A stretch of 64,000 nt of DNA, taken from positions 124,001 through 188,000 of the forward strand of contig CAMPDV010000382.1 in NCBI GenBank assembly GCA_946699065.1. Direction: 5' to 3'. This stretch comes from Loxodes magnus. Lineage: Eukaryota > Ciliophora > Karyorelictea > Loxodida > Loxodidae. The translations under genes were made by a program, and so were the position numbers. Positions 1 to 64,000 of this stretch are shown here, one piece after another (the stretch's first letter is position 1; every line of letters starts with the position of its first letter). The notes beneath the pieces are model-generated. The model was not told the DNA's origin. It made no database searches and worked only from the letters and a program-made list of their open reading frames with translations.

Positions 1-1
1 T

Positions 2-1498
2 ACTATCTGTCTTCCCTTGAATCTTCCGTGCAATCATTCAGTATGCCAACTATGCCTTTATACTGAATTCAAAATTAAAAGATAGAATAAATGTCCTCAG
101 TGTAATAAGCTTTCCAAGTTAAATCCTACTAATTTGACAAGGAATTAGAAAATACTATGTAATCTTTAGTTCCAAGAAAGATAAACTGGATTTGATGCTG
201 AGCTTGAAACTTTAAAATCTTGTCGTGATATTCTTAAAGAAACACTGGATGAGATTTCTAATCAACAGATTAGTATAACACAAGCAGTTCTTCGTCTCCT
301 TAACGAAGTCTTATTTAGTCATAGTAATCAAGCAATCTCAGATCTATCTTAGCATTTCTTTGCTCTTAATTAAAAAATTATCTCAATGGAACATCTTGCA
401 AACCTAAAAAAATATAATTAAAAAATTGATAGTGAGATATAAGAAGAATCATTCAATCTAAGTATATTAGAAAAAGCATAAACTCAAGGAAATTAAGAAA
501 TATAAAAGCTAAAGTGCTAAAAGAAAAAATTGATAAGTTACATTAAATAATTATTTGCTCTAGTCAGAGACTTTAATTTTGATATTTAAAATCCAACTAA
601 GAATGGAACAAAATTGTAAGATTTGTCATATTAGCAAGAATCTACTTAGCAAACTAGTAAAAGAGAAAACGATAAAAGTGAATCTCCTACTTTAATTAAT
701 GCTATCCATTTATTCAAAAGTCTTACTTCAGAAATGCATCTTTTTGATGTTGAAACTGAAAAGTATAGCCTTGTTTAAATATAATAATAAGTTCCTTTAT
801 TACACAAAAGTATAGAGTACCAAAATAAAATTTACCTAGTTGGAGGATATTGCTAGAATAAGGTACTTAAAACAACTTGGTAAGTAGATTATGATGGAAC
901 GTGTACTTAGTTAAGTGATTTAAACGTTGGAAGAAGAAGTTTCGGAATCGCAGCTGCAAAAGGATTTATTTTTGCAGTAGGTGGAAGAAATGGAGAAAAA
1001 TGTCTAACCTCCACAGAGAAGTTAGAATTAGAAGGAAAAAAATGAAAATATTTTTCTGAGCTTCCATTTGAAATAAAAGCGTAAACTCTGATAACAGATG
1101 AAAAGGAAGAAAATATTTTTTCATTTGGAGGTGTTAATTCTTAAAATAAAACTTTGAACGAAATTTTAAAATACAATATAGAAAGTGATAAATGAACTCT
1201 ATTGGACCATACTCTTCCTTACCCTTCTTATTTCTCAGCAATCCTTCTAGAACCAAAACTAATTTTTGGAGGTTGTAATCTAGAAACTTCAAAGTACTCA
1301 AATTAAATTTACAAAAAAAACGGTTCAGAATGGTATTAAGGAACACTTCCAGAAGAATGTTGCAGTTGGACATAACCAAAATTGAAGAATAGCTTTGTTT
1401 ATGCATGGATGCTGCAAGAAGGCCAAGAAAGCTAAATTTACGTTATAAAAATAGAAACGGAATCACTAAAATCAGAAACTTTAATGAAGGTGAATTGA
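2..1498 (+). CDS. RING finger / coiled-coil / kelch-repeat protein, 5' end missing
   Basis: The frame is open from base 2, so the N-terminus lies outside the window. The first residues carry the second half of a RING-type zinc site (CxPCxHxxC, C, then CPQC about 35 residues in). A Gln/Lys-rich helical stretch follows, then about 220 residues of kelch repeats with paired glycines (VGGY, VGGRNGEKC, FGGVN, FGGCN) and the usual W in each blade. Such proteins are often E3 ubiquitin ligase adaptors; that role is inferred. The end is the TGA at 1496-1498. A second in-frame TGA at 1517-1519 could instead be the stop. Several internal Trp are TGA and many Gln are TAA or TAG. No intron is needed. Confidence 0.8.
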
Positions 1499-1721
1499 TT
1501 ACAAATGAAGTAAAATTGAATCTACAGTTTATCTTCGCAATTAATAAATTTAATTATATTAGTTATTAAAATTTTTATCTATAATCTCTATTTTAAATCA
1601 ACTAAGTAATTTATTATAGCTAATTAAATGGAAATTTTTTTAACTATATTTTAATCTCCTCACTTTACTTAATAAAATAAGTTAAAAAATAGAGTTAATC
1701 ATAAACCTTAATTTTGTATTA

Positions 1722-3564
1722 TCATAAGTTAGTAGTAATTAAATTAGGAACATAAAAAAGTATGATTTGCTTAAATATTTAACTCCTCTTAGAATTTTAT
1801 CTAAAGCAATTATATTAGGTTTTAAGTAAATTTACTAAAATAGTGTGATATTATGTTTATTGATTTCTTAATTCCATGATAATTAATAATGTAGCTAATT
1901 TCTGGGATTTTGGAAGTTAAGAAAGCAACTAACTGTATCTTTCATACTACATCTAATTCACAGCTTATGTTATAGAAACTTATATATCTTAGATTTTTTT
2001 CCTATCCAGATTTATTTTGAATAGGAGTAATTGAATTTAGTATTAATGCTAAAGGAAAAAACTTTATTTAATGCTATAAAATTTTATTTATTGTTAAATT
2101 TTTTAGAATAGCTCTTTTCAATTATTAGGAGGAAGCTTTTCGATCTGCCAATATTTACTATGTGCTTCGTACATTTCCTGAATATCCTAATATGAATCGT
2201 TGCCTATGTTAGACTCGATTTATATTCTAAATAGGATCTTACTAGTCTATATATGAAGGATCTAAAAGATCTCTAAAAATTCCTTCTGTACATTGCTATA
2301 AGTTTTTTATTTTGTATCCCCCTTCTAAGATAAACATTGTTTTTGGTCTGAATTAAAATTTACTATATTTCTCTTAGTTTATGTGCAAGATATACGAATC
2401 CAGATTCAGTTACCGACATTCCACCAAGAGGATCATTTATAGCAGCATCAAATCCCGCTGAAACTAATATAACTTCAGGCTAAAATTACTTGATAATAGG
2501 AGAGAGAATATGATCAAACGCAAATTTAAATTCTTTATCTCCAACCTATTTCAATAATATCTTACCTCAAAAACATTTTAATTCCAAGGAATATTAACTA
2601 CAAAACCTTATGCGCTTGAGCCTCCTTATTCTTAAACGCTTCCAGATCCCTATAATAAGAAATTACTGGATAGAATCTTCCTCTTTAATATCTGTGTATA
2701 CTAATATTAAGTACTTTTGGCTCATTTCAAAATATATTTTAAGTTCCATTGCCATGGTGAACATCCCAATCAAAAATGCATACTTTTTAATAGTTCTTCT
2801 TTTTAATCAAATAAGAAGCACATAAAGCAATGTTATTAAAAATACAAAATCCAGAAGATCTATTAGCATCTGCATGATGCCCTGGAGGTCTCACAATTGC
2901 AAATCCAGAATCAATTTAATTTTTTATCAAAGCTTTTAATAAGTTAATGCAACCACCTGAGGATAATTTAGCAGCAAGTGGAGTAAAAACACAATCATAT
3001 GTATCTCCACCCATTAAATGACCAGAACTTTCCTTGCTACGTATTTTTCCTTATTTTTTATAATTTTAAAATTAAAAACTTTCAACATCCTAAATTAATT
3101 TTAGAGAATGAACAAGTAAAAGCTTATTTTAAGAAATTTACGTGCAAGGTACTTATCAGCATCCTCTTAAAATTTGTTTTTCTTCTAAGTTTTAGTAAAT
3201 ACTTAAAGTTCTATTACTTCCTTCTGGATGACTGTTAAATGCTGAAAATAAGAAACTTACGCTCATCTGAATGTAAAAGCATCCTTTCATCATAGCAAAA
3301 TCCAACTTTTTAATACTTTTGATTAGGTTGAGGACAAATAGCATCAAGCGATTTAAAGCTTTTATCTTTACTTTCAAGTAATCTTAATTCTTTTTCTTCT
3401 TCCGTCCAGTTTTCTTCTTTTTTTTCTTCTTACTTTTCTTCTTATTTTTCTTCCTGATTTATTTATTTACTTTGATTCTCTTCTACTTCTTTACTCTTTA
3501 TGTTCAAGTTTTAGATATTTTTTATAGCTTCCTTCGCTTTAGCTTAAAATGAACAGTTGCCCAT
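1722..3564 (-). CDS. class II (HDAC6-like) histone deacetylase
   Basis: Zn-dependent deacetylase of lysine on histones or tubulin. The catalytic signatures are clear: CYDERMLLH near residue 85, [25 protein letters not shown] and LEGGY. Five small introns restore the frame: 3242-3260 (19 nt), 2650-2666 (17), 2546-2565 (20), 2348-2363 (16) and 2227-2242 (16). With these removed the CDS is exactly 585 codons, ending in TGA at 1722. The last 100 residues are Gln-rich and have no match I know, so an additional intron there is possible. The N-terminus MGNCS resembles an N-myristoylation plus palmitoylation site, and a Glu/Lys/Gln-rich linker follows it. Convergent with the kelch gene. Confidence 0.92.
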
Positions 3565-4498
3565 TCTAATTAAAATTATAGAAATATAATAATTATTATT
3601 ATAAAAGCTCAGATATTAAATATCTATATTCGAAGATCTTCTAATCCATTTTTCTCAACAAGCCTTTAGCTACTTTAATTTTAGCCAAGAAATCAATTTT
3701 TTTCTGAAGCTAGCAACTTATTTGGCTTTCTGAGTTGTAAGTAAGTACTATGGTATTTATATTATATTCTGATATGAGAGTTAGATTTGAAAATTATATG
3801 ATAAATCCTAAGATGCATTAGATACTTCTAGATTCAATTTAAAATAAAATTAAAGCCTAAATTTAATTTAAATACTAGCCTATATATAGTTAATTCTACT
3901 ATACGCTTAAGCTTACTTGTGATTATAAGTTAACTCTAAGCTCTAAACTTAATTTATCTATATTGGTATTCTTATTTTCTTCTGCTTTTAGAGTCAAAGT
4001 TTGGACTTGAAACATTAAGCAGGACTAGCTAATGTAAAAAACAATAAAAGGAAAATTATTAAGAGCAAAACTGATATTTAAGAGTGTCTTAGTGCTAACT
4101 TTAGTTATAGTAATCTCTATTTAGTACTAAATCAAACTATCACTATAAGATAGTTGCTGAAAGGAATTTTGCAGGATTTTGATATATCGCAATTATTTTT
4201 AATTGCTTAAAGGCAAATTTTTGGTGAAGGCATATTAAATAATCACACTAAAGAGGTTATAAAATAAATAATGACATTTAGTCTAGTTAGTAATGACATA
4301 AGTTAAAAATAAATAAAGCTTATCATTGCTAAAAGTTGAAATACAAAAAAGACTAAAAATTAGCAAATTAAAAGCTAAAAAAGAAGAAAAATTGTTGAAG
4401 TACATAATTGCTAAAGGGTTTAGTTAAAATTACTATTTAAATTAAAAATCTAAAGCATTTAGATTAATCAGGTTAAAAAATATAATTAAAGCTATTAA
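3565..4498. other. intergenic stretch with an unassigned open frame
   Basis: Very AT-rich DNA between the HDAC start and the next convincing gene. From 4032 a plus-strand frame of 81 codons starts with ATG and has a hydrophobic segment near its start; it ends in TGA near 4275. I cannot tell whether it is a small gene, a 5' exon of the gene at 4499, or chance. Nothing else is recognisable. Confidence 0.3.
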
Positions 4499-5062
4499 AT
4501 GAATTTGCTATTTATAAACTACAACCTTTAAAATCTTATATGAACTCATTTATACGTTTTCTTTTCTTTTAACTTCAACTATTTTACTCATTTAGCAAAA
4601 TCAATTTTTTTGGTTCCTAAGCAAATAATGGAGCTTCGATTCTATAAATTAAAAAGTTAAATTCCAAAGTAATTTTTAACCAAAAATGAACATGATGAGC
4701 TTAGCAAGAAAAATAGAGATAAAGATATCTAACTGAAAGGATTAAATGAAATTGAAAAAATACATAAAGCAATCTTAAAAATAGAGTTTAAGTTTAAATA
4801 GCTTAAAATAATGGAATTATAGCAAATATATATAACAGACATGTAAATATAGAAATATTGTAGCTAGTAGATAGATATAAATTAGTTATTTCAAGTTTAA
4901 AAGTGCTTAGAATATAAAATTCAGCTAACTTTAGTAGCACTTTTTAAGTAAATTAAAATCTCATAGCTATAAAGTAAAGTTATTTGTGAAGGTTACTTTG
5001 AAATGTGCTTCCTAAGAAATTAAGATTTCAGATACATTTTAATTAAAATTACCATCAATTGA
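4499..5062 (+). CDS. hypothetical protein, about 187 residues
   Basis: Single frame from ATG 4499 to TGA 5060-5062. I do not recognise it. The first 45 residues are hydrophobic and aromatic; the rest is a charged, probably helical region rich in Lys, Glu and Gln (for example NEHDELSKKNRDKDIQLKG). One early Trp is TGA. The next gene starts 20 bases downstream on the same strand. Upstream exons are possible because another open frame precedes it. The charge pattern is better than the other frames here, which is the main evidence. Confidence 0.5.
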
Positions 5063-5082
5063 AATAACCGTACTTTATATAA

Positions 5083-6939
5083 ATGAATAAAATAAATCCG
5101 TCTTCAACTGATAGAAGTGAATCAGCTGATAGCGAAATTTCCTTATAATAAAAGCTGCCAGATATTCATAAATCTAAAGAAAGAAGTTTCGAAAATCTAA
5201 ATGAAAAAACTTAAGTTAATTAGTAAATATCTCCAAATTAAAGTTTCTCTAAATTAAGATTTGAGCAGAACGAAGAAATCAGTACTAATAGTAACAACGA
5301 AAGTCAAAAGGAAAATCAACTCAAGGATTCAATAGTAAACGCGAAAAAGTAAATAGAATAATTCAACGACGGTAGATTTTTATCTGACTTAAACAAAAAT
5401 TTAGTATTTAGTTAGATTTTTAAAAAGAAAAGAGGTCATGTGTAAGAATTTATGCAAAACAGTGGATCTAAAGATTCCGTAGAAATATACTTCATTTGGA
5501 AATAATTTATAGAAATGGAGATTATTCACTTATTATATTTTGTATTTGGTCCTCTTTGTGTGCCGATCTTTATAATATTTTATAAATATGAATTTTTGTG
5601 AAATATAGGGTTTTTAGGAAATAATGTAGCTCATTGATTTTAATTATTGATGTTTATGAGTAATGTTCTAGGATTAATAGCTCTGTCTACAACTGAAGAT
5701 ATATCGAAACATACAGATATAGTAGTGATTGCTTATGGAACACTTTTTATAAGATATATCTACATAGCATCTAAATATGGATATTATTCCCCCTAAAGGT
5801 ACTTTAAGTACAAAAATTCAAAACTTGATATTGGAGAAGATTTGTTAATTGTTCAATGGGTTTCTATTTCTAAAAATACTTTGAAATCAGAATTAGAAAG
5901 AGTTTTTAAAAAATATCATTTCAGCACTAATATTTTTAAAATTAGGTTCGTTGGAAAACTTGAAGAACCTTGACTTGGCTGAATAAATAATTTCAAAGAA
6001 AATGATAACTAATTAGATAGTTCAAATGATGATGATTTACTTTGCGGATATTTGCTTGCTTATGCTATGGTAGTTTAGTCTTGTGAAATAAATTCCAGAG
6101 GAAAAATAAAAAATTTCTTTTTAGTAGTTTTTGGTCTTATTTATGGATTAATTCCTCTTATTCATTATGGAATGGTATATGGTTGTTAAGATTTAAACAT
6201 AGCAGAGTGGATTTTTTATTTATGAGGTATGCTGATAGCAGGATGGCAAACATGAGCCATTGTAAGTTTTGTAGATGTTGCTTATTATGATTTGAAGAGA
6301 AGAGTTTTCCTTCTTTACCATTTATCTAATTTTATTTCTTAGGGTCATAAAGATTTAGGAAAAGATGTAAGCAAAGGATTACCAAAATTTAATATAATGG
6401 ATGAAAAGACAATAGTTTCATGGTACTACCTGAGACTTATTTTTTTGAATTTCGGTAAAAAATTCAGTGAGAGACTCTTTCTATATACTTCAGTATATTT
6501 AGGTTATTCTTTAATATGCTTATGTATTTTCTTAGCTGCAATATTCGGAATTTTAGAAGGTAAAATTGCAACTAGCTTTTTATTAACTTCCATTGTAATA
6601 ATTTTAGTTATTTTTTTAATAATATGCATAGTGCTATAGGGAGGTATACTTAACTCAATGTATTCATAACATAAAGATTTATTTATTAAAATTCAGTTAG
6701 AAATGAGAAAAATCTTAATTGATTCTCAGAAAGACGATAATTTCTAAATAATTAAATAGCAGATTGAATAAGCACAGCTTACAATAGACATCATTATCAG
6801 AAAGTTAAAAAGCGACAAGGAAAATGAGCCTATTAAAATAATGGGCTTCGTAGCTGATAATAACCTGCTAAGAAGTCTTGGTGCACTTATTGGCAGCATG
6901 CTATATAGCCTTATATAGTTCATGAACAACCAAAAATGA
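5083..6939 (+). CDS. multi-pass membrane protein, 618 residues
   Basis: One uninterrupted frame from ATG 5083 to TGA 6937-6939, with no intron. The first 130 residues are polar and Ser/Asn/Lys/Glu-rich. Several membrane-spanning segments follow (around residues 145-165, 180-205, 345-390 and 470-525), with a soluble loop between about 250 and 335. The C-terminus is charged and then ends with another hydrophobic patch. At least seven Trp codons are TGA, several inside membrane segments. After the stop the frame loses protein-like composition. I do not recognise the family; an ion channel or transporter is possible but not shown. Confidence 0.8.
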
Positions 6940-7356
6940 TTAGAACGCTATAATTCATTCAATTTGTTTTTCTATTCAATTTAAATTTTACCTCAATAAA
7001 TTTCTACCCTATTTATTAACCTTTAATAGTTCAACTAAGCATATTAAATAAATTTCAATGAATAAAGTAAATAAATCAAAACAGTATAGCATTCTTAAAT
7101 ATCCAAATATCTCATATATGCTATCTTAAGCCATTAAGATTATAAGCTCTAAAACCTTATTATATAATACTTTTAATAATATTTTTGTATATTATCTCTC
7201 ATTATAATTACCTCTTTTACTTATTTTACTATTTCTTATTCTTATACTTCTAACTTGGCTTTAATTTATTTTTCTTTCATTCTAAACTCCTTTTCGCTTT
7301 TAATTTTTAGTCTTAGATGGAAATATAAACAGAATTATAGAATTAAAATTAAGATA
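6940..7356. other. intergenic, AT-rich
   Basis: No convincing gene. The tract is T-rich on the plus strand toward its right end, and its complement reads as a weak Lys/Arg-rich frame that looks like a shadow. It separates two plus-strand genes and probably holds the 3' end of one and the promoter of the next. Confidence 0.4.
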
Positions 7357-7752
7357 ATGAAATTAGGCATAAATCATGAAAATTGGTTGCTGAGTCTCAA
7401 AGATTTTAAGTACTATTCTTAATATAAACTAATAATAGTTCAATTATTAAAATGTACTAATCTTTGTTAAAACAGTCATGAAATTTTAAATCCGAAATAA
7501 AAGGTAATAGAGAGTAAGATATTTAGCTACCAAGAGAGAAGAAGCTAAGATTGTATAAAGTTTCTTGAATAAAATAGATTCAAAATTTCTGATCAATACA
7601 AATAAGAGAACCTGACTTATAAATCACATCATATAATTAATATTCATAAAAAAGATAACCAATCTTAGGTTATTCAATTAGGTTTAATCTTAACTAACTT
7701 TTAGTAAAATATTAAAGTTAAAAAGGAATAAGTTTTTTGGTTATAGCAATGA
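7357..7752 (+). CDS. hypothetical protein, about 131 residues
   Basis: Open from ATG 7357 with balanced charged residues (HENWLLSLKDFKYYSQYK, SYQERRSQDCIKFLEQNRF) and no internal TGA. Two TGA codons follow at 7750-7752 and 7759-7761; the first is taken as the stop. It is convergent with the minus-strand gene ending at 7862, leaving about 100 bases between them. No family recognised. Confidence 0.5.
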
Positions 7753-7861
7753 AATATCTGAGTGTAATTAAAGTTCTTATTTATATTTAGCTTGAAATTA
7801 AAATGAATAATTAAATTTTATAAGCATTTAATTGAGAATTGCATAATAGTTATATCTATCA

Positions 7862-10755
7862 TCATAGAGTGTATTAAAATAAGAAATAACTGAAAAGAGA
7901 TATTATCTTACTGTATAAATAAAAGGTATTTAGCTCCTAATCTTACAATCAAATTTTTATTAGTTTTTCTTTTGCGAGTGGACTGACTATTTAACTCTTT
8001 GGAATACTAAATTACTCTTTAGTCGTCTAGCAGTTGTTAGTCATATGTGCAGAATTTTTACAATTTTCAGTTTTATGAATCAGTGGAAGTTTTCTTATTT
8101 TAAAAATTTTCATCCTTGGAATTTAGTTCTCTAAGACTAGCTTTGTATGTATGTTAAATTATTTTTCTAGGACATTTTAGTGTCATTTTGCATTATAAGA
8201 AGAGTTTAAGTCTTCACTGTATATTAAAAGTTACAATGTTAATAAATTTTTGTGAATACCCTTAGATATGAAGATAGTTTCATTTATCTGTAAATCTTAA
8301 AGATCGAACTCAGGTGAATTTTTCCTAATTAATAAATAAATTACCTCATTCATTAGAATTTGTTTTTGGAAAAGTTAAGTTTATTTTTGTACTACTAGCT
8401 TAAATCTAGTTTTCCTACATTTTTATTATACATCTTAAATTTCTCTATCTAAACCCTTTTTAGCTATATCTTGTCTTTTTATTTTGTAGGAGTTTAATTA
8501 GATTATTATGTATTTGAAATAGTATAAGTCTTATTCAGATCCAAGTCACTTTTTAAGAGAGTGGATAGTTAATCGTTTTCGAATGATACTACTTTTTTAT
8601 GACCTATTATTTTTATTGGTAGCTTGGAGTTAGAAGGAGTTGAAGCGGCTTAAAATTCCCTTTCATAATAATGTTTTGAGCTCATCTGTGTTGTGTTTAT
8701 TTCAAGTAAGCTTTCTTCCATTTTATGTATCTTTTTATTATTTTTTACCTAATTTAAAATTAGGTTTGGTATTTGAGAATGGCTTCGTTTTCTTCTAAAA
8801 GTAGTTTAATATTTTTTAACTGCTTTTTTTGCAGTTGGTGTAATTAAGTCAGTTTTATTCTTCTCTGCATTTTTACTCTTTTCGTTTGAAATGGCTTTTT
8901 CTTTTGGAAACTCTTTTTTACTGTAATTTTAGCTTTTAGAATCTTTGTTTATCAAGCTTTAAGACGGATTTCTACTAGAATTATTTGAATCTCTTTAAAT
9001 CTACCCTTCGATTTTTTAATTAATAGAATTATTTTGACTTTCCATTTGTTTTTTATCTTATTACTTTCATTTTTCTGATCTTTTTGTATTATTTTCCAAT
9101 GGTTCGTTTTCTAATTCTTCCTTTTATTTAACTGATTATTATTATTAATCTAATTTTTAACTCTAATTACTTTATTATTTTTTTTCTTTATTTTTCTCTG
9201 CTTTTAATTTTAATCTGGATGCTTAATAATCCTAACTTTGCTCATTATCTGAAAATTCTTCAAAATCTTATTTATATTCATTTTGCTCTTCATTATTTAT
9301 TGAATTTTACTATAATGAAGTTTATTTTTCTGTATTATTTTAGAGTTAATTTTACTCAGCTTTGCCTGACAAATTAATTACTTCATTATGTACTTCATCT
9401 TGTCTATTCTAACTTTATTTTATTTGATCTTCCTAATTTTTTTAAGGATCGATTTTTTAAAGGTTTAAATTAGAACCATTTTCATATTCTACAGTCTCAC
9501 CAATAAAACTCTTCTAATTGTTTTAAAAAGCTTCATCGTTTTCTTATTAAATATTTAATTGATTTATTAGCTACTTTTAATCTTCTTAATTATCGTCAAG
9601 ATATGAAATCTAATTAGAAACCTAGGGACTATTTAGATCTATTTTTTCAGTCTGCTTAATTTCAGGATTATTTGCAGCAATAATCTCTGTATTTTAAAGA
9701 TATTGATTCATAACTGTTTATTTTTCTTTAATTTCGTTTGGATTTACTTCAATTTACCTTTTTGAGTTTTATTTTTCTTCTTTTATATCATTCATTTTTC
9801 TTTCCTCATATAAAGCTTTTTCTATTTTCAAACTTTCTTTTTCTGTGTGTTATAAAACTTTCTCATCATTTAATTTATTTTAACTAGCCAGTTTCTTCTT
9901 TAATTCTTCAGTTTGTAAATCTTTATTTCGATTTTCTTTTAATAATTTTTAATTTATTTTTCCTTTTCCAGACATTTGATTTTAATTTTGATTCTCTTGA
10001 AATTTAGTCTCGTTTTTTTAGATTTTATTTTCAGAGTTTTATTACTGCTGAGTATTAATCTTTTGCTACTTTTTTGAGTTGTAAGTTTGCTGCGTTTAGT
10101 TTTCATTTTTGCTTTATTGATCTTAAATAGTAAACTTTTTATTATTTTGTTAAGTTTTATTATATTGCAAGCTAGTTTTTTGTCTTTAAAGCAGAGCAGA
10201 ACTATTCTGTTGTTTTGGTGCTTACTTTTACTATTTAGAAGGGCTTTGAGGAGCTTCTTGTTCAATCTTTTTTTTGCTTAAAGTAAGTTCTTTTTCAGAT
10301 TCTGTTTCTAGTTCTTGTTCTGAAATCTGCTCAAAAAAAACTTAAAATTAAACCTTATTTTACTTCTTCTATCTATCTTAGTGATTATCTTCTAGATAAA
10401 GAACTGTTAATTTCTATTAATCTTTTCCTGACATATATTTACGTTCTTATTAACTCTTAATAAAACTCATTTTCTAAATAAAAAATTTCTAGAACTCTCT
10501 TCACCTTTTAGCTTTGATTTATTCCATTCTCTTCATAAACCTTTCTGTTCTTATTCTCTTTTATCTCTTTTAAGTTTGTAATTACTGAGATATAAACAAA
10601 TTCCTTTCTTCTTCACACTGATTTCATAATCAATTTTATTCAGAGTTGTTTTATTTTCTCAGCTATAAGAACTTTCATCTCTTAATTTTCATCCTAATAA
10701 AAGCCTAAATTTTCTTAATTTTCTACAATTGTTGCGAATTAAAATTTTCATCCAT
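7862..10755 (-). CDS. large Lys/Glu/Gln/Asn-rich protein, 943 residues
   Basis: Starts MDENFNSQQLQKIKKIQAF and contains an IQ-like basic segment (IQAFIRMKIKRW), which could bind calmodulin. The middle is low-complexity, dominated by Lys, Glu, Gln, Asn and Ser, with probable coiled-coil. The C-terminal 300 residues are more ordered. Three introns are inferred from frame changes at GT...AG sites: 10567-10585 (19 nt), 10341-10363 (23) and 8325-8344 (20). Removal gives exactly 944 codons. It ends with two TGA codons in a row (7862-7864, then 7859-7861). The plus strand over 8490-10530 is also open without TGA, but reads as Phe/Leu/Ser-rich shadow. Function unknown. Confidence 0.8.
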
Positions 10756-11237
10756 TTTCTTTTAAAATAAAGTTCGCTATTTTTATTCATTTGATAGGCT
10801 ACAATTTATAAATAGTCACTATTTCCTCTCGCTACTGTTTTACTTATATTATTCAAAATAATTGACCAGGAAATAGTATTTTACTCTCCTTTTTTTACGT
10901 TACAATTTTTCGATGGTAGTTTAATTTCTATAATATGGTTTCAAAATTATATTTATAGCTATAGATAAAGCCTTTCTATTATATTACTACAGTAACTATT
11001 GAATGCTAACTTTATATTAGTAGCTAACTATTTTAGGGTATTTATTTTATGATATTCTATGTATTTTATTCGTCTTTAACCATGCATTCAAATAAGAATA
11101 CTCTCTCCTTTAGTCTGATTTTGATTTATTGTGTGGAAATGATTGAATAAGGATGTTAAGTAGTTGCTTCTTAGCTTCTATTATATTTAGCTTTAAATGC
11201 CTTCAATATATTCTAAACTCTCTTATACTTATATACT
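10756..11237. other. intergenic between divergent genes
   Basis: AT-rich sequence between two gene starts that point away from each other, so it should hold both promoters. I see no ORF, repeat or defined motif. Confidence 0.4.
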
Positions 11238-12173
11238 ATGGCTCTTTAAATAGCTTCTAGAAATGAGAAAGCTACACCTTTCGATTATTAATATAAATTT
11301 AAAGTTAAAGACAGTTATAATTTTCTAATCATTCAGCTAATTTTGATAGATGGAAAAGAGTGAGAGAGTTTAGGAATAATGAGGAGATAAGTGTAAATAA
11401 TTATAGAATGTTATGGAAAGGTTAGTTAATGGTATATGACATTTATTGGTTGTAGAAATTATTAATAAACGTATTAATGGAAGAAGAAAATTACATCAAT
11501 CTTTTCCCGTTGGCAGATTTAAGTAAACTAACCGAAAAGCAATAGAATCGGTATCTCATTTTTAGGGAGAGAGCCATCGAAGTTACGGAACTCATTGAAC
11601 AGGCATAAAACTCTACAGATTGAAATTACTGCACTAATTCTCCAAAAGATCTGGAAGTTTCATGGAAACTTTAATTAGATTTTGGTGTTTTTAGATGTAA
11701 AACTGTCTATAAAGGACATGAACCTTTGAAGGTCTTTAAATATTTTAACGATCTAGACAAATGCGTGGATTGGCAACCTGAAGTATCAGTTATTAGAGAG
11801 CATGAAAAATATGGAGAAGATATGCGAGTTATTTATGAAATTATACAACCTGAATATATTCTTGCAGATAGAGAACTCGTTTTTGTAGAACTTAGAGAAG
11901 CAGATCCTGATGGAACAATAAGAGCTGTAGGCTTTAGTGTTGATTTGCCCGAATTTCCAGAAAAATCAGATCCTGTTCGCGCTTATGCTCATGTAATTTT
12001 TAATACAGTATATGTGTTTTATAATAACACCACATCCTGAAGGTTCAGAAATAGAAGTTTTAGGAAACGTAAATCCCAAGGGAGTAATTCCAGCATGATC
12101 AGCACCGTTAGCAGCTAATAAATTTGCAGAAAGTTATGCAAGATTAAGGGAAAATTTGGACAAGTTAGTATGA
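11238..12173 (+). CDS. START-domain lipid-binding protein
   Basis: A START (StAR-related lipid transfer) fold covers roughly residues 110-298. It includes VFRCKTVYKG, FNDLDKCVDWQPEV, VRAYAH and the final helix FAESYARLRENL. START proteins bind sterols, phospholipids or ceramide in a hydrophobic pocket; the ligand here cannot be told. Two introns are inferred: 11324-11346 (23 nt) and 11993-12008 (16 nt). With them removed the frame is exact to TGA 12171-12173. Start at ATG 11238 is chosen because the charged N-terminal exon joins smoothly; a start at 11477 would give the domain alone. Internal TGA codes Trp, for example in PAWSAP. Confidence 0.85.
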
Positions 12174-12658
12174 AAATAAGACTCATTTTTATGAACTAAC
12201 TTTATTTCAATAATTAATAAATATTTATTAAATCAATCTAATACTAAGACTCTACAAACATCCTATATTTTGATAGCTAATAGACATATATTACTGATCA
12301 CATATAATAGTTTATACAGATGAAGTTCAAATCAAGCCAAAGTTAAAAGTATAAGTATCTTAGAATATAAATTTGATTATATTAGTTAAAAGACATTCAA
12401 TAAAAAATTAAAATCTGCTACTTAAGATATTTTTCAGTAATATCAATTTTCTAATAATTACTTAGATAAAGTGACTAAATTCTTAACTCAAGTTATCATA
12501 CTTCAACTTTAATTGTAAACTTTCGTGTAGTCATTGGTTAAAATTTTTACTGTAGCAAAGTTCATTTTTGTTATAAATACCTGCTAAGTGAAAAGCTTAA
12601 TTGTTAACTTATATCCTTATAATTATTTTAATAATTAAGAACTAAAAAGGTATGTAAA
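12174..12658. other. intergenic, AT-rich
   Basis: No protein-like frame, repeat or RNA gene recognised between two plus-strand genes. Confidence 0.4.
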
Positions 12659-14337
12659 ATGAACCTTCTTTATTTGAAGTCTAAATAGAAGAAAAAGTTT
12701 ATCTAATAAAAATTAAGTTAATTATCAATAATGATACTTCTTATTAAATACTTTTAGTTTATAGTGAAGCTATTTTTAGAACAGTCAAAGAACTTCTAAA
12801 TGTTCAGCATCTTCTTTTTTTAATTTGGTTATTAGAGTAAAGGAGTTTTGAAAAGAATTCATAATAGATGGCTTTTATTTACCTTTGGTTCTTAATTTAA
12901 ATTTCTATTAGATTCTTTTTAAATATATGCTAAAATTATTTAGGAACTAGCAAAGTAAGTTTATTTAGGTAGGTATTAATTTAAAAGATTGACTCCTTTT
13001 TATCATTATTGTTGATTGATTTAAACTCTAAGAATATATAACTAAAACTCTAATTATATTGATTTCAGTCCGTTTTTCATATTCATAGAAGCGAAATGCA
13101 AAACAAAAAAAGTACTATGTTTTAGTGACTATACTAATAGAAGATTAGTTTGATATTCCTAGCAATCATATTGCTTATACTGATAAAGATAATTAAATAC
13201 TTGAGAGTATTTTAATCTATTATTAGTCACCTTATTATCATTCCTCTTTCTACTTATAAAGTATAAAGTACTTATAAAAGCTTCAAGTTGCTTTTTCTCA
13301 AACTAGTCGTTTATCATATATTTCAATATTAATCAAATATTTATTAAGAAAAATATCTCAAGTTATATGAAAAGGATTTTCTAAGCTACAAAGAAACAAA
13401 AATATTTGAAATCTTAACTCTTGAGAAATATAAAAAGCCAGCAAAAAGCTGCATACTAAAATGTGACTCTAAACTCTGAAGAACATCCTAGAAAGGAATT
13501 TAGGGAGTCTTATATTAAATTTAACTGAATTTTGCACAAAAGAGTAGATATATTTTGAATATTTATTTAATAATTAATGAATTTTGTAAGTATAGTCAAG
13601 ATTTAAGATAGTATGAAAAAATAATTGAAAATCTAAATAAGAAAAAGAAATAGATTTAAAACTCACGTTAAAAGAGCAAGTTATAAATACTTTTGATAAG
13701 TTAACAATATTAATCTATCAACGATGATAATAATAAAAAAGCAATAAAGAAGCAATAGTAGCAAAATAACTAGAACTATAAAAGACCGAAGTACAATAAT
13801 AAATTAGCGATAAGAAGCAAATAAAGGAAATAAATACCAAAAAATTAAAAAAAGAGAGAAAAATAGTTTTTTTATAGAAGCATAAAAAATAAATTTAAAA
13901 ACTTTCTAATATTCTAAATAATTAATGAGCAAAAGATAGTAAGAAAAATAAATATTTAAGAAATAATACTGAAGGAATGTAATGAGAATCAAGAGATTTA
14001 AGTGCTAATTTTTCAGAATAGCTTAAAGAATAAAAATATAATTTTTGCTATCAATAAAAAACGCAAGTAGATTGTCCAATAAGTGAAAGCAACGATTAAA
14101 GACAATAATGTTTTTCTATTTTCGGAAAACTCAAAGGTAAGCTTCATGGGGATTTAATTATTTTCTAAAATACCAAAATTAAATGTTCTATATTACTCTT
14201 GTCAATAAAATGGAACTTATTTATTTACACTAATATTTTTAAAAAACTTAATGGTAATGTTAAATCTTAAAAATAGTAACGTGTAGTTATTTGAGGGTGA
14301 ATAGTTAATATCATATTACTATGTTAGTAAAAATTGA
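12659..14337 (+). CDS. hypothetical gene, exon structure only partly resolved
   Basis: Starts with ATG 12659 in a Lys/Gln-rich and aromatic segment. A 22-nt intron at 13119-13140 joins it to a second frame with clear acidic-polar character (IPSNHIAYTDKDNQILESI). Near 13330 the coding signal moves to a third frame (LYEKDFLSYKETKIFEILTLEKYKKPAKS) that stays open through NENQEIQVLIFQNSLKNKN to TGA 14335-14337; a later TGA at 14401 is possible. I could not find the second intron. No family recognised. The end is convergent with the next gene. Confidence 0.45.
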
Positions 14338-14544
14338 ATAAATAATAAATTATTTAAAAAATATTTAAATAGCTTATTAAGCAAGGTAAGTAGAATTTTG
14401 TGAATAGGTAATTTAATTTATACAATTTTCGTTTGGAAGTTAGAATAAAATAAATAGCTTTGGAATTTAAATTCAAATATTGGCAGAAATTAAAGGTGAA
14501 CCAATTAAATAAATTTAGATATTAAAATTATACAAATAATAATT

Positions 14545-17383
14545 TCAAAATTTAAGGGCTTCCATATTCATAACTTGGCATTTATTCTGAGATACTTTCT
14601 TCATCATAATCCATTTGAGTATCTATACTTTTGATTTAGTCGGAAATGATTGCTTCGAGTTTTGATAATAGAGTTTTATTCAAATTATGCTACTTTAAAA
14701 ACTTTTTAGCTACTTCATGTGCTTGATCTCCTACATAAATTACAATGTGTTCATTATGATTCGCTCCTAAATTTATATTTATATCAAGAATGGGTTTCTT
14801 TTCTGTAATTGGTATTTATAAGAGCTATTAATTTTAATTATTCTATGATTACTTTTAAATAGCTTAATCCTTTCTGTTTGAAATATTTTTTTAAACAATC
14901 TCTTTGAATTTTTTATTTTTGGTTGAGTGTTAACTTTATTTTTATTATTTACCAATAAAAGACCTATTAGGGCTTTTATTATCTATTTCATTATTACTTA
15001 TGTTAAGATTTTAACCCTAATAGCTAAGATCTAAGCTTTTATCAAGATATTCTTCAGTTTTTTTCCCCATGTATGGATATCCTTTATCTTGAAGAAGCTT
15101 TAGTTACTCACGTTAAATCCTTCCCTTTTGCATTCTTTCGAGTGAAGTATCAGCTCCTTTGATTAATTTCTATTATTCTTAGTTTTAGGGAGTATGACTT
15201 AAGTAACCTTTACGTATATTCTAATTTGGTTCTTACTCCTAATTGGTAAAAAGGATTTGCTAGTACTACTTGAATTTTTCATGAAGTTTTATCTTTTTTT
15301 CCAAGCATTTTTGATCTAATTCAACAGATTTTTGAAAGGAAAGCTTACGATCCATAAAATTAGTAGACTGATTTATCAACTCTTCCTTTTACTTTAAAAG
15401 TAAATATTATTTAGACCGAGAAATACTTTCATAAACATCAGGCTAGAAAGAATATTTTTCTAGATTCTCCCTTTCCTTTTTTTCTTTAGTCAAGCTCATC
15501 TTTTGATAATAGACTTATTTTTAAACATTGAGCTTATCTATTAAGTCATTTGTTTACTTAGGAGAGAGATATTTTTTACTTAAGTAATTTTTATTCTAGC
15601 TTTAAGAAATATCAGGTTGGAAGCCAGGTTATTAATTTCTACTTTGGAATAGAAGTTACTTCTTAATCTCCTGATTCTTCTTATAGTTAAAGTTTAAGAG
15701 TTTGAAGTTTTTTTATATTATTTGGTTATTTTTTTAAGAAATAACGAAAGTTTCATTATTGAAATACCCGTATTGCCTACCTTCTTTTTCATTTGGCTAG
15801 GTAGACATATTAATGTCTTAGCTAGTGTTGGCACTATTATCGCTTATTTCCTATAAGCTTATATCTTAACTTTAATTCGATTCTATATGGTTTGTGTTTT
15901 CATTTGGAAATATCCCCAAAATACACATTATAAAGTTTAGTAGATTTTAGTAAAGAATGCCAGTGTTATTTAAAGAAAGCTCTTTTCATATAGTGTTAAT
16001 AAGGTAATTTTCATTTGAAGGTTCTTAATTTTTCTCATTCAAAAAGCTCATTCTTTCCATAAGACTCTTGAACTAGTTGAAGTTCATTTTTTTATCTTTA
16101 TAAAATTCCCTTTCAAGCTCCATTATACCTTTATATTCCTACCTTAAATCAAATTCCACCTTTTTTCTAAGCAATTAGTTGCTTCGATAATTCATAAAGT
16201 TTTTAGCTTATGGTTTTACTATAATCTTGGACATTTCTAATCGCCTTAGAGCATCCTGATAAAGAAGGTTTTAGCTTTATTCTATTTAACTATCCTAATT
16301 AGAAATTATGTTTGGTTGTTCTGAAATATTTTCAACAGATTTAGCTAAATTTTAGCTTATTTTACTATGAAGTAGTTTTATTCCCTTATTTTTCTACAAT
16401 ATTTTTTCACTTCCTTTGCAAACTCAGGATGGCTCAAAAGAATAATCTTATTCATACTATTATAAGCTTTCGTCCTACTTGAGTTTTATTTTTTCTTCCT
16501 TCCTTTTTAAAAATTCATTTTACTTTTAAAGAAAAGCTACCAAATCTTTATCGGGCTTTTTAGATCCTTTTAGTACTTTAGTTTAGGCATTTTCTTTTGG
16601 TTATTTATTCTGCCCCTTTTTAGAAGTCATCTTCTGTTTTGCGTTTTCCACTGTTTGATATATTTTGTTAAATTTATTGAACTTTCTATCAGTGATAGAT
16701 TAACTACAGTCTTTCTCTTTTTTACCAAGTATAGCTTAGTTTTCTGGAAGTTCTTAGAATTATATATTTAAATTATTCTTCTATAATTTAGTAATAGGGA
16801 CATCATTGTTTTTTCTCTGTCTTTATGCCTAAGCAAATGAAAGATTTTTTTAGGATTTTTGATAATTAATATGTTTATGCTTTGTGGTAATTTGAGCATT
16901 GCTTGTACTTATGTTTAAAGAGCTGTTTGATTTGTTTATAACAGACCTGCATGTTAAATTTTAAGTCTATAATACTAAGGAGTTAAGTCTGTTTTAGTAA
17001 TTTGAGTAGATTTAGCCTTTTCCTTCTGAAATGTCGTTTAACTTTGCTTTAAATGGATGTTCCAGCTAATTAGGCTATTTCTAATATTTATTTGTCCCTT
17101 ATTAATTGGAATTTTAGTAATCTGCCTAGTAATGAGTATCTTCAGTCAAGTATACAGTAGATACCTTAATTTTCTTATTAGTAGTAATATTGTCTTTTGA
17201 TAATCTAGTAGTCTTTTACTCTTATTTAGTTAGCTAGCTTTTTACTTTTTCTTATAGCTTACTTGCTTTATCACTAGATCTTCCTTCTTACATCTATTGG
17301 GTATTGCTATCTCTCCCTTTTCTGGTATCGTTAATTTTTTGGTTTTAGTTTTTTTAAGTTTAGAAATAAGGTTAATTTTGCAT
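14545..17383 (-). CDS. Gln/Lys/Asn-rich protein with conserved C-terminal module, about 940 residues
   Basis: Single frame from ATG 17383, with no intron for over 900 codons and very few TGA. The N-terminal half is low-complexity (Gln, Lys, Asn, Ser, Thr). The region near residues 640-830 is helical and charged. The C-terminal 90 residues contain a compact module resembling ones in ciliate and flagellate proteins: LDINLGANHNEHIVIYVGDQ, then AHEVAKKFLKQHNL. The tail is acidic. The stop is uncertain: removing a 16-nt intron at 14559-14574 leads to TGA at 14545-14547, whereas unspliced the frame runs on. Function unknown; a ciliary or cytoskeletal role is only a guess. Confidence 0.72.
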
Positions 17384-17517
17384 ATGTTAAGGAATAATTA
17401 AATAGAAGAAGGGATTGAATAGTTATATATGGGAGTAGTTTAGTAGCAATTGCTTAATATAAGAAGTAAGACTTTATATTTAAGTACTTAAAGCTCTTCG
17501 TTTATTGATATTTAATA

Positions 17518-19383
17518 ATGGTTGAAGCTAGTCAACAAACTATTTCGGCTTAAGTCTTTAGTGAAGTTTAAAGACTTAATGACTTTCGCTTCTAGTTTAG
17601 CGATAAGTGGCTTGAAACCAATGCGCCAAAATAGGTTTTGATATAGGTAGCTCTGCATTTCTTTTCTTAGGTAGATATTAACTCTATTCAAAGCGCTGTT
17701 AATGAAATAGAAAAATTTGTTAAATCCTTACTTGAAGCAAAGTGTGCAGTGAATCCATAAGATACTTATAAAGCTTAAGTTTTAGATTAACTTATTTTGG
17801 AGTCAATAAGTCATTTCCGTTGGTACAAGAGTCTACTTACTTATCAAAGTGAACCAGAAAAGTTCTAGCAAATTTAATCTGCTTTCTTGAAATCCACTGT
17901 GAGTACATCAGAAGAGCCTATTAAAGTATATTGTAGCTAAGATAACTGGATTTGGTATGGAAATTAAGAGGCATCATATAGTTTAGCTACAATGCCCTAA
18001 GTACAGTTAGCTGCTTAAATTTTATTTGACTAGTAAAAGTAAAAAAAAATTGGAGTTGTTGCAGCAGGACCTGCTGGAACTGGTAAAACTGAAACTTTTA
18101 AATATATTGGAGCTAGACTTGGATATGATTTCATTGTAATTAACTGCTCTGATGAATTTGAAATTCAATAAATAGCGCATAGTATAGAAGAGGCTTTTGC
18201 ATAAGGAAATTCTGTTATTTTTGATGAATTTAATAGATGTTCAATTGAAACTGCAGAAGGACTTACAAGCCTAATGTAAGAACTTTAAGCTATTAAATAG
18301 AAATTTACTTTACCTCTCTAAGCAAACGAAAGAAATACTACTCAAACTGGACAATTCAATGGTCATGAGATAACCATCAAAGCCTCTTCTATGATTATTT
18401 TGACTGTAAATCCTGGATACTAAGGTAGAACTGAAGTACCAAAAGAATTTTACGAGTTTTGCTCAAGAATGGAATTTTTAACTCCATAATTAGAGCTGCT
18501 AATTCCAGCTGTAATAGCACAATAAGGAATTTGTAATGATATATAGTAAATAGAGAATTTAGGTCCAAAATTAATTGGAGTATTTAATAATTTGAAAGAA
18601 AGAGCATCTAAGTAAAGTTGGTATGACTTTGGATTAAGAGCTTATATGTAGATTATTAAGATTGCTTAAACTATCAAGAAACACGAAAAAATAGAAAGTG
18701 TAGAAGAAATATTTTTATTAGCCATTGCTATGAAATATTAAGTTTTGCTGGTATAGTAAGATATTCCCATTTTTGTAGAAGTTCTTAATTCTTAATTCCC
18801 TAATGCATAAGAGTTTATTCTGAACTATCGAAAATCAAAACTTGAATAGCCTGCTGTTCAGGAAAAAATAAAGAACGCTTTTGCTGAAGCTTAACTTCCT
18901 CTTCCTTTAGATATAGTTGGAGATTAATTACTCTTAAAGGCTTCTTATATTGCTAAGGTTTAAAATATAGGAACAGGAGTTTTGCTTTATGGAGACTATT
19001 AAAAATCAGATTAACTCTTGAACTTAAGTTCTAAACTTGTGAAATAACTTTCAGGCTCAGATATCGTTTTACATGATCCCATCGATTTTGATAGTTAAAA
19101 TTATGAATAATTATACGAATAACCAGGTTCCATTGTTAACACCACATAGTAAGCAGTTGAAGATTAATCAGGAAAGTTGCACTGGATTTTTTTAAAAGGA
19201 GCAATACATGCTAATAAAATAGAGAATCTAAATACAGTTCTTGATGCTAATCAAGTTCTATTTCTTAATAATGGATAAAGAATTAATATTCCTAACAATG
19301 TTAAATTCATCTTTCAGACTAATAACTTAGATATGGCAAGTCCAGCTTTCATTTCAAGAGTAGTTTTCGTGAATGCTGAATGA
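17518..19383 (+). CDS. short dynein heavy-chain-like protein (AAA1 plus degenerate AAA2)
   Basis: 621 residues, while dynein heavy chains are about 4000-4600. Residues 1-150 match the end of the dynein linker. AAA1 is intact, with Walker A GPAGTGKTE near residue 186, Walker B SVIFDEFNRCS and NPGYQGRTEVP. AAA2 is recognisable (residues about 470-620, ENLNTVLDANQVLFLNNGQRI and MASPAFISRVVF), but its P-loop is replaced by YGDYQKSDQL and the LDG position reads LKG, so nucleotide binding there is doubtful. The frame ends at TGA 19381-19383, exactly after AAA2, and the following DNA has no dynein sequence. There is no AAA3-AAA6, stalk or microtubule-binding domain. It is either a stand-alone dynein-related ATPase or a truncated copy. 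Confidence 0.85.
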
Positions 19384-19627
19384 AGTTGATAAGAACAATA
19401 GATAATTTTTAATAATTAGTATTTTAAAATAGTTTATATATATATGTATATTTGGTATATACGTTAGTAATGGTCAGTATCTAAAATGATAGTATAAATA
19501 GTGTAGTATATAAGTTAGGGCTAATAGTTATTTCTATAACTGCTATAAATATCTTTACTTTATTTCTATTATTCTTTTATACCCGCCAAATCTATATTTA
19601 AATTAAGATTGTTTGCTATAATAGGAA

Positions 19628-21288
19628 ATGAATAAATCAGCTTTAGATTAGATATTCATGAATGAGGAAACTGCTAATGTGAGGGGTCTGAATTCGTTTC
19701 TAAAGGGATAGAATATATAGAACTAGTTTAAAAAAAGAGAGGAGTTTTAGATTTAAATACGCAAAAGTCATAGATTTGAGTAGCATAATAAAAGGAGAGC
19801 TATTAATTAAATGGCTCCAGCAAGCTAGCAGGATAAGTTTGTGCAAATAGGAAAATTTATAATTCATCATGCTATCTTAGAATAGAATCTAATGCTAAGA
19901 GATTAAAATGATAGTTTAAGCTCAAAGATTAGGGAAGTTCTAAAATTGATGAAAGTAGAAAATCAAAAACTAAACATTCCTCTTTTATGTCTATAGTCTA
20001 TAAGATGGATGGTAAGCACAAACGAAGAACCAGAATGAAAGGCTTTTATTGAAGCTGGAGTGATTAATGAGTTGGCTAAATGGCTTAATCTAGAATATTC
20101 AGACAATATATTGTATGAAGTAACTTGAATTTTATAAAATTTGGCTTCAGGAGCTTCTTAGCTGACAGAGATAATAGTTAAAGAAGGTATTGTGGATGGT
20201 TTAATATAAATTCTGAAATCGTAAAAGAAAATAAATGTAAAGGAGTAAAGTTTATAAGCTTTAGCTAATATAGCTGGAGATTAAATCTAATTTAGAAATT
20301 TAGTACTTAGCAAAAATATTGATACTATAGTATCAAGTCTAATGCAAAACCAGAATTCAGATTCTTAAATGGCCTCACTTATAGCGTGACTAACCTCTAA
20401 TTTTACTATTGGAAAAGAAAAGCCTGATTTTCATAAGTTGAAAGGTTTTATTCCAATTTTGAGTAAAATACTTAAAGAAACTAAGAAGGAAGAGATAATA
20501 TTGGAAATAATGCTATTTACTAGTAGGTTTAGTGATATGGGAAAGTGTGCAATTGATGTAATATTAAGCTAAGATATGCATAAAACTATCATAGGGTAGC
20601 TAAGTAGTCAGAATTACAACATTTTAGAAGTTACTTTAAAAGCATGTGGTAACTTAATATGTGGAGATGATGATTAAACTCAAGAAATGATTAACTCTAA
20701 TTTATTGTCGTTTCTAAAGCCATTAGTTAAGCATAATTCTACTTTTATAATTAAGGAAGCAATGTGAATCTTCAGTAATATAGCAGCTGGGACTGTAAAT
20801 TAAATTGAAGAGATGCTTACTTAGAATATTTTTTAGGATATTCTTGATATGCTTACCAATGTTAGTCCTAAAGTAAGCTTTAATTTCAGATTTAGATTGA
20901 GTGTGCTTATGCCTTGTAAAACGTAACAGCAGGTGCTGATGAGAAGCAGATGTTTAAGCTTATTAATCTTGACATATTACAAAGAATGAAAGTTTTTCTA
21001 TCTGAGATAAAAGATAAAAAGATACTCTTAATTTTAATGTAGTGTCTAAGGAATCTGTTTAAATTTGGATCTCAAGTATAAGCTGAAGGAATAAATAAAA
21101 TACTTGTAGACTTTGACTAAATAGGAGGCACTGAGGTTTTAGAGCAACTATAAAATCATTAAAGTTCCTAAATTTATAGTGAAGCTGCTTTAATAATTGA
21201 ATAGTTTTACGGTATTTAGGAAAGCTAAGTCATTGGAAACACTTCAGCTAATTTAGATATTCCACAGAATGGATTTTGCTTTTCATGA
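19628..21288 (+). CDS. importin alpha (karyopherin alpha)
   Basis: Adaptor that binds classical nuclear localisation signals and importin beta. Residues about 30-60 form a basic importin-beta-binding domain (FKKREEFQIQIRKSHRFEQ, NKRRAI). Armadillo repeats follow, with the Trp/Asn pairs of the NLS groove, for example VTWILQNLASG, SLIAWLTSNF and AMWIFSNIAAG; several of these Trp are TGA. One intron at 20873-20889 (17 nt) restores the frame into IECAYALQNVTAG. Total 548 codons including TGA 21286-21288. Length (547) is typical of the family. Ciliates usually have several importin alphas, so the exact paralogue is not assigned. Confidence 0.93.
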
Positions 21289-21869
21289 GTTAGATTTTAA
21301 AAACATTGTTTAACCATAAGTATATTCATATTAGCTATCTCCTTAATAGATTAACTATATTTCTTGTATTTTATTTAATCCTCTAATTTGCTTCATTTTA
21401 GTTTCCAAAATGAATTAGAAATTTTTATAATAAATTTAACTTTTTAATTAAATAGTCTTTAAATGAATAAACTTTATGAAGCATATTAGCTGTACTTTTT
21501 GCACTTTCTTACTAAAATTATACAAATAATTTGATTAATTAAGAAAATAAGATTTATGGATATATTTAGTGATAAACTGATTAAATATAATAGCAAAGTA
21601 GTATTTGATTAATATGTTCTATTTAATTAAAGAATTAAAACATTTCTGCTTTTAATTTAAATGATAATTTGATAGTTAATTATCACTTTTATTACTTAGT
21701 AATAGCTTGGTTAAAGATGTGATATAAGTAACTTAGTTGCTTTTATATATGTCTATACAGTTTATTTTCTCAAATCTTGATTTAAGGAATTCAGAAAATC
21801 TTAGATATAACTTCTAGAACCTTAAACTATAACTATATTTGCTTTAGTCGCTTTTAGTGAAATTATTTG

Positions 21870-23123
21870 ATGTTTATAAGTATTAAATTAAGCTTTCTTA
21901 TAAGGGAATTTAAGTTCTAGATCAAAGTAACTATCAATGAAATAATTTTTTCTCCTTTTTATTATCTTGAAAGGAAATTAGAAATGACTGTGAAGTAATA
22001 TCATCAAGTTTGAAGTTTCTCAAATATCTTTGATTAGATAAACGGGAAAAATTATTTCTTCCTAACTGATCATCTAAAGTAAAGCTAAACTAGCAGTAAA
22101 ATAGTTAAAATCCAGGGCTTTTTAGAAGATCTTAATAATAGATTATATCAGAAGAAGCCATTCTAAGTAATTAAAAGGTTCTTTATCTAAGCTATTAACA
22201 AATTCTTTCTACAATAATAAACTAACTATTCTACCTAATATCCAAGAGTTTAATCAAGCCTTTACTATTTTCTTATTAAGAAAAAATATTAAAAGCAAGG
22301 AATTATCAAAAGAAACACTACTAAGTTTCTTTTTCTCTTCATGTTGAATTATAAATAAAAGCTAGAGCTTCATTTGGCAATATTAACAGTAGAATTTTAA
22401 AAAGCTGGATTATAAGCTAATGTCCTATCTTTAATAGTTTTAACTATTGCGATTAAATCTTTTAATCACTAATTTTAACTAACTGGCAATATTTTATAGT
22501 GCTTCAGATCTTATAATACTGGTATTTTAGCTTAAAAAATTTCATACTATTAGGAGAATAAAGTGATGCAACCTAACCATTATAATAATTTGTAAATTAA
22601 TAAGGTAGAATATCTTAAATAAGAGCTATCTCATATACATTAGCTTCAGTTTACTATTAGATGTGATAAGTAAGCTGATATAATAGAGAGAAATTGTTAG
22701 ACCATTTATAGTTTATAATTATCAACTTAACTAGCTTATTATAATTTATGCTTAGAAGCATTCTAATCCTTGTATGTAACAAAATAGATATTAGATCAAA
22801 GTAATTGGATAAAGCAGTTTTAAATCCACTAGCTTTAGATTTTCTAAGCACTTTGGTATTTATTATAATATCTTACTTCAAAGCTACAACTATCCTATTA
22901 TAATATTGGAGCTAGAAATGAAGCTAACAATATAGATTATTCAGGTTAGATTAAGGTAAAAGGATTAAATTATCTTTAAAGCTATTTAAAGGAAGGAGTA
23001 TTTATATAAGAATTGACTACTAAATACATAAAAACAACCATAAAAGGAAGTTTACTAATCTACATTTGGTTGCTTATTCAGCTTAGCTGTATTATAATTA
23101 AATAGATTGCTATGTAAGTCTGA
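21870..23123 (+). CDS. hypothetical protein, about 417 residues
   Basis: Open from ATG 21870 to TGA 23121-23123 with essentially one internal TGA. It looks helical and Gln-rich, with Cys and His scattered (RCDKQADIIERNCQ, LYYFLIKKKYQKQ). No domain recognised. The 580 bases between importin alpha and this start contain another open plus-strand frame from ATG 21556 (MDIFSDKLIKYNSK...), so an upstream exon is possible. The gene ends about 100 bases before the next same-strand start. Confidence 0.5.
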
Positions 23124-23227
23124 TAGCAAGGAAATTAGCTAGTAATGAGTAGGGATGGAAGTTGAAGGATTATAAAGCTATTTTTATTGGTAATTAAACT
23201 GAATTAGCTAGCCCTTTTATTAAATAA

Positions 23228-24892
23228 ATGCAGGAGTTTTCATGTAAATTGGGATTACATCTGCTTTGAAAAGAAAACGGCCCTCATCTTAAAATAAACT
23301 TACCTGATAGCTCTTTAATTTATAAAGGAACTCTTATTTCCTGATTCTTTACAGGTAAAAACGGTCTAGTTCTAAAGCATAAAATAGATTACACGAGCTT
23401 AGAAAAAATAAAAGCATAGTATGAAGATAGCCAATACATATGTGAGCCTATAGTAGCTGTTAAGAAATATATAGGACCAGATCGCTTTGCTATTGATTCT
23501 AATTTCGAATTACTTCTAAAAGACGACCTTGATTAACTTATAACCAGTCTACAGAATAAAGTGGATAAGTCTCATTTTATTCTGTAATAATTCATTCCTC
23601 CCTATGAAGACAGAAGACTAATCGCTTCTTATATTCTAAACGGAACTAAAGAAGAATTTCACCTTGAAACGAAAAGGTATTCTGACATATATCTATTAAA
23701 GGGGGGACTTTCTTCTATAGATTATGTTCCTAAAACTACTGCTTAAGGAGTTTCTCTTGATCTTTATTCAAAGATTTAGAAAAAAACCTTCGAAGTAGCT
23801 CGATATATATCTGAATAACATTGCAAAGTAGATGGACTTCTTTTAGAATGGATTTAGAATTCTGAAGAAACTCTTTGGTTACATGATATAATTAGCATGA
23901 CGCTTAACGAATAATATGCCATTAGATTCAAACCTCAATGGAAAAAAAATCCTGTTCTAGCATATAAGCGTAAACCTATATCTACAGGAACCAAATTCAT
24001 CATTTCCCCTAAAAGTAAAATAAATCCTGTACTACATTCTTAAAACCAGCCATTGACCTATACAAGGGGAGGGTTTTTAATAATGAAAAATGAAAGATGG
24101 GAAGAGCATATTGCTAAACTACCAGCAAAAGAAATACTCCTAGGATAGTTTGGAAATGATTCTTCTTTTCAAAAACTTGAACCTTCATCTAAACCCACTT
24201 TGAAGACTTAGAAATAAAGCATTATAAATGAAGAATCAGAAATGACACCTTCTGCTAAAAGACCTAAAAGCGCCTTCCAGCACAGTGCAAGATCTTATAC
24301 TTCCAGGCCTTAGTCTGCAGTTTCACATAGACCAAAAGCATATCAAACAGAAAGAGAATGCAGACCAAATATAATGGCTGATATAATTTTTAAATACTAA
24401 AGCGCATTAGAAAACATAGCAGGCAAAGAAGTTCAGATAACAGAACTGAACAACGAAGTTTAGACCTTAAAAGAAAGAATAAGAGTATTAGAGGAAAACG
24501 AAAAGTAGAAAAGATAGGTTCATATGAATTAACTAGAAACTATAAATACAGTTTGAGAAAACAAAATGGCTTCTTTATTTGTTGGATTAAATGAGAGACA
24601 TAATATAGAAGTAGATAAGCTTTTAAAATAGCTTGAATAAACTAAGCAATAATTAACTGAAACTTAATCTAAGTGCGAAATTCTATTCAACAAGTTTGAC
24701 AAAGCAGACTGCCAACGAATAAGATTCTAAAATTATGTTGAAAAAGTAAATGAAAAAATTTATGTCAAGAAAACAGAAAAAGGAATATAGGTTTAGGATG
24801 GAGTCGATTACGGTTGCACTAGTAAGAAAACAGGAAGAGGATGGAAAATAGAAGAGAGATAGGACTTGATGGCAAATAAAATTTTTAAATGA
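23228..24892 (+). CDS. unrecognised ciliate protein with C-terminal coiled coil, 554 residues
   Basis: Continuous frame from ATG 23228 to TGA 24890-24892. The first 300 residues look globular (IGPDRFAIDSNFELLLKDD, FIPPYEDRRLIASYILNG, LKGGLSSIDYVPK). A Ser/Pro/Lys/Arg-rich linker follows (residues about 330-400), then a coiled coil (IAGKEVQITELNNEVQTLKE...). The reading frame is also open and protein-like for about 50 codons before the ATG but has no start there, so a spliced 5' exon cannot be excluded. Base composition is less AT-rich than the surroundings, as expected of a true gene. Function unknown; a cytoskeletal or ciliary role is a guess. Confidence 0.82.
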
Positions 24893-25532
24893 TTATTGTT
24901 TGAGTATATTAATTTCTGAGATCTATTTAAAAATCATCTCAATTCATCTTTTATTTATAATTACCTTAATAACTTACTTAATCCAACTTTATTAGATGCA
25001 TCTGTTCTAGTTAAATAATCATATACAAGCATAATTTTTGACTTATTTTTGTTAAATAAATCAGCTTTCTTTCTTTTGAAATTTGAGGTTATAACTTAAC
25101 ACAAATTATGAATTAGCTATATGGTTTTGTTTTATCTTTCTATTTTTTAAATTATGCTTATATAGTTAAAAATGTGATTTGATGCTTCAATATTAAAAAA
25201 TACTATTTGATGCCTATATAAAATGGAAGCTTATGCTAATGATATTTATATATCTTATAATTGAATAGCCTTGCTTATTTAAAACTTAATCTAGCAATGA
25301 AAGTTTTATCCATTTCTAAATGCTTAAACTATATAATCCTTATTTCAACTTTTAGAACTTCTAACCTTTCCACTCTGATCTAAATTAGCATTTAATAATT
25401 GCATAGAAAGAGCATAAACTAACTAATGAAAATGCTATTTTCAATATTTTTCCTGTAGTGATAGAGAGTGATAGTTGATGGCTAATAGAGTTAAAAGTAT
25501 TTAAATTAAAAGAATATTAAGGTATTTTAGGT
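24893..25532. other. convergent intergenic region with one possible small ORF
   Basis: Lies between the 3' ends of two convergent genes. A plus-strand frame from ATG 25223 to TGA 25469-25471 (82 codons) starts MEAYANDIYISYNW. It contains four TGA-Trp codons, which is high, so I do not count it as a real gene. Nothing else recognised. Confidence 0.3.
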
Positions 25533-27380
25533 TCATTTTTTCATAATTCTCTTAGTTAGTGATCTCAATGCTAAGAAAGCTAAAATTTAAAATCCAATTA
25601 TTAAGTAAACCAATCCTATAATGCTGAGCGTTAAGCTTCTTCCTTTAAAGCCTAAATACTAGAGTGGATCACATGTCTTTTATCTCATGCATTCGATGTC
25701 TAAGCCAGTATATTCATTAATTGTATAAGCTTAGTATCCGTATTTAAATGGTGATATTCATTAGATTCAAGAAGTTATTACTGGAAGAGAATTCTAATTT
25801 ACTAGCAAACCTCCAAAAAGCATGAGAGGGACCATTGCAACAGGTCCCAATTAAATTGCAACTTGAATATCTGGGAAAGCACAGCCTAGCAGAATTCCAA
25901 TACTATGCCCACAATAAAATTACATTTCACTAATAATAACGAAAATGAAGAATTTATCAACTCCACTCTAAAGTCCGGTAGAAAAATATACTCCAACGGA
26001 TAAATATAGAGGTCAAAATAGATTGTTAGGCAGCTCACTTGCTATTTTTCCTAAGTAATAAGTTCCAATTCCATACATATTATTGGAGTATTCTCGAAGG
26101 AACAAAGCACGCTCAGTTGGAAAAGTCAGAAGAATGTTAATCAGTCCTATTAGATTTAAATTTACAGATAAGAAGAACAAAAGACCATCTCTATCTTAGA
26201 TACTTTAAACACTTCCACCTAATTGCCAGAAAATTAAGTTAATTAAAATTATTACAACAGTATTAGAAGCAAATAATGCTTTTGTCATTAAAGGATTTCT
26301 TCATGAATTTCAGAAGCTTCTACTAAGTAATATGTTTCATTCATATAGTAAATTCACCTTCCTAGTTTTGAAATCGACTAAAGGCTAATATTAAAGCTAG
26401 CGCTTTTCATCAAAAACATTAATTTCTTCCATTTTGTTAATACATTTGCTCAGTAGTTTTTACTCCTGCTCTGCTAGGTTATCCTTGTTTTAAATATGTA
26501 ATATACGAATGTAATGATCGGCAGGATTTGAATAAGCAGGAACTCCATATCCAAGCTCAGCAAAGTATTATTTAGCTTTTTGAGTTTCCCCTTAATACGC
26601 TATTTGTCCTTGCGTCATTAAGATTAATCTATCAAATTCTCTAAAAATATTGCTACTTGGCTAATGAATCGTACTTATAATAGTTCTACCCTAGATAGCT
26701 TAATTTTTTAATAGTTTTATAACTTAAAGAGCAGTGAAGCTATCTAGGCCAGATGTTGGTTCATCTAAGAACAAAATAGGGGGATTAGTTATAAGTTCCA
26801 TACCTATGCAAGTTCGCTTTTTTTCACCTCCTGATAGACCTTTCACTAAAGCAGATCCTACTACAGTATTCTAGCACATACCCAAGCCTAGTTCATTTAA
26901 AATTCTATCTACTATCTATAATTTCTATTACATAGTTTTGTTAAGACGTAAGTTAGCGGTAAATAAAAAGCATTCTCTAGGAGTCATTGTTTCTAGCAGC
27001 AAATCATCTTACTAAACAAAACCTGAGTATTTTCCTAATATATCTGGGTTAATCTATTCGTTATTTGCTAATATCTCTCCTGATATCTTAAACTTAGAAG
27101 TCTGTTGTGTATAAGTACGTCCTGATAATTAATTTAATAGAGTTGTTTTTCCTGCGCCTGAAGAGCCAAGAATAGCAAGAAGTTAGAATGGATTAGCAAA
27201 GCCATTGATATTATTTAAAATGTACTTTTCTTACTAAACATCTTGATTCTAAGTTAATGCTTGCACGCTTAGCTATCTTCATTCTATATAAATTGGTTGT
27301 CTTTCATCTAAAATTTATTGCTATAGCAAGTTTTATTCTTCAGGTGACTTAAGTTAGTTATTATTGAAATTAGTTTCCAT
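25533..27380 (-). CDS. ABCG-family (white/ABCG2-like) half transporter
   Basis: 615 residues in one exon: nucleotide-binding domain first, membrane domain second, as in ABCG half transporters that work as dimers exporting lipids or drugs. Walker [10 protein letters not shown] near residue 73, Q-loop [17 protein letters not shown], signature LSGGEKKR near 180, Walker [16 protein letters not shown] near 202 and the H-loop STIHQPSS are all intact. Six membrane segments follow from about residue 340, with the extracellular loop holding Cys residues before the last helix. The C-terminus is basic (SLTKRIMKK). Ends at TGA 25533. No intron; exact multiple of three. Confidence 0.95.
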
Positions 27381-27773
27381 TTTTAAAAAGGATATACATA
27401 AAACTAAAAGCATATTTTATAATCTAGTGCTTTTATTTAATTAATAAAGTGAGTCATCTTAATAACCTTCTTAGTCGTTATTTATACTCTAAATCTAAAT
27501 GACATATATTACATATTATTGCTATAATTCATCTCTTTACCAAATTATAACTTTTTTAATTATACCTTTTGAGTTCCTTTTTTAGACTGTTTGTCTAAAT
27601 ATTTGGAATACTTAAAGTTATAAACTTATGACTTTAATATCAAAATATTACTAGACAACTATACTTATTTGGTTATATAGCTTGTTAATAGTAAAATTTA
27701 AGTATATAATGTTATATATCAAGCTATTTTAATTAGTTTGCTTAAATATAAAGAATATAAAGAGTTGTCTATC
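27381..27773. other. intergenic, AT-rich
   Basis: Upstream of the ABCG start and downstream of the next minus-strand gene. Holds the ABCG promoter by position. No ORF or motif recognised. Confidence 0.4.
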
Positions 27774-30200
27774 TCAACAAAAGTATGAAATGCTAGTGGG
27801 ATGTTCTATCCCTCCTCTCTTCCTTTTAAAAGAACTTTTGCTCTTGATTTTCTACCTTTTACCTTCTTTTGAGAGCATTTTTCGTTTATTAGTAATAGGT
27901 GAGTTTAAATATGTTGCTTTCCCTGAAAAAGAATATTAACCAGTTTAATTGGGAAAATGCTCGATTTAACCATTATGCAATTCTTAGATAGTCTGCTAAA
28001 TATCTTTAGCTCTTAGCTTCTTCTTTACATATTTATTGTGCAGTTCATTATAGTCGTTATCTAGAGCTTTATCTTTGTAGTACTTATAACATCTAGCACA
28101 AACTGGAACAGCTCTAAAATCATTTAGATTGATATCGTTTACTTTATTCCCTCTATCTTCTCTAATAGTCTTATATAAAATGGTATACTGATGCTTGTTG
28201 TCTAAAAAATGGGTTTTTTTGTATAAGCAACCATTTTATCGTATTGAATCCATAATCTCTATTACTCTTTCAGGAAGTTTAAAGTCCAAAGCAACACCTC
28301 TTGGACTTGGAGTATCATTGCAATGATCTCCGTAACATCATTTTTTCTAGCTTATCATACCGAATTTATCATTCTTATGAGAAACTGATTAGCTCTGCAA
28401 ATTATAGTTTTTTGCTTCTTCTTAATATACTTGAATAGGTTAGATTTACTACCTTTATACTTAGTTGCTCTTCTGTTTCTATCATTCAATTTAATAGTTA
28501 TTTTTGCTTATAGTCTCTTTTTAAAAATAGCTCTCTTATGCCTAATGCAAATTAGAATCTGAAAATGAAACATTTCCTGGAGATTATGACCGATTTGCAT
28601 CTTTAATTTCATATGATTTAAGTTTCAAAAATCAAGGAAGTCCGTTTTTATCAAAGCAAAAATCACACACAAAGTATTTAAAGTTTTTATTAGAGCTTTT
28701 GAGAAACTATTTATACAATAAATCTTTCAAATAGTCCATAATCTTATGCAGCTTTTCATATACTTATTCATTCCTTACTGGATATATCTGTGTTTTCTTT
28801 ATGTTTTAAGCTGATACACAATAATATTATTTAAGGTCTTTCTATATCTCTGGAGGTAGCTTTTCAAATGACTTTAGTTATCTAAATCTTACTTCCTCTG
28901 AATCTTCAGATTCATCATCGTTTTCGTTTTATTTATTCTAGTCTTAGGCTATTTAATTCTTGTTGTCTTAATTATTCTAGCTCTCTTTTTTTGACTGATT
29001 CTGCTTATAAGCCAAAATGATTTCTTAGGTATTAAGATTTTTATACTAATTCCTTTCTTACTTGTTCAAGAAATCATTTTCAATAAAGTTGTAGGTTTTA
29101 AACTGGTTTATCTAGTCTATGGCTTGGTTTATTTTAGTTTGAGTTAGAGAAATATTCTTTGAGTTAAAAAACTAATTTAATTAATCCACTGGATCGACAC
29201 TCTCTATCTTCTTTGAAGTTTAAGTTTTATTAGGACCAATCAATTCTTCAGTGTTATTCTTGTTAGCAGCTGCCTTTTCTTTAGCTAATTACTTTCAGTC
29301 GTTCTTTTAAATTAGAGAGTTAATAGTATAAGATTTATACCCTGATTCACGTGTTCATACTACTCTTATTTTGCATGAATTATTGCCTTTTGAGTTTACA
29401 TACCTTTAGAAAAGCAATTGCTTAGGTACTTCATTTAACTTCCCCGCATAATTTTGAATAGCTTCTTTAACTGACATAATAGGAGTTATATTCATTGATT
29501 TCTGCTCTTTTGCTAAAGCTATAGGAGCTTACTCCTTAAAGTTATCTGAAAACTAGTCGAATTAATAGAAAACTTTGCTCAGTTTTTCTTTAGTATTTAA
29601 CTAGATAAAATGAAGAGAATCATCTTTAAAGTAAATCATTGTAGGAGTATAAAATCCATACCCATTTACTATAGTTTAAGGAACTCTTAAGCAGATTTGA
29701 TGCTTCTTTGTTATCTTATACAGGGACTAGAAAATTCAGTTTCCAGGTAAGAAAGGATAGTCACTAAAGTAATCGTAATCAGTTGGAAAGAGGTTAACCT
29801 TCTGGAACAGTTCTTACTTTTTCAATTTATTAATATTTTCCTTTACCTTCATACTATGCTAATTACAAGGTTTGCTAGGTTCAGTTTACGTTTAAATCAA
29901 ATCATTAACTTGCCTCTCTCTATACGTTAAAATAACCTTAAACTTACAATTTTTTCCTATAAAGTCCTATTTTTTTAGCTTACTCAGCTCTTTATCAAAT
30001 AGATTTCCCTTTATCTTCAAATTATTTAATATAGTCTTTAGTATGTAAAAAGGTCTTTTTCAGGTATTTTCGTTTGTCTAGCTATTAATTACTCTTTTAG
30101 TTTTGCGTTTCTTTCTATAATTAAATTCCTTCCATTTAATTTATAGCAACTACTTAATATTTCTTTACGTAAGTAATACTTTAAAATACCTACTAGGCAT
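27774..30200 (-). CDS. unrecognised 808-residue protein with Cys pairs
   Basis: One exon, ATG 30200 to TGA 27774, exactly 809 codons. The N-terminal 100 residues are strongly basic (RKKRKTKR). An acidic tract lies near residue 430 (ENDDESEDSEE). The C-terminal third has spaced cysteines: VCDFCFDKNG, CYGDHCND and VPVCARCYKYY, which could bind zinc. The very end is basic (KRKMLSKEGKRQKIKSKSS). Nine or so Trp are TGA. The basic ends and Cys pairs suggest a nucleic-acid or nuclear role, but I do not recognise the family. Confidence 0.8.
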
Positions 30201-30480
30201 ACTTACTTCTTTAGCTTTTAGTTTTTTATTTAGAAGCTAGTTTGACTAAAAAAAGTGAAGTAAATTATATTTTTACTTAGATTAGGATTATTAAAGTCAG
30301 CTATGATTCAAACCTTTAAATACTAGCTTCTAACTAGGATACTGCCAACTGCTAATATTGCTAGTTTATACTGATATTTTAAGCTATGCCATAGCCTAAC
30401 AATCTTATAGTCTATGTGTTGGTAGTATCTATATGGTAAGATTTCTTAAGCTGAAAATAGATAGTCCAATAGAGTTATAA

Positions 30481-30702
30481 ATGAATAAAAGAAAACAAGT
30501 TAAATGAATAAAATTAAGCTTTTAAAGGGTAAAATAATTACACAGCGTGCTCTTAATAAACCTACATAACATAAGCACAACACTTAGTTAATAAGATAGC
30601 TCAAGTTAATTTAAAATTAACGAATTTACAAGCCAAACATAAGTTGGTTTTGGAGTATTTTTTTAATACAAATAAACATTGATAGGAAAACTGATATAGT
30701 GA
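30481..30702 (+). CDS. possible small protein, 73 residues
   Basis: ATG 30481 to TGA 30700-30702. Basic N-terminus (MNKRKQVKWIKLSFQRVKQL), then Ser/Thr/Gln-rich. Convergent with the histidine kinase. Length is short enough to occur by chance in this code, so the call is weak. Confidence 0.35.
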
Positions 30703-30878
30703 AATAAAGGCTAGATGGCTTAAAGGAATATAAATAGATTAAAAATAGGAACTTATTATACTAAGTAAAAATATCCTGTTAAATTAGGTTGGATATAAGC
30801 ATACTAATTTTATTAAATTAAGGGTATATTAGATAAGGATATAATAAATAGTATGTCAGTTTTAAGAAAAGAATATCA

Positions 30879-33389
30879 TCACAAAAACTGCTTCACTATT
30901 ATCTGAATTAAACTCTCAGTCAAGGGCTTCACTAATACTTCATTAAATCCTGCTTCCTTAAATCGTTAAATCTATTCCAAATTGCTATGCCCAGTTTGAA
31001 GAATAACTGCAATTCTTCTTAGGATTTTTTGCCTGTTTTCAATATCTCTTATTTATTTTAGTAACTGCTCTCCTGTCATAGTATGCATTTCTTAATCAGT
31101 TAGTACTAAACTGATTTTATAGTAGTTCTCTTCTATAAACTCAATAGCTTCCTCTCCATTCTAAAAGATTTTCAAATTTATTCCTAAATGCTCAAAAAGG
31201 GATTTTATTATAATAGAACTAAAGTTGTCATCATCTACAAAGACTACTAGTCTCTCTATTTTACTCAATTTTTTTATATTAGTTTAGAAAAATTAGGGAT
31301 GTAGATTTTATTTTTCTATAGATAAAATATTATTATAATTCTATTTGCTATCGCTAAGCATATACATTTTCGATTGTATTTCGAATTCCCTCAAACTTTT
31401 GCTGATTTGATTGATTTGACTTATTTTCTCTTCATCTTAAGTATCAAATATGCACATTTCGGGATAATAGTTTAAGCATTTCTACTGAGTATCTTCTATT
31501 GAGTGCGAATGGACAAGTTAAAACCCTACTTGTTTGCTAATTATTTCCATTATATTTGAGATATTTGAGTCTTCAGTTTGAAGTAGTATATAGATGTTCT
31601 TAAAATTATCTTGATCATCCTACATTTTATCAGGTTGAATTTGCGAATGAGGGATTTCTACTTCCAGGTTAAAATGAAAAATAGTTCCTTTGTTTTAAAA
31701 GGAAAGAACATTGAGAGTTCCTCCCATGCTGTTTATTATTTTTTTACTAATTCATAAGCCTAATCCTGTTCCAAAAAATTTGCTTTGAGTATTTTTGTCT
31801 CCTCTATAGAATTGCTGGAATAAGTTATACTAAGTTTCTGGATACATTCCAATACCTTCATCCTCTACTTGAATTAATAGCCTTCCTTTTTTTTCGTACG
31901 TGTAGAAATAAAGCTTTTAATGGCGAGCCTTAAATGAACTTTTCATAGAAAAGCAAGTTTCTTTTGGTATCAAAGTGTTAGATTTAGTTTATTAGCAGGA
32001 ATTTCTTACTAGCAAACCTTTTTAATTGAAGTAAGGCTGCTAAAGGTCGGATTTTTTCTTCTAATAAATCTTTTATCCATTCAAATGCAGCGAACTTCTT
32101 ATATCCATGTTTTAAAACTCATTTATATCTGATTATGTTCTAACTGTGAAGCTCTATCTTATAGAAGGCTTTTCTTTATAAGATCTAAGATAGGCATTTT
32201 GGGAATTAACAAACTCTTAATAAGGATTTTTTTACTTATTTTCTTCGGAAATTGAGTCTTCATCTGGAATCCAATTGACTTTGATGACTACATTTCCTTG
32301 TTCAGTGAATTTAACAGCATTGCTCATTAAATTCATTAATACCTATGAAATTTTATTCCTATCCATTAGTAAATATTTAGGCACTTTAGGATCAACATCA
32401 TATGAAAGACATAATTGCTTTTTAGCTGCCTGATTACAATTTGACATAAATACGTTATAGAGAATTTTCCTAAACTCTAAAGGCTCTTTCTACAGCACCA
32501 GTTCATTTCCATGCTAAAGCTAGCTAACATCTAAGATATTATTCACTAAACATAGTAGTAAGTTTCCACTCTAAGTTCCAGCTTCTATGATTTAAGAGTT
32601 CTGGTCATCCTCTTAAAAATTATGCTTGATAGCAGCAAGACATCCAAGTATTGAACTAAGAGGAGATCTAATTTCATGATTAACTGAGGCTATGAACTAA
32701 TTTTTTTCCTGATTAGATTACTTTTCTTTAGTCAATAAATTCTGCATTATTTCAAAATACTTATTGTGAGTAGTATTTTGAGTGTGCTAGATAAACAGGA
32801 CATAACTAGGACAAAATATCGTAATATTAAGATACTAGAGGTCTACTATCTGCTTTATGCTAGCTTTTAGTTCGTTGATGTCTTAAAAATTTTAGATATA
32901 TTGGTCAAAAATACCTTTACTCTAGAGTATCCAATAAGCAGACATTGCAAATACAACTAAAGTAGCTTTGATGCTTTTCCCTATCATGTAGTTTATTTAA
33001 ATATTACTAAAAGTTCACATTATTGCAGCCAATATCTGATTTTCTTCTTAACGGGCACACATTGTGTTGAATCCTGCAAGAAGGATATACTAAAAGGCAA
33101 CTGCTAGAGCCAGATTATTTGAATATTTCATTATTAGCAATGAACTGACTAATATTAATGGTATTGCGAATAGTGCTAAATCTGTACCAGAAAACGTACC
33201 CGTAGATATTACAACGCTAGTAGTAAGAATCAACAATAGTCCCAATGTAAAAATATTGATTTTAGCAAGTAGCGAAGCGTTTAACTTCTAATCGATCTCC
33301 TAGAATATGTTAGTACTTTTCAGATTAGCAGTTAAGAATTAAATTAGATTTGATTATTTACCTAATATTTTCGAACTAATACTTTCCAT
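30879..33389 (-). CDS. membrane-bound hybrid histidine kinase with receiver domain
   Basis: 836 residues in one exon. Residues 30-190 hold several hydrophobic membrane segments. The dimerisation H-box is ASVNHEIRSPLSS with His near residue 239. The ATPase domain has an N-box (NKISQVLMNLMSNAVKFT), G1 VEDEGIGM and G2 GTGLGLWISKK, where that Trp is a TGA codon at 31752-31754. The C-terminal receiver (residues about 710-830) keeps the acidic triad VDDDN, phospho-acceptor LTDQEM (near 763), QTGH and VKPL. A sensor kinase would autophosphorylate and pass phosphate to its own receiver; the signal is unknown. The stop is a double TGA (30879-30881 then 30876-30878). Confidence 0.93.
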
Positions 33390-33993
33390 TTTTATTTGAC
33401 TGCTTAAAGGATCAACTAATATAGTATCTTCTATTCAATATTCGTCAGTAACCTACTAGCAATTACTGAATTTGCTTATTATACCTGCTCTTCTTATTTA
33501 CTAATTCAATTATATATTGCATCATGTGATTGGAATTCTTTTAATATCTTGCTTCTTTTCCAAGAGAGGAAAAGGAAACCTGAATAACTTTAAGTGAGAT
33601 AAGTTTTAGAGTTTTAAAAGAATTATGAGACTAAAGCAGTAAAATAAAGGCATATCAATCAGATGTTAAGTGTAATATATAAGATCTACAGTTAATTAAG
33701 CTAAGCATTTATTATCTATAGGATTGCTCTTTTCTTTATTTATAGGTGAGTAAATATGCCTTTGCTTACTAACTAGTGAATAATAGGGTTAATATTTAGG
33801 ATGATTGTAGTTGAAATAACAAGTAATAGAGTTTATTCTGTATGCATAGAATTATTATTTTGGATATGGTTGGATTATACTAATTTAAGATTATTATAAG
33901 CCTTAAATAGACTAATAAATAGAGGAATGGTCGCTACATGACTGGCTAATTTAATTAGATGGATAAGAATAAAAGAGATAAGCATGATAATTA
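33390..33993. other. intergenic between divergent genes
   Basis: Between the histidine kinase start and the plus-strand gene at 33994. AT-rich, no ORF of note, no recognisable repeat. Position implies both promoters. Confidence 0.4.
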
Positions 33994-34957
33994 ATGTCAT
34001 ATAACTAAGCAGATAATTACGTTCATGTAATTTCTAACCACTCTCTTCTTAAAGCTTAAGAAGGTAAATGATTTTACATTACTCTAATATAGAAAGAAGT
34101 AATAGAATTTGAAGATATATAATAATAAAAGATTACTTATTAAATCTTTAATTTATAGCTAATAATTAAGCATTAAGATAAAGGGATCATTTCTCACTAT
34201 ATTCGTATGAAGATATTAATCCTCTTTCATTTATAAGTCTATTGTGTATTTAGATTTTATAATTTTAAACTTCTTCTTTTGACTATAATTTATACTCTAG
34301 TCACTAATGTAATATCTGAGCATTTATCTTCAAGATGTTTCCAATTGATTGGCTGAGAGTAAGGTTAGTTATTTGCTTACTAGGAATCATAAGAAAAATT
34401 TAATTAGCATGATTAATAATTGCTAATCTACATTTCTTTTAAGATTAATTATCGCTTAACCCATTTTAAACTAATTGGCTTCAAGAAATTATTACTATAT
34501 TATCTTTTACCGCCTCCTAAACAGACCCGCTATTTTTAATTAAAATAATGAATAAAGGATTTAGTAAAGAAAAGATAATCTAATTAGCTAAAAGAAGATA
34601 GAGAGATTATCCTGCTAAGTATTGATACTAAGAGATAATATTTAAGCTATAACCATCTATTGGCTATATTAAAATAAACCTATAAAGAAGTTATTTAGAT
34701 ATTTCCTACATTTGTTTATGATAATTTCATTGCTATGGCTATCCTTGAATACTAATTTTAGGTGTATATGATATTTCATTTTTATAAGAGTTTGAAGAAA
34801 CTGGAAAAGATATGTATGACTAGGTTGATCCTTGGAGTTTAAATTAGTTTTGATTTAAAAGGTTTAAAATTAAATTAGCTAAGAGGTGTATTAGCTACTA
34901 GCTTTTAATTGAGAGACTTTGCTTATAGGGTGTAAGAAATAGAGTAGTTAGAAATGA
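33994..34957 (+). CDS. hypothetical protein, about 315 residues
   Basis: Open from ATG 33994 with acidic and basic residues spread evenly (LLKAQEGKWFYITLIQKEVIEFEDIQ; LKEDREIILLSIDTKRQYLSYNHL). A 16-nt intron at 34932-34947 (GTAAGAAATAGAGTAG) leads straight to a TGA at 34955-34957, giving exactly 316 codons. Without it the frame would run into the antisense of NDUFS8. No family recognised. Convergent with NDUFS8, 59 bases apart. Confidence 0.6.
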
Positions 34958-35016
34958 AGGTTAAATAAAGATATATAACTGTATATTAAAATGGAATTAA
35001 AATAAAGTTTGTTGTA

Positions 35017-35739
35017 TCATCTAAATTTGAACATTGTCTCGAGATTTCTTGCTATCTAACTTTCCCAAGTGTCACCCATTTGTAGCAACTTCTCCTTATT
35101 ATAAAGCAATGCAGTGTGCTTTGTAGTAGCTATTTCAAGGTTAGGTCCCATAACTATCGCATCAACTGGACATGCTTCTTGGCAAAAACCACATAAAATG
35201 CACTTTGTGATATCAATATCGTATCGGGTGGTTTTACGAGCACCATCAGGTCTTGGTTCAGTTTCAATACTGATTGCCTAAGCTGGGCATGTGGACTCGC
35301 AAAGTTTGCAAGCAATGCATCGTTCTTCTCCAGTTGCATAGCGTCTTAAGACATGTTCACCTCTGAAAATAGGAGATAGAGGACCTTTTTCAATTGGATA
35401 AGCAAGTGTAAATTCTGGTTCAACTCCATGCTATGCAATAGTCAACATAATTTTAAACCAATCCGAAAAAAGTAATTTTCTATGGAATTATTCGATTATA
35501 TAATCCCAGCAAATTTCTTCATCATATTCGTTTACATGAGGAGGCTTAGAATTTTTTGCATCCACGAAGAAAGACATAAATGGATTATAATGAGGATGGT
35601 TTTGATCCAGTGGAGCATTTTCGAAAGAATATTGCTATCCTTAAAATTCTTAAGCAATTGCTGCAGGTCTTGGATTATAACTAACTTCAGCTTATGCAAA
35701 GGTTCTAATCAATATTTTTAATTTCGAATACTTCCACAT
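35017..35739 (-). CDS. NDUFS8: NADH:ubiquinone oxidoreductase subunit NDUFS8 (TYKY, 23 kDa)
   Basis: Complex I hydrophilic-arm subunit with two 4Fe-4S clusters (N6a, N6b) on the electron path to ubiquinone in the mitochondrial inner membrane. Both motifs are complete: [12 protein letters not shown] and [28 protein letters not shown] precedes them, as in all homologues. 240 residues in one exon, ATG 35739 to TGA 35017. The first 20 residues ([16 protein letters not shown]) are basic and amphipathic, fitting a mitochondrial targeting peptide. Residues about 25-85 form an N-terminal extension. Base composition is less AT-rich than the neighbours, typical of a highly conserved gene. Divergent from the plus gene at 35824. 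Confidence 0.97.
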
Positions 35740-35823
35740 TTTATATTTAAACATATGGGTCTAACTTTTAAATAAAAGTCTAACTCTATCCTCAATTTGC
35801 TTCTATCTAAGCTTTGCAAATAG

Positions 35824-36627
35824 ATGAGTTGTAATCTACTTTAAATATATCAATCCTTTACAGATTTAGTTGCTTAGTTGATAAAGCAGCCAAATTATGA
35901 TACAAGTTTGAAGGGAAAAAATAAACTAAATTATGGAGAGATAAAGACGATATGAAGCAATCCTTTCTTAATTTTCCCTTCATTTAGAATAAGCTATCGT
36001 CTATAGTTTATTTGATACTCTAAATTAATATTTATATGCATGCCTAAAGTTATCAGATAACCAGCTATTTTTAAATCTACTACTCTTATTAGCGAATGCC
36101 AGCTAAGTAATATCTCAGAAAAAGTGTAATTAAAATACAAAATTTGGAAGTATTAGCCTTATAATATAATTAAAAGCTAGGTTTTCTTATTAATCCTATA
36201 TCTGAAGTTGATATTATTATTAAAGCAAAGTATAGGTTCCTTTCTACTTTCTCTGTATTATATATTACTAGATGTAGCTTCTTTGATGTTTACTATAAAG
36301 CAAAGATTCTTAAGTACAATTTCCTGTTTAAAACCTTTTGTTTATATCTCTTCTATAGTTAATGCTTTAATTTTGAATCTTCAGTCTATAACTGAAACTA
36401 ATGAACTAGACGATCACCTTATAATCACTCAATCTCAACAATTAGTTTAATAATTTTAGCTACTTTCATTATACACATGCTAGACTAAACTTTCTAATGC
36501 TTAGATATAGTCTAAATGCTATTTTAAACGAGATTACTAAAATAGGCTAACAATCGAGATAGAATTAACAGTATTAGCTTTGTTAAATTAAAAGGAAGAG
36601 GAAAGAGATGAGAGTATGGTTATATGA
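35824..36627 (+). CDS. hypothetical membrane protein, 267 residues
   Basis: Open from ATG 35824 to TGA 36625-36627. The N-terminal 100 residues are polar. The centre (residues about 118-165) is strongly hydrophobic and probably crosses the membrane twice. The C-terminal part is polar with acidic and Gln-rich runs (ITETNELDDHLIITQSQQ; LNQKEEERDES). Starts only 84 bases from the NDUFS8 start, so the two probably share a bidirectional promoter. No family recognised. Confidence 0.55.
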
Positions 36628-36665
36628 ATTAGATATTTAAATGAAGTTCATAAAAAAGTAAAAAA

Positions 36666-39600
36666 TCAAGGCTTGAGTATACTTCCACATACCTCACATT
36701 TCGTGTTATTTGCATCGTTTAGAAGAGTACATGTAAGGCAACTTATTTGACTATCTTATGGTAAATTTAAAGGAATTTCAGGGCCACAAGCCATATCCAT
36801 AGCCATATTTTAATAACTAATCTAAATATTTAGGTCGGAAATTTAGCTATTTGCTTATTCTTCTTTATATTTGTATTTAAAATCAACTGTTCCCCATGGA
36901 AGTTCGGGGACTTTTTTTATTAATGTTAATACTTCTTTTTTACTGAATAATTAACTTACCTCTTAGGAGGGATAACTGAGCGAATTGCATTAATTGGATA
37001 TAAAAAATTTGAATCTTCTGCTCCATGTATCCAAAGCTTAAAGTTAATATTGCTCGAAGTTTAGTTTGAGACATGTGCTATATATATGCAAGTCTCTATC
37101 TACTAGTTTTCTTCTTCCACTTCTTTCGAGCATTCTACAGTTTCTTCCTTCTTTTATTCTTCCTGCTTTTGTTCTTCCTGCTTTTACTCTTCCTGCTTTT
37201 ATTCTTCCTTCTTTTGTTCTTCCTGCTTTTACTCTTCCTGCTTTTACTCTTCCTGCTTTTATTCTTCCTGCTTTTACTCTTCCTGCTTTTATTCTTCCTG
37301 CTTTTACTCTTCCTGCTTTTATTCTTCCTGCTTTTACTCTTCCTGCTTTTATTCTTCCTGCTTTTACTCTTCCTGCTTTTATTCTTCCTGCTTTTACTCT
37401 TCCTGCTTTTATTCTTCCTGCTTTTACTCTTCCTGCTTTTATTCTTCCTGCTTTTACTCTTCCTGCTTTTATTCTTCCTGCTTTTACTCTTCCTGCTTTT
37501 ATTCTTCCTGCTTTTACTCTTCCTGCTTTTATTCCTCCTGCTTTTATTCTTCCTGCTTTTATTCTTCCTGCTTTACTTCAGCAGCATCATTTGCTTACTA
37601 AATTTGCTCTTAAGGCTATTCAACTGCGCTTTAATTTTTAGCACTTTCACTATTTTGAGCCTCTTTTTATTTCTACTATAACACGATTAAACTAGCAGAT
37701 ACCTATTAAACAGCTTAAGCTAGAGCTTCTGCTTTTGTTTTGAATTTAGGAATTGCATTGTTATTCATTCCATTTGGTTCTGAAGGCTTTATTGGAACAG
37801 AATATTAAGTCATGGTGAAAATGAGATTTTCTGCCATTTCCTAATGATGATTTATTTCTTCTCCTTTAGTTTTTCCATATATAAATTGACCTCCATTAAG
37901 TGTTTCTTGAATACTTTGCTTGTAAGCTAAAAATTAGTCTAAAGCTTCTTTTCCTAATTCTTTGTTTTTGTTAGCATAATAATTTTGCTTAGTAGTCTCT
38001 TCTAAGTAAGTAACTAGGAATTGCTCCATCCAATCAGTGTATCTTTGATACTGATAAGTAGGAGGGGGAATGCTCTATAGGAAGTTTCTTAATTCAGAGC
38101 ATTCATTACTTATCTTGAATAGGTGCTTAATGCACATTACACAATAGCTATCCCATCTCTTCTTTGAATTCCATAACAAATGTATTATTCCTTCTGTCTT
38201 TTGATATACTGGAACTTGGTAGAAAAGAGGAGTTGGATAGTTGAAAATATCATCTTCGATATAAACTATTTATCCAGCTCCAAATTAAGGAGGGAGCTAT
38301 TCATTATTCTAAACGCTCTTGAGAACTGGAAAACCAAAAAGCCATTCAAACCTATTTTACTGTAGAGAATCTTTTAGAGTAAGTATTTTGGATAATGTTT
38401 CATAGAATGGCTTCACTGCGTCATAGTCTATTTCGTTAAGTCCTTTGAGTAAAATAATGCAGATAGTTTTGCTGAACTTATAGGACTCATAACACATATG
38501 AGATACTATATCTCCTAAGGCGTTTCCATCGTGACCTTCTCTCAAAGTTTTATCGTAAAAGTCAGGATTTATTATGCATTAGAATTCAATTTCTGATAGC
38601 TTATGAGGTTCTGTACCTATAAAAGTTGGGATTTCTTTTGCTGATTCTCCCATTTTTGTTGTAGACTCACAATATCTTATCAGAAGGGCGATGGTCTAAA
38701 TTACTGATTCTAACTTAGCTGGCCAATTTTTAGATCCTATTACGGGTCTTTTTTCTCCTTGCTACAATAAAGGAGATTTATTACCAAGGTAAAAATCTAT
38801 TAAAACTGCAATTCACTGATTTTAAAGCATATACTAGATTTGATATTTCCCTCCCAATGCAAAATTCTTAATGAACTCCAAAAATTAATCAAATCTAAGC
38901 CAGCATTTTGGAGCTTCCTTTAACAGAATTTGTGTTACATTCCACATGAAAGAATGAGTTAAACTTCCTTAATTTAAACAGTTTTCTTATTCATGGAAGC
39001 AAACAGAATTAACAATGTAGCTATAGAGCTTTGAAAGACATACTCTAGCATGCTTATCACTACATTAGAGAAGCACGTTCTAGAATTAACCAAGCTAAAA
39101 TGAAATTTCTTCCTTAATGATTTCAAAGCATACTTGTGGCTTAACACTTAACAAGTTTATTAAAATATCTACTAGTTCAGTTAGTCTAAGGTTTTGATAT
39201 GCTCTTGGCATCACTTCAAACGCAAATTTCAAGCCTACTTAAATAATTTGATCGTATGTCTAAGAATATTTTTGTACTAGCTCATTAACTTTCTCTGGTT
39301 GCTTGTTTAAATCTGGAATCGGAACGCTCTTAAGCAGGTCAACAATAAACTTAAAGAAATCATCATGATAAATATGCCTTTCAAGCATAAATGTGTAGTT
39401 ATCCTTTAAAACATTTTCACTTATGAATGGAAGGCATGTTTTAGGCAAATCCTCAAAATTGACTAGATTTACTGTTTCCTATTAAGGATTCTCTGTACTA
39501 TTTATTTCCTAATTGACTACTACTCTAATCTATTTTTTCTAAATTCTTTCATAAACAAGCATATATGCGTTTTTAGAGGATTCTCTCATTGATTTAAAAT

Positions 39601-42600
39601 TCGTTAGTGATCATGCATCATTTTGCTATCCCTAAATTTCCCCTCCAAATGCGTCTATTTCAATATTATTGAAGTTATAAAATTTAACATTCGTATCATT
39701 GAATTCAAGCCATTTTTCCTTACGCTGAGTTTAATCTTTATATAGACTATTTAAGGCTGAAAAGTTGCTTTAGTTTGATCTTATGTAACTGAAATAATGA
39801 CCACTTTCAGCAGTTCCAACTTAGATTACAACTCCAATTAACTTATACTAAGCTTCTTATCCTTCTGGTGCTTATTAGTCCTCGAGTCCCCATTTAGTAT
39901 ATTTTGTAAGATCAAGCAATTCAGGAAATTCCAATCTGCTATTGATTTTTTCATTAAGTAAAGTATCTAAATTGAAGACTATTCTTTGCAAGTGTATAAT
40001 GCAAATATTAGGAAGCTCTGATAGGCACACTCTTTTTCTAGCTTCTACTTTACTGTTGCAGCCTTCACATCCATATCCACTTATAACATCAGATTCAACA
40101 AAAGTTTCCAAGGACTCATAGATATTCTTTTTATGCTTAATCTAGAGAGAAAGATTGAAGAAAACATCCTCTCTTTCTGAAGTTCTATTGCATTTAGTAC
40201 ATTTAATCAGCTAGCATTGCTTTCCTCCAAACACATCATATAGCATATATTTTTAGGGCGAGGTTTTTAGCATGTTTTCAACTCTGTCAAACATCATGTT
40301 CAGAAATTCTTAAGCGTCTTATTACTAAAAGACATTTGTGGGATTGCCTGAAAAATCTTTAAATGAAAAACAGAAATTAGCAGGGTTATAGAAATGCCTT
40401 TCAGAAAACTCCAGATAGCCAAATAGGTATTATAACTAGTGAAGCATGTTATCATCTATTTCCACTCCTTTTTAGTTCCTATCTACACCTGGATCTCCTC
40501 TCAAAAATGCAAGATTTGTTGGTTCTTTCTTGTCATCTACTGATAAGATACTATAACGGAATTATGGGATCATATAGAATTGCTAGAGCATAGCGTTCAT
40601 ATAGCAAATACAGCCAAGATTCCTGATTCCTATATGGCCTAAAAGAGATCTATTATCATTGCTAGGACTATAATTCCACCCGTTTATTTTAGGAATATTT
40701 TCCGATAGTTTTATGATACAACGGTTAAAGATATTCTATAGAATATCAGGCTTATCTTTTACAAGGATCTAGATCAGATTATAAGCAGCTTAGCGTGTAA
40801 ATCTATGTTTAGCTTTTGGTTAGGCTAAAGATTCAAGCTACTACTCTGAGAATAAGCACTCAGTAAAGATATAGTTTATCAAGTCTTCTATATCAACAGT
40901 TTCTCTTAGTTCAGGAATCTTCTCCGACAACTTGGCTAGTAGTTAGAATAAGCCTATCAAAATCTTATCTTATTCAGTCTAAATACGAGACTCTGTTATC
41001 TCTTTTTTCTTAATGGCTTCAATCAGCTCTTTGAAAAGAGAGGCATAATCTACCTAAGCTGAATTTTGTGGTAGATCGTCTTCAATAAGACTTATTAAGA
41101 GGTTAAACATCTAAGCACAATCATTACTTGGACTCCAGCATTTCGATAATAGAAGCTTGATTAAATAAATTTTAGGGGAAATACAGCCTTCTGCCTCTAT
41201 GTTTTTAGCCATTTAATATAGTGCTTATTGAACACTCTTTCTGATTATATCTGATTTAGGCTTATTAAGTCCGTTTATTATGAATTAGTTACAATCACCA
41301 TACTAATCCTTGAATTCATAGAAATGAACTAAAATCTAAGGCTAATAAGCCAAGCAAGCAAATTGTAGACTTAAAGCATTTTCAACGATTGTTCTATCTT
41401 CAAATTCCATCTCCTCAAAATGAAGCACGATATTCATAATCAATAGTAATTGATTAAGCAATTTTTGGAACTCCACTGAATTTAGTATATCCTACTAAAG
41501 CTAATCTTTAATCAAGCAATTAACTATAAAGTTAAAAGTCAACTCTTCTTACTTTTCCTTCTCCTCATCTTTTTCTCTTTCTTCTTCTTCTTTTTTAGGC
41601 TCTTAAGCCTAGGGAGGTTAGTCTTATTCCTAGTTAGTAAGAGGAACCCTAGTATTACTGAATAAAAATTTTACCTTTCTTTTGGTTACTCTTTGTCTTC
41701 CTCTTTCTTTACAGGAGTTTCTTTTACTTCTTCATCAGTTTTGGATTTTTTCCTAGCAAGTTCAATTATTTCATAAGCTTTGCTTTTAGTCGCTTTTTAG
41801 GCAGCAAGTATGAAGATTCTCAGCATTTGGAATTTAAAGCTCAGAATACTCTTAGTAAAGATATCAGTGATGCCTTCTTATCCGACATACTAATAGACAT
41901 ACTAAAACCCACCAGATTTGATAAAGCGTGATAGCCAAGTGATAATCAATTCTTCTTTTGAGTCAGTTTCTTGCATTAAATGCTGTATAATCTACAAAGA
42001 ATAAAGACTTTTGTGGGACGACTTGTATTCTATTAAATTTTCCCATGGCTAGTTTATTTCTAAAAGCTACTGATAGATCTCAGTATTAGTTGGTAGTTTT
42101 ATAATGAGTTGCCATACATCATTCGCAATTGCTTTGTTGTATAGTAAAGAGAAAAGGATTTTAAAGAATTCCTTGTTGTTTGAAAGTAAGTATCTTGGGA
42201 GTTAAGTCTAGTCTACATCAGCATCTTCTTCAGAAATATCACTGAACTTTTTCAGATCGTTTCTATAGTCATGAGCTATAAAATTACTCCACACTATACT
42301 TTCTTTTTCTCTTGTTGCTTGTGTATAGAATCTTACAAAATCCTCCTTTGTTAGTAATTTATCACCATCACTATCATAAGCCATGAAAGTTTCTGTGACT
42401 CTCTTATCATTCGGCTTACAATTATCGCCTGTACAAGAATTTATAAAATTAGCACATCCAATTGGGGACATTTTGCCTTCAATATCTGCATTTTCATCAA
42501 ACCATTGCTCGAAGATTGCTTTGGCTTTTGGATTTAATTCTCCGTTACGTAGAATAAGATCTACTCTTGGAATATTAGATTGCATATTTTTGGTTATGTT

Positions 42601-45600
42601 GAAAATCTCCTTATTTCTTATTCTCAAGTCAAATAAAGTTTTGCCATTATCTGTATCTTTAACTTCTTTGGTGAGTAAATTTCGAATTAGCTTTATTTAA
42701 TCTCTTGTAACCTTCAAATTTTTGCCTATTATACCTTTGAGCTCCCAAAATGTGCAATTCTAATATACTTTAACATCAAACCTTTTAGGGCTTTCATCTT
42801 TCTGAGCAGATTAGCTATTATTAATGATAGTAAGGGTTAGCAGTTCACCTTTTAAAAGTGCATCATGAGATTTCAACCCAGCTAATCCACTTTTTTCGCT
42901 TTCCTCCATAAGCTTTTTAATCATTCCTATTACTCTCTTTATTTAGTTTTCACTAGCATTCTCTTATTTAATAAGCTAGAAGCATCTGTTGATATACTCC
43001 TATCTACATTCCTACAGATTAACACTTTCCTCCAGATATGTATAGATATCAATCAAGAAGCTTAAAGTACTTTCATAAACTGTATTTTCTTGAACTACCA
43101 TGGCTATTTTCCAAAGAGCATTGATGCCAGTGAGATTGTCAGGCTGAGTTAGTATAACTTGGCAAAATTCATTTTCTTCTTTCTTGGCTTCTTAAGAAGG
43201 ATAGTAATAGTAATAGCAGTAATAGATATATGCCTGCTACTATGAATTCTAGTTTTCTTTCCTTCTCATTTTGCTTTATAGTTCGTTTACCATGTTAAAG
43301 TAAGACTTGAAGCATTTTAAGCCTTCTAATGTCAAATTGCTAAAGTCGTTATCTGCGTTTCCCATTCTTTAGCTGAAAAAGTTTATGCAGTCTTCTTAGA
43401 CGAAAACTGATTTTCCCTAAGATTAAGAATCAGCTGCCTCTTTGAGCCATTTTAGAAGTATCATAGGCTAACTGATGTAAAGATTGTCCCATAGAAAATC
43501 TAGAGTTTGACCAGATATTTAAAAGGTAGAATTCTGATAAATGAAATTTAAGAACTGAAGTCCTTGTTCGATTTCTAGCGTGTTCATTTATGATCCTTTG
43601 AAAAATTCGAAGAATATCTGAAGTAAGTTATGCTAATTCACCAAAAGTTCAATAGCTTCAGTTCGTGTATATTGCTCATTTTGTGTTTGAGAGGTTGGAT
43701 ACTAAGTAAGAATTTTCTGTAGAATGTTAATAGAATTTTGCTACTATAAGTTCTAAACGCTCTAGATGCATATGTCCATTCTTTCGTTCTTTAAGTTATC
43801 GTTTTTCATTATATCGCAGAATTTTACCATAGCTAGGTCTTATATCTGCTTGCTATATAAGGAAGAGTTTATTATTTGGTAAAAAAAATTCTTTGCCTTA
43901 GCACAATAAATACCTGTCTTCTCAAATCTAGTAAGTTCATACGCAAGTTCTAGCTCTTATGTTAATAAGTCTTTAGGGGAAATTTAAATAATCTTTTATA
44001 AGAACACATCAAGATACTCCGGTTATAGATTCATAGCGACATCATTCAATAGTTTATAAATACTCATAGACTGCTCTTCGTTTTCTCTTTGCGTTGCTGA
44101 CCATATCATGTCAATATCTTCTGAAGTTAATATTTTTTGGAAAGACAAATATCTGATCAGATCGGCAGTTCTGGTTATTAATTAGATGTGTCCTTATAAA
44201 CTATAGACAGCTTAAATAATTTTATGGTTTTAAAGCCATTAGTTTAAATATTGACTTCCTATGTTTTTCGACTAGTTAAAGCGTACTGCTTTCACTTGCT
44301 CTAAAATTTGCTTTAATCCTTATATTCTTAAGCCAAGAAAAGGAGAATTGAAGCATACTAGAGCAAGTTCTAGTACGAACTTATTCAGAATTTCATTTTT
44401 TTCTTGGATGGTTATAATCCTCTTTAGAAGGTTATCAGTATGCTTTAAAATTAAGTCTATCTTCTCTTTAGTGAAATTTCTTAGCATTGTTTCAGGGGAA
44501 TATAGTAAGTAATTAAAAATGACATCCTTTAATTTAGGAATGTATTCAACTACGAAAGATCTATGTAATACTGCATATAAATTGCCTATATACTCAATAT
44601 ACTGGCAGACGATATCGATTTCTGGTCTATTTTATTAGTCCTGAATTCTCTCTAAAATTCTTTGAAACCCTCCTTCTTACCCAAACTTATTCACTAACTT
44701 AATTAAAGTTTTGCTTTTACACTTTCCAGGCCTTGTTACTGCGAAAGCTCCTGCTTAATCTTCTAAAAGATCATTAGAATCGTCTATTATTGCATCTTCG
44801 ACAGCTGGAACTTGTAAAGTAGACCAAGCTCGTCCTGTTGAATTATATGGCTAAATTCTAGGGTCGTAAATATTCATTCATTCATCATGCTTATCGCTCC
44901 ATCCTCTATAGCTTCCATTTGTATCCATTTTTTCTCCATTTTGCTAATATATCCTATAAGCAACTAAAACTTCAGTAGCTTCTTATCCTTTGTCAGTTTA
45001 TACCTACCTTTTGTTTAGAATGGTACAATTATACCAAAACCCCGCATTGTCATACACGTCAACAAAATTAGTTTAGTCTTTTTCATGGCTAATATTTAAT
45101 CTCCATTCAAGCTTTGAATGAGAGTTTAAAGGTTGGATTTCTTAGGAATTGATGAGAATATACCTATCATGCTCTTTAAAGTCATTATCGAACTCAACTA
45201 ATGCTTCCTACTAGTCATTGATTTCAGCAATAGTTCCAATAGCCCAAATACATCTATCATATTACTTGTTTATCTTAACTGCGTCAACTCTTTACCCTAT
45301 TTATAAGGAGCTTCTGAATTTCTAATCTTCTTCTGAATTCAAAAAATTAATTTGACTCTTAGACAAAGCACTAACTTCCTAAGAAAAGACCTTAAAGAAC
45401 ACTTAATCATTATCCACACTTTTGTTTAAAACTTTTCAGATATCCAGATCTTCAAAATTTTAAAGTGCTTAGTAATGAATTAATTAAAGCAAAAAGTTAA
45501 TTTAACGAACCATATGTCTCATATCTTCAGTTTTAAAAGTCTTTTGCTTTAGAAGATTTGGAATTAATTTAAGAAGTAACTTGTTAAACAAATAGGACTT

Positions 45601-45702
45601 CTATTCTTAGGTTATACTCTGGCATTAAATCACCAACTGCTCTATTGGAATGGTGATGTCTTGCCCTCCAGTGAAGTTTTCTAGAACCTTAAATTCTTCC
45701 AT
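36666..45702 (-). CDS. giant ubiquitin-specific protease (USP9X/USP24/USP34 class), 3000 residues
   Basis: Cysteine protease that removes ubiquitin. Cys box NLGCICYMNAMLQQ near residue 1693, zinc-like CTKCNRTSE and CEGCNSKVE pairs, and His box VGTAESGHYFSYIR near 1960. A long helical N-terminal half precedes the catalytic domain, as in large USPs. It includes an EF-hand calcium loop (DSDGDKLLTKED) near residue 1110. After the catalytic domain comes a KQEEQ tandem repeat (residues about 2700-2850), and a RanBP2-type zinc finger (CLTCTLLNDANNTKCEVC) closes the protein. Two 17-nt introns, at 41658-41674 and 36943-36959, leave exactly 3001 codons. Start chosen at MEEFKVLENF. RanBP2 fingers often bind ubiquitin, which would suit this role. 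Confidence 0.93.
37142..37575 (-). repeat. 15-bp / 30-bp tandem repeat coding for KQEEQ
   Basis: About 29 copies of a 15-bp unit inside the USP gene. Read on the minus strand each unit gives Lys-Gln-Glu-Glu-Gln, the last Gln being TAA. From 37261 to about 37530 the array is a perfect 30-bp repeat (nine copies), because two 15-bp units that differ at one synonymous site (GAA/GAG) alternate. The ends are more variable. The plus strand of the array has two long open frames (LPAF and FLLL repeats), which are shadows. Expect copy number variation and collapse in short-read assemblies. Confidence 0.95.
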
Positions 45703-45975
45703 TATTATTTTAATTTAAATAGTTTCCATATATATGGTTATCTCTTTGCCTATTTCTACCTTTTAACTATTTAACAAATTTCTATAGCTAAATACGTCTT
45801 AACTCATTTCTATTCCTTTCTATAAAATCCCTACGTTGAGCTTTTAATGCTTGTTACTTGAATTAACATTAAATTTATCTTAGAAAAGGCAGCTAAAGAT
45901 AAAATCTATAACTATAGATATTTCAATACTTTAAAAAAGGAAGTTCCTTCTATTTAGCTTATTAACGTTAGATGT

Positions 45976-46893
45976 ATGAGTAATGAATCTTATTATAAAC
46001 TAAATCATTATATTGTAGATAGTTATCAAGGATATTTATTTTCCTCTATGTAGCGAATGTATAATATGCTTGATGGATTTCATTTAACTCTTTTATTGAA
46101 TTATCTGTAGAGAGTTTTGCTTTAAATAGTTCCTTTATCTCCATCGCCTCCTTACAAAACCTTTACCATTTTAACTATTTTACTTTCGATTAACTCTTAA
46201 TCTGCTATACTGATGTATATATGTGTCTGCTATTGATAGATCGCAACTATATGTCGATTTTTCATTTTAAATAGGTTCCTCTAAATCTAGTCAAATCTAA
46301 GGAGATTATTATTTCTCTAATAAGGGTAGATATCAAATTTAATTAGCAAAACATATCTTTTAACCCCTAAGCAGTAATATCAATTAAATATATTTCATTT
46401 GATAAATGTGAGTTACTTCTAATTTAAACTAAGCTATATTAAACTCATCATCGTGACTATCCCTCTTATATATCATACCTCTTAATCATCTATTGTTTAT
46501 ATAATTTTTAGTTAGTATCTCAATGAAGATCCATGGTTTCCATAATGTCTCTAAGATACCAAACAATCAAGGTATCTTTAATTAATAATTAAACCTAGAA
46601 TTAAAATAAGCATTTCCTTTATATGATTCTACTCTGAATCATCTTAGTTTTATTTAGCTATTAATATAACTTAAAATATCCTTAGCAATCAATTATATTT
46701 ACTAGCAGGTAAATGGATAATCAAATAAGAAAGCTAAGTATAGATTATAAGGATACCAGTCTTAGAATGTAATACCAAGTTTTACTTATTAATTTACTAT
46801 TTTATTAAAGGAAACTTTTAAGAAGCAACTTAGCATTGAATTTATATAGCTAGCAGGAAGCTCATATTTTAAATAATTACTAAAGGAAAGTGA
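45976..46893 (+). CDS. hypothetical protein, about 305 residues
   Basis: Open from ATG 45976 to TGA 46891-46893 with three internal TGA-Trp. N-terminal part is mixed polar (MSNESYYKLNHYIVDSYQG), with hydrophobic stretches near residues 68-100 that could cross a membrane. The rest is Leu/Ile/Ser-rich. It is convergent with the glycosyltransferase gene ending at 47000. Divergent from the USP start, 273 bases apart. No family recognised, and the composition evidence is moderate. Confidence 0.45.
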
Positions 46894-46999
46894 CTTAGTC
46901 TGTTATAGTGTTAGAGCTACTAGATGGATATAAAGGAATATATAAGTATAAAGTAAATTAGTTTAAGAATATTTAACTTTTAGATTTATTTTATTTAAA

Positions 47000-49285
47000 T
47001 CAAGTAGATTCATCATCATACCAATCCAAAGCTTTCTTTTCCTCCCTTCCTTCAATTAAGTCAAGTTAGTCTTTTTTATTCAGATTCTTAATTTTCTAGT
47101 TAAGATCCAAGTTGCTATGCATATCTATGATTTTATTGATCTGCTTCTCTCCTAAATAGTCGTTAAACTAAACTCTGCCCAATACTCTTGCCCTAGATAC
47201 GTAAGGTATTAGTCACTATTTGTTTAAGTTTTGTGAAAAGTAATATCTTGCAAAAAACGGTCAATTGCTTAAAGTAAAGGAGTCTTTTAGATCTTTCCAG
47301 TAGCATCTGGATATTAAAAAGGCATAAGGAGTTAAATCTCTAGTAGTTCTGACTACCATTCTATTGCTTTTTCCTTTGCTTGAAGTTAAGAAACTACTTA
47401 ATACAGCTCCAGATATAAAGCTTTGATAGTCTGGCTTAGAAAGGAATTAGTTATATACAATCTATGAAAACACAAAGGCATCTTAACTAAGTTCCACATT
47501 ATCGTTTATAATTATAGCAGCATTAGCGTGAAGTTATTCAAAGCAAAATATAAGCTGAACTAGCAATTTAGTATAGTAGTCCATCTGCTTAACCTTGTTA
47601 AGAACCGATTCTTAGTTTAGATCAGAATATAAGTTATGAACTGTATGAGAAAATTCAAGATTTATTATTTAGTTGTCATAGCTTGGCACGAAGTCTTCAC
47701 TTTAACAGTTTATTATGATAACTGTATGTTATATATCCTATAACTTAGACAAATATTGTAATGTATTGGCTATGTGAGCAGCTGAGCATCCTTGAATCAC
47801 AATAGGAATTAAGGGATCAGTATCAATTATGTACAAAGCCAGTATTTTTAAGAAGCGTTGCTTTCCTTTTTAAAATAAGTTCTATATCTACAGCTGAGTA
47901 GCTTCATTTCATACAGGTACTTCTGCATATACATAACTACCCCATTTTTCATAATTACTACTTTCAAAAAATTTAATAGTATTCAATCTTTGCTATATCA
48001 AGTAAACCTTCTAAGGAAATTGAATATTCAATGAATCAAATCCATGCAAGTCAATAAGATCTTAATATTTTGAGTTCTTTAAGAATGATAGAGGTAGATG
48101 TAAAACTTCGAATTTTTTGAAGTCAAAACAGGCTTAGGATATATCTAATTACCTTTCTTCGAATAAGCTTTGAATTTAATCTTCATCTAAGACTGAAGTA
48201 AAGAAGTAAACTGACCTAAACCATCCTTTAAAGAAATGTCCATACTACTCTTCATGCATCGTTCTTATACTTCCTTTTCTCACTAGTCAACTGCCTAATT
48301 GAAGAAATCTACTAGATTAATTCAGCTTGAGAACATCTTAATCCTTAAGACTTAAAATCTGACGTTTATTGACATAAAGTTAAATTTCTTAGCGTAGTTA
48401 ATTTGTAGTCGTAAGAGATAAATATAAGTGGATTCAAGTTTTCTAAGCTAATTACACCGATGTATCGATAATCGTGCATCCTTAATCATTATCGAGCTAA
48501 AGATGCAAAGTTTGATTTATGTAAAGCGAAAATCCTCAATTATCACTTTAAGAAGAGCAGCCAGCTAAGTTGTTGCTTATAATTGTATCAAATATATTTT
48601 TCAAATCGTCTCATTTAGAGGAATTAACCCATTAGATTCAAATAGATATACTAAAATTCTGAAACACTTGATCATAAGAATCAAATTCTCCCATCATTGT
48701 TAAAAAATTATGCCCTTTAAATTCATATGATTTACCTGAAAAATTTTAAGAAGGACTTGGATTTATCTAAGTAGTACTCAATGAATCTTACAGCTATATA
48801 TGCTTAACTTAGATATTCTTATACTGTAGTACCTTCTAAATTTGCTCTTTGCTTATTTGCTCTTATTTTTAATTAACGGGAAATTAGCTCAGGTAGTAGT
48901 CTCACTTAACTTGCTTGATGTTAAAGTCAGAGTTCATTATTTATCAAGTAATGCAATTTTCTAGATTTCCAATTCTTATAAACATGCTTACACTATAAAG
49001 CTTCATCAACTACTAGAATACCTCCGAAGTGTTAGTCATTACTTGCAAGTGTACTTTTATCCTACTGTGTTCTCTTACTACCACATCATCCTTTATTTAT
49101 GGCAGTTATCTGTTAGAAATTTCCACTGAGCAATTATCATAGCTCAACTCTTGATAGGTAACATCATTAGTATAGTTAATAAATTTGATATTGGCTAAAG
49201 TGGCTTAAAACTGCAAGTTGTAAATTTGAGAGAAGCTAAAGTTTACTGAAAGTAGAAATAATAGAATTTTTATATTTTTAGTCAT
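47000..49285 (-). CDS. LamG-like domain fused to GT13 (GnT-I / POMGNT1-type) glycosyltransferase
   Basis: 761 residues, one exon. A hydrophobic N-terminus (MTKNIKILLFLLSVNFSFS) fits a signal peptide or type II anchor. Residues about 195-330 resemble a LamG/concanavalin-type lectin fold (FSISIWIQWVNSS; WGFSLYINQTLHLQLDND). From about 475 the sequence follows the GT13 N-acetylglucosaminyltransferase pattern. It runs PIVIQGCSAAHIANTLQYL, then DYYTKLLVQLIFCFEQL, a metal/nucleotide motif IIINDNVELSQDAF in place of EDD, then AFLISRCYWKDL, and ends with SRARVLGRVQF. GT13 enzymes add GlcNAc to mannose on N- or O-glycans in the Golgi. The acceptor here is unknown. Many Trp are TGA. Ends in TGA 47000. 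Confidence 0.82.
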
Positions 49286-49303
49286 TTATTATTGTTAGAA
49301 ATT

Positions 49304-49662
49304 ATGTCTCATATATCTATAACGCTACTATTGCCCTTTCCTCTGCTTCAAAATAGGTTACATGAGAACCTTTTGCCTAATATAAGTATTTGTTTGAGAA
49401 TGATTTGAAAAAATTAAGATTACTATAGTTGAGGTTTAAGAAAGAAGATAAGTCTAACGTGATTATTATAAAAGTAAAGGATGAGCTTTATAAGCAAAAA
49501 AAGCTATACTAAAGAAATTCAAAAGCTTGATTAAATTACCAACTTAAAGTCTATATAATGCTGTAGTATGGGAAACGAAATATGGGCCAGATATAATTAT
49601 CTGACAAAAGTTAATTAAGTAAAATTTATTAGCACAGAATATCGTATCAGAGGATTATATGA
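49304..49662 (+). CDS. possible small basic protein, start unresolved
   Basis: The convincing part is a Lys/Gln-rich frame ending at TGA 49660-49662 (ENDLKKLRLLQLRFKKEDKS, then VKDELYKQKKLYQRNSKAW). The only ATG just upstream (49304) is in another frame, so either an intron lies between or the start is elsewhere. It is divergent from the glycosyltransferase with about 20 bases between starts. No family recognised. Confidence 0.4.
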
Positions 49663-50029
49663 TAAATAATAAGTGTGATAAATAGCTAAATCCTGATATC
49701 TATAATGGTAATATTTATAACGTAAATTAAGCTACGTATCAGTTTTTCTAACTGCAATCCATTTTTTTAATCTATTTACTTACTAAGTTATATTTCTCTA
49801 CTTTACTATAATTCATTCTAGTCTATAATTAAATAAGCTTAGGCTTTTTCTTTGATACAATACATCATTCAAAACTCCCAAGCTTAGTATGCATATATTG
49901 TTTTAAATAAAAATGATTTTAGTTTTAATTAAAGTAACTAAATAGTAAGGAGATTTAAAACTGGACTGTTTACTTTTTTATTGCTGCTTAAAGATTTAAA
50001 TATGATATTGAATAATGTTTCACTCATTA
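49663..50029. other. intergenic, AT-rich
   Basis: No supported gene, repeat or RNA seen between two small plus-strand genes. Confidence 0.4.
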
Positions 50030-50543
50030 ATGTCTGGCCTATTATTTATTGTTAACCTTGGGATGCTTGAGGAATTTAAGCAATCTCAGTCTTTTTTTCT
50101 GAATCATTTCTTAATGGAAATGACGGAGATATTCTACTAATCAAATTCCTCAAGTAGAGCCACAATGAATAATGAATGAAAATTCAATAATCATAGATTT
50201 TAAGTTTCTACCATAGCTAGATAATCTTACAGATACGTTTTCTTCAAGATTGTGAACACTAAAATTTAGGGAAAAAAGGAAATTAATTACAGTAAAGGAA
50301 AGCTAAAAATAAAGAAACCTTGATTATTCTATAATGGGCAGAAGTATTTAAAATTTTTAAAATCTTCGAGACTATGAAAGTTGATGGAAACGGAATTAAA
50401 AATCTTTCAGGACTTCCAAAGATTTTTATTAATATTAATATTCCTAATAAATTATGAAGGATAACTTTAGAACTAACTTATAGTCATCTTTGATTTTTAG
50501 ATGTAATACTCCTTGATAAATAATCTTAAGACTAAGTAAGTTG
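50030..50543 (+). CDS. hypothetical small gene, exon structure uncertain
   Basis: Begins at ATG 50030 (MSGLLFIVNLGMLEEFKQSQ) and continues through a Ser/Asn/Lys-rich part. Near 50300 the better frame changes to one reading ETMKVDGNGIKNLSGLPKI and ending at TGA 50541-50543. A short intron must lie between, but I could not fix its ends. Too short to classify. The DHHC gene starts 76 bases downstream. Confidence 0.4.
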
Positions 50544-50619
50544 ATTCTAAATATAACTTCTAAGGATAATTTGAAGGTTAAAGTTATAGATATAACTTTT
50601 AAATTATTTTAAATATATA

Positions 50620-52383
50620 ATGGATAACTAAAATAGCTTAGAGAATAACCTTGTTACCTCTTAATAATAAAGACTGAAGAAGATACATAAATCTAACTAG
50701 GTCTGTTAAATTAAAAACAAGAGAAGCAATTAGAAGGCACTTCTGAAAAAGCAATTTCTGTAAATGAAATTGAACACTAAAAGAAAAATTTTAGTAGTTT
50801 GTAGGGATGGAAATCTTTCATATGTTTAAACTATATCTGCTAAAATTGATGTAACAACCATTTTAACCAATAATCTCTTTTCGGGGCTTCATATTGCTAG
50901 TATGAATAATCAAACAACTGTCTCTATTTTTCTAATTGAATGAGTTTAGTAGAATTTAAATTAAAGCTCTTAATCTTTAAGTCCTAAGTCACCTTAGAAC
51001 CTATTTCAAAAGGACAGCTCAGGAAATAAGAAATTATTAAACTTCATTAACTTAAAAACATCTGAAGGATTTACTGCTCTGCACTTTTCTTGCTTTAAGG
51101 GAAACCTTTAGTTGACACGAATTTTTATTGAAAAAGGAAGTAATATGCTACAAGAAATTCTAAAGGCTAGACAATAATGCATGTAGCTGCATAATCAGAT
51201 CAAGTAGCAGTTATGACGTTTCTTAGAGAACTGAATTGCTCCGTTAACGATGAAGATAACAATGGAAGCACTCCTTTGCATTGAGCGGCTTATTTAGGTA
51301 AGAATTAGCTGTATTAATTCTTTTAAGTTAAAATCCTTTAGTAGACATTGCAGATCACAATGGTTTTACTCCTTTATATTTGGGAATTATGGCTGGAAAT
51401 GCTCGAATTGTTAGATATTTACTTTTAAAAGAAGCAAATAGAAAGGCTACTGACAATAAAGGAAGAACATCTATGAATATAGCCAAAGAAAAAAATTAAT
51501 TCAATAATTCCTTTATATAGCCTCCAGTATTTGCAGAAGTTATAGGATTAAAACATCTATTAGCTCCTTATAAGGAAGGATATTTTTCTTTTCTCGTTTT
51601 TTTATTACTGTATGGTATTGGCAGTACTATTGTAGTTTATTTCATATTTCCTAAACTTAACTTATATCTTTGAATCATCTCAAGTGCAATCATTTTTCTA
51701 AGCTTTATTCCTTTTCGCTGTAGTAGTAAACAAAGATCCAGGTTATTTAAAACAGAGTCCTTTCATCAGTTTTTTGGTAAATTATAACTCACCAATTATA
51801 TGAAAGATATGACCCTAATTTAGTATGTCCAATTTGTATAGTTTTCCGAACATCGAGATCAAAGCATTGTCATTTTTGTAATAAATGCGTCTAAAAAATT
51901 GATCATCACTGTCCTTGAATAAGAAATTGTGTAGGTGATAAGAAATCTTTTATACAGAAATCAAAAGTTTTCGTTTGATTTGCTCTGCTTGTAGCTATAA
52001 GTCTAATAGATTCTATTTTCTTAACAATTCTAAATTTTCTAGATTCTAAAGGAGAAGATTTCGTACTGATAATACCTGAAGATTAAACTGACTTTGAAAT
52101 ATACTCCTGTCTAGCCATTTTATTGGTTTCTATTTTATTTCTATTCCTTGTTTCGTAAATCCTTTTATTCAGATAACTTCTATATTTCTAATCCAGAGAA
52201 TTAAGATTGAAAAAACTATTTAAGGGCGTTTTTCTAAGTTTAAGCAATAACAATAAGCAAGTTTAATACTTAAACAGGATTATCAAGAAAATTTTGAAGA
52301 TAAATAGATTCTAGAATTAACAACTAAAGATTCAAAAAAATCTAACGAGTTTTTAGGCTTTTTATAAACAAATATCCGCATGA
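50620..52383 (+). CDS. ankyrin-repeat DHHC palmitoyltransferase, two apparent frameshifts
   Basis: Protein S-acyltransferase. A polar N-terminus is followed by four or five ankyrin repeats (GFTALHFSCFKGN; QTIMHVAAQSDQ; GSTPLHWAAYLG; GFTPLYLGIMAGN), two membrane segments and the DPGYLKQ motif. Then come the Cys-rich domain with CPIC, HCHFCNKC and the active DHHC (KIDHHCPWIRNCVG), and two more membrane segments. The invariant Trp after DHHCP is TGA at 51916-51918. Introns at 51684-51702 (19 nt) and 51757-51769 (13 nt) fix two frame changes. Two others, at 51146/51147 and 51301/51302, fit only a missing base: each ankyrin repeat would then be exactly 33 residues. They may be sequence errors or real mutations. 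With both allowed for, the frame is exact to TGA 52381. Confidence 0.85.
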
Positions 52384-52410
52384 TTATAAAGCAATTTAAA
52401 ATAAAATATT

Positions 52411-53145
52411 ATGCTATCTTTTCACTCTTTTAATAATTCTTGCTATTTAAATAGCACAAAGGTTACTTGATTTACTACTATTATTAATAAAGCATAATTA
52501 ACTAATTAGTTCAAACCTATTTTCAATAAAAAGTTGCTTTGGCTACTTTAATTGTAAGATTGATTTCTTTCAATTAAAAGTTAATAGATACTAATAAATT
52601 ACATCTTAATAAGCAATTTCTCTCCTTCTTGCTTTCTTTGGTCTTTTAAAGTTCTTATTCAACAGTTACACTCTTGTTGACTTATCATTTTATAAGTATT
52701 TAGGTTTATAAATCTATTTTCTACAATTAGATATAAGGATATTAATCTATGTAGTCTCTATTATGTAATAAAAGATTTATAAAGTTCCAATTTCCAAACA
52801 TTTAAAACAGTAAATCCCCTATCCTTTAATAGCATATATATATAATAATGCTATATTTCTTGATATTACTAAGCATATGATAGTGATTATGATTAGAATA
52901 GTAAGGATCTTAAAGGCTTATAAATTACTAAGTTGGATACTATTTTATATATATTGATATTCTAGTCTGATGCTACTATTTAAGCAGAAGCTTTAATAAA
53001 TCACTATACAGTTTATCTTACATTTGCAGCTTAAATTTTTAAGTTGTTATATTTAAGGAAATCTGTAAGTCAAATTATAGCACTTAGTTCCCTTCTATCC
53101 TATCTTTCTAGTTAATATCACAAACATGTAAGATTATTATGTTGA
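52411..53145 (+). CDS. hypothetical protein, about 244 residues
   Basis: ATG 52411 to TGA 53143-53145. Best-supported in its second half (AYDSDYDQNSKDLKGLQITKLD; SDATIQAEALINHYTVYLTFAA), which is protein-like; the first half is weaker and Leu/Ile-rich. It starts only 27 bases after the DHHC stop, a very short gap for two separate genes, so the true start may lie further in. No family recognised. Confidence 0.45.
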
Positions 53146-53503
53146 TAGATATAAGATAAAGAGAAATAAAGACTAAGAAGCATAAGTATTTTAATATGAT
53201 AGAACAAGTTGCTATAAAGAATCAAAGTTAAACACTAGATTTGTTATCCTTTCTAAGTATAAAATATATTAGTTCTATTATAAGCTAATTTCTTATTTAT
53301 TTTGCTAAGATTTTCTCATTTTAGATAGTAAAATTGACTTGGTTAATTCTTTTAATTTTTTTCCATGTTAGATAGTTTATTAATATAGTAGCTAAAGATG
53401 GAAGTTTAAATTATTTGGACTATAAATTAGTTATAGATATGTATGAGTATCAAGAAATTAGATGGGTTTTATTAGATTAAAGATTAGTTATAATATAATT
53501 CAT
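53146..53503. other. convergent intergenic region
   Basis: Between the 3' ends of two convergent genes. AT-rich, no ORF, repeat or RNA gene recognised. Confidence 0.4.
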
Positions 53504-55319
53504 TCAAAAAATAAATGTTAACTAAGCTGATTTTCGTTATAAATTATCTAATTTTGCTGAATTTTTTTCTAAATAAAATACTTACAATATCTTCCCAAGT
53601 TGATTTTCCTTTCCTGTAGAATCAATCTACTAAAACAAATTATTAATTTTCATCTTTTTTCTTGATTTCTTTCAGTATTCAATAGTTATTCTTTTAACAT
53701 AACTTTTGTATGAGAAGATCTGCTTTTTTTATTTTGTTTAAGCTCCTTTCATCATAATTTCTCTTCATACATTCTTATAGCAGTAGATGAAATGAAAGTA
53801 CCCAAAAATTAGTTTGCTATGACTTTTAAATACCATTTTGGAGTAAACTTCTAGTTCTACTTGTAAATTCTTTCAAAATTTATAGTAACTAATTATCAAC
53901 TATTTTTTTCAATAATTTTGGAAGCAATTTTTTTTCAGCAACTTAAAGCTAATCAATATTATTTTAAATTATATCTTTCTTTTTATCTCTTCTAATTTTT
54001 GATTATATACATTATTTATCTGGCTTTAAAGAAGTTAGCAAAGCTTATCCGTTTTCAGATTTTTTCTATTTTAAAACGTTCTTATTTTATATATCATTCT
54101 CCTTTTATCCATTTTGTAAAGAATCTGATCTTTCTCTCTTTTATCTTTTTTACTAGTTTTGCTTATTGATGAATTATTATTCTAGCTATTATTCAATTGC
54201 AAAATATTAACTATAATCTCTTATTTTTGTTACATACTTTGTAATCTTTTGTATATCAAAGCGTTCCTATATCTATTAAAAATTACCTGGAATATCTTAA
54301 GATTTTATATACTGAGCAAACTATCTTAAATTTTCTGTTTAGTTTCCTTCTAATATTTTCCTAACATTTCCTAACTTTTTTGGGTTATTTGCCTAGCCTT
54401 TTCCCTTATAATATCTAGCTCTTCTCTGCTATATTTTCTAATTTATTCCTAGACAACGTGATGAATATTCATAATATACTAGATATTCTAATCCCTGGCT
54501 GCTATATTTTAGTTTATTTTTGTACTTAACTGTATTAAATCTTACTGGGATTATTTTAAACTTTAACTATAGAATTTCGTTTACGTTTTACTTTAACCCA
54601 TTTCACTGTTAAATCTACTTAGAAACAAATTTTTACTATATTTCTTCTAGATTCATATTACACCTCTCTTTAAGCTCTTAGAAGCCTTATTTAATTAACT
54701 TTTAGTTCTATTATTCAGTGATTAACATCTAATCTAGTTTATTGAGATGATCAAGAGTTTGAAAACTGTTTTGAATTAGATTAAATTCTTATGATATTAA
54801 AGCTTTTTGATATTTTAGCTCTTTGATTAGTTAAGAGATTATGCTTTGATATTCCTATATTTATCTATAAACTTCTTACTAAAATTCCTCCAAATCATAT
54901 AGATCCAAACTATTATCTTCTTGCTTTATATTATTCTGTTCTTCATAGTTCAACTAAACATCTTATTATTATTCTTTTTCTTCCTTAATACTATTATCTT
55001 TCTTGTCTAGCTGTTGATTAGTTGAAGTTTAGGTTTGCTATTGATATAATTAATTATGTATTATATCCATAGCTTCTATCATAATGCTTCCATATCTGTT
55101 ATTAGTATTCTCTAAAGTGCATGGTTTACTAATTTAAGTATATTAGCTCCATTTATCATCGCTTATTTGCTTTTACCCGTTCATTTACTCATTTTTACTG
55201 CTCTAGGCTAAAGTCTTCGAATTGAACTAGTCTGAAATTAAGCAAGCTTCATTCTTTTCTCTGCTTAATAAGGCAGCATTGCTTGTTTAATTTCTCAGTA
55301 AGTTATACTAACTTTTCAT
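53504..55319 (-). CDS. coiled-coil protein, 599 residues
   Basis: ATG 55319 (MKSQYNLLRNQTSNAALLSR). After an 80-residue polar head there is a long Gln/Glu/Leu/Lys coiled coil (residues about 120-300, for example QEVYRQIQEYQSIISQLIKE). A basic helical C-terminal part follows. An intron at 54138-54153 (16 nt) restores the frame, giving exactly 600 codons to TGA 53504. Long stretches of TAA/TAG-coded Gln make it invisible to the standard code. Function unknown; such proteins are common in ciliate cortex and basal bodies, which is only an inference. Confidence 0.75.
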
Positions 55320-55355
55320 TTATATTAGCTAACTTTAATTAAATTTACCAATAGT

Positions 55356-55809
55356 ATGAATAATAACACAGAAGAGTAGAGCTTTCTGCTTTTAAAGGCT
55401 TCTATTACTAAAATAAAGGAATCAATTCTTACTTTCAAAGGAAGATTTCTAATAGTTTAATACCTTTTTCTACTATAGAGCGCTTATAATATCTTAAGAA
55501 AATTAGAACTCTATTTTATCTAAAGGTATAAAGGTTGCTAATTTACAGAATAGAGATGATTAAGCTATTAACACTGATTGATCATAAATCATTAGTACTT
55601 AAAATATAAAAATAGTTATATAAACTTTATTTATCCATATAGAGCTTATAATTAAATAGTTAGTCTAGTAAGAAACTTTCTACTGTATTATTTAGTTCTA
55701 TAAGCTTTAATTATTACCTAGAATAAATTAAGATTATAATCAACTTTAGTTATAGTTGTAGTTTTATGATCAAAGGCTTGATTAATCGTTTAATTTTTAG
55801 ATATAATGA
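55356..55809 (+). CDS. hypothetical small gene, structure uncertain
   Basis: ATG 55356 opens a 67-codon frame (MNNNTEEQSFLLLKASITKI) ending at TGA 55557-55559. An overlapping frame reads on with good composition (KGIKVANLQNRDDQAINTDW) to TGA 55807-55809. A spliced product is likely but the intron was not found. The start lies 36 bases from the divergent coiled-coil gene. The following gene begins one base after the second stop, so the boundary between the two is doubtful. Confidence 0.35.
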
Positions 55810-55810
55810 A

Positions 55811-56185
55811 ATGGATAATTAATAAGGGAAGTTCTAGCAAAACTAATTAGAAATTAATATGTATGCCTATTTCTCTCTCTTATTAAAAAGGAAGTTCTTT
55901 TCTCAGTTTATACCAAAACTTACAGAAAAATATAATGCAATCAAATTTTTTTTTGTTTTGCTTCCTGATTTAGTTAATAAAGATAATTTGAAATATGATT
56001 ACAATTATTTACTTCAATAGCAACTAAGATAGATGCTTCATTGTATATAATATGTAAATTTAAGTGTTTATAATAACATATTTCTATTTGATGATATATA
56101 TCATTCATATTTTTAAATTACTCTAACTTATGAATCTCTAGTGCTTTCATTTTTAGTTTAGCTTCTGATTCTTAATGAGGTATGA
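55811..56185 (+). CDS. hypothetical protein, 124 residues
   Basis: ATG 55811 (MDNQQGKFQQNQLEINMYAY) to TGA 56183-56185 without internal TGA. A second Met at 55859 is an alternative start. It has a hydrophobic core with conserved-looking pieces (LLPDLVNKDNLKYDYNYLL; FLFDDIYHSYFQITLTYESL). Convergent with the minus-strand gene ending 17 bases further on. No family recognised. Confidence 0.5.
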
Positions 56186-56201
56186 TTTTACAAGTCATGA
56201 T

Positions 56202-56834
56202 TCATGCTATAATTTGTGATGCTTCTGGCAAAAGTAAAAAATTAAGATTACATACTCTGATGCTGGTAAATTGAAAAATGTATTTACGTTTTTGAAAGTT
56301 TACTTTGATTGAGTTCTATTTACTTAATGCTGATTCTATTATATTATATTATATAAATTGCAAAATAACCCTAAGAATTACCTTGAGATTCAAAATAAAA
56401 GGCTATTTTATCACTTTTAGTTAATTAATTTTAAATAAAAGAGTTAACATCATCTTGAATTGGAGGAATTGCTTCTTCAAATTAAAAAAGATAAAATTTT
56501 TTGCTTTACTTTAAATATCTTCATCTGAGTCAATTTCAAACTGTGATAATTCTTCTTTCTCTTCAATAATTTCATAGAATTGTTCTTCCATCTTCTTGTA
56601 ATTTTTCTCCAGCTTATCTATTAAATTCTAAGGTCATCTTTGTTCTTTTTAAGCTATTTATTTTGCTACTATTAATTACCAGGATTCTGTTTGAGTATTG
56701 TCACACTTAAATCAACTAATGCCAGTTTCTTTCTGTAAATACTTCCAAAGTAGTTACAATATAACCTCCACGATATTCCAAATTATTTTTAGTATTGAAC
56801 AAGCACTCTTTTTCTCTTCAGACATCACCTCCAT
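56202..56834 (-). CDS. hypothetical protein, 210 residues
   Basis: ATG 56834 (MEVMSEEKKSACSILKIIW). Residues about 70-120 are a strongly charged helix ending in an acidic run (KNYKKMEEQFYEIIEEKEE; EIDSDED). The rest is Leu/Lys-rich to TGA 56202. In the C-terminal half another minus frame (AIPPIQDDVNSFIQNQLTKSDK) also looks coding, so an intron near 56500 is possible. Same strand as the gene upstream, whose stop lies only 37 bases away. Confidence 0.6.
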
Positions 56835-56871
56835 AGATTTCCAGTTTTTTGTCAGAAACTACAACGTTTTA

Positions 56872-57336
56872 TCAAGGACTTGAAGTAAAATGTTTATTGT
56901 ATAAAAAGTTTTAGTTAAATTTCCATTTTATATGTTTGAGGTTTGTTATTTTAATTGGCTATTTACTTCTTCTTTAATTTCTATGCATTTGCTAAATGGT
57001 TTTTATCTATTAATATTAATTTAAGCTAGGTTTCAATTTAAACTAGACTTAACTTACCAAGTCTTAATCTACCTTTTTTTAAATTTTGAAAGAAGCCTAA
57101 TATTGATTTTCAGCCAAAAAGATATCTATTTCTGTATTTATTTGATTAATTTAGGAATAATGCTTTATTAATTCTTGCTCATGGTATTTCCCAAATTTTT
57201 TTATTTTGTTAGGTAATTCAGTATTTCCCAATCCTCAGCAGCATTAGATTTATCTTTTTAATATTTTTGGCTCTTGCTTGTTTACTGAGATTTAAACTTT
57301 ATCTATTAGATTAGAATTTAAGGTTTTCATTCCCAT
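56872..57336 (-). CDS. hypothetical protein, 154 residues
   Basis: Single frame from ATG 57336 (MGMKTLNSNLIDKVQISVNK) to TGA 56872, exactly 155 codons. Charged and Gln-rich with a probable helix (KKFGKYHEQELIKHYSQINQ) and a basic C-terminus (HRNQRRSKQPIKIT). Another frame over its first third also looks protein-like, which is a shadow. No family recognised. Confidence 0.6.
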
Positions 57337-58159
57337 ATCTAGTAAAATTTAATTTCATCCCTATTTTATCTTTTTAGCAAGTTTAACTCATTCCATGATA
57401 GACGTATCATTGTAAATAGATAAATGATATTAGTTAATGATTTTACTTATTAGCATCTTATATAAATAATAGAGATAATAGCATTATAATTCTGATGCTT
57501 AGTTTATCTATTATATATATCAGGTAAATTTTTATTGTTTAAGTATCAATCTAAATTCTTTTCTCTTTTTGCATTAATACTAAGTCTGAGCTTCTTTTAT
57601 TTAAATTCCTTATAAAATGCAATTAATATATTAAGAAGTTAACTGTTGTCTTCTCTATGATGAAAGTTGTTTCTTAGTGATGATAAAAATTAAGCATTTT
57701 AGATTTACTAATTTCTTATTAATTACAATCTAAATGTCATTTTGATATAATGAGAAGAGAAGATCTAAAGTTGACTAATAGTGTTTTACTATAATATTTT
57801 AATTTCCTTAAGATAGCTGTTTTATCATACCAGCAGATTCTGAATCTTGCTATTTAAATTGCCATATACACTTTTCTTTTAATATCAAAATGGTATTTGC
57901 ACATATATAATAGAATGAGGGATAGTACTACTGCTGATTATATTATATTAATGCCTCATTCATAAAAGTACTTTAGCAGATTCATTCTATCTATAAGCTA
58001 GAGCTAGAACATTGCTGTATTCTCTTAATTCTAGCTATACTAATTACTAATTTAATACCTATTTAAGTATATAGTTAATATAAGTATTCTACACAATACA
58101 TTCATATTTACACTATAGTAATCAGCATAACTTCACTAATAGATTAGCAAAACTCCTTT
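57337..58159. other. upstream region with an unassigned open frame
   Basis: From ATG 57657 a plus-strand frame is open for about 300 codons to a TGA near 58581, overlapping the next gene in another frame. Parts look protein-like (IMRREDLKLTNSVL; NRMRDSTTADY) but it uses several TGA codons. It may contain 5' exons of the gene called at 58160, or be chance. Nothing recognised between 57337 and 57656. Confidence 0.3.
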
Positions 58160-59200
58160 ATGTTCAAATAACTTAAGGACAAACTAAAGTTTAGCTAGGA
58201 TATAATTTAAGAATAAGATGCTTATGCTAAATGAACTATGGATAATAAAATAAAAATGTGGATCATTTATCTGAAAATAAATACAATAACTACCCTAAAT
58301 TATGAGCTATATAATTATTAGCAGATCAGAACTTATTTAACTTGTAAACTTAATTCATTCTAGCTGGCTGTTTATGAAATAACATTTATCAGTGCTACAT
58401 TTTTTGGTCAAAGATTCTGTCTAATGAAATCATACTTAACAAGAAGATTCCTTTTAAGAAAAATAAAAATATCTATTTTTTATAAAACTAGAGTGACTTG
58501 AAAATCCAAGTATAATAGTCCAAGTTAGAGAAAACAAACAATAACGAATTTACGTTCTTAACTTTTGATATAATCAGTGACAAATTTAAAAAAATGGTAT
58601 CAAGAATATGAATGCTTGAATAATCTGCTTGCCTTTAGAATTTTAAGGTAAGAATAGTAGTGAAATTTTAGGTCTAAATAAGGTAATAAAAGTCTATCTA
58701 AATAGATTAAAAATAATATTTTATCTTATGATTTTATATTCTTAGAATAGAGACTTTCCTATAAATCTTGCATTCAGTTATAGAGAAAATCTACTCAAAA
58801 TTTATAGAATGAAGCTTAATTAAGAAATTAAAGCTTATTACAATAGTGTTTTCATAATCTTGCCACAGCTTAAATATTAACAATAACAAAGCTCTCTCAG
58901 ATCCTTATTTATCTTGCTCAATATACCAAGTTTTCCTTCTTACAGTATAAAGGACTAAATAAAAAATTCCAAATAGCACATTATTAGCAAATTCATCTCT
59001 CATTATACTATTTTCACGGAAAGCGTGTAACAAATATCAATCACAATGAAGCAAATTTAGAAGAATCAGGTAATAATCTGATTTAATTGATAAAACTAAC
59101 AATCTCTATATTATTGAATATTAATGACTATTGCATAGTGTAACAGAATAGGGTTAAATATACCTTCTTAATAAGCTAAATACCTTTTAAAGGATTTTGA
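58160..59200 (+). CDS. hypothetical protein, 338 residues
   Basis: ATG 58160 (MFKQLKDKLKFSQDIIQEQD). Charged, Gln/Lys-rich and probably helical throughout. A 24-nt intron at 58648-58671 is required: it is a multiple of three but contains an in-frame TGA (58661-58663). Downstream of it the same frame is clearly coding (YHGK-like FHGKRVTNINHNEANLEESG) to TGA 59198-59200. Total exactly 339 codons. Function not recognised. An extra upstream exon is possible. Confidence 0.6.
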
Positions 59201-59417
59201 AAATCAGTCGTAAATTTAAATGAGTAGAGTATTATTAAGGTAATAGGATAAATAGAGGGATATTAATTTAGAACTGAAGAAATAAGAGGAAGATTAAAGG
59301 GCCATATTTTTAAATAAGAAGAAGTTCGTTAAAATTTAAATAAAAATCTCTTAGAAATATTAGTTTTTTATATAGGGTTATTTAAATCGTTAGAACTATA
59401 TTAACTATATAATAACA

Positions 59418-59780
59418 ATGGACACAAAGAGAAAGAAGAAGCAAAAGGCTACATCTGATAAGCCTAAAAGAGCTATGACTGCTTATTTCTTTTACCTTGC
59501 TGAGAGAAGACCTATTATTGCTGCAGAAAAATCTAAACTTAAAGGACCTTAAGTTGTTAAAGCTGTTTCTGATGAGTGAAAAGCATTAGATGAATAAGCT
59601 AAAGCTCCTTTTATAGAACGTGCTGAAGCTGATAAAAAACGATATGCAGCAGATATGAAGAATTGGCGCAAAAATGACAAGACTGAAGAGGGTGAAGGAG
59701 CAAATCCAAAGAAGAAGTAGAAAAAGGCGGAAAAAGGATCCAGCGAGGATGCAGGTAGTAATGAAGGAGACAGTGATTGA
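59418..59780 (+). CDS. HMG-box (HMGB-like) chromatin protein
   Basis: 120 residues with one HMG box that bends DNA in chromatin. A basic start (MDTKRKKKQK) precedes the box: KPKRAMTAYFFYLAERRP, then VVKAVSDEWKALDEQAK, then RYAADMKNWRKN. The box Trp in SDEW is the TGA at 59577-59579, a strong check of the code. The tail is Lys-rich then Glu/Asp/Ser-rich, ending GSNEGDSD, as in HMGB acidic tails. Ends at TGA 59778-59780. No intron. A single box with acidic tail matches the small HMG proteins of other ciliates. Confidence 0.95.
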
Positions 59781-59853
59781 TTTAATTAATGTTCTCAAAT
59801 TAATTAACTCTAATTCATATTTAGCTTCTCTAATATCTTTTAATAAATTACAA

Positions 59854-60544
59854 ATGGAGATTATTGCCACGCAAGAAACTCTTTAGAATAAGCTCACTGC
59901 CTTAGATAAACTCTGTGTTCTTCTTGTGGGAACTCAAGACGAAGATCTTTAGCCCCAAGTGCAATAACTCTTAAATGTTCTCAACACTCTGAAAGCAACA
60001 AATCAGCCTTTTGCAGCATTTTACAGATTAGATATAGAGAATCTACCAATTATGAAAGATATTTGGGAGATAAAAACAATACCATCTGTTGTGTTTGTAA
60101 TGTGGGGTCGACTTCTTGGTAAAGTGGAAGGAGCAGATGCCGTTGCTGTTGTGGAAATGTTTAAGCAAAAAGGTCAATAATTCTAATAAGAATTTGAAAA
60201 TAAGAAAGAACAAATTTTTGCTAAAATCAAAGGAATAATTGCCAGACATCCCCTTGTGATGTTTATTAAGGTAAGAATTTACTCAGGGAGAACGAAATTA
60301 ACCTAAATGCAAGTTTACAAGATAACTTCTTGAGTTACTCGCTGATAATTAAGTTGTTAATTTCGAAACTTATGATATTCTTAGCGATGAAGAAGTCAGA
60401 TAGTGGATTAAGATTTATTCTGATTGGCCAACATTCCCTCAAATTTATGCTAAAGGTGAATTCAAAGGCGGAGTCGATATTCTCTCTGATATGGTCCAAA
60501 ATGGACAACTTAAGCAGGAATTACCATCTGAAGCCTTTGCCTGA
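59854..60544 (+). CDS. glutaredoxin-3-like protein (thioredoxin fold plus monothiol glutaredoxin)
   Basis: 224 residues. The N-terminal half follows the thioredoxin-like domain of Grx3/PICOT ([29 protein letters not shown]). The C-terminal half is a monothiol glutaredoxin: [59 protein letters not shown]. The usual CGFS active site reads CKFT. Grx3 proteins hold a glutathione-ligated 2Fe-2S cluster and act in cytosolic iron handling; with CKFT this needs checking. One intron at 60271-60286 (16 nt) restores the frame to TGA 60542-60544 (225 codons). Start at MEIIATQE; no earlier Met is in frame. Confidence 0.92.
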
Positions 60545-60811
60545 AAAAATAATTAACACATTAAACTTAAAATCCCTAAAATAAATACCCTAAGTCTAAA
60601 TTTTATTTCCATTTTTCTCTTTCGAAACAGAAGTTTCTTATTAATACAGTGGCTCCTTTTAAATCTTCTCTAAAAATGAGCATAACTACTAGAATCACTT
60701 TTAATATAAATGCTTATTTCTAAAAGCTTAGCTACAACTCTTTACTTACTTCCTACAAAAGTAGTTCAATTACTAGAATGTCTTATGACTTTGGATTAAC
60801 TTAATTAAAAA

Positions 60812-61201
60812 ATGGCTAATTAGTAGTATTTAAAAATTTAAGATTCCATGCAAATATAATAAGTCAGTATAGATATTACAACTACTGGTGCTGATTAATC
60901 ATTAATTTCAAGTTCTATAGTTTATTATCTAGCAAAGATTTACATATTCAAAATTTCAGATTGATATAGGAATAAACATAGCAAATGCCTTTTATCTAAA
61001 TAGCTGCTCTTTTACGAACTGAAGCTTTTTTATCTTAAATATTTAAGATAAAAATAACTTTTATACACAAACTATAGATTCAAGAGTGATGCTTAGAAAT
61101 ATTAAAACTAAGATAATCTTTTTTGTCTTTGATAAGTTGAGGAAATCACTAAGTAGGCAGATCCTTCTAATGATTACTACGATAATAAATAAGATGATTG
61201 A
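60812..61201 (+). CDS. hypothetical protein, 129 residues
   Basis: ATG 60812 (MANQQYLKIQDSMQIQQVSI) to TGA 61199-61201, with an acidic tail (VEEITKQADPSNDYYDNKQDD). Two more in-frame TGA codons follow within 35 bases (61223 and 61232), so the first is taken as the stop. Two internal Trp are TGA. Convergent with the kinase. No family recognised. Confidence 0.55.
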
Positions 61202-61289
61202 GCATTATATAAAAGAAATATATGAAAGGTATGATTGAGTGATAATGAGATTATAGATAGTTTAAGATAAATGCAATATTAAAGCTGTT

Positions 61290-62441
61290 ATTAATTGTTT
61301 GGAGGAATTCCTTCCTCGTTTCCTTCAAATGTAAAACCATCAAAATAATCTAACGCTAATTAAATTTACCTCTTTGATAACTTTCTAGCGGAATGTTTGA
61401 AGGCGTGTCTTTTGGAGTCATTTTTGTGAATGCATCTTCGAAATTACTTGCATCTTCGACTCCTTTCACTTCAGGTACGTAAGGAGGTGGAACTTGCTTT
61501 TTATACATTTTAGTTCAATCGATATTTCCAAAGAAAGGATGCTACTTTATTTATTCAATTTTTATTCTTAACTCTGGATTTTTATTTAAAATTTAGAGAA
61601 CTAATTGCTTGAAGTCACTCGGGGCTGATTGAGGAAACCTAGGTTGCACTGATAAAATTCTCTTGTACATCTCTTGTCTGTTAGAGTGATAAAAAGGAGG
61701 TCTGGCTAATACTATTTCATATAAAAAATTTCCAAAACTCCATACATCAACAGGTTTTCCATATGCGTATCCTTGTAGAACTTCTGGGGCAAGATATTCA
61801 GGAGTTCCACAAAAAGTTTTAGTACCATTAGGCAAATCAATTCCTTCTTTAGCCAGACCAAAATCTGTCAATTTAATGTGACCCTCTTCATCTAAAAGGA
61901 CATTCTCAGGTTTAAGATCCCTGTAGATAACATCAAGACTATGCAAATGCTCTAGGGCTAATAAAACTTCAGCAGCATAAAATTTAGCCCTATTAAGATC
62001 AAAGCCTCTAGTCTCTTTTAAATGAAAAAAGAGTTCTCCTCCATTGAAATAATCAAGAACCAAATAAAGTTTATCAGGAGTTTAGAAAGCAAATCTGAGA
62101 GAAACGATAAAAGGATGATCAATTTATTCTAAAATTCTTCTTTCTGTTGCAGTGTGTTCCGCTTATCCTTTAGAAAAGACAGTTTCCTTCTTAATAATTT
62201 TCATAGCATATATTTATTGATTTTTCTTAAACTTAACTTAGCATACTTTTCCATAAGATCCTTAACCTACTACTTTCAAAAGTTCGAAATCACTAGGTGA
62301 AAGAGATGGAATTTCGACAGTTGTATAAAGTTTTCCAAGAGTGGATTTAGTTCTAGGCCTTTACTAATCCTCTAAGTTATCCTAACCTTCAGCCTCTTAG
62401 TTCTTATTTTTAATTTTCTTCTTTCCTTATTCATTTCCCAT
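61290..62441 (-). CDS. AGC-family serine/threonine kinase
   Basis: Starts MGNEQGKKK, a possible N-myristoylation site. Kinase domain from about residue 50: glycine loop GQGSYGKV, Lys in YAMKII, YRDLKPENVLL, TDFGLAKEG, activation loop TKTFCGTPEYLAPE with its phosphorylatable Thr, and DVWSFGNFLYEI. The C-terminal tail has PPPYVPEVK and, after a 14-nt intron at 61356-61369, the hydrophobic motif YFDGFTFEG used for PDK1/TORC2-type control. This places it near the PKA/PKB/S6K group. The exact stop is not resolved; the sequence is clear to about 61294, and no TGA follows soon in the spliced frame, so another small intron may exist. Confidence 0.92.
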
Positions 62442-62571
62442 CTTTATTTATATTTTCTTATCATTCACACATTCAACTTCTTTAACTGTATACCAACCAT
62501 ATATATTTTACCTTATTGTATACTTTTTTTAACTAAACTATGTCAGACTCTTAATATATAGAGCCTGACGT

Positions 62572-62997
62572 ATGATTGGATCTTGGTAACTTGAAGTATT
62601 ATTAAATGATTTTGGAAATTCTTACTATCAGTTGATATATTTGGCTACTAAGGTAAAGCAATCATATTATAAAATGCGTGATAAATTGATTACCAAATTT
62701 AGCATACTTAGCACCTAAAAAGTAATCACCAAGCGCTTTAGCCTGAATAGTATTTTTATTAGCTAGTCAATTTATTAAAGACTATTAACTAAAACCTATT
62801 TAAATGCTAACTTCTTCCTTCCTCTTACTTTATAAGAGATATTCTAACCTTTTATTAAATACCATCTATTTTAATCAGCAAAAGCAAGTAAAAAGGAATA
62901 TATAAAAAGTATATTTAGAGAGGAATATGAGTGTAGAGGTTTAGACTAACTGGAATATACAGTTTTAAACAATTAATTTAGATTTAATTAGTTTTGA
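62572..62997 (+). CDS. hypothetical protein, 141 residues
   Basis: Single frame ATG 62572 (MIGSWQLEVLLNDFGNSYYQ) to TGA 62995-62997, without internal TGA. Mixed helical sequence with a charged C-terminal third (SAKASKKEYIKSIFREEYE; CRGLDQLEYTVLNNQ). The phosphatase start follows 19 bases later on the same strand. No family recognised. Confidence 0.5.
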
Positions 62998-63016
62998 TTA
63001 AAATAGTTAATAGGAA

Positions 63017-63940
63017 ATGTTTCCAAGTTGTGATGAAATTGTCGATAATCTTTTCCTTGGTAATTACTCTGCCTCTTCTAACATTAAGATGCTTTAAAAT
63101 AACAGAATTACTCATATCGTGGTAGCTGCTTTCGGCTTACCAAAACTATTTCCTAATAGGTTTCAGTATAAAGTTCTGTAGTTAATGGATTTACCTTCTG
63201 AAAACATTTCTAGGTATTTTGATGAGACAGTAAAGTGAATTGAAAAGGCGATAGAAGGTAATGGAAGAGTGTTTGTTCACTGGTAAGATTTTATATAGCC
63301 TAGCTGGTATTTCACGAAGTTCAACTATAGTGATCTCTTATCTAATTTACAAAGGAATGAGCTTTAACGATGCTTTCAATCATTGCAAGCGTAAGCATAA
63401 AGTCACTTCTCCTAACTATGGCTTCTAAAGGTAACTTATGAACTGAGAACTCAAAATTGTAAGTATTTTATACAGCAAAAAGGTAAAAAGTAATAAAATA
63501 CCCAATCTGCTAGAAACGTATTACAAAAAGATCATATAGCACAATAAGGAAAAAGGCATTTCGTCCAATAGAGTAGCGCATTTAACTAAGAGGAATAAAA
63601 ATTTCTTGATCTTGGCTTTAGAATGCCAGTTGCTTAACCAAATCCTGTTTAATAAAGCGAATAAAAGCTATAAGCTCAAAGAAAGAACTAATTAGAAAAG
63701 CCTTATTATGTTAAATATGCTTATAACAAAAGTTTAGCTCCCTATAATAGTAAATAGGATGAATAAAGGGAGAACAAAAAAGGGACATAAAGCTCTTTAT
63801 CAAATTTAGCGAAGAAAAGAGAAGCGCCTATGCATTAATCTCTACAAAAATTCACAATTAATGGAAAAAGTTCAACTTTGTTAAATGGTACTCAAGGAAG
63901 AAATGTGTAGAAGGGTTCGTTTGTAGATAAACAAGTGTGA
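63017..63940 (+). CDS. dual-specificity protein phosphatase
   Basis: 296 residues. The first 150 form a DSP domain: DEIVDNLFLGNYSASSN, ITHIVVAAFG, general acid in MDLPSENI, and the signature HCLAGISRSSTIVISYLI. The catalytic Cys codon is split by a 16-nt intron (63283-63298, TG|C). A second intron lies at 63459-63475 (17 nt). With both removed the CDS is exactly 297 codons to TGA 63938-63940. The C-terminal half is a basic Gln/Lys/Ser/Asn-rich tail with no domain. DSPs of this size dephosphorylate MAP kinases or related proteins; the substrate is unknown. Confidence 0.93.
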
Positions 63941-64000
63941 TATTAATAATAAATATCTAATAAACTCCATATCATGATGCGCGAAAATCACTCTTTTTCT

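Follow-up and report, generated by a model that had tools for sequence, protein, structure and literature searches.

The window, by which we mean the whole 64,000-nucleotide stretch of Loxodes magnus contig CAMPDV010000382.1 that was analysed, is very probably macronuclear DNA of a karyorelict ciliate. It holds genes for an importin-alpha, a hybrid histidine kinase, NDUFS8 (complex I TYKY), a USP9X-like protein, a zDHHC palmitoyltransferase, an HMG-box protein, a glutaredoxin-like protein, and an AKT-like AGC kinase (about 62441-61288, minus strand), and TGA is found both within these genes and at gene ends (Table 1). The USP9X-like gene comprises ~3,035 codons, is interrupted by two introns of 17 nt each, and closes on a CxxC zinc-finger-like stretch. 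The glutaredoxin-like gene, which we take to be such from its motif, gave no match in any scan. Candidate introns are 16-23 nt long, and the available part of PMC11441545 gives a mean of 19.3 nt and a mode of 17 for L. magnus, with a MAC assembly of 706 Mbp.

Table 1. Sense TGA codons, gene ends, and a candidate intron in the window
Feature	Position	Strand	Evidence
Sense TGA, Trp of DHHCP-W, zDHHC palmitoyltransferase gene	51916..51918	+	Aligned to W of ZDHHC9 8hf3
Sense TGA, HMG-box Trp	59577..59579	+	Aligned to W of NHP6A 1cg7
Sense TGA, G2 box of hybrid histidine kinase	31752..31754	-	Pfam HATPase_c; inside GLGL-x-ISK
Sense TGA, Trp of NIDW, AKT-like AGC kinase	61515..61517	-	Aligned to W of AKT2 8q61
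Sense TGA, ARM-repeat Trp, importin-alpha gene	20126..20128	+	Aligned to W of 4tnm
Sense TGA, ARM-repeat Trp, importin-alpha gene	20387..20389	+	Aligned to W of 4tnm
Sense TGA, ARM-repeat Trp, importin-alpha gene	20765..20767	+	Aligned to W of 4tnm
Stop TGA, NDUFS8 gene	35017..35019	-	Homologous C terminus
Stop TGA, USP9X-like gene	36666..36668	-	End by gene model only
Stop TGA, HMG-box gene, after acidic tail	59778..59780	+	Gene model; GC drop 0.45 to 0.18
Stop TGA, glutaredoxin-like gene	60542..60544	+	Gene model with 16-nt intron; GC 0.40 to 0.18
Candidate stop TAA-TAA, AKT-like kinase	61288..61293	-	In-frame TGA absent over 173 codons
20-nt GT..AG intron immediately ahead of the hydrophobic motif, AKT-like kinase	61350..61369	-	Splicing extends AKT2 alignment through motif

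The sense meaning of the three codons was read from 1,926 window codons aligned to PDB chains. Gln was the most enriched residue opposite both TAA (13/67, p = 3e-7) and TAG (7/32, p = 1e-4), and the conserved Gln of histone H4 is written TAA or TAG in 4 of 9 H4 genes. Trp lay opposite 6 of the 10 aligned TGA codons (p = 1e-10), with the other 4 opposite different residues and Cys opposite none; a longer USP chain would add an eleventh TGA, opposite Lys by eye, giving 6/11 at Trp. At the Trp column of DHHCP-W, scored with neutral letters across 48 DHHC genes, 45 carry TGG or TGA (30 and 15, respectively), while the remaining 3 carry TAA (L045), TTC, and ATG in one gene each. The first-pass annotation had held that known families stay open only if TAA, TAG, and TGA are all read through, and the families do read through all three. 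It had also placed TGA at three invariant Trp positions, which holds for the DHHCP-W motif and the HMG box; the third codon is indeed a minus-strand TGA within the histidine-kinase G2 box, but that position is Ser, Val, Ala, Ala, and Ala in the 5 chains shown. An in-frame TGA might instead mark a pseudogene or encode Cys or Sec, while elsewhere TGA would simply stop translation as in the Tetrahymena-type code (table 6), a view that would fit the lower frequency of TGA than TGG in the predicted window genes (38 versus 64 of 11,023 codons). We give this explanation almost no credence because aligned TGA falls at Trp and never at Cys, and because 15 of 48 genes have TGA in the DHHC column where most others have TGG; UGA, which is never sense under table 6, is sense in both the PDB alignments and the DHHC column.

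TGA also terminates genes. In NDUFS8, TGA is codon 427, immediately after the residue that aligns with the C-terminal residue of chains 9cwt and 5xtb. All 9 histone H4 genes have TGA straight after GFGG, with TAA as the stop in none, and of 50 Ras/Rab genes whose end is marked by a prenylation motif, 47 reach a TGA within 3 codons and the other 3 show only TAA. Thus, UAA and UAG as Gln, UGA as Trp inside genes, and UGA as the stop at gene ends are all found here, and the assignment to the karyorelict code (table 27) was right, with the Trp and stop meanings of TGA each backed by separate tests. The observation is real and mostly known already: as given, it repeats a genetic code published for the L. 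magnus nucleus (table 27 in the available part of PNAS 2024, PMC11441545). The further claim that each gene ends in TGA stands for NDUFS8 by homology and for the HMG-box, glutaredoxin-like, and USP9X-like genes by gene model, but not for the AKT-like kinase, which likely ends at TAA-TAA.

Several features of this kinase bear on its end. Past the TAA-TAA the next 145 nt are free of TGA in every frame and the first 113 nt contain no GT, the coding score goes negative, and GC falls from 0.30 to 0.22. Paralogues stop at this spot or nearby: TAA occupies the position of the kinase TAA in both L080 and L081, and L085 has TGA at a comparable place. A candidate intron lies at the site matching that of Table 1 in L080-L084. 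Three close kinase paralogues share 17-19 of 29-30 residues before the TAA (over 30 codons, counting the unspliced intron), compared with 5-8 of 16-25 after it (loose gapped alignment), with alignment scores of 88-103 before versus 9-25 after. The end proposed by the gene finder, at 61146, was rejected in favor of the spliced model, since its frame loses the hydrophobic motif. On these sequence features, we conclude that the kinase most likely ends at TAA-TAA (61293-61288).

Similar candidates were found at other loci. Among kinases, L097 and L103 are further candidate TAA ends, as is L102, which was compared with L090. Among Ras/Rab genes, L145, L141, and L158 are those with TAA only. The CxC prenylation motif works only at the C-terminus; Rab L145 ends CNC followed by TAA, while its paralogue L131 ends CNC followed by TGA. 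Rab L158 was accepted after two introns, one of 16 nt and one of 17 nt, were traced by eye in its three frames, with 75 nt from the TAA onward examined; a script search for a single intron in this gene returned none. The CC-TAA of Rab L151 was judged spurious, as it sits in another frame, and in L148, L169, L170, and L176 the TAA comes 1-2 codons ahead of a TGA and fits TAA as Gln equally well.

These cases must be weighed against strict table 27, under which UGA is the sole stop and apparent UAA ends run on to a UGA, either across an intron that escaped recognition or through a longer tail of low complexity. UGA is called the only stop codon in the available part of PMC11441545, every Parduczia transcript inspected had it where a stop was expected, according to the portion of Swart 2016 (PMC4967479) available, and it is reached in all of the H4 genes and 47/50 of the Ras/Rab genes here. 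Moreover, a GT occurs within 60 nt past the TAA in several cases (first GT at 43 nt in L080, 19 in L081, 50 in L097, 18 in L103, 55 in L102, and 18 in L145), so introns after the TAA are possible in some candidate loci (GT distances of 18-55 nt). An in-frame TGA follows 27 codons downstream in L081, 48 in L097, 52 in L102, and 22 in L141; L103 keeps 11 of 26 residues after its TAA in a loose alignment, and sequence errors may also play a part. Against strict table 27 stand the window kinase, with its long stretches free of GT and TGA, the joint fall of kinase coding score, GC, and paralogue similarity after the TAA, and the CxC of Rab L145 directly before TAA where L131 has TGA. We therefore regard strict table 27 as unlikely. 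That no codon other than TGA stops translation is doubtful: TGA is the main stop, but 3/50 Ras/Rab genes and several AGC kinases show TAA alone. Taken together, the gene ends suggest that a minority of genes are still terminated by UAA.

Codon use just before the stops was followed in 45 Ras/Rab genes, whose paralogues are not independent of one another. Their last stretch contained no in-frame TGA in 774 codons (5.6 expected, p = 0.008), with 52 in ~7,200 codons of their domains, and the TAA:TAG ratio moved from 198:98 in the domains to 24:29 in the last stretch (p = 0.003). TAA was not depleted in absolute terms (24 versus 21.3 expected, p = 0.56), and TAG was enriched (29 versus 10.5 expected). 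The absence of TGA and the drop in TAA:TAG agree with the pattern reported in the available part of PNAS 2024 (PMC11441545), in which UGA and UAA, and not UAG, are depleted before stops. The window itself, which had been put forward as offering many paired examples for studying stop context, is without power for this purpose, as ~1 TGA would be expected across the final 20 codons of its 16 predicted genes; we dropped a window-only depletion test for this reason and because the gene finder itself assumes TGA stops.

The same counts bear on a Condylostoma-type code (table 28), in which each of the three codons can be either sense or stop. Although some genes here appear to be stopped by TAA, UAG, which also terminates under table 28, was the only stop in none of the 50 Ras/Rab and none of the 9 H4 ends, and TAG before stops is enriched rather than depleted. 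We consider table 28 very improbable. The reading we prefer, at a probability of roughly 0.85 for the explanation as a whole, is that UAG and UAA encode Gln, UGA encodes Trp and is the main stop, UAA is a weak minority stop, and UAG is never a stop. More specifically, UAG is probably Gln only and UGA Trp or stop, while UAA is probably Gln and also a genuine terminator for about 1-17% of genes (the 95% range from 3/50 Ras/Rab genes), a usage that paralogues share and in which UAA and UGA replace each other at one site.

Drawing on the literature, we infer that sense would be the default reading: within the message the Trp tRNA would outcompete eRF1 at UGA, and near the poly(A) tail (median 3' UTR of 41 nt) eRF1 would win and terminate. 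To this we add, from the gene ends, that UAA may retain a weak stop function that ends a small share of genes, with UAG sense only. A tRNA-Trp pattern search gave 33 matches versus 22 in a reversed control; ARAGORN, run on 14 of 30 loci from this search, reported no tRNA, and the most tRNA-like match, L011, had no good anticodon stem by eye. The feature this search looked for has been reported in Loxodes by a paper that PMC13092985 cites. Scanning the window with Rfam and ARAGORN gave no match. The top PF03463 match (C2) was rejected as eRF1, being Pelota. Of two C196 copies, the one read is eRF1-like (NCBIfam aRF1_eRF1, E = 2e-36, with 125 bits from a fragment, below the whole-protein cut-off) and carries GRAQNIKS and FFLCENTF; the usual eRF1 motifs are TASNIKS and YxCxxxF.

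Our literature search on UAA stops in karyorelicts found no report in the parts of the sources available. The abstract of Seah 2022 is said to allow that stop-UAA perhaps occurs in a small minority of karyorelict transcripts, which would cover the UAA result here. As far as the available parts of the respective papers describe them, the closest known systems compare as follows. The published L. magnus code (PMC11441545) shares short introns, UAA/UAG as Gln, UGA as Trp and stop, and the lack of UGA before stops, but has UGA as its only stop, so that the minority UAA stops suggested here fall outside its described gene model. Parduczia and relatives (Swart 2016, PMC4967479) share the assignments, sense by default, and ends set by closeness to poly(A), whereas the stops inspected in Parduczia were UGA. 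Condylostoma magnum (table 28, Swart 2016) likewise uses UAA and UGA as both sense and stop; UAG stops there, in contrast to 0/59 UAG-only cases among the conserved or motif-marked ends here. The Blastocrithidia nonstop code (PMC12153298, PMC13092985, PMC12005148) also has UGA as Trp and UAA as sense and stop, but UAR is Glu and only UAA keeps a stop meaning, whereas Loxodes reads UAR as Gln and stops mainly at UGA.

The original observation confirms a known code, and its value lies in that confirmation. The paired ends, such as Rab L131 (CNC-TGA) and L145 (CNC-TAA) or those of the AKT-like kinases, present within one genome the same gene end with seemingly different stops. Loxodes RNA data that already exist can therefore be used to test directly which codons eRF1 recognises and what governs the choice between sense and stop. 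If the minority UAA stops are real, gene finders that accept only UGA would misplace the 3' end in some percent of genes, running past their ends, and UAA would be a codon caught part-way through reassignment.

Base counts give the window (C382:124001-188000, in a genome of 705,730,643 bases and 7,843 contigs) a GC content of 27.7% over its 64 kb, and its gene models carry introns of 16-23 nt. For the L. magnus MAC assembly of 706 Mbp, a published account (PMC11441545) gives introns with a mean of 19.3 and a mode of 17 nt and a median 3′ UTR of 41 nt. We searched 20 of 22 self-trained coding segments, with flanks, against Pfam (60272-60535 and 63473-63937 were left out in their frame) and could place 10 of the 20 in a family with E no higher than 0.001. 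Pfam and PDB searches together identified kelch, dynein AAA, importin-alpha, ABC transporter, hybrid histidine kinase, NDUFS8, USP9X-like hydrolase, HMG box, AKT-like AGC kinase, and DHHC families. The dynein-related model represents either a motor fragment that stands alone or one part of a longer gene with additional, overlooked exons. In the USP9X-like gene, tandem repeat units encode a QKQEE-like peptide, with one Gln written TAA in most units.

Features of the window and loci of the same genome (L-numbers) read for comparison
Feature	Position (strand)	Identity (kinase paralogues)	Observation
Dynein-related gene model	17518-19383 (+)		621 codons; Pfam matches are AAA families, dynein AAA_6 best
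Ciliate hybrid histidine kinase	30879-32747 (-)		HisKA, HATPase_c, and response-regulator domains
NDUFS8 end	35019-35017 (-)		TGA immediately follows the position that matches the C-terminal residue of chains 9cwt and 5xtb
Tandem repeat	37142-37574		15 bp, 28.9 copies, within USP9X-like gene
Intron of AKT-like kinase	61369-61350 (-)		20 nt
Candidate stop of AKT-like kinase	61293-61288 (-)		TAA-TAA
L080, kinase		83%	...FLPKP-TAA
L081, kinase		79%	...FPPKP-TAA-TAA
L085, kinase		56%	...EEFNKP-TGA-TAA
L084, kinase			DPNQ-TAA-TGA
L082, kinase			PTN-TAA-TAA-TGA
L083, kinase			TAA, then TGA seven codons later
eRF1-like gene hit	G000:C196:19713-20081
eRF1-like gene hit	G000:C196:54613-54981

The first-pass annotation had assigned the karyorelict code (NCBI table 27), and this assignment is correct: TGA occurs at Trp, TAA and TAG at Gln, and TGA at the ends of histone H4 and NDUFS8. 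We compared nine stretches of eight window genes (1,926 codons) with PDB chains, hand-picked from the displayed alignments and not always the top hit. TGA stood opposite W six times, V twice, and I and L in one case each. Using the top-ranked USP chain (7yxx) would add an eleventh TGA, by eye opposite Lys. Gln was the residue most enriched at both TAA (13 of 67) and TAG (7 of 32). These alignments carry a mild bias, the proteins having been pre-translated with TGA as W. A DHHC test was free of it because the motif was located by neutral letters, with Trp excluded. Among the window gene and 48 of the first 49 genome loci (C95:230353 excluded), the motif was recovered in 48 of 49 sequences, L071 being the exception, and the Trp column read TGG 30, TGA 15, and TAA, TTC, and ATG once each. 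The TAA belongs to L045, which also has RPPSCS instead of RPPRCS; this gene shares contig C89 with L005 and L008 and may be a copy in decay. Conserved Gln is TAA or TAG in four of nine histone H4 genes. The TGA at 31752 (minus), previously listed as an invariant Trp of the histidine kinase G2 box, is present, but the position is not an invariant Trp, since the five chains displayed have S, V, A, A, and A next to GLGL on its C-terminal side.

All nine H4 genes found terminate in GFGG-TGA. Ras/Rab C termini are CC, CxC, or CAAX motifs, which allowed a census of gene ends in 60 of the first 64 of 150 matches (C129:379046 was excluded, as were C1564, C1655, and C1155, which look like copies of C1661). 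A prenylation-type motif ended 50 of the 60 loci and was absent in the own frame of ten (L127, L130, L137, L151, L159, L164, L166, L167, L171, and L173). TGA lay within three codons of the motif in 47 of 50 (45 by count, with L122 and L136 read separately), three showed TAA only (6%, 95% range 1-17%), and none of the 50 was read as TAG only. The three are L145 (SCNC-TAA, with no in-frame TGA over the 43 codons examined; its paralogue L131 ends NCNC-TGA), L141 (CAAX-like CLIF-TAA, in-frame TGA 22 codons further), and L158 (KCCN-TAA, 75 nt examined from the TAA on). In four of the 47 (L148, L169, L170, and L176), a TAA precedes the TGA by one or two codons, so these genes cannot tell a TAA end from a TGA end. 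They form a Rab subgroup with CC-TAA and then TGA within two codons; their relative L157 reads CC-S-I-TGA.

The AKT-like kinase of the window appears, from its sequence, to stop at TAA. Once its intron is removed, the alignment to AKT2 carries on across the hydrophobic motif, and the spliced frame reads DYFDGFTFEGNEEGIPPNN-TAA-TAA. Read on in frame, it meets a TGA only after 173 codons with a strongly negative coding score, and TGA is absent from every frame over 145 nt past the TAA. Among this gene, L080, and L081, matches fall from 17-19 of 29-30 before TAA (unspliced intron counted) to 5-8 of 16-25 beyond it in a loose gapped alignment; GC falls from 0.30-0.33 to 0.21-0.24. L080 and L081 are weaker cases than the window gene because a GT follows the TAA (first at 43 and 19 nt, respectively) and, in L081, an in-frame TGA 27 codons on.

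We inspected 29 of 30 kinase loci (L087, a partial match, was excluded), judging ends by eye in a sample biased by choosing the family for the window gene; the tally leaves out L099, L100, L105, L106, and L108. Further ends that read as TAA only were seen in L097 (with its copy L098), in the L097 paralogue L103, and in L102; at a comparable place, the L102 paralogue L090 carries TGA. Identity of L097 and L103 is 14/30 before TAA and 11/26 after (alignment score 68 to 19), and that of L090 and L102 is 12/28 before the end and 8/29 after (56 to 11), drops that are clear by alignment score but less so by identity. TGA ends L085, L086, L088-L096, L101, L104, and L107; L082-L084 have TAA shortly upstream of TGA. 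In L085, L094, L095, L104, and L107, TAA follows TGA immediately; such a TAA may act as a back-up stop or reflect chance in AT-rich DNA.

Over the final 14-20 codons of 45 Ras/Rab genes from among L118-L177, compared with their Ras domains (taken as 160 codons per gene), TGA was absent (0/774 versus 52/about 7,200, Fisher p = 0.008), TAG enriched (29/774 versus 10.5 expected, p = 1e-5), TAA near expectation (24 versus 21.3, p = 0.56), and the TAA:TAG ratio lower (p = 0.003), all p-values being somewhat too small because the genes are relatives. For the roughly 20 codons before stops, PMC11441545 describes depletion of UGA and UAA and not of UAG.

The code observation is real, correctly filed, and already published; one of its supporting examples, the G2 box position, is wrong. 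The earlier statement that TGA is the only stop stands as to TGA being a stop; judged from the TAA-only ends, "only" is probably too strong. The UAA part may also not be new, since a 2022 karyorelict abstract reportedly already suggested a rare stop-UAA. The two eRF1-like gene hits lie about 35 kb apart, and the N-terminal domain of the copy read (L179) contains GRAQNIKS and FFLCENTF. For Condylostoma and Parduczia, Swart 2016 (PMC4967479) proposes that sense is the default reading and that, close to the end of the transcript, poly(A)-binding proteins probably override it. In Loxodes, the gene ends suggest that a residual stop function would have been kept by UAA and not by UAG.
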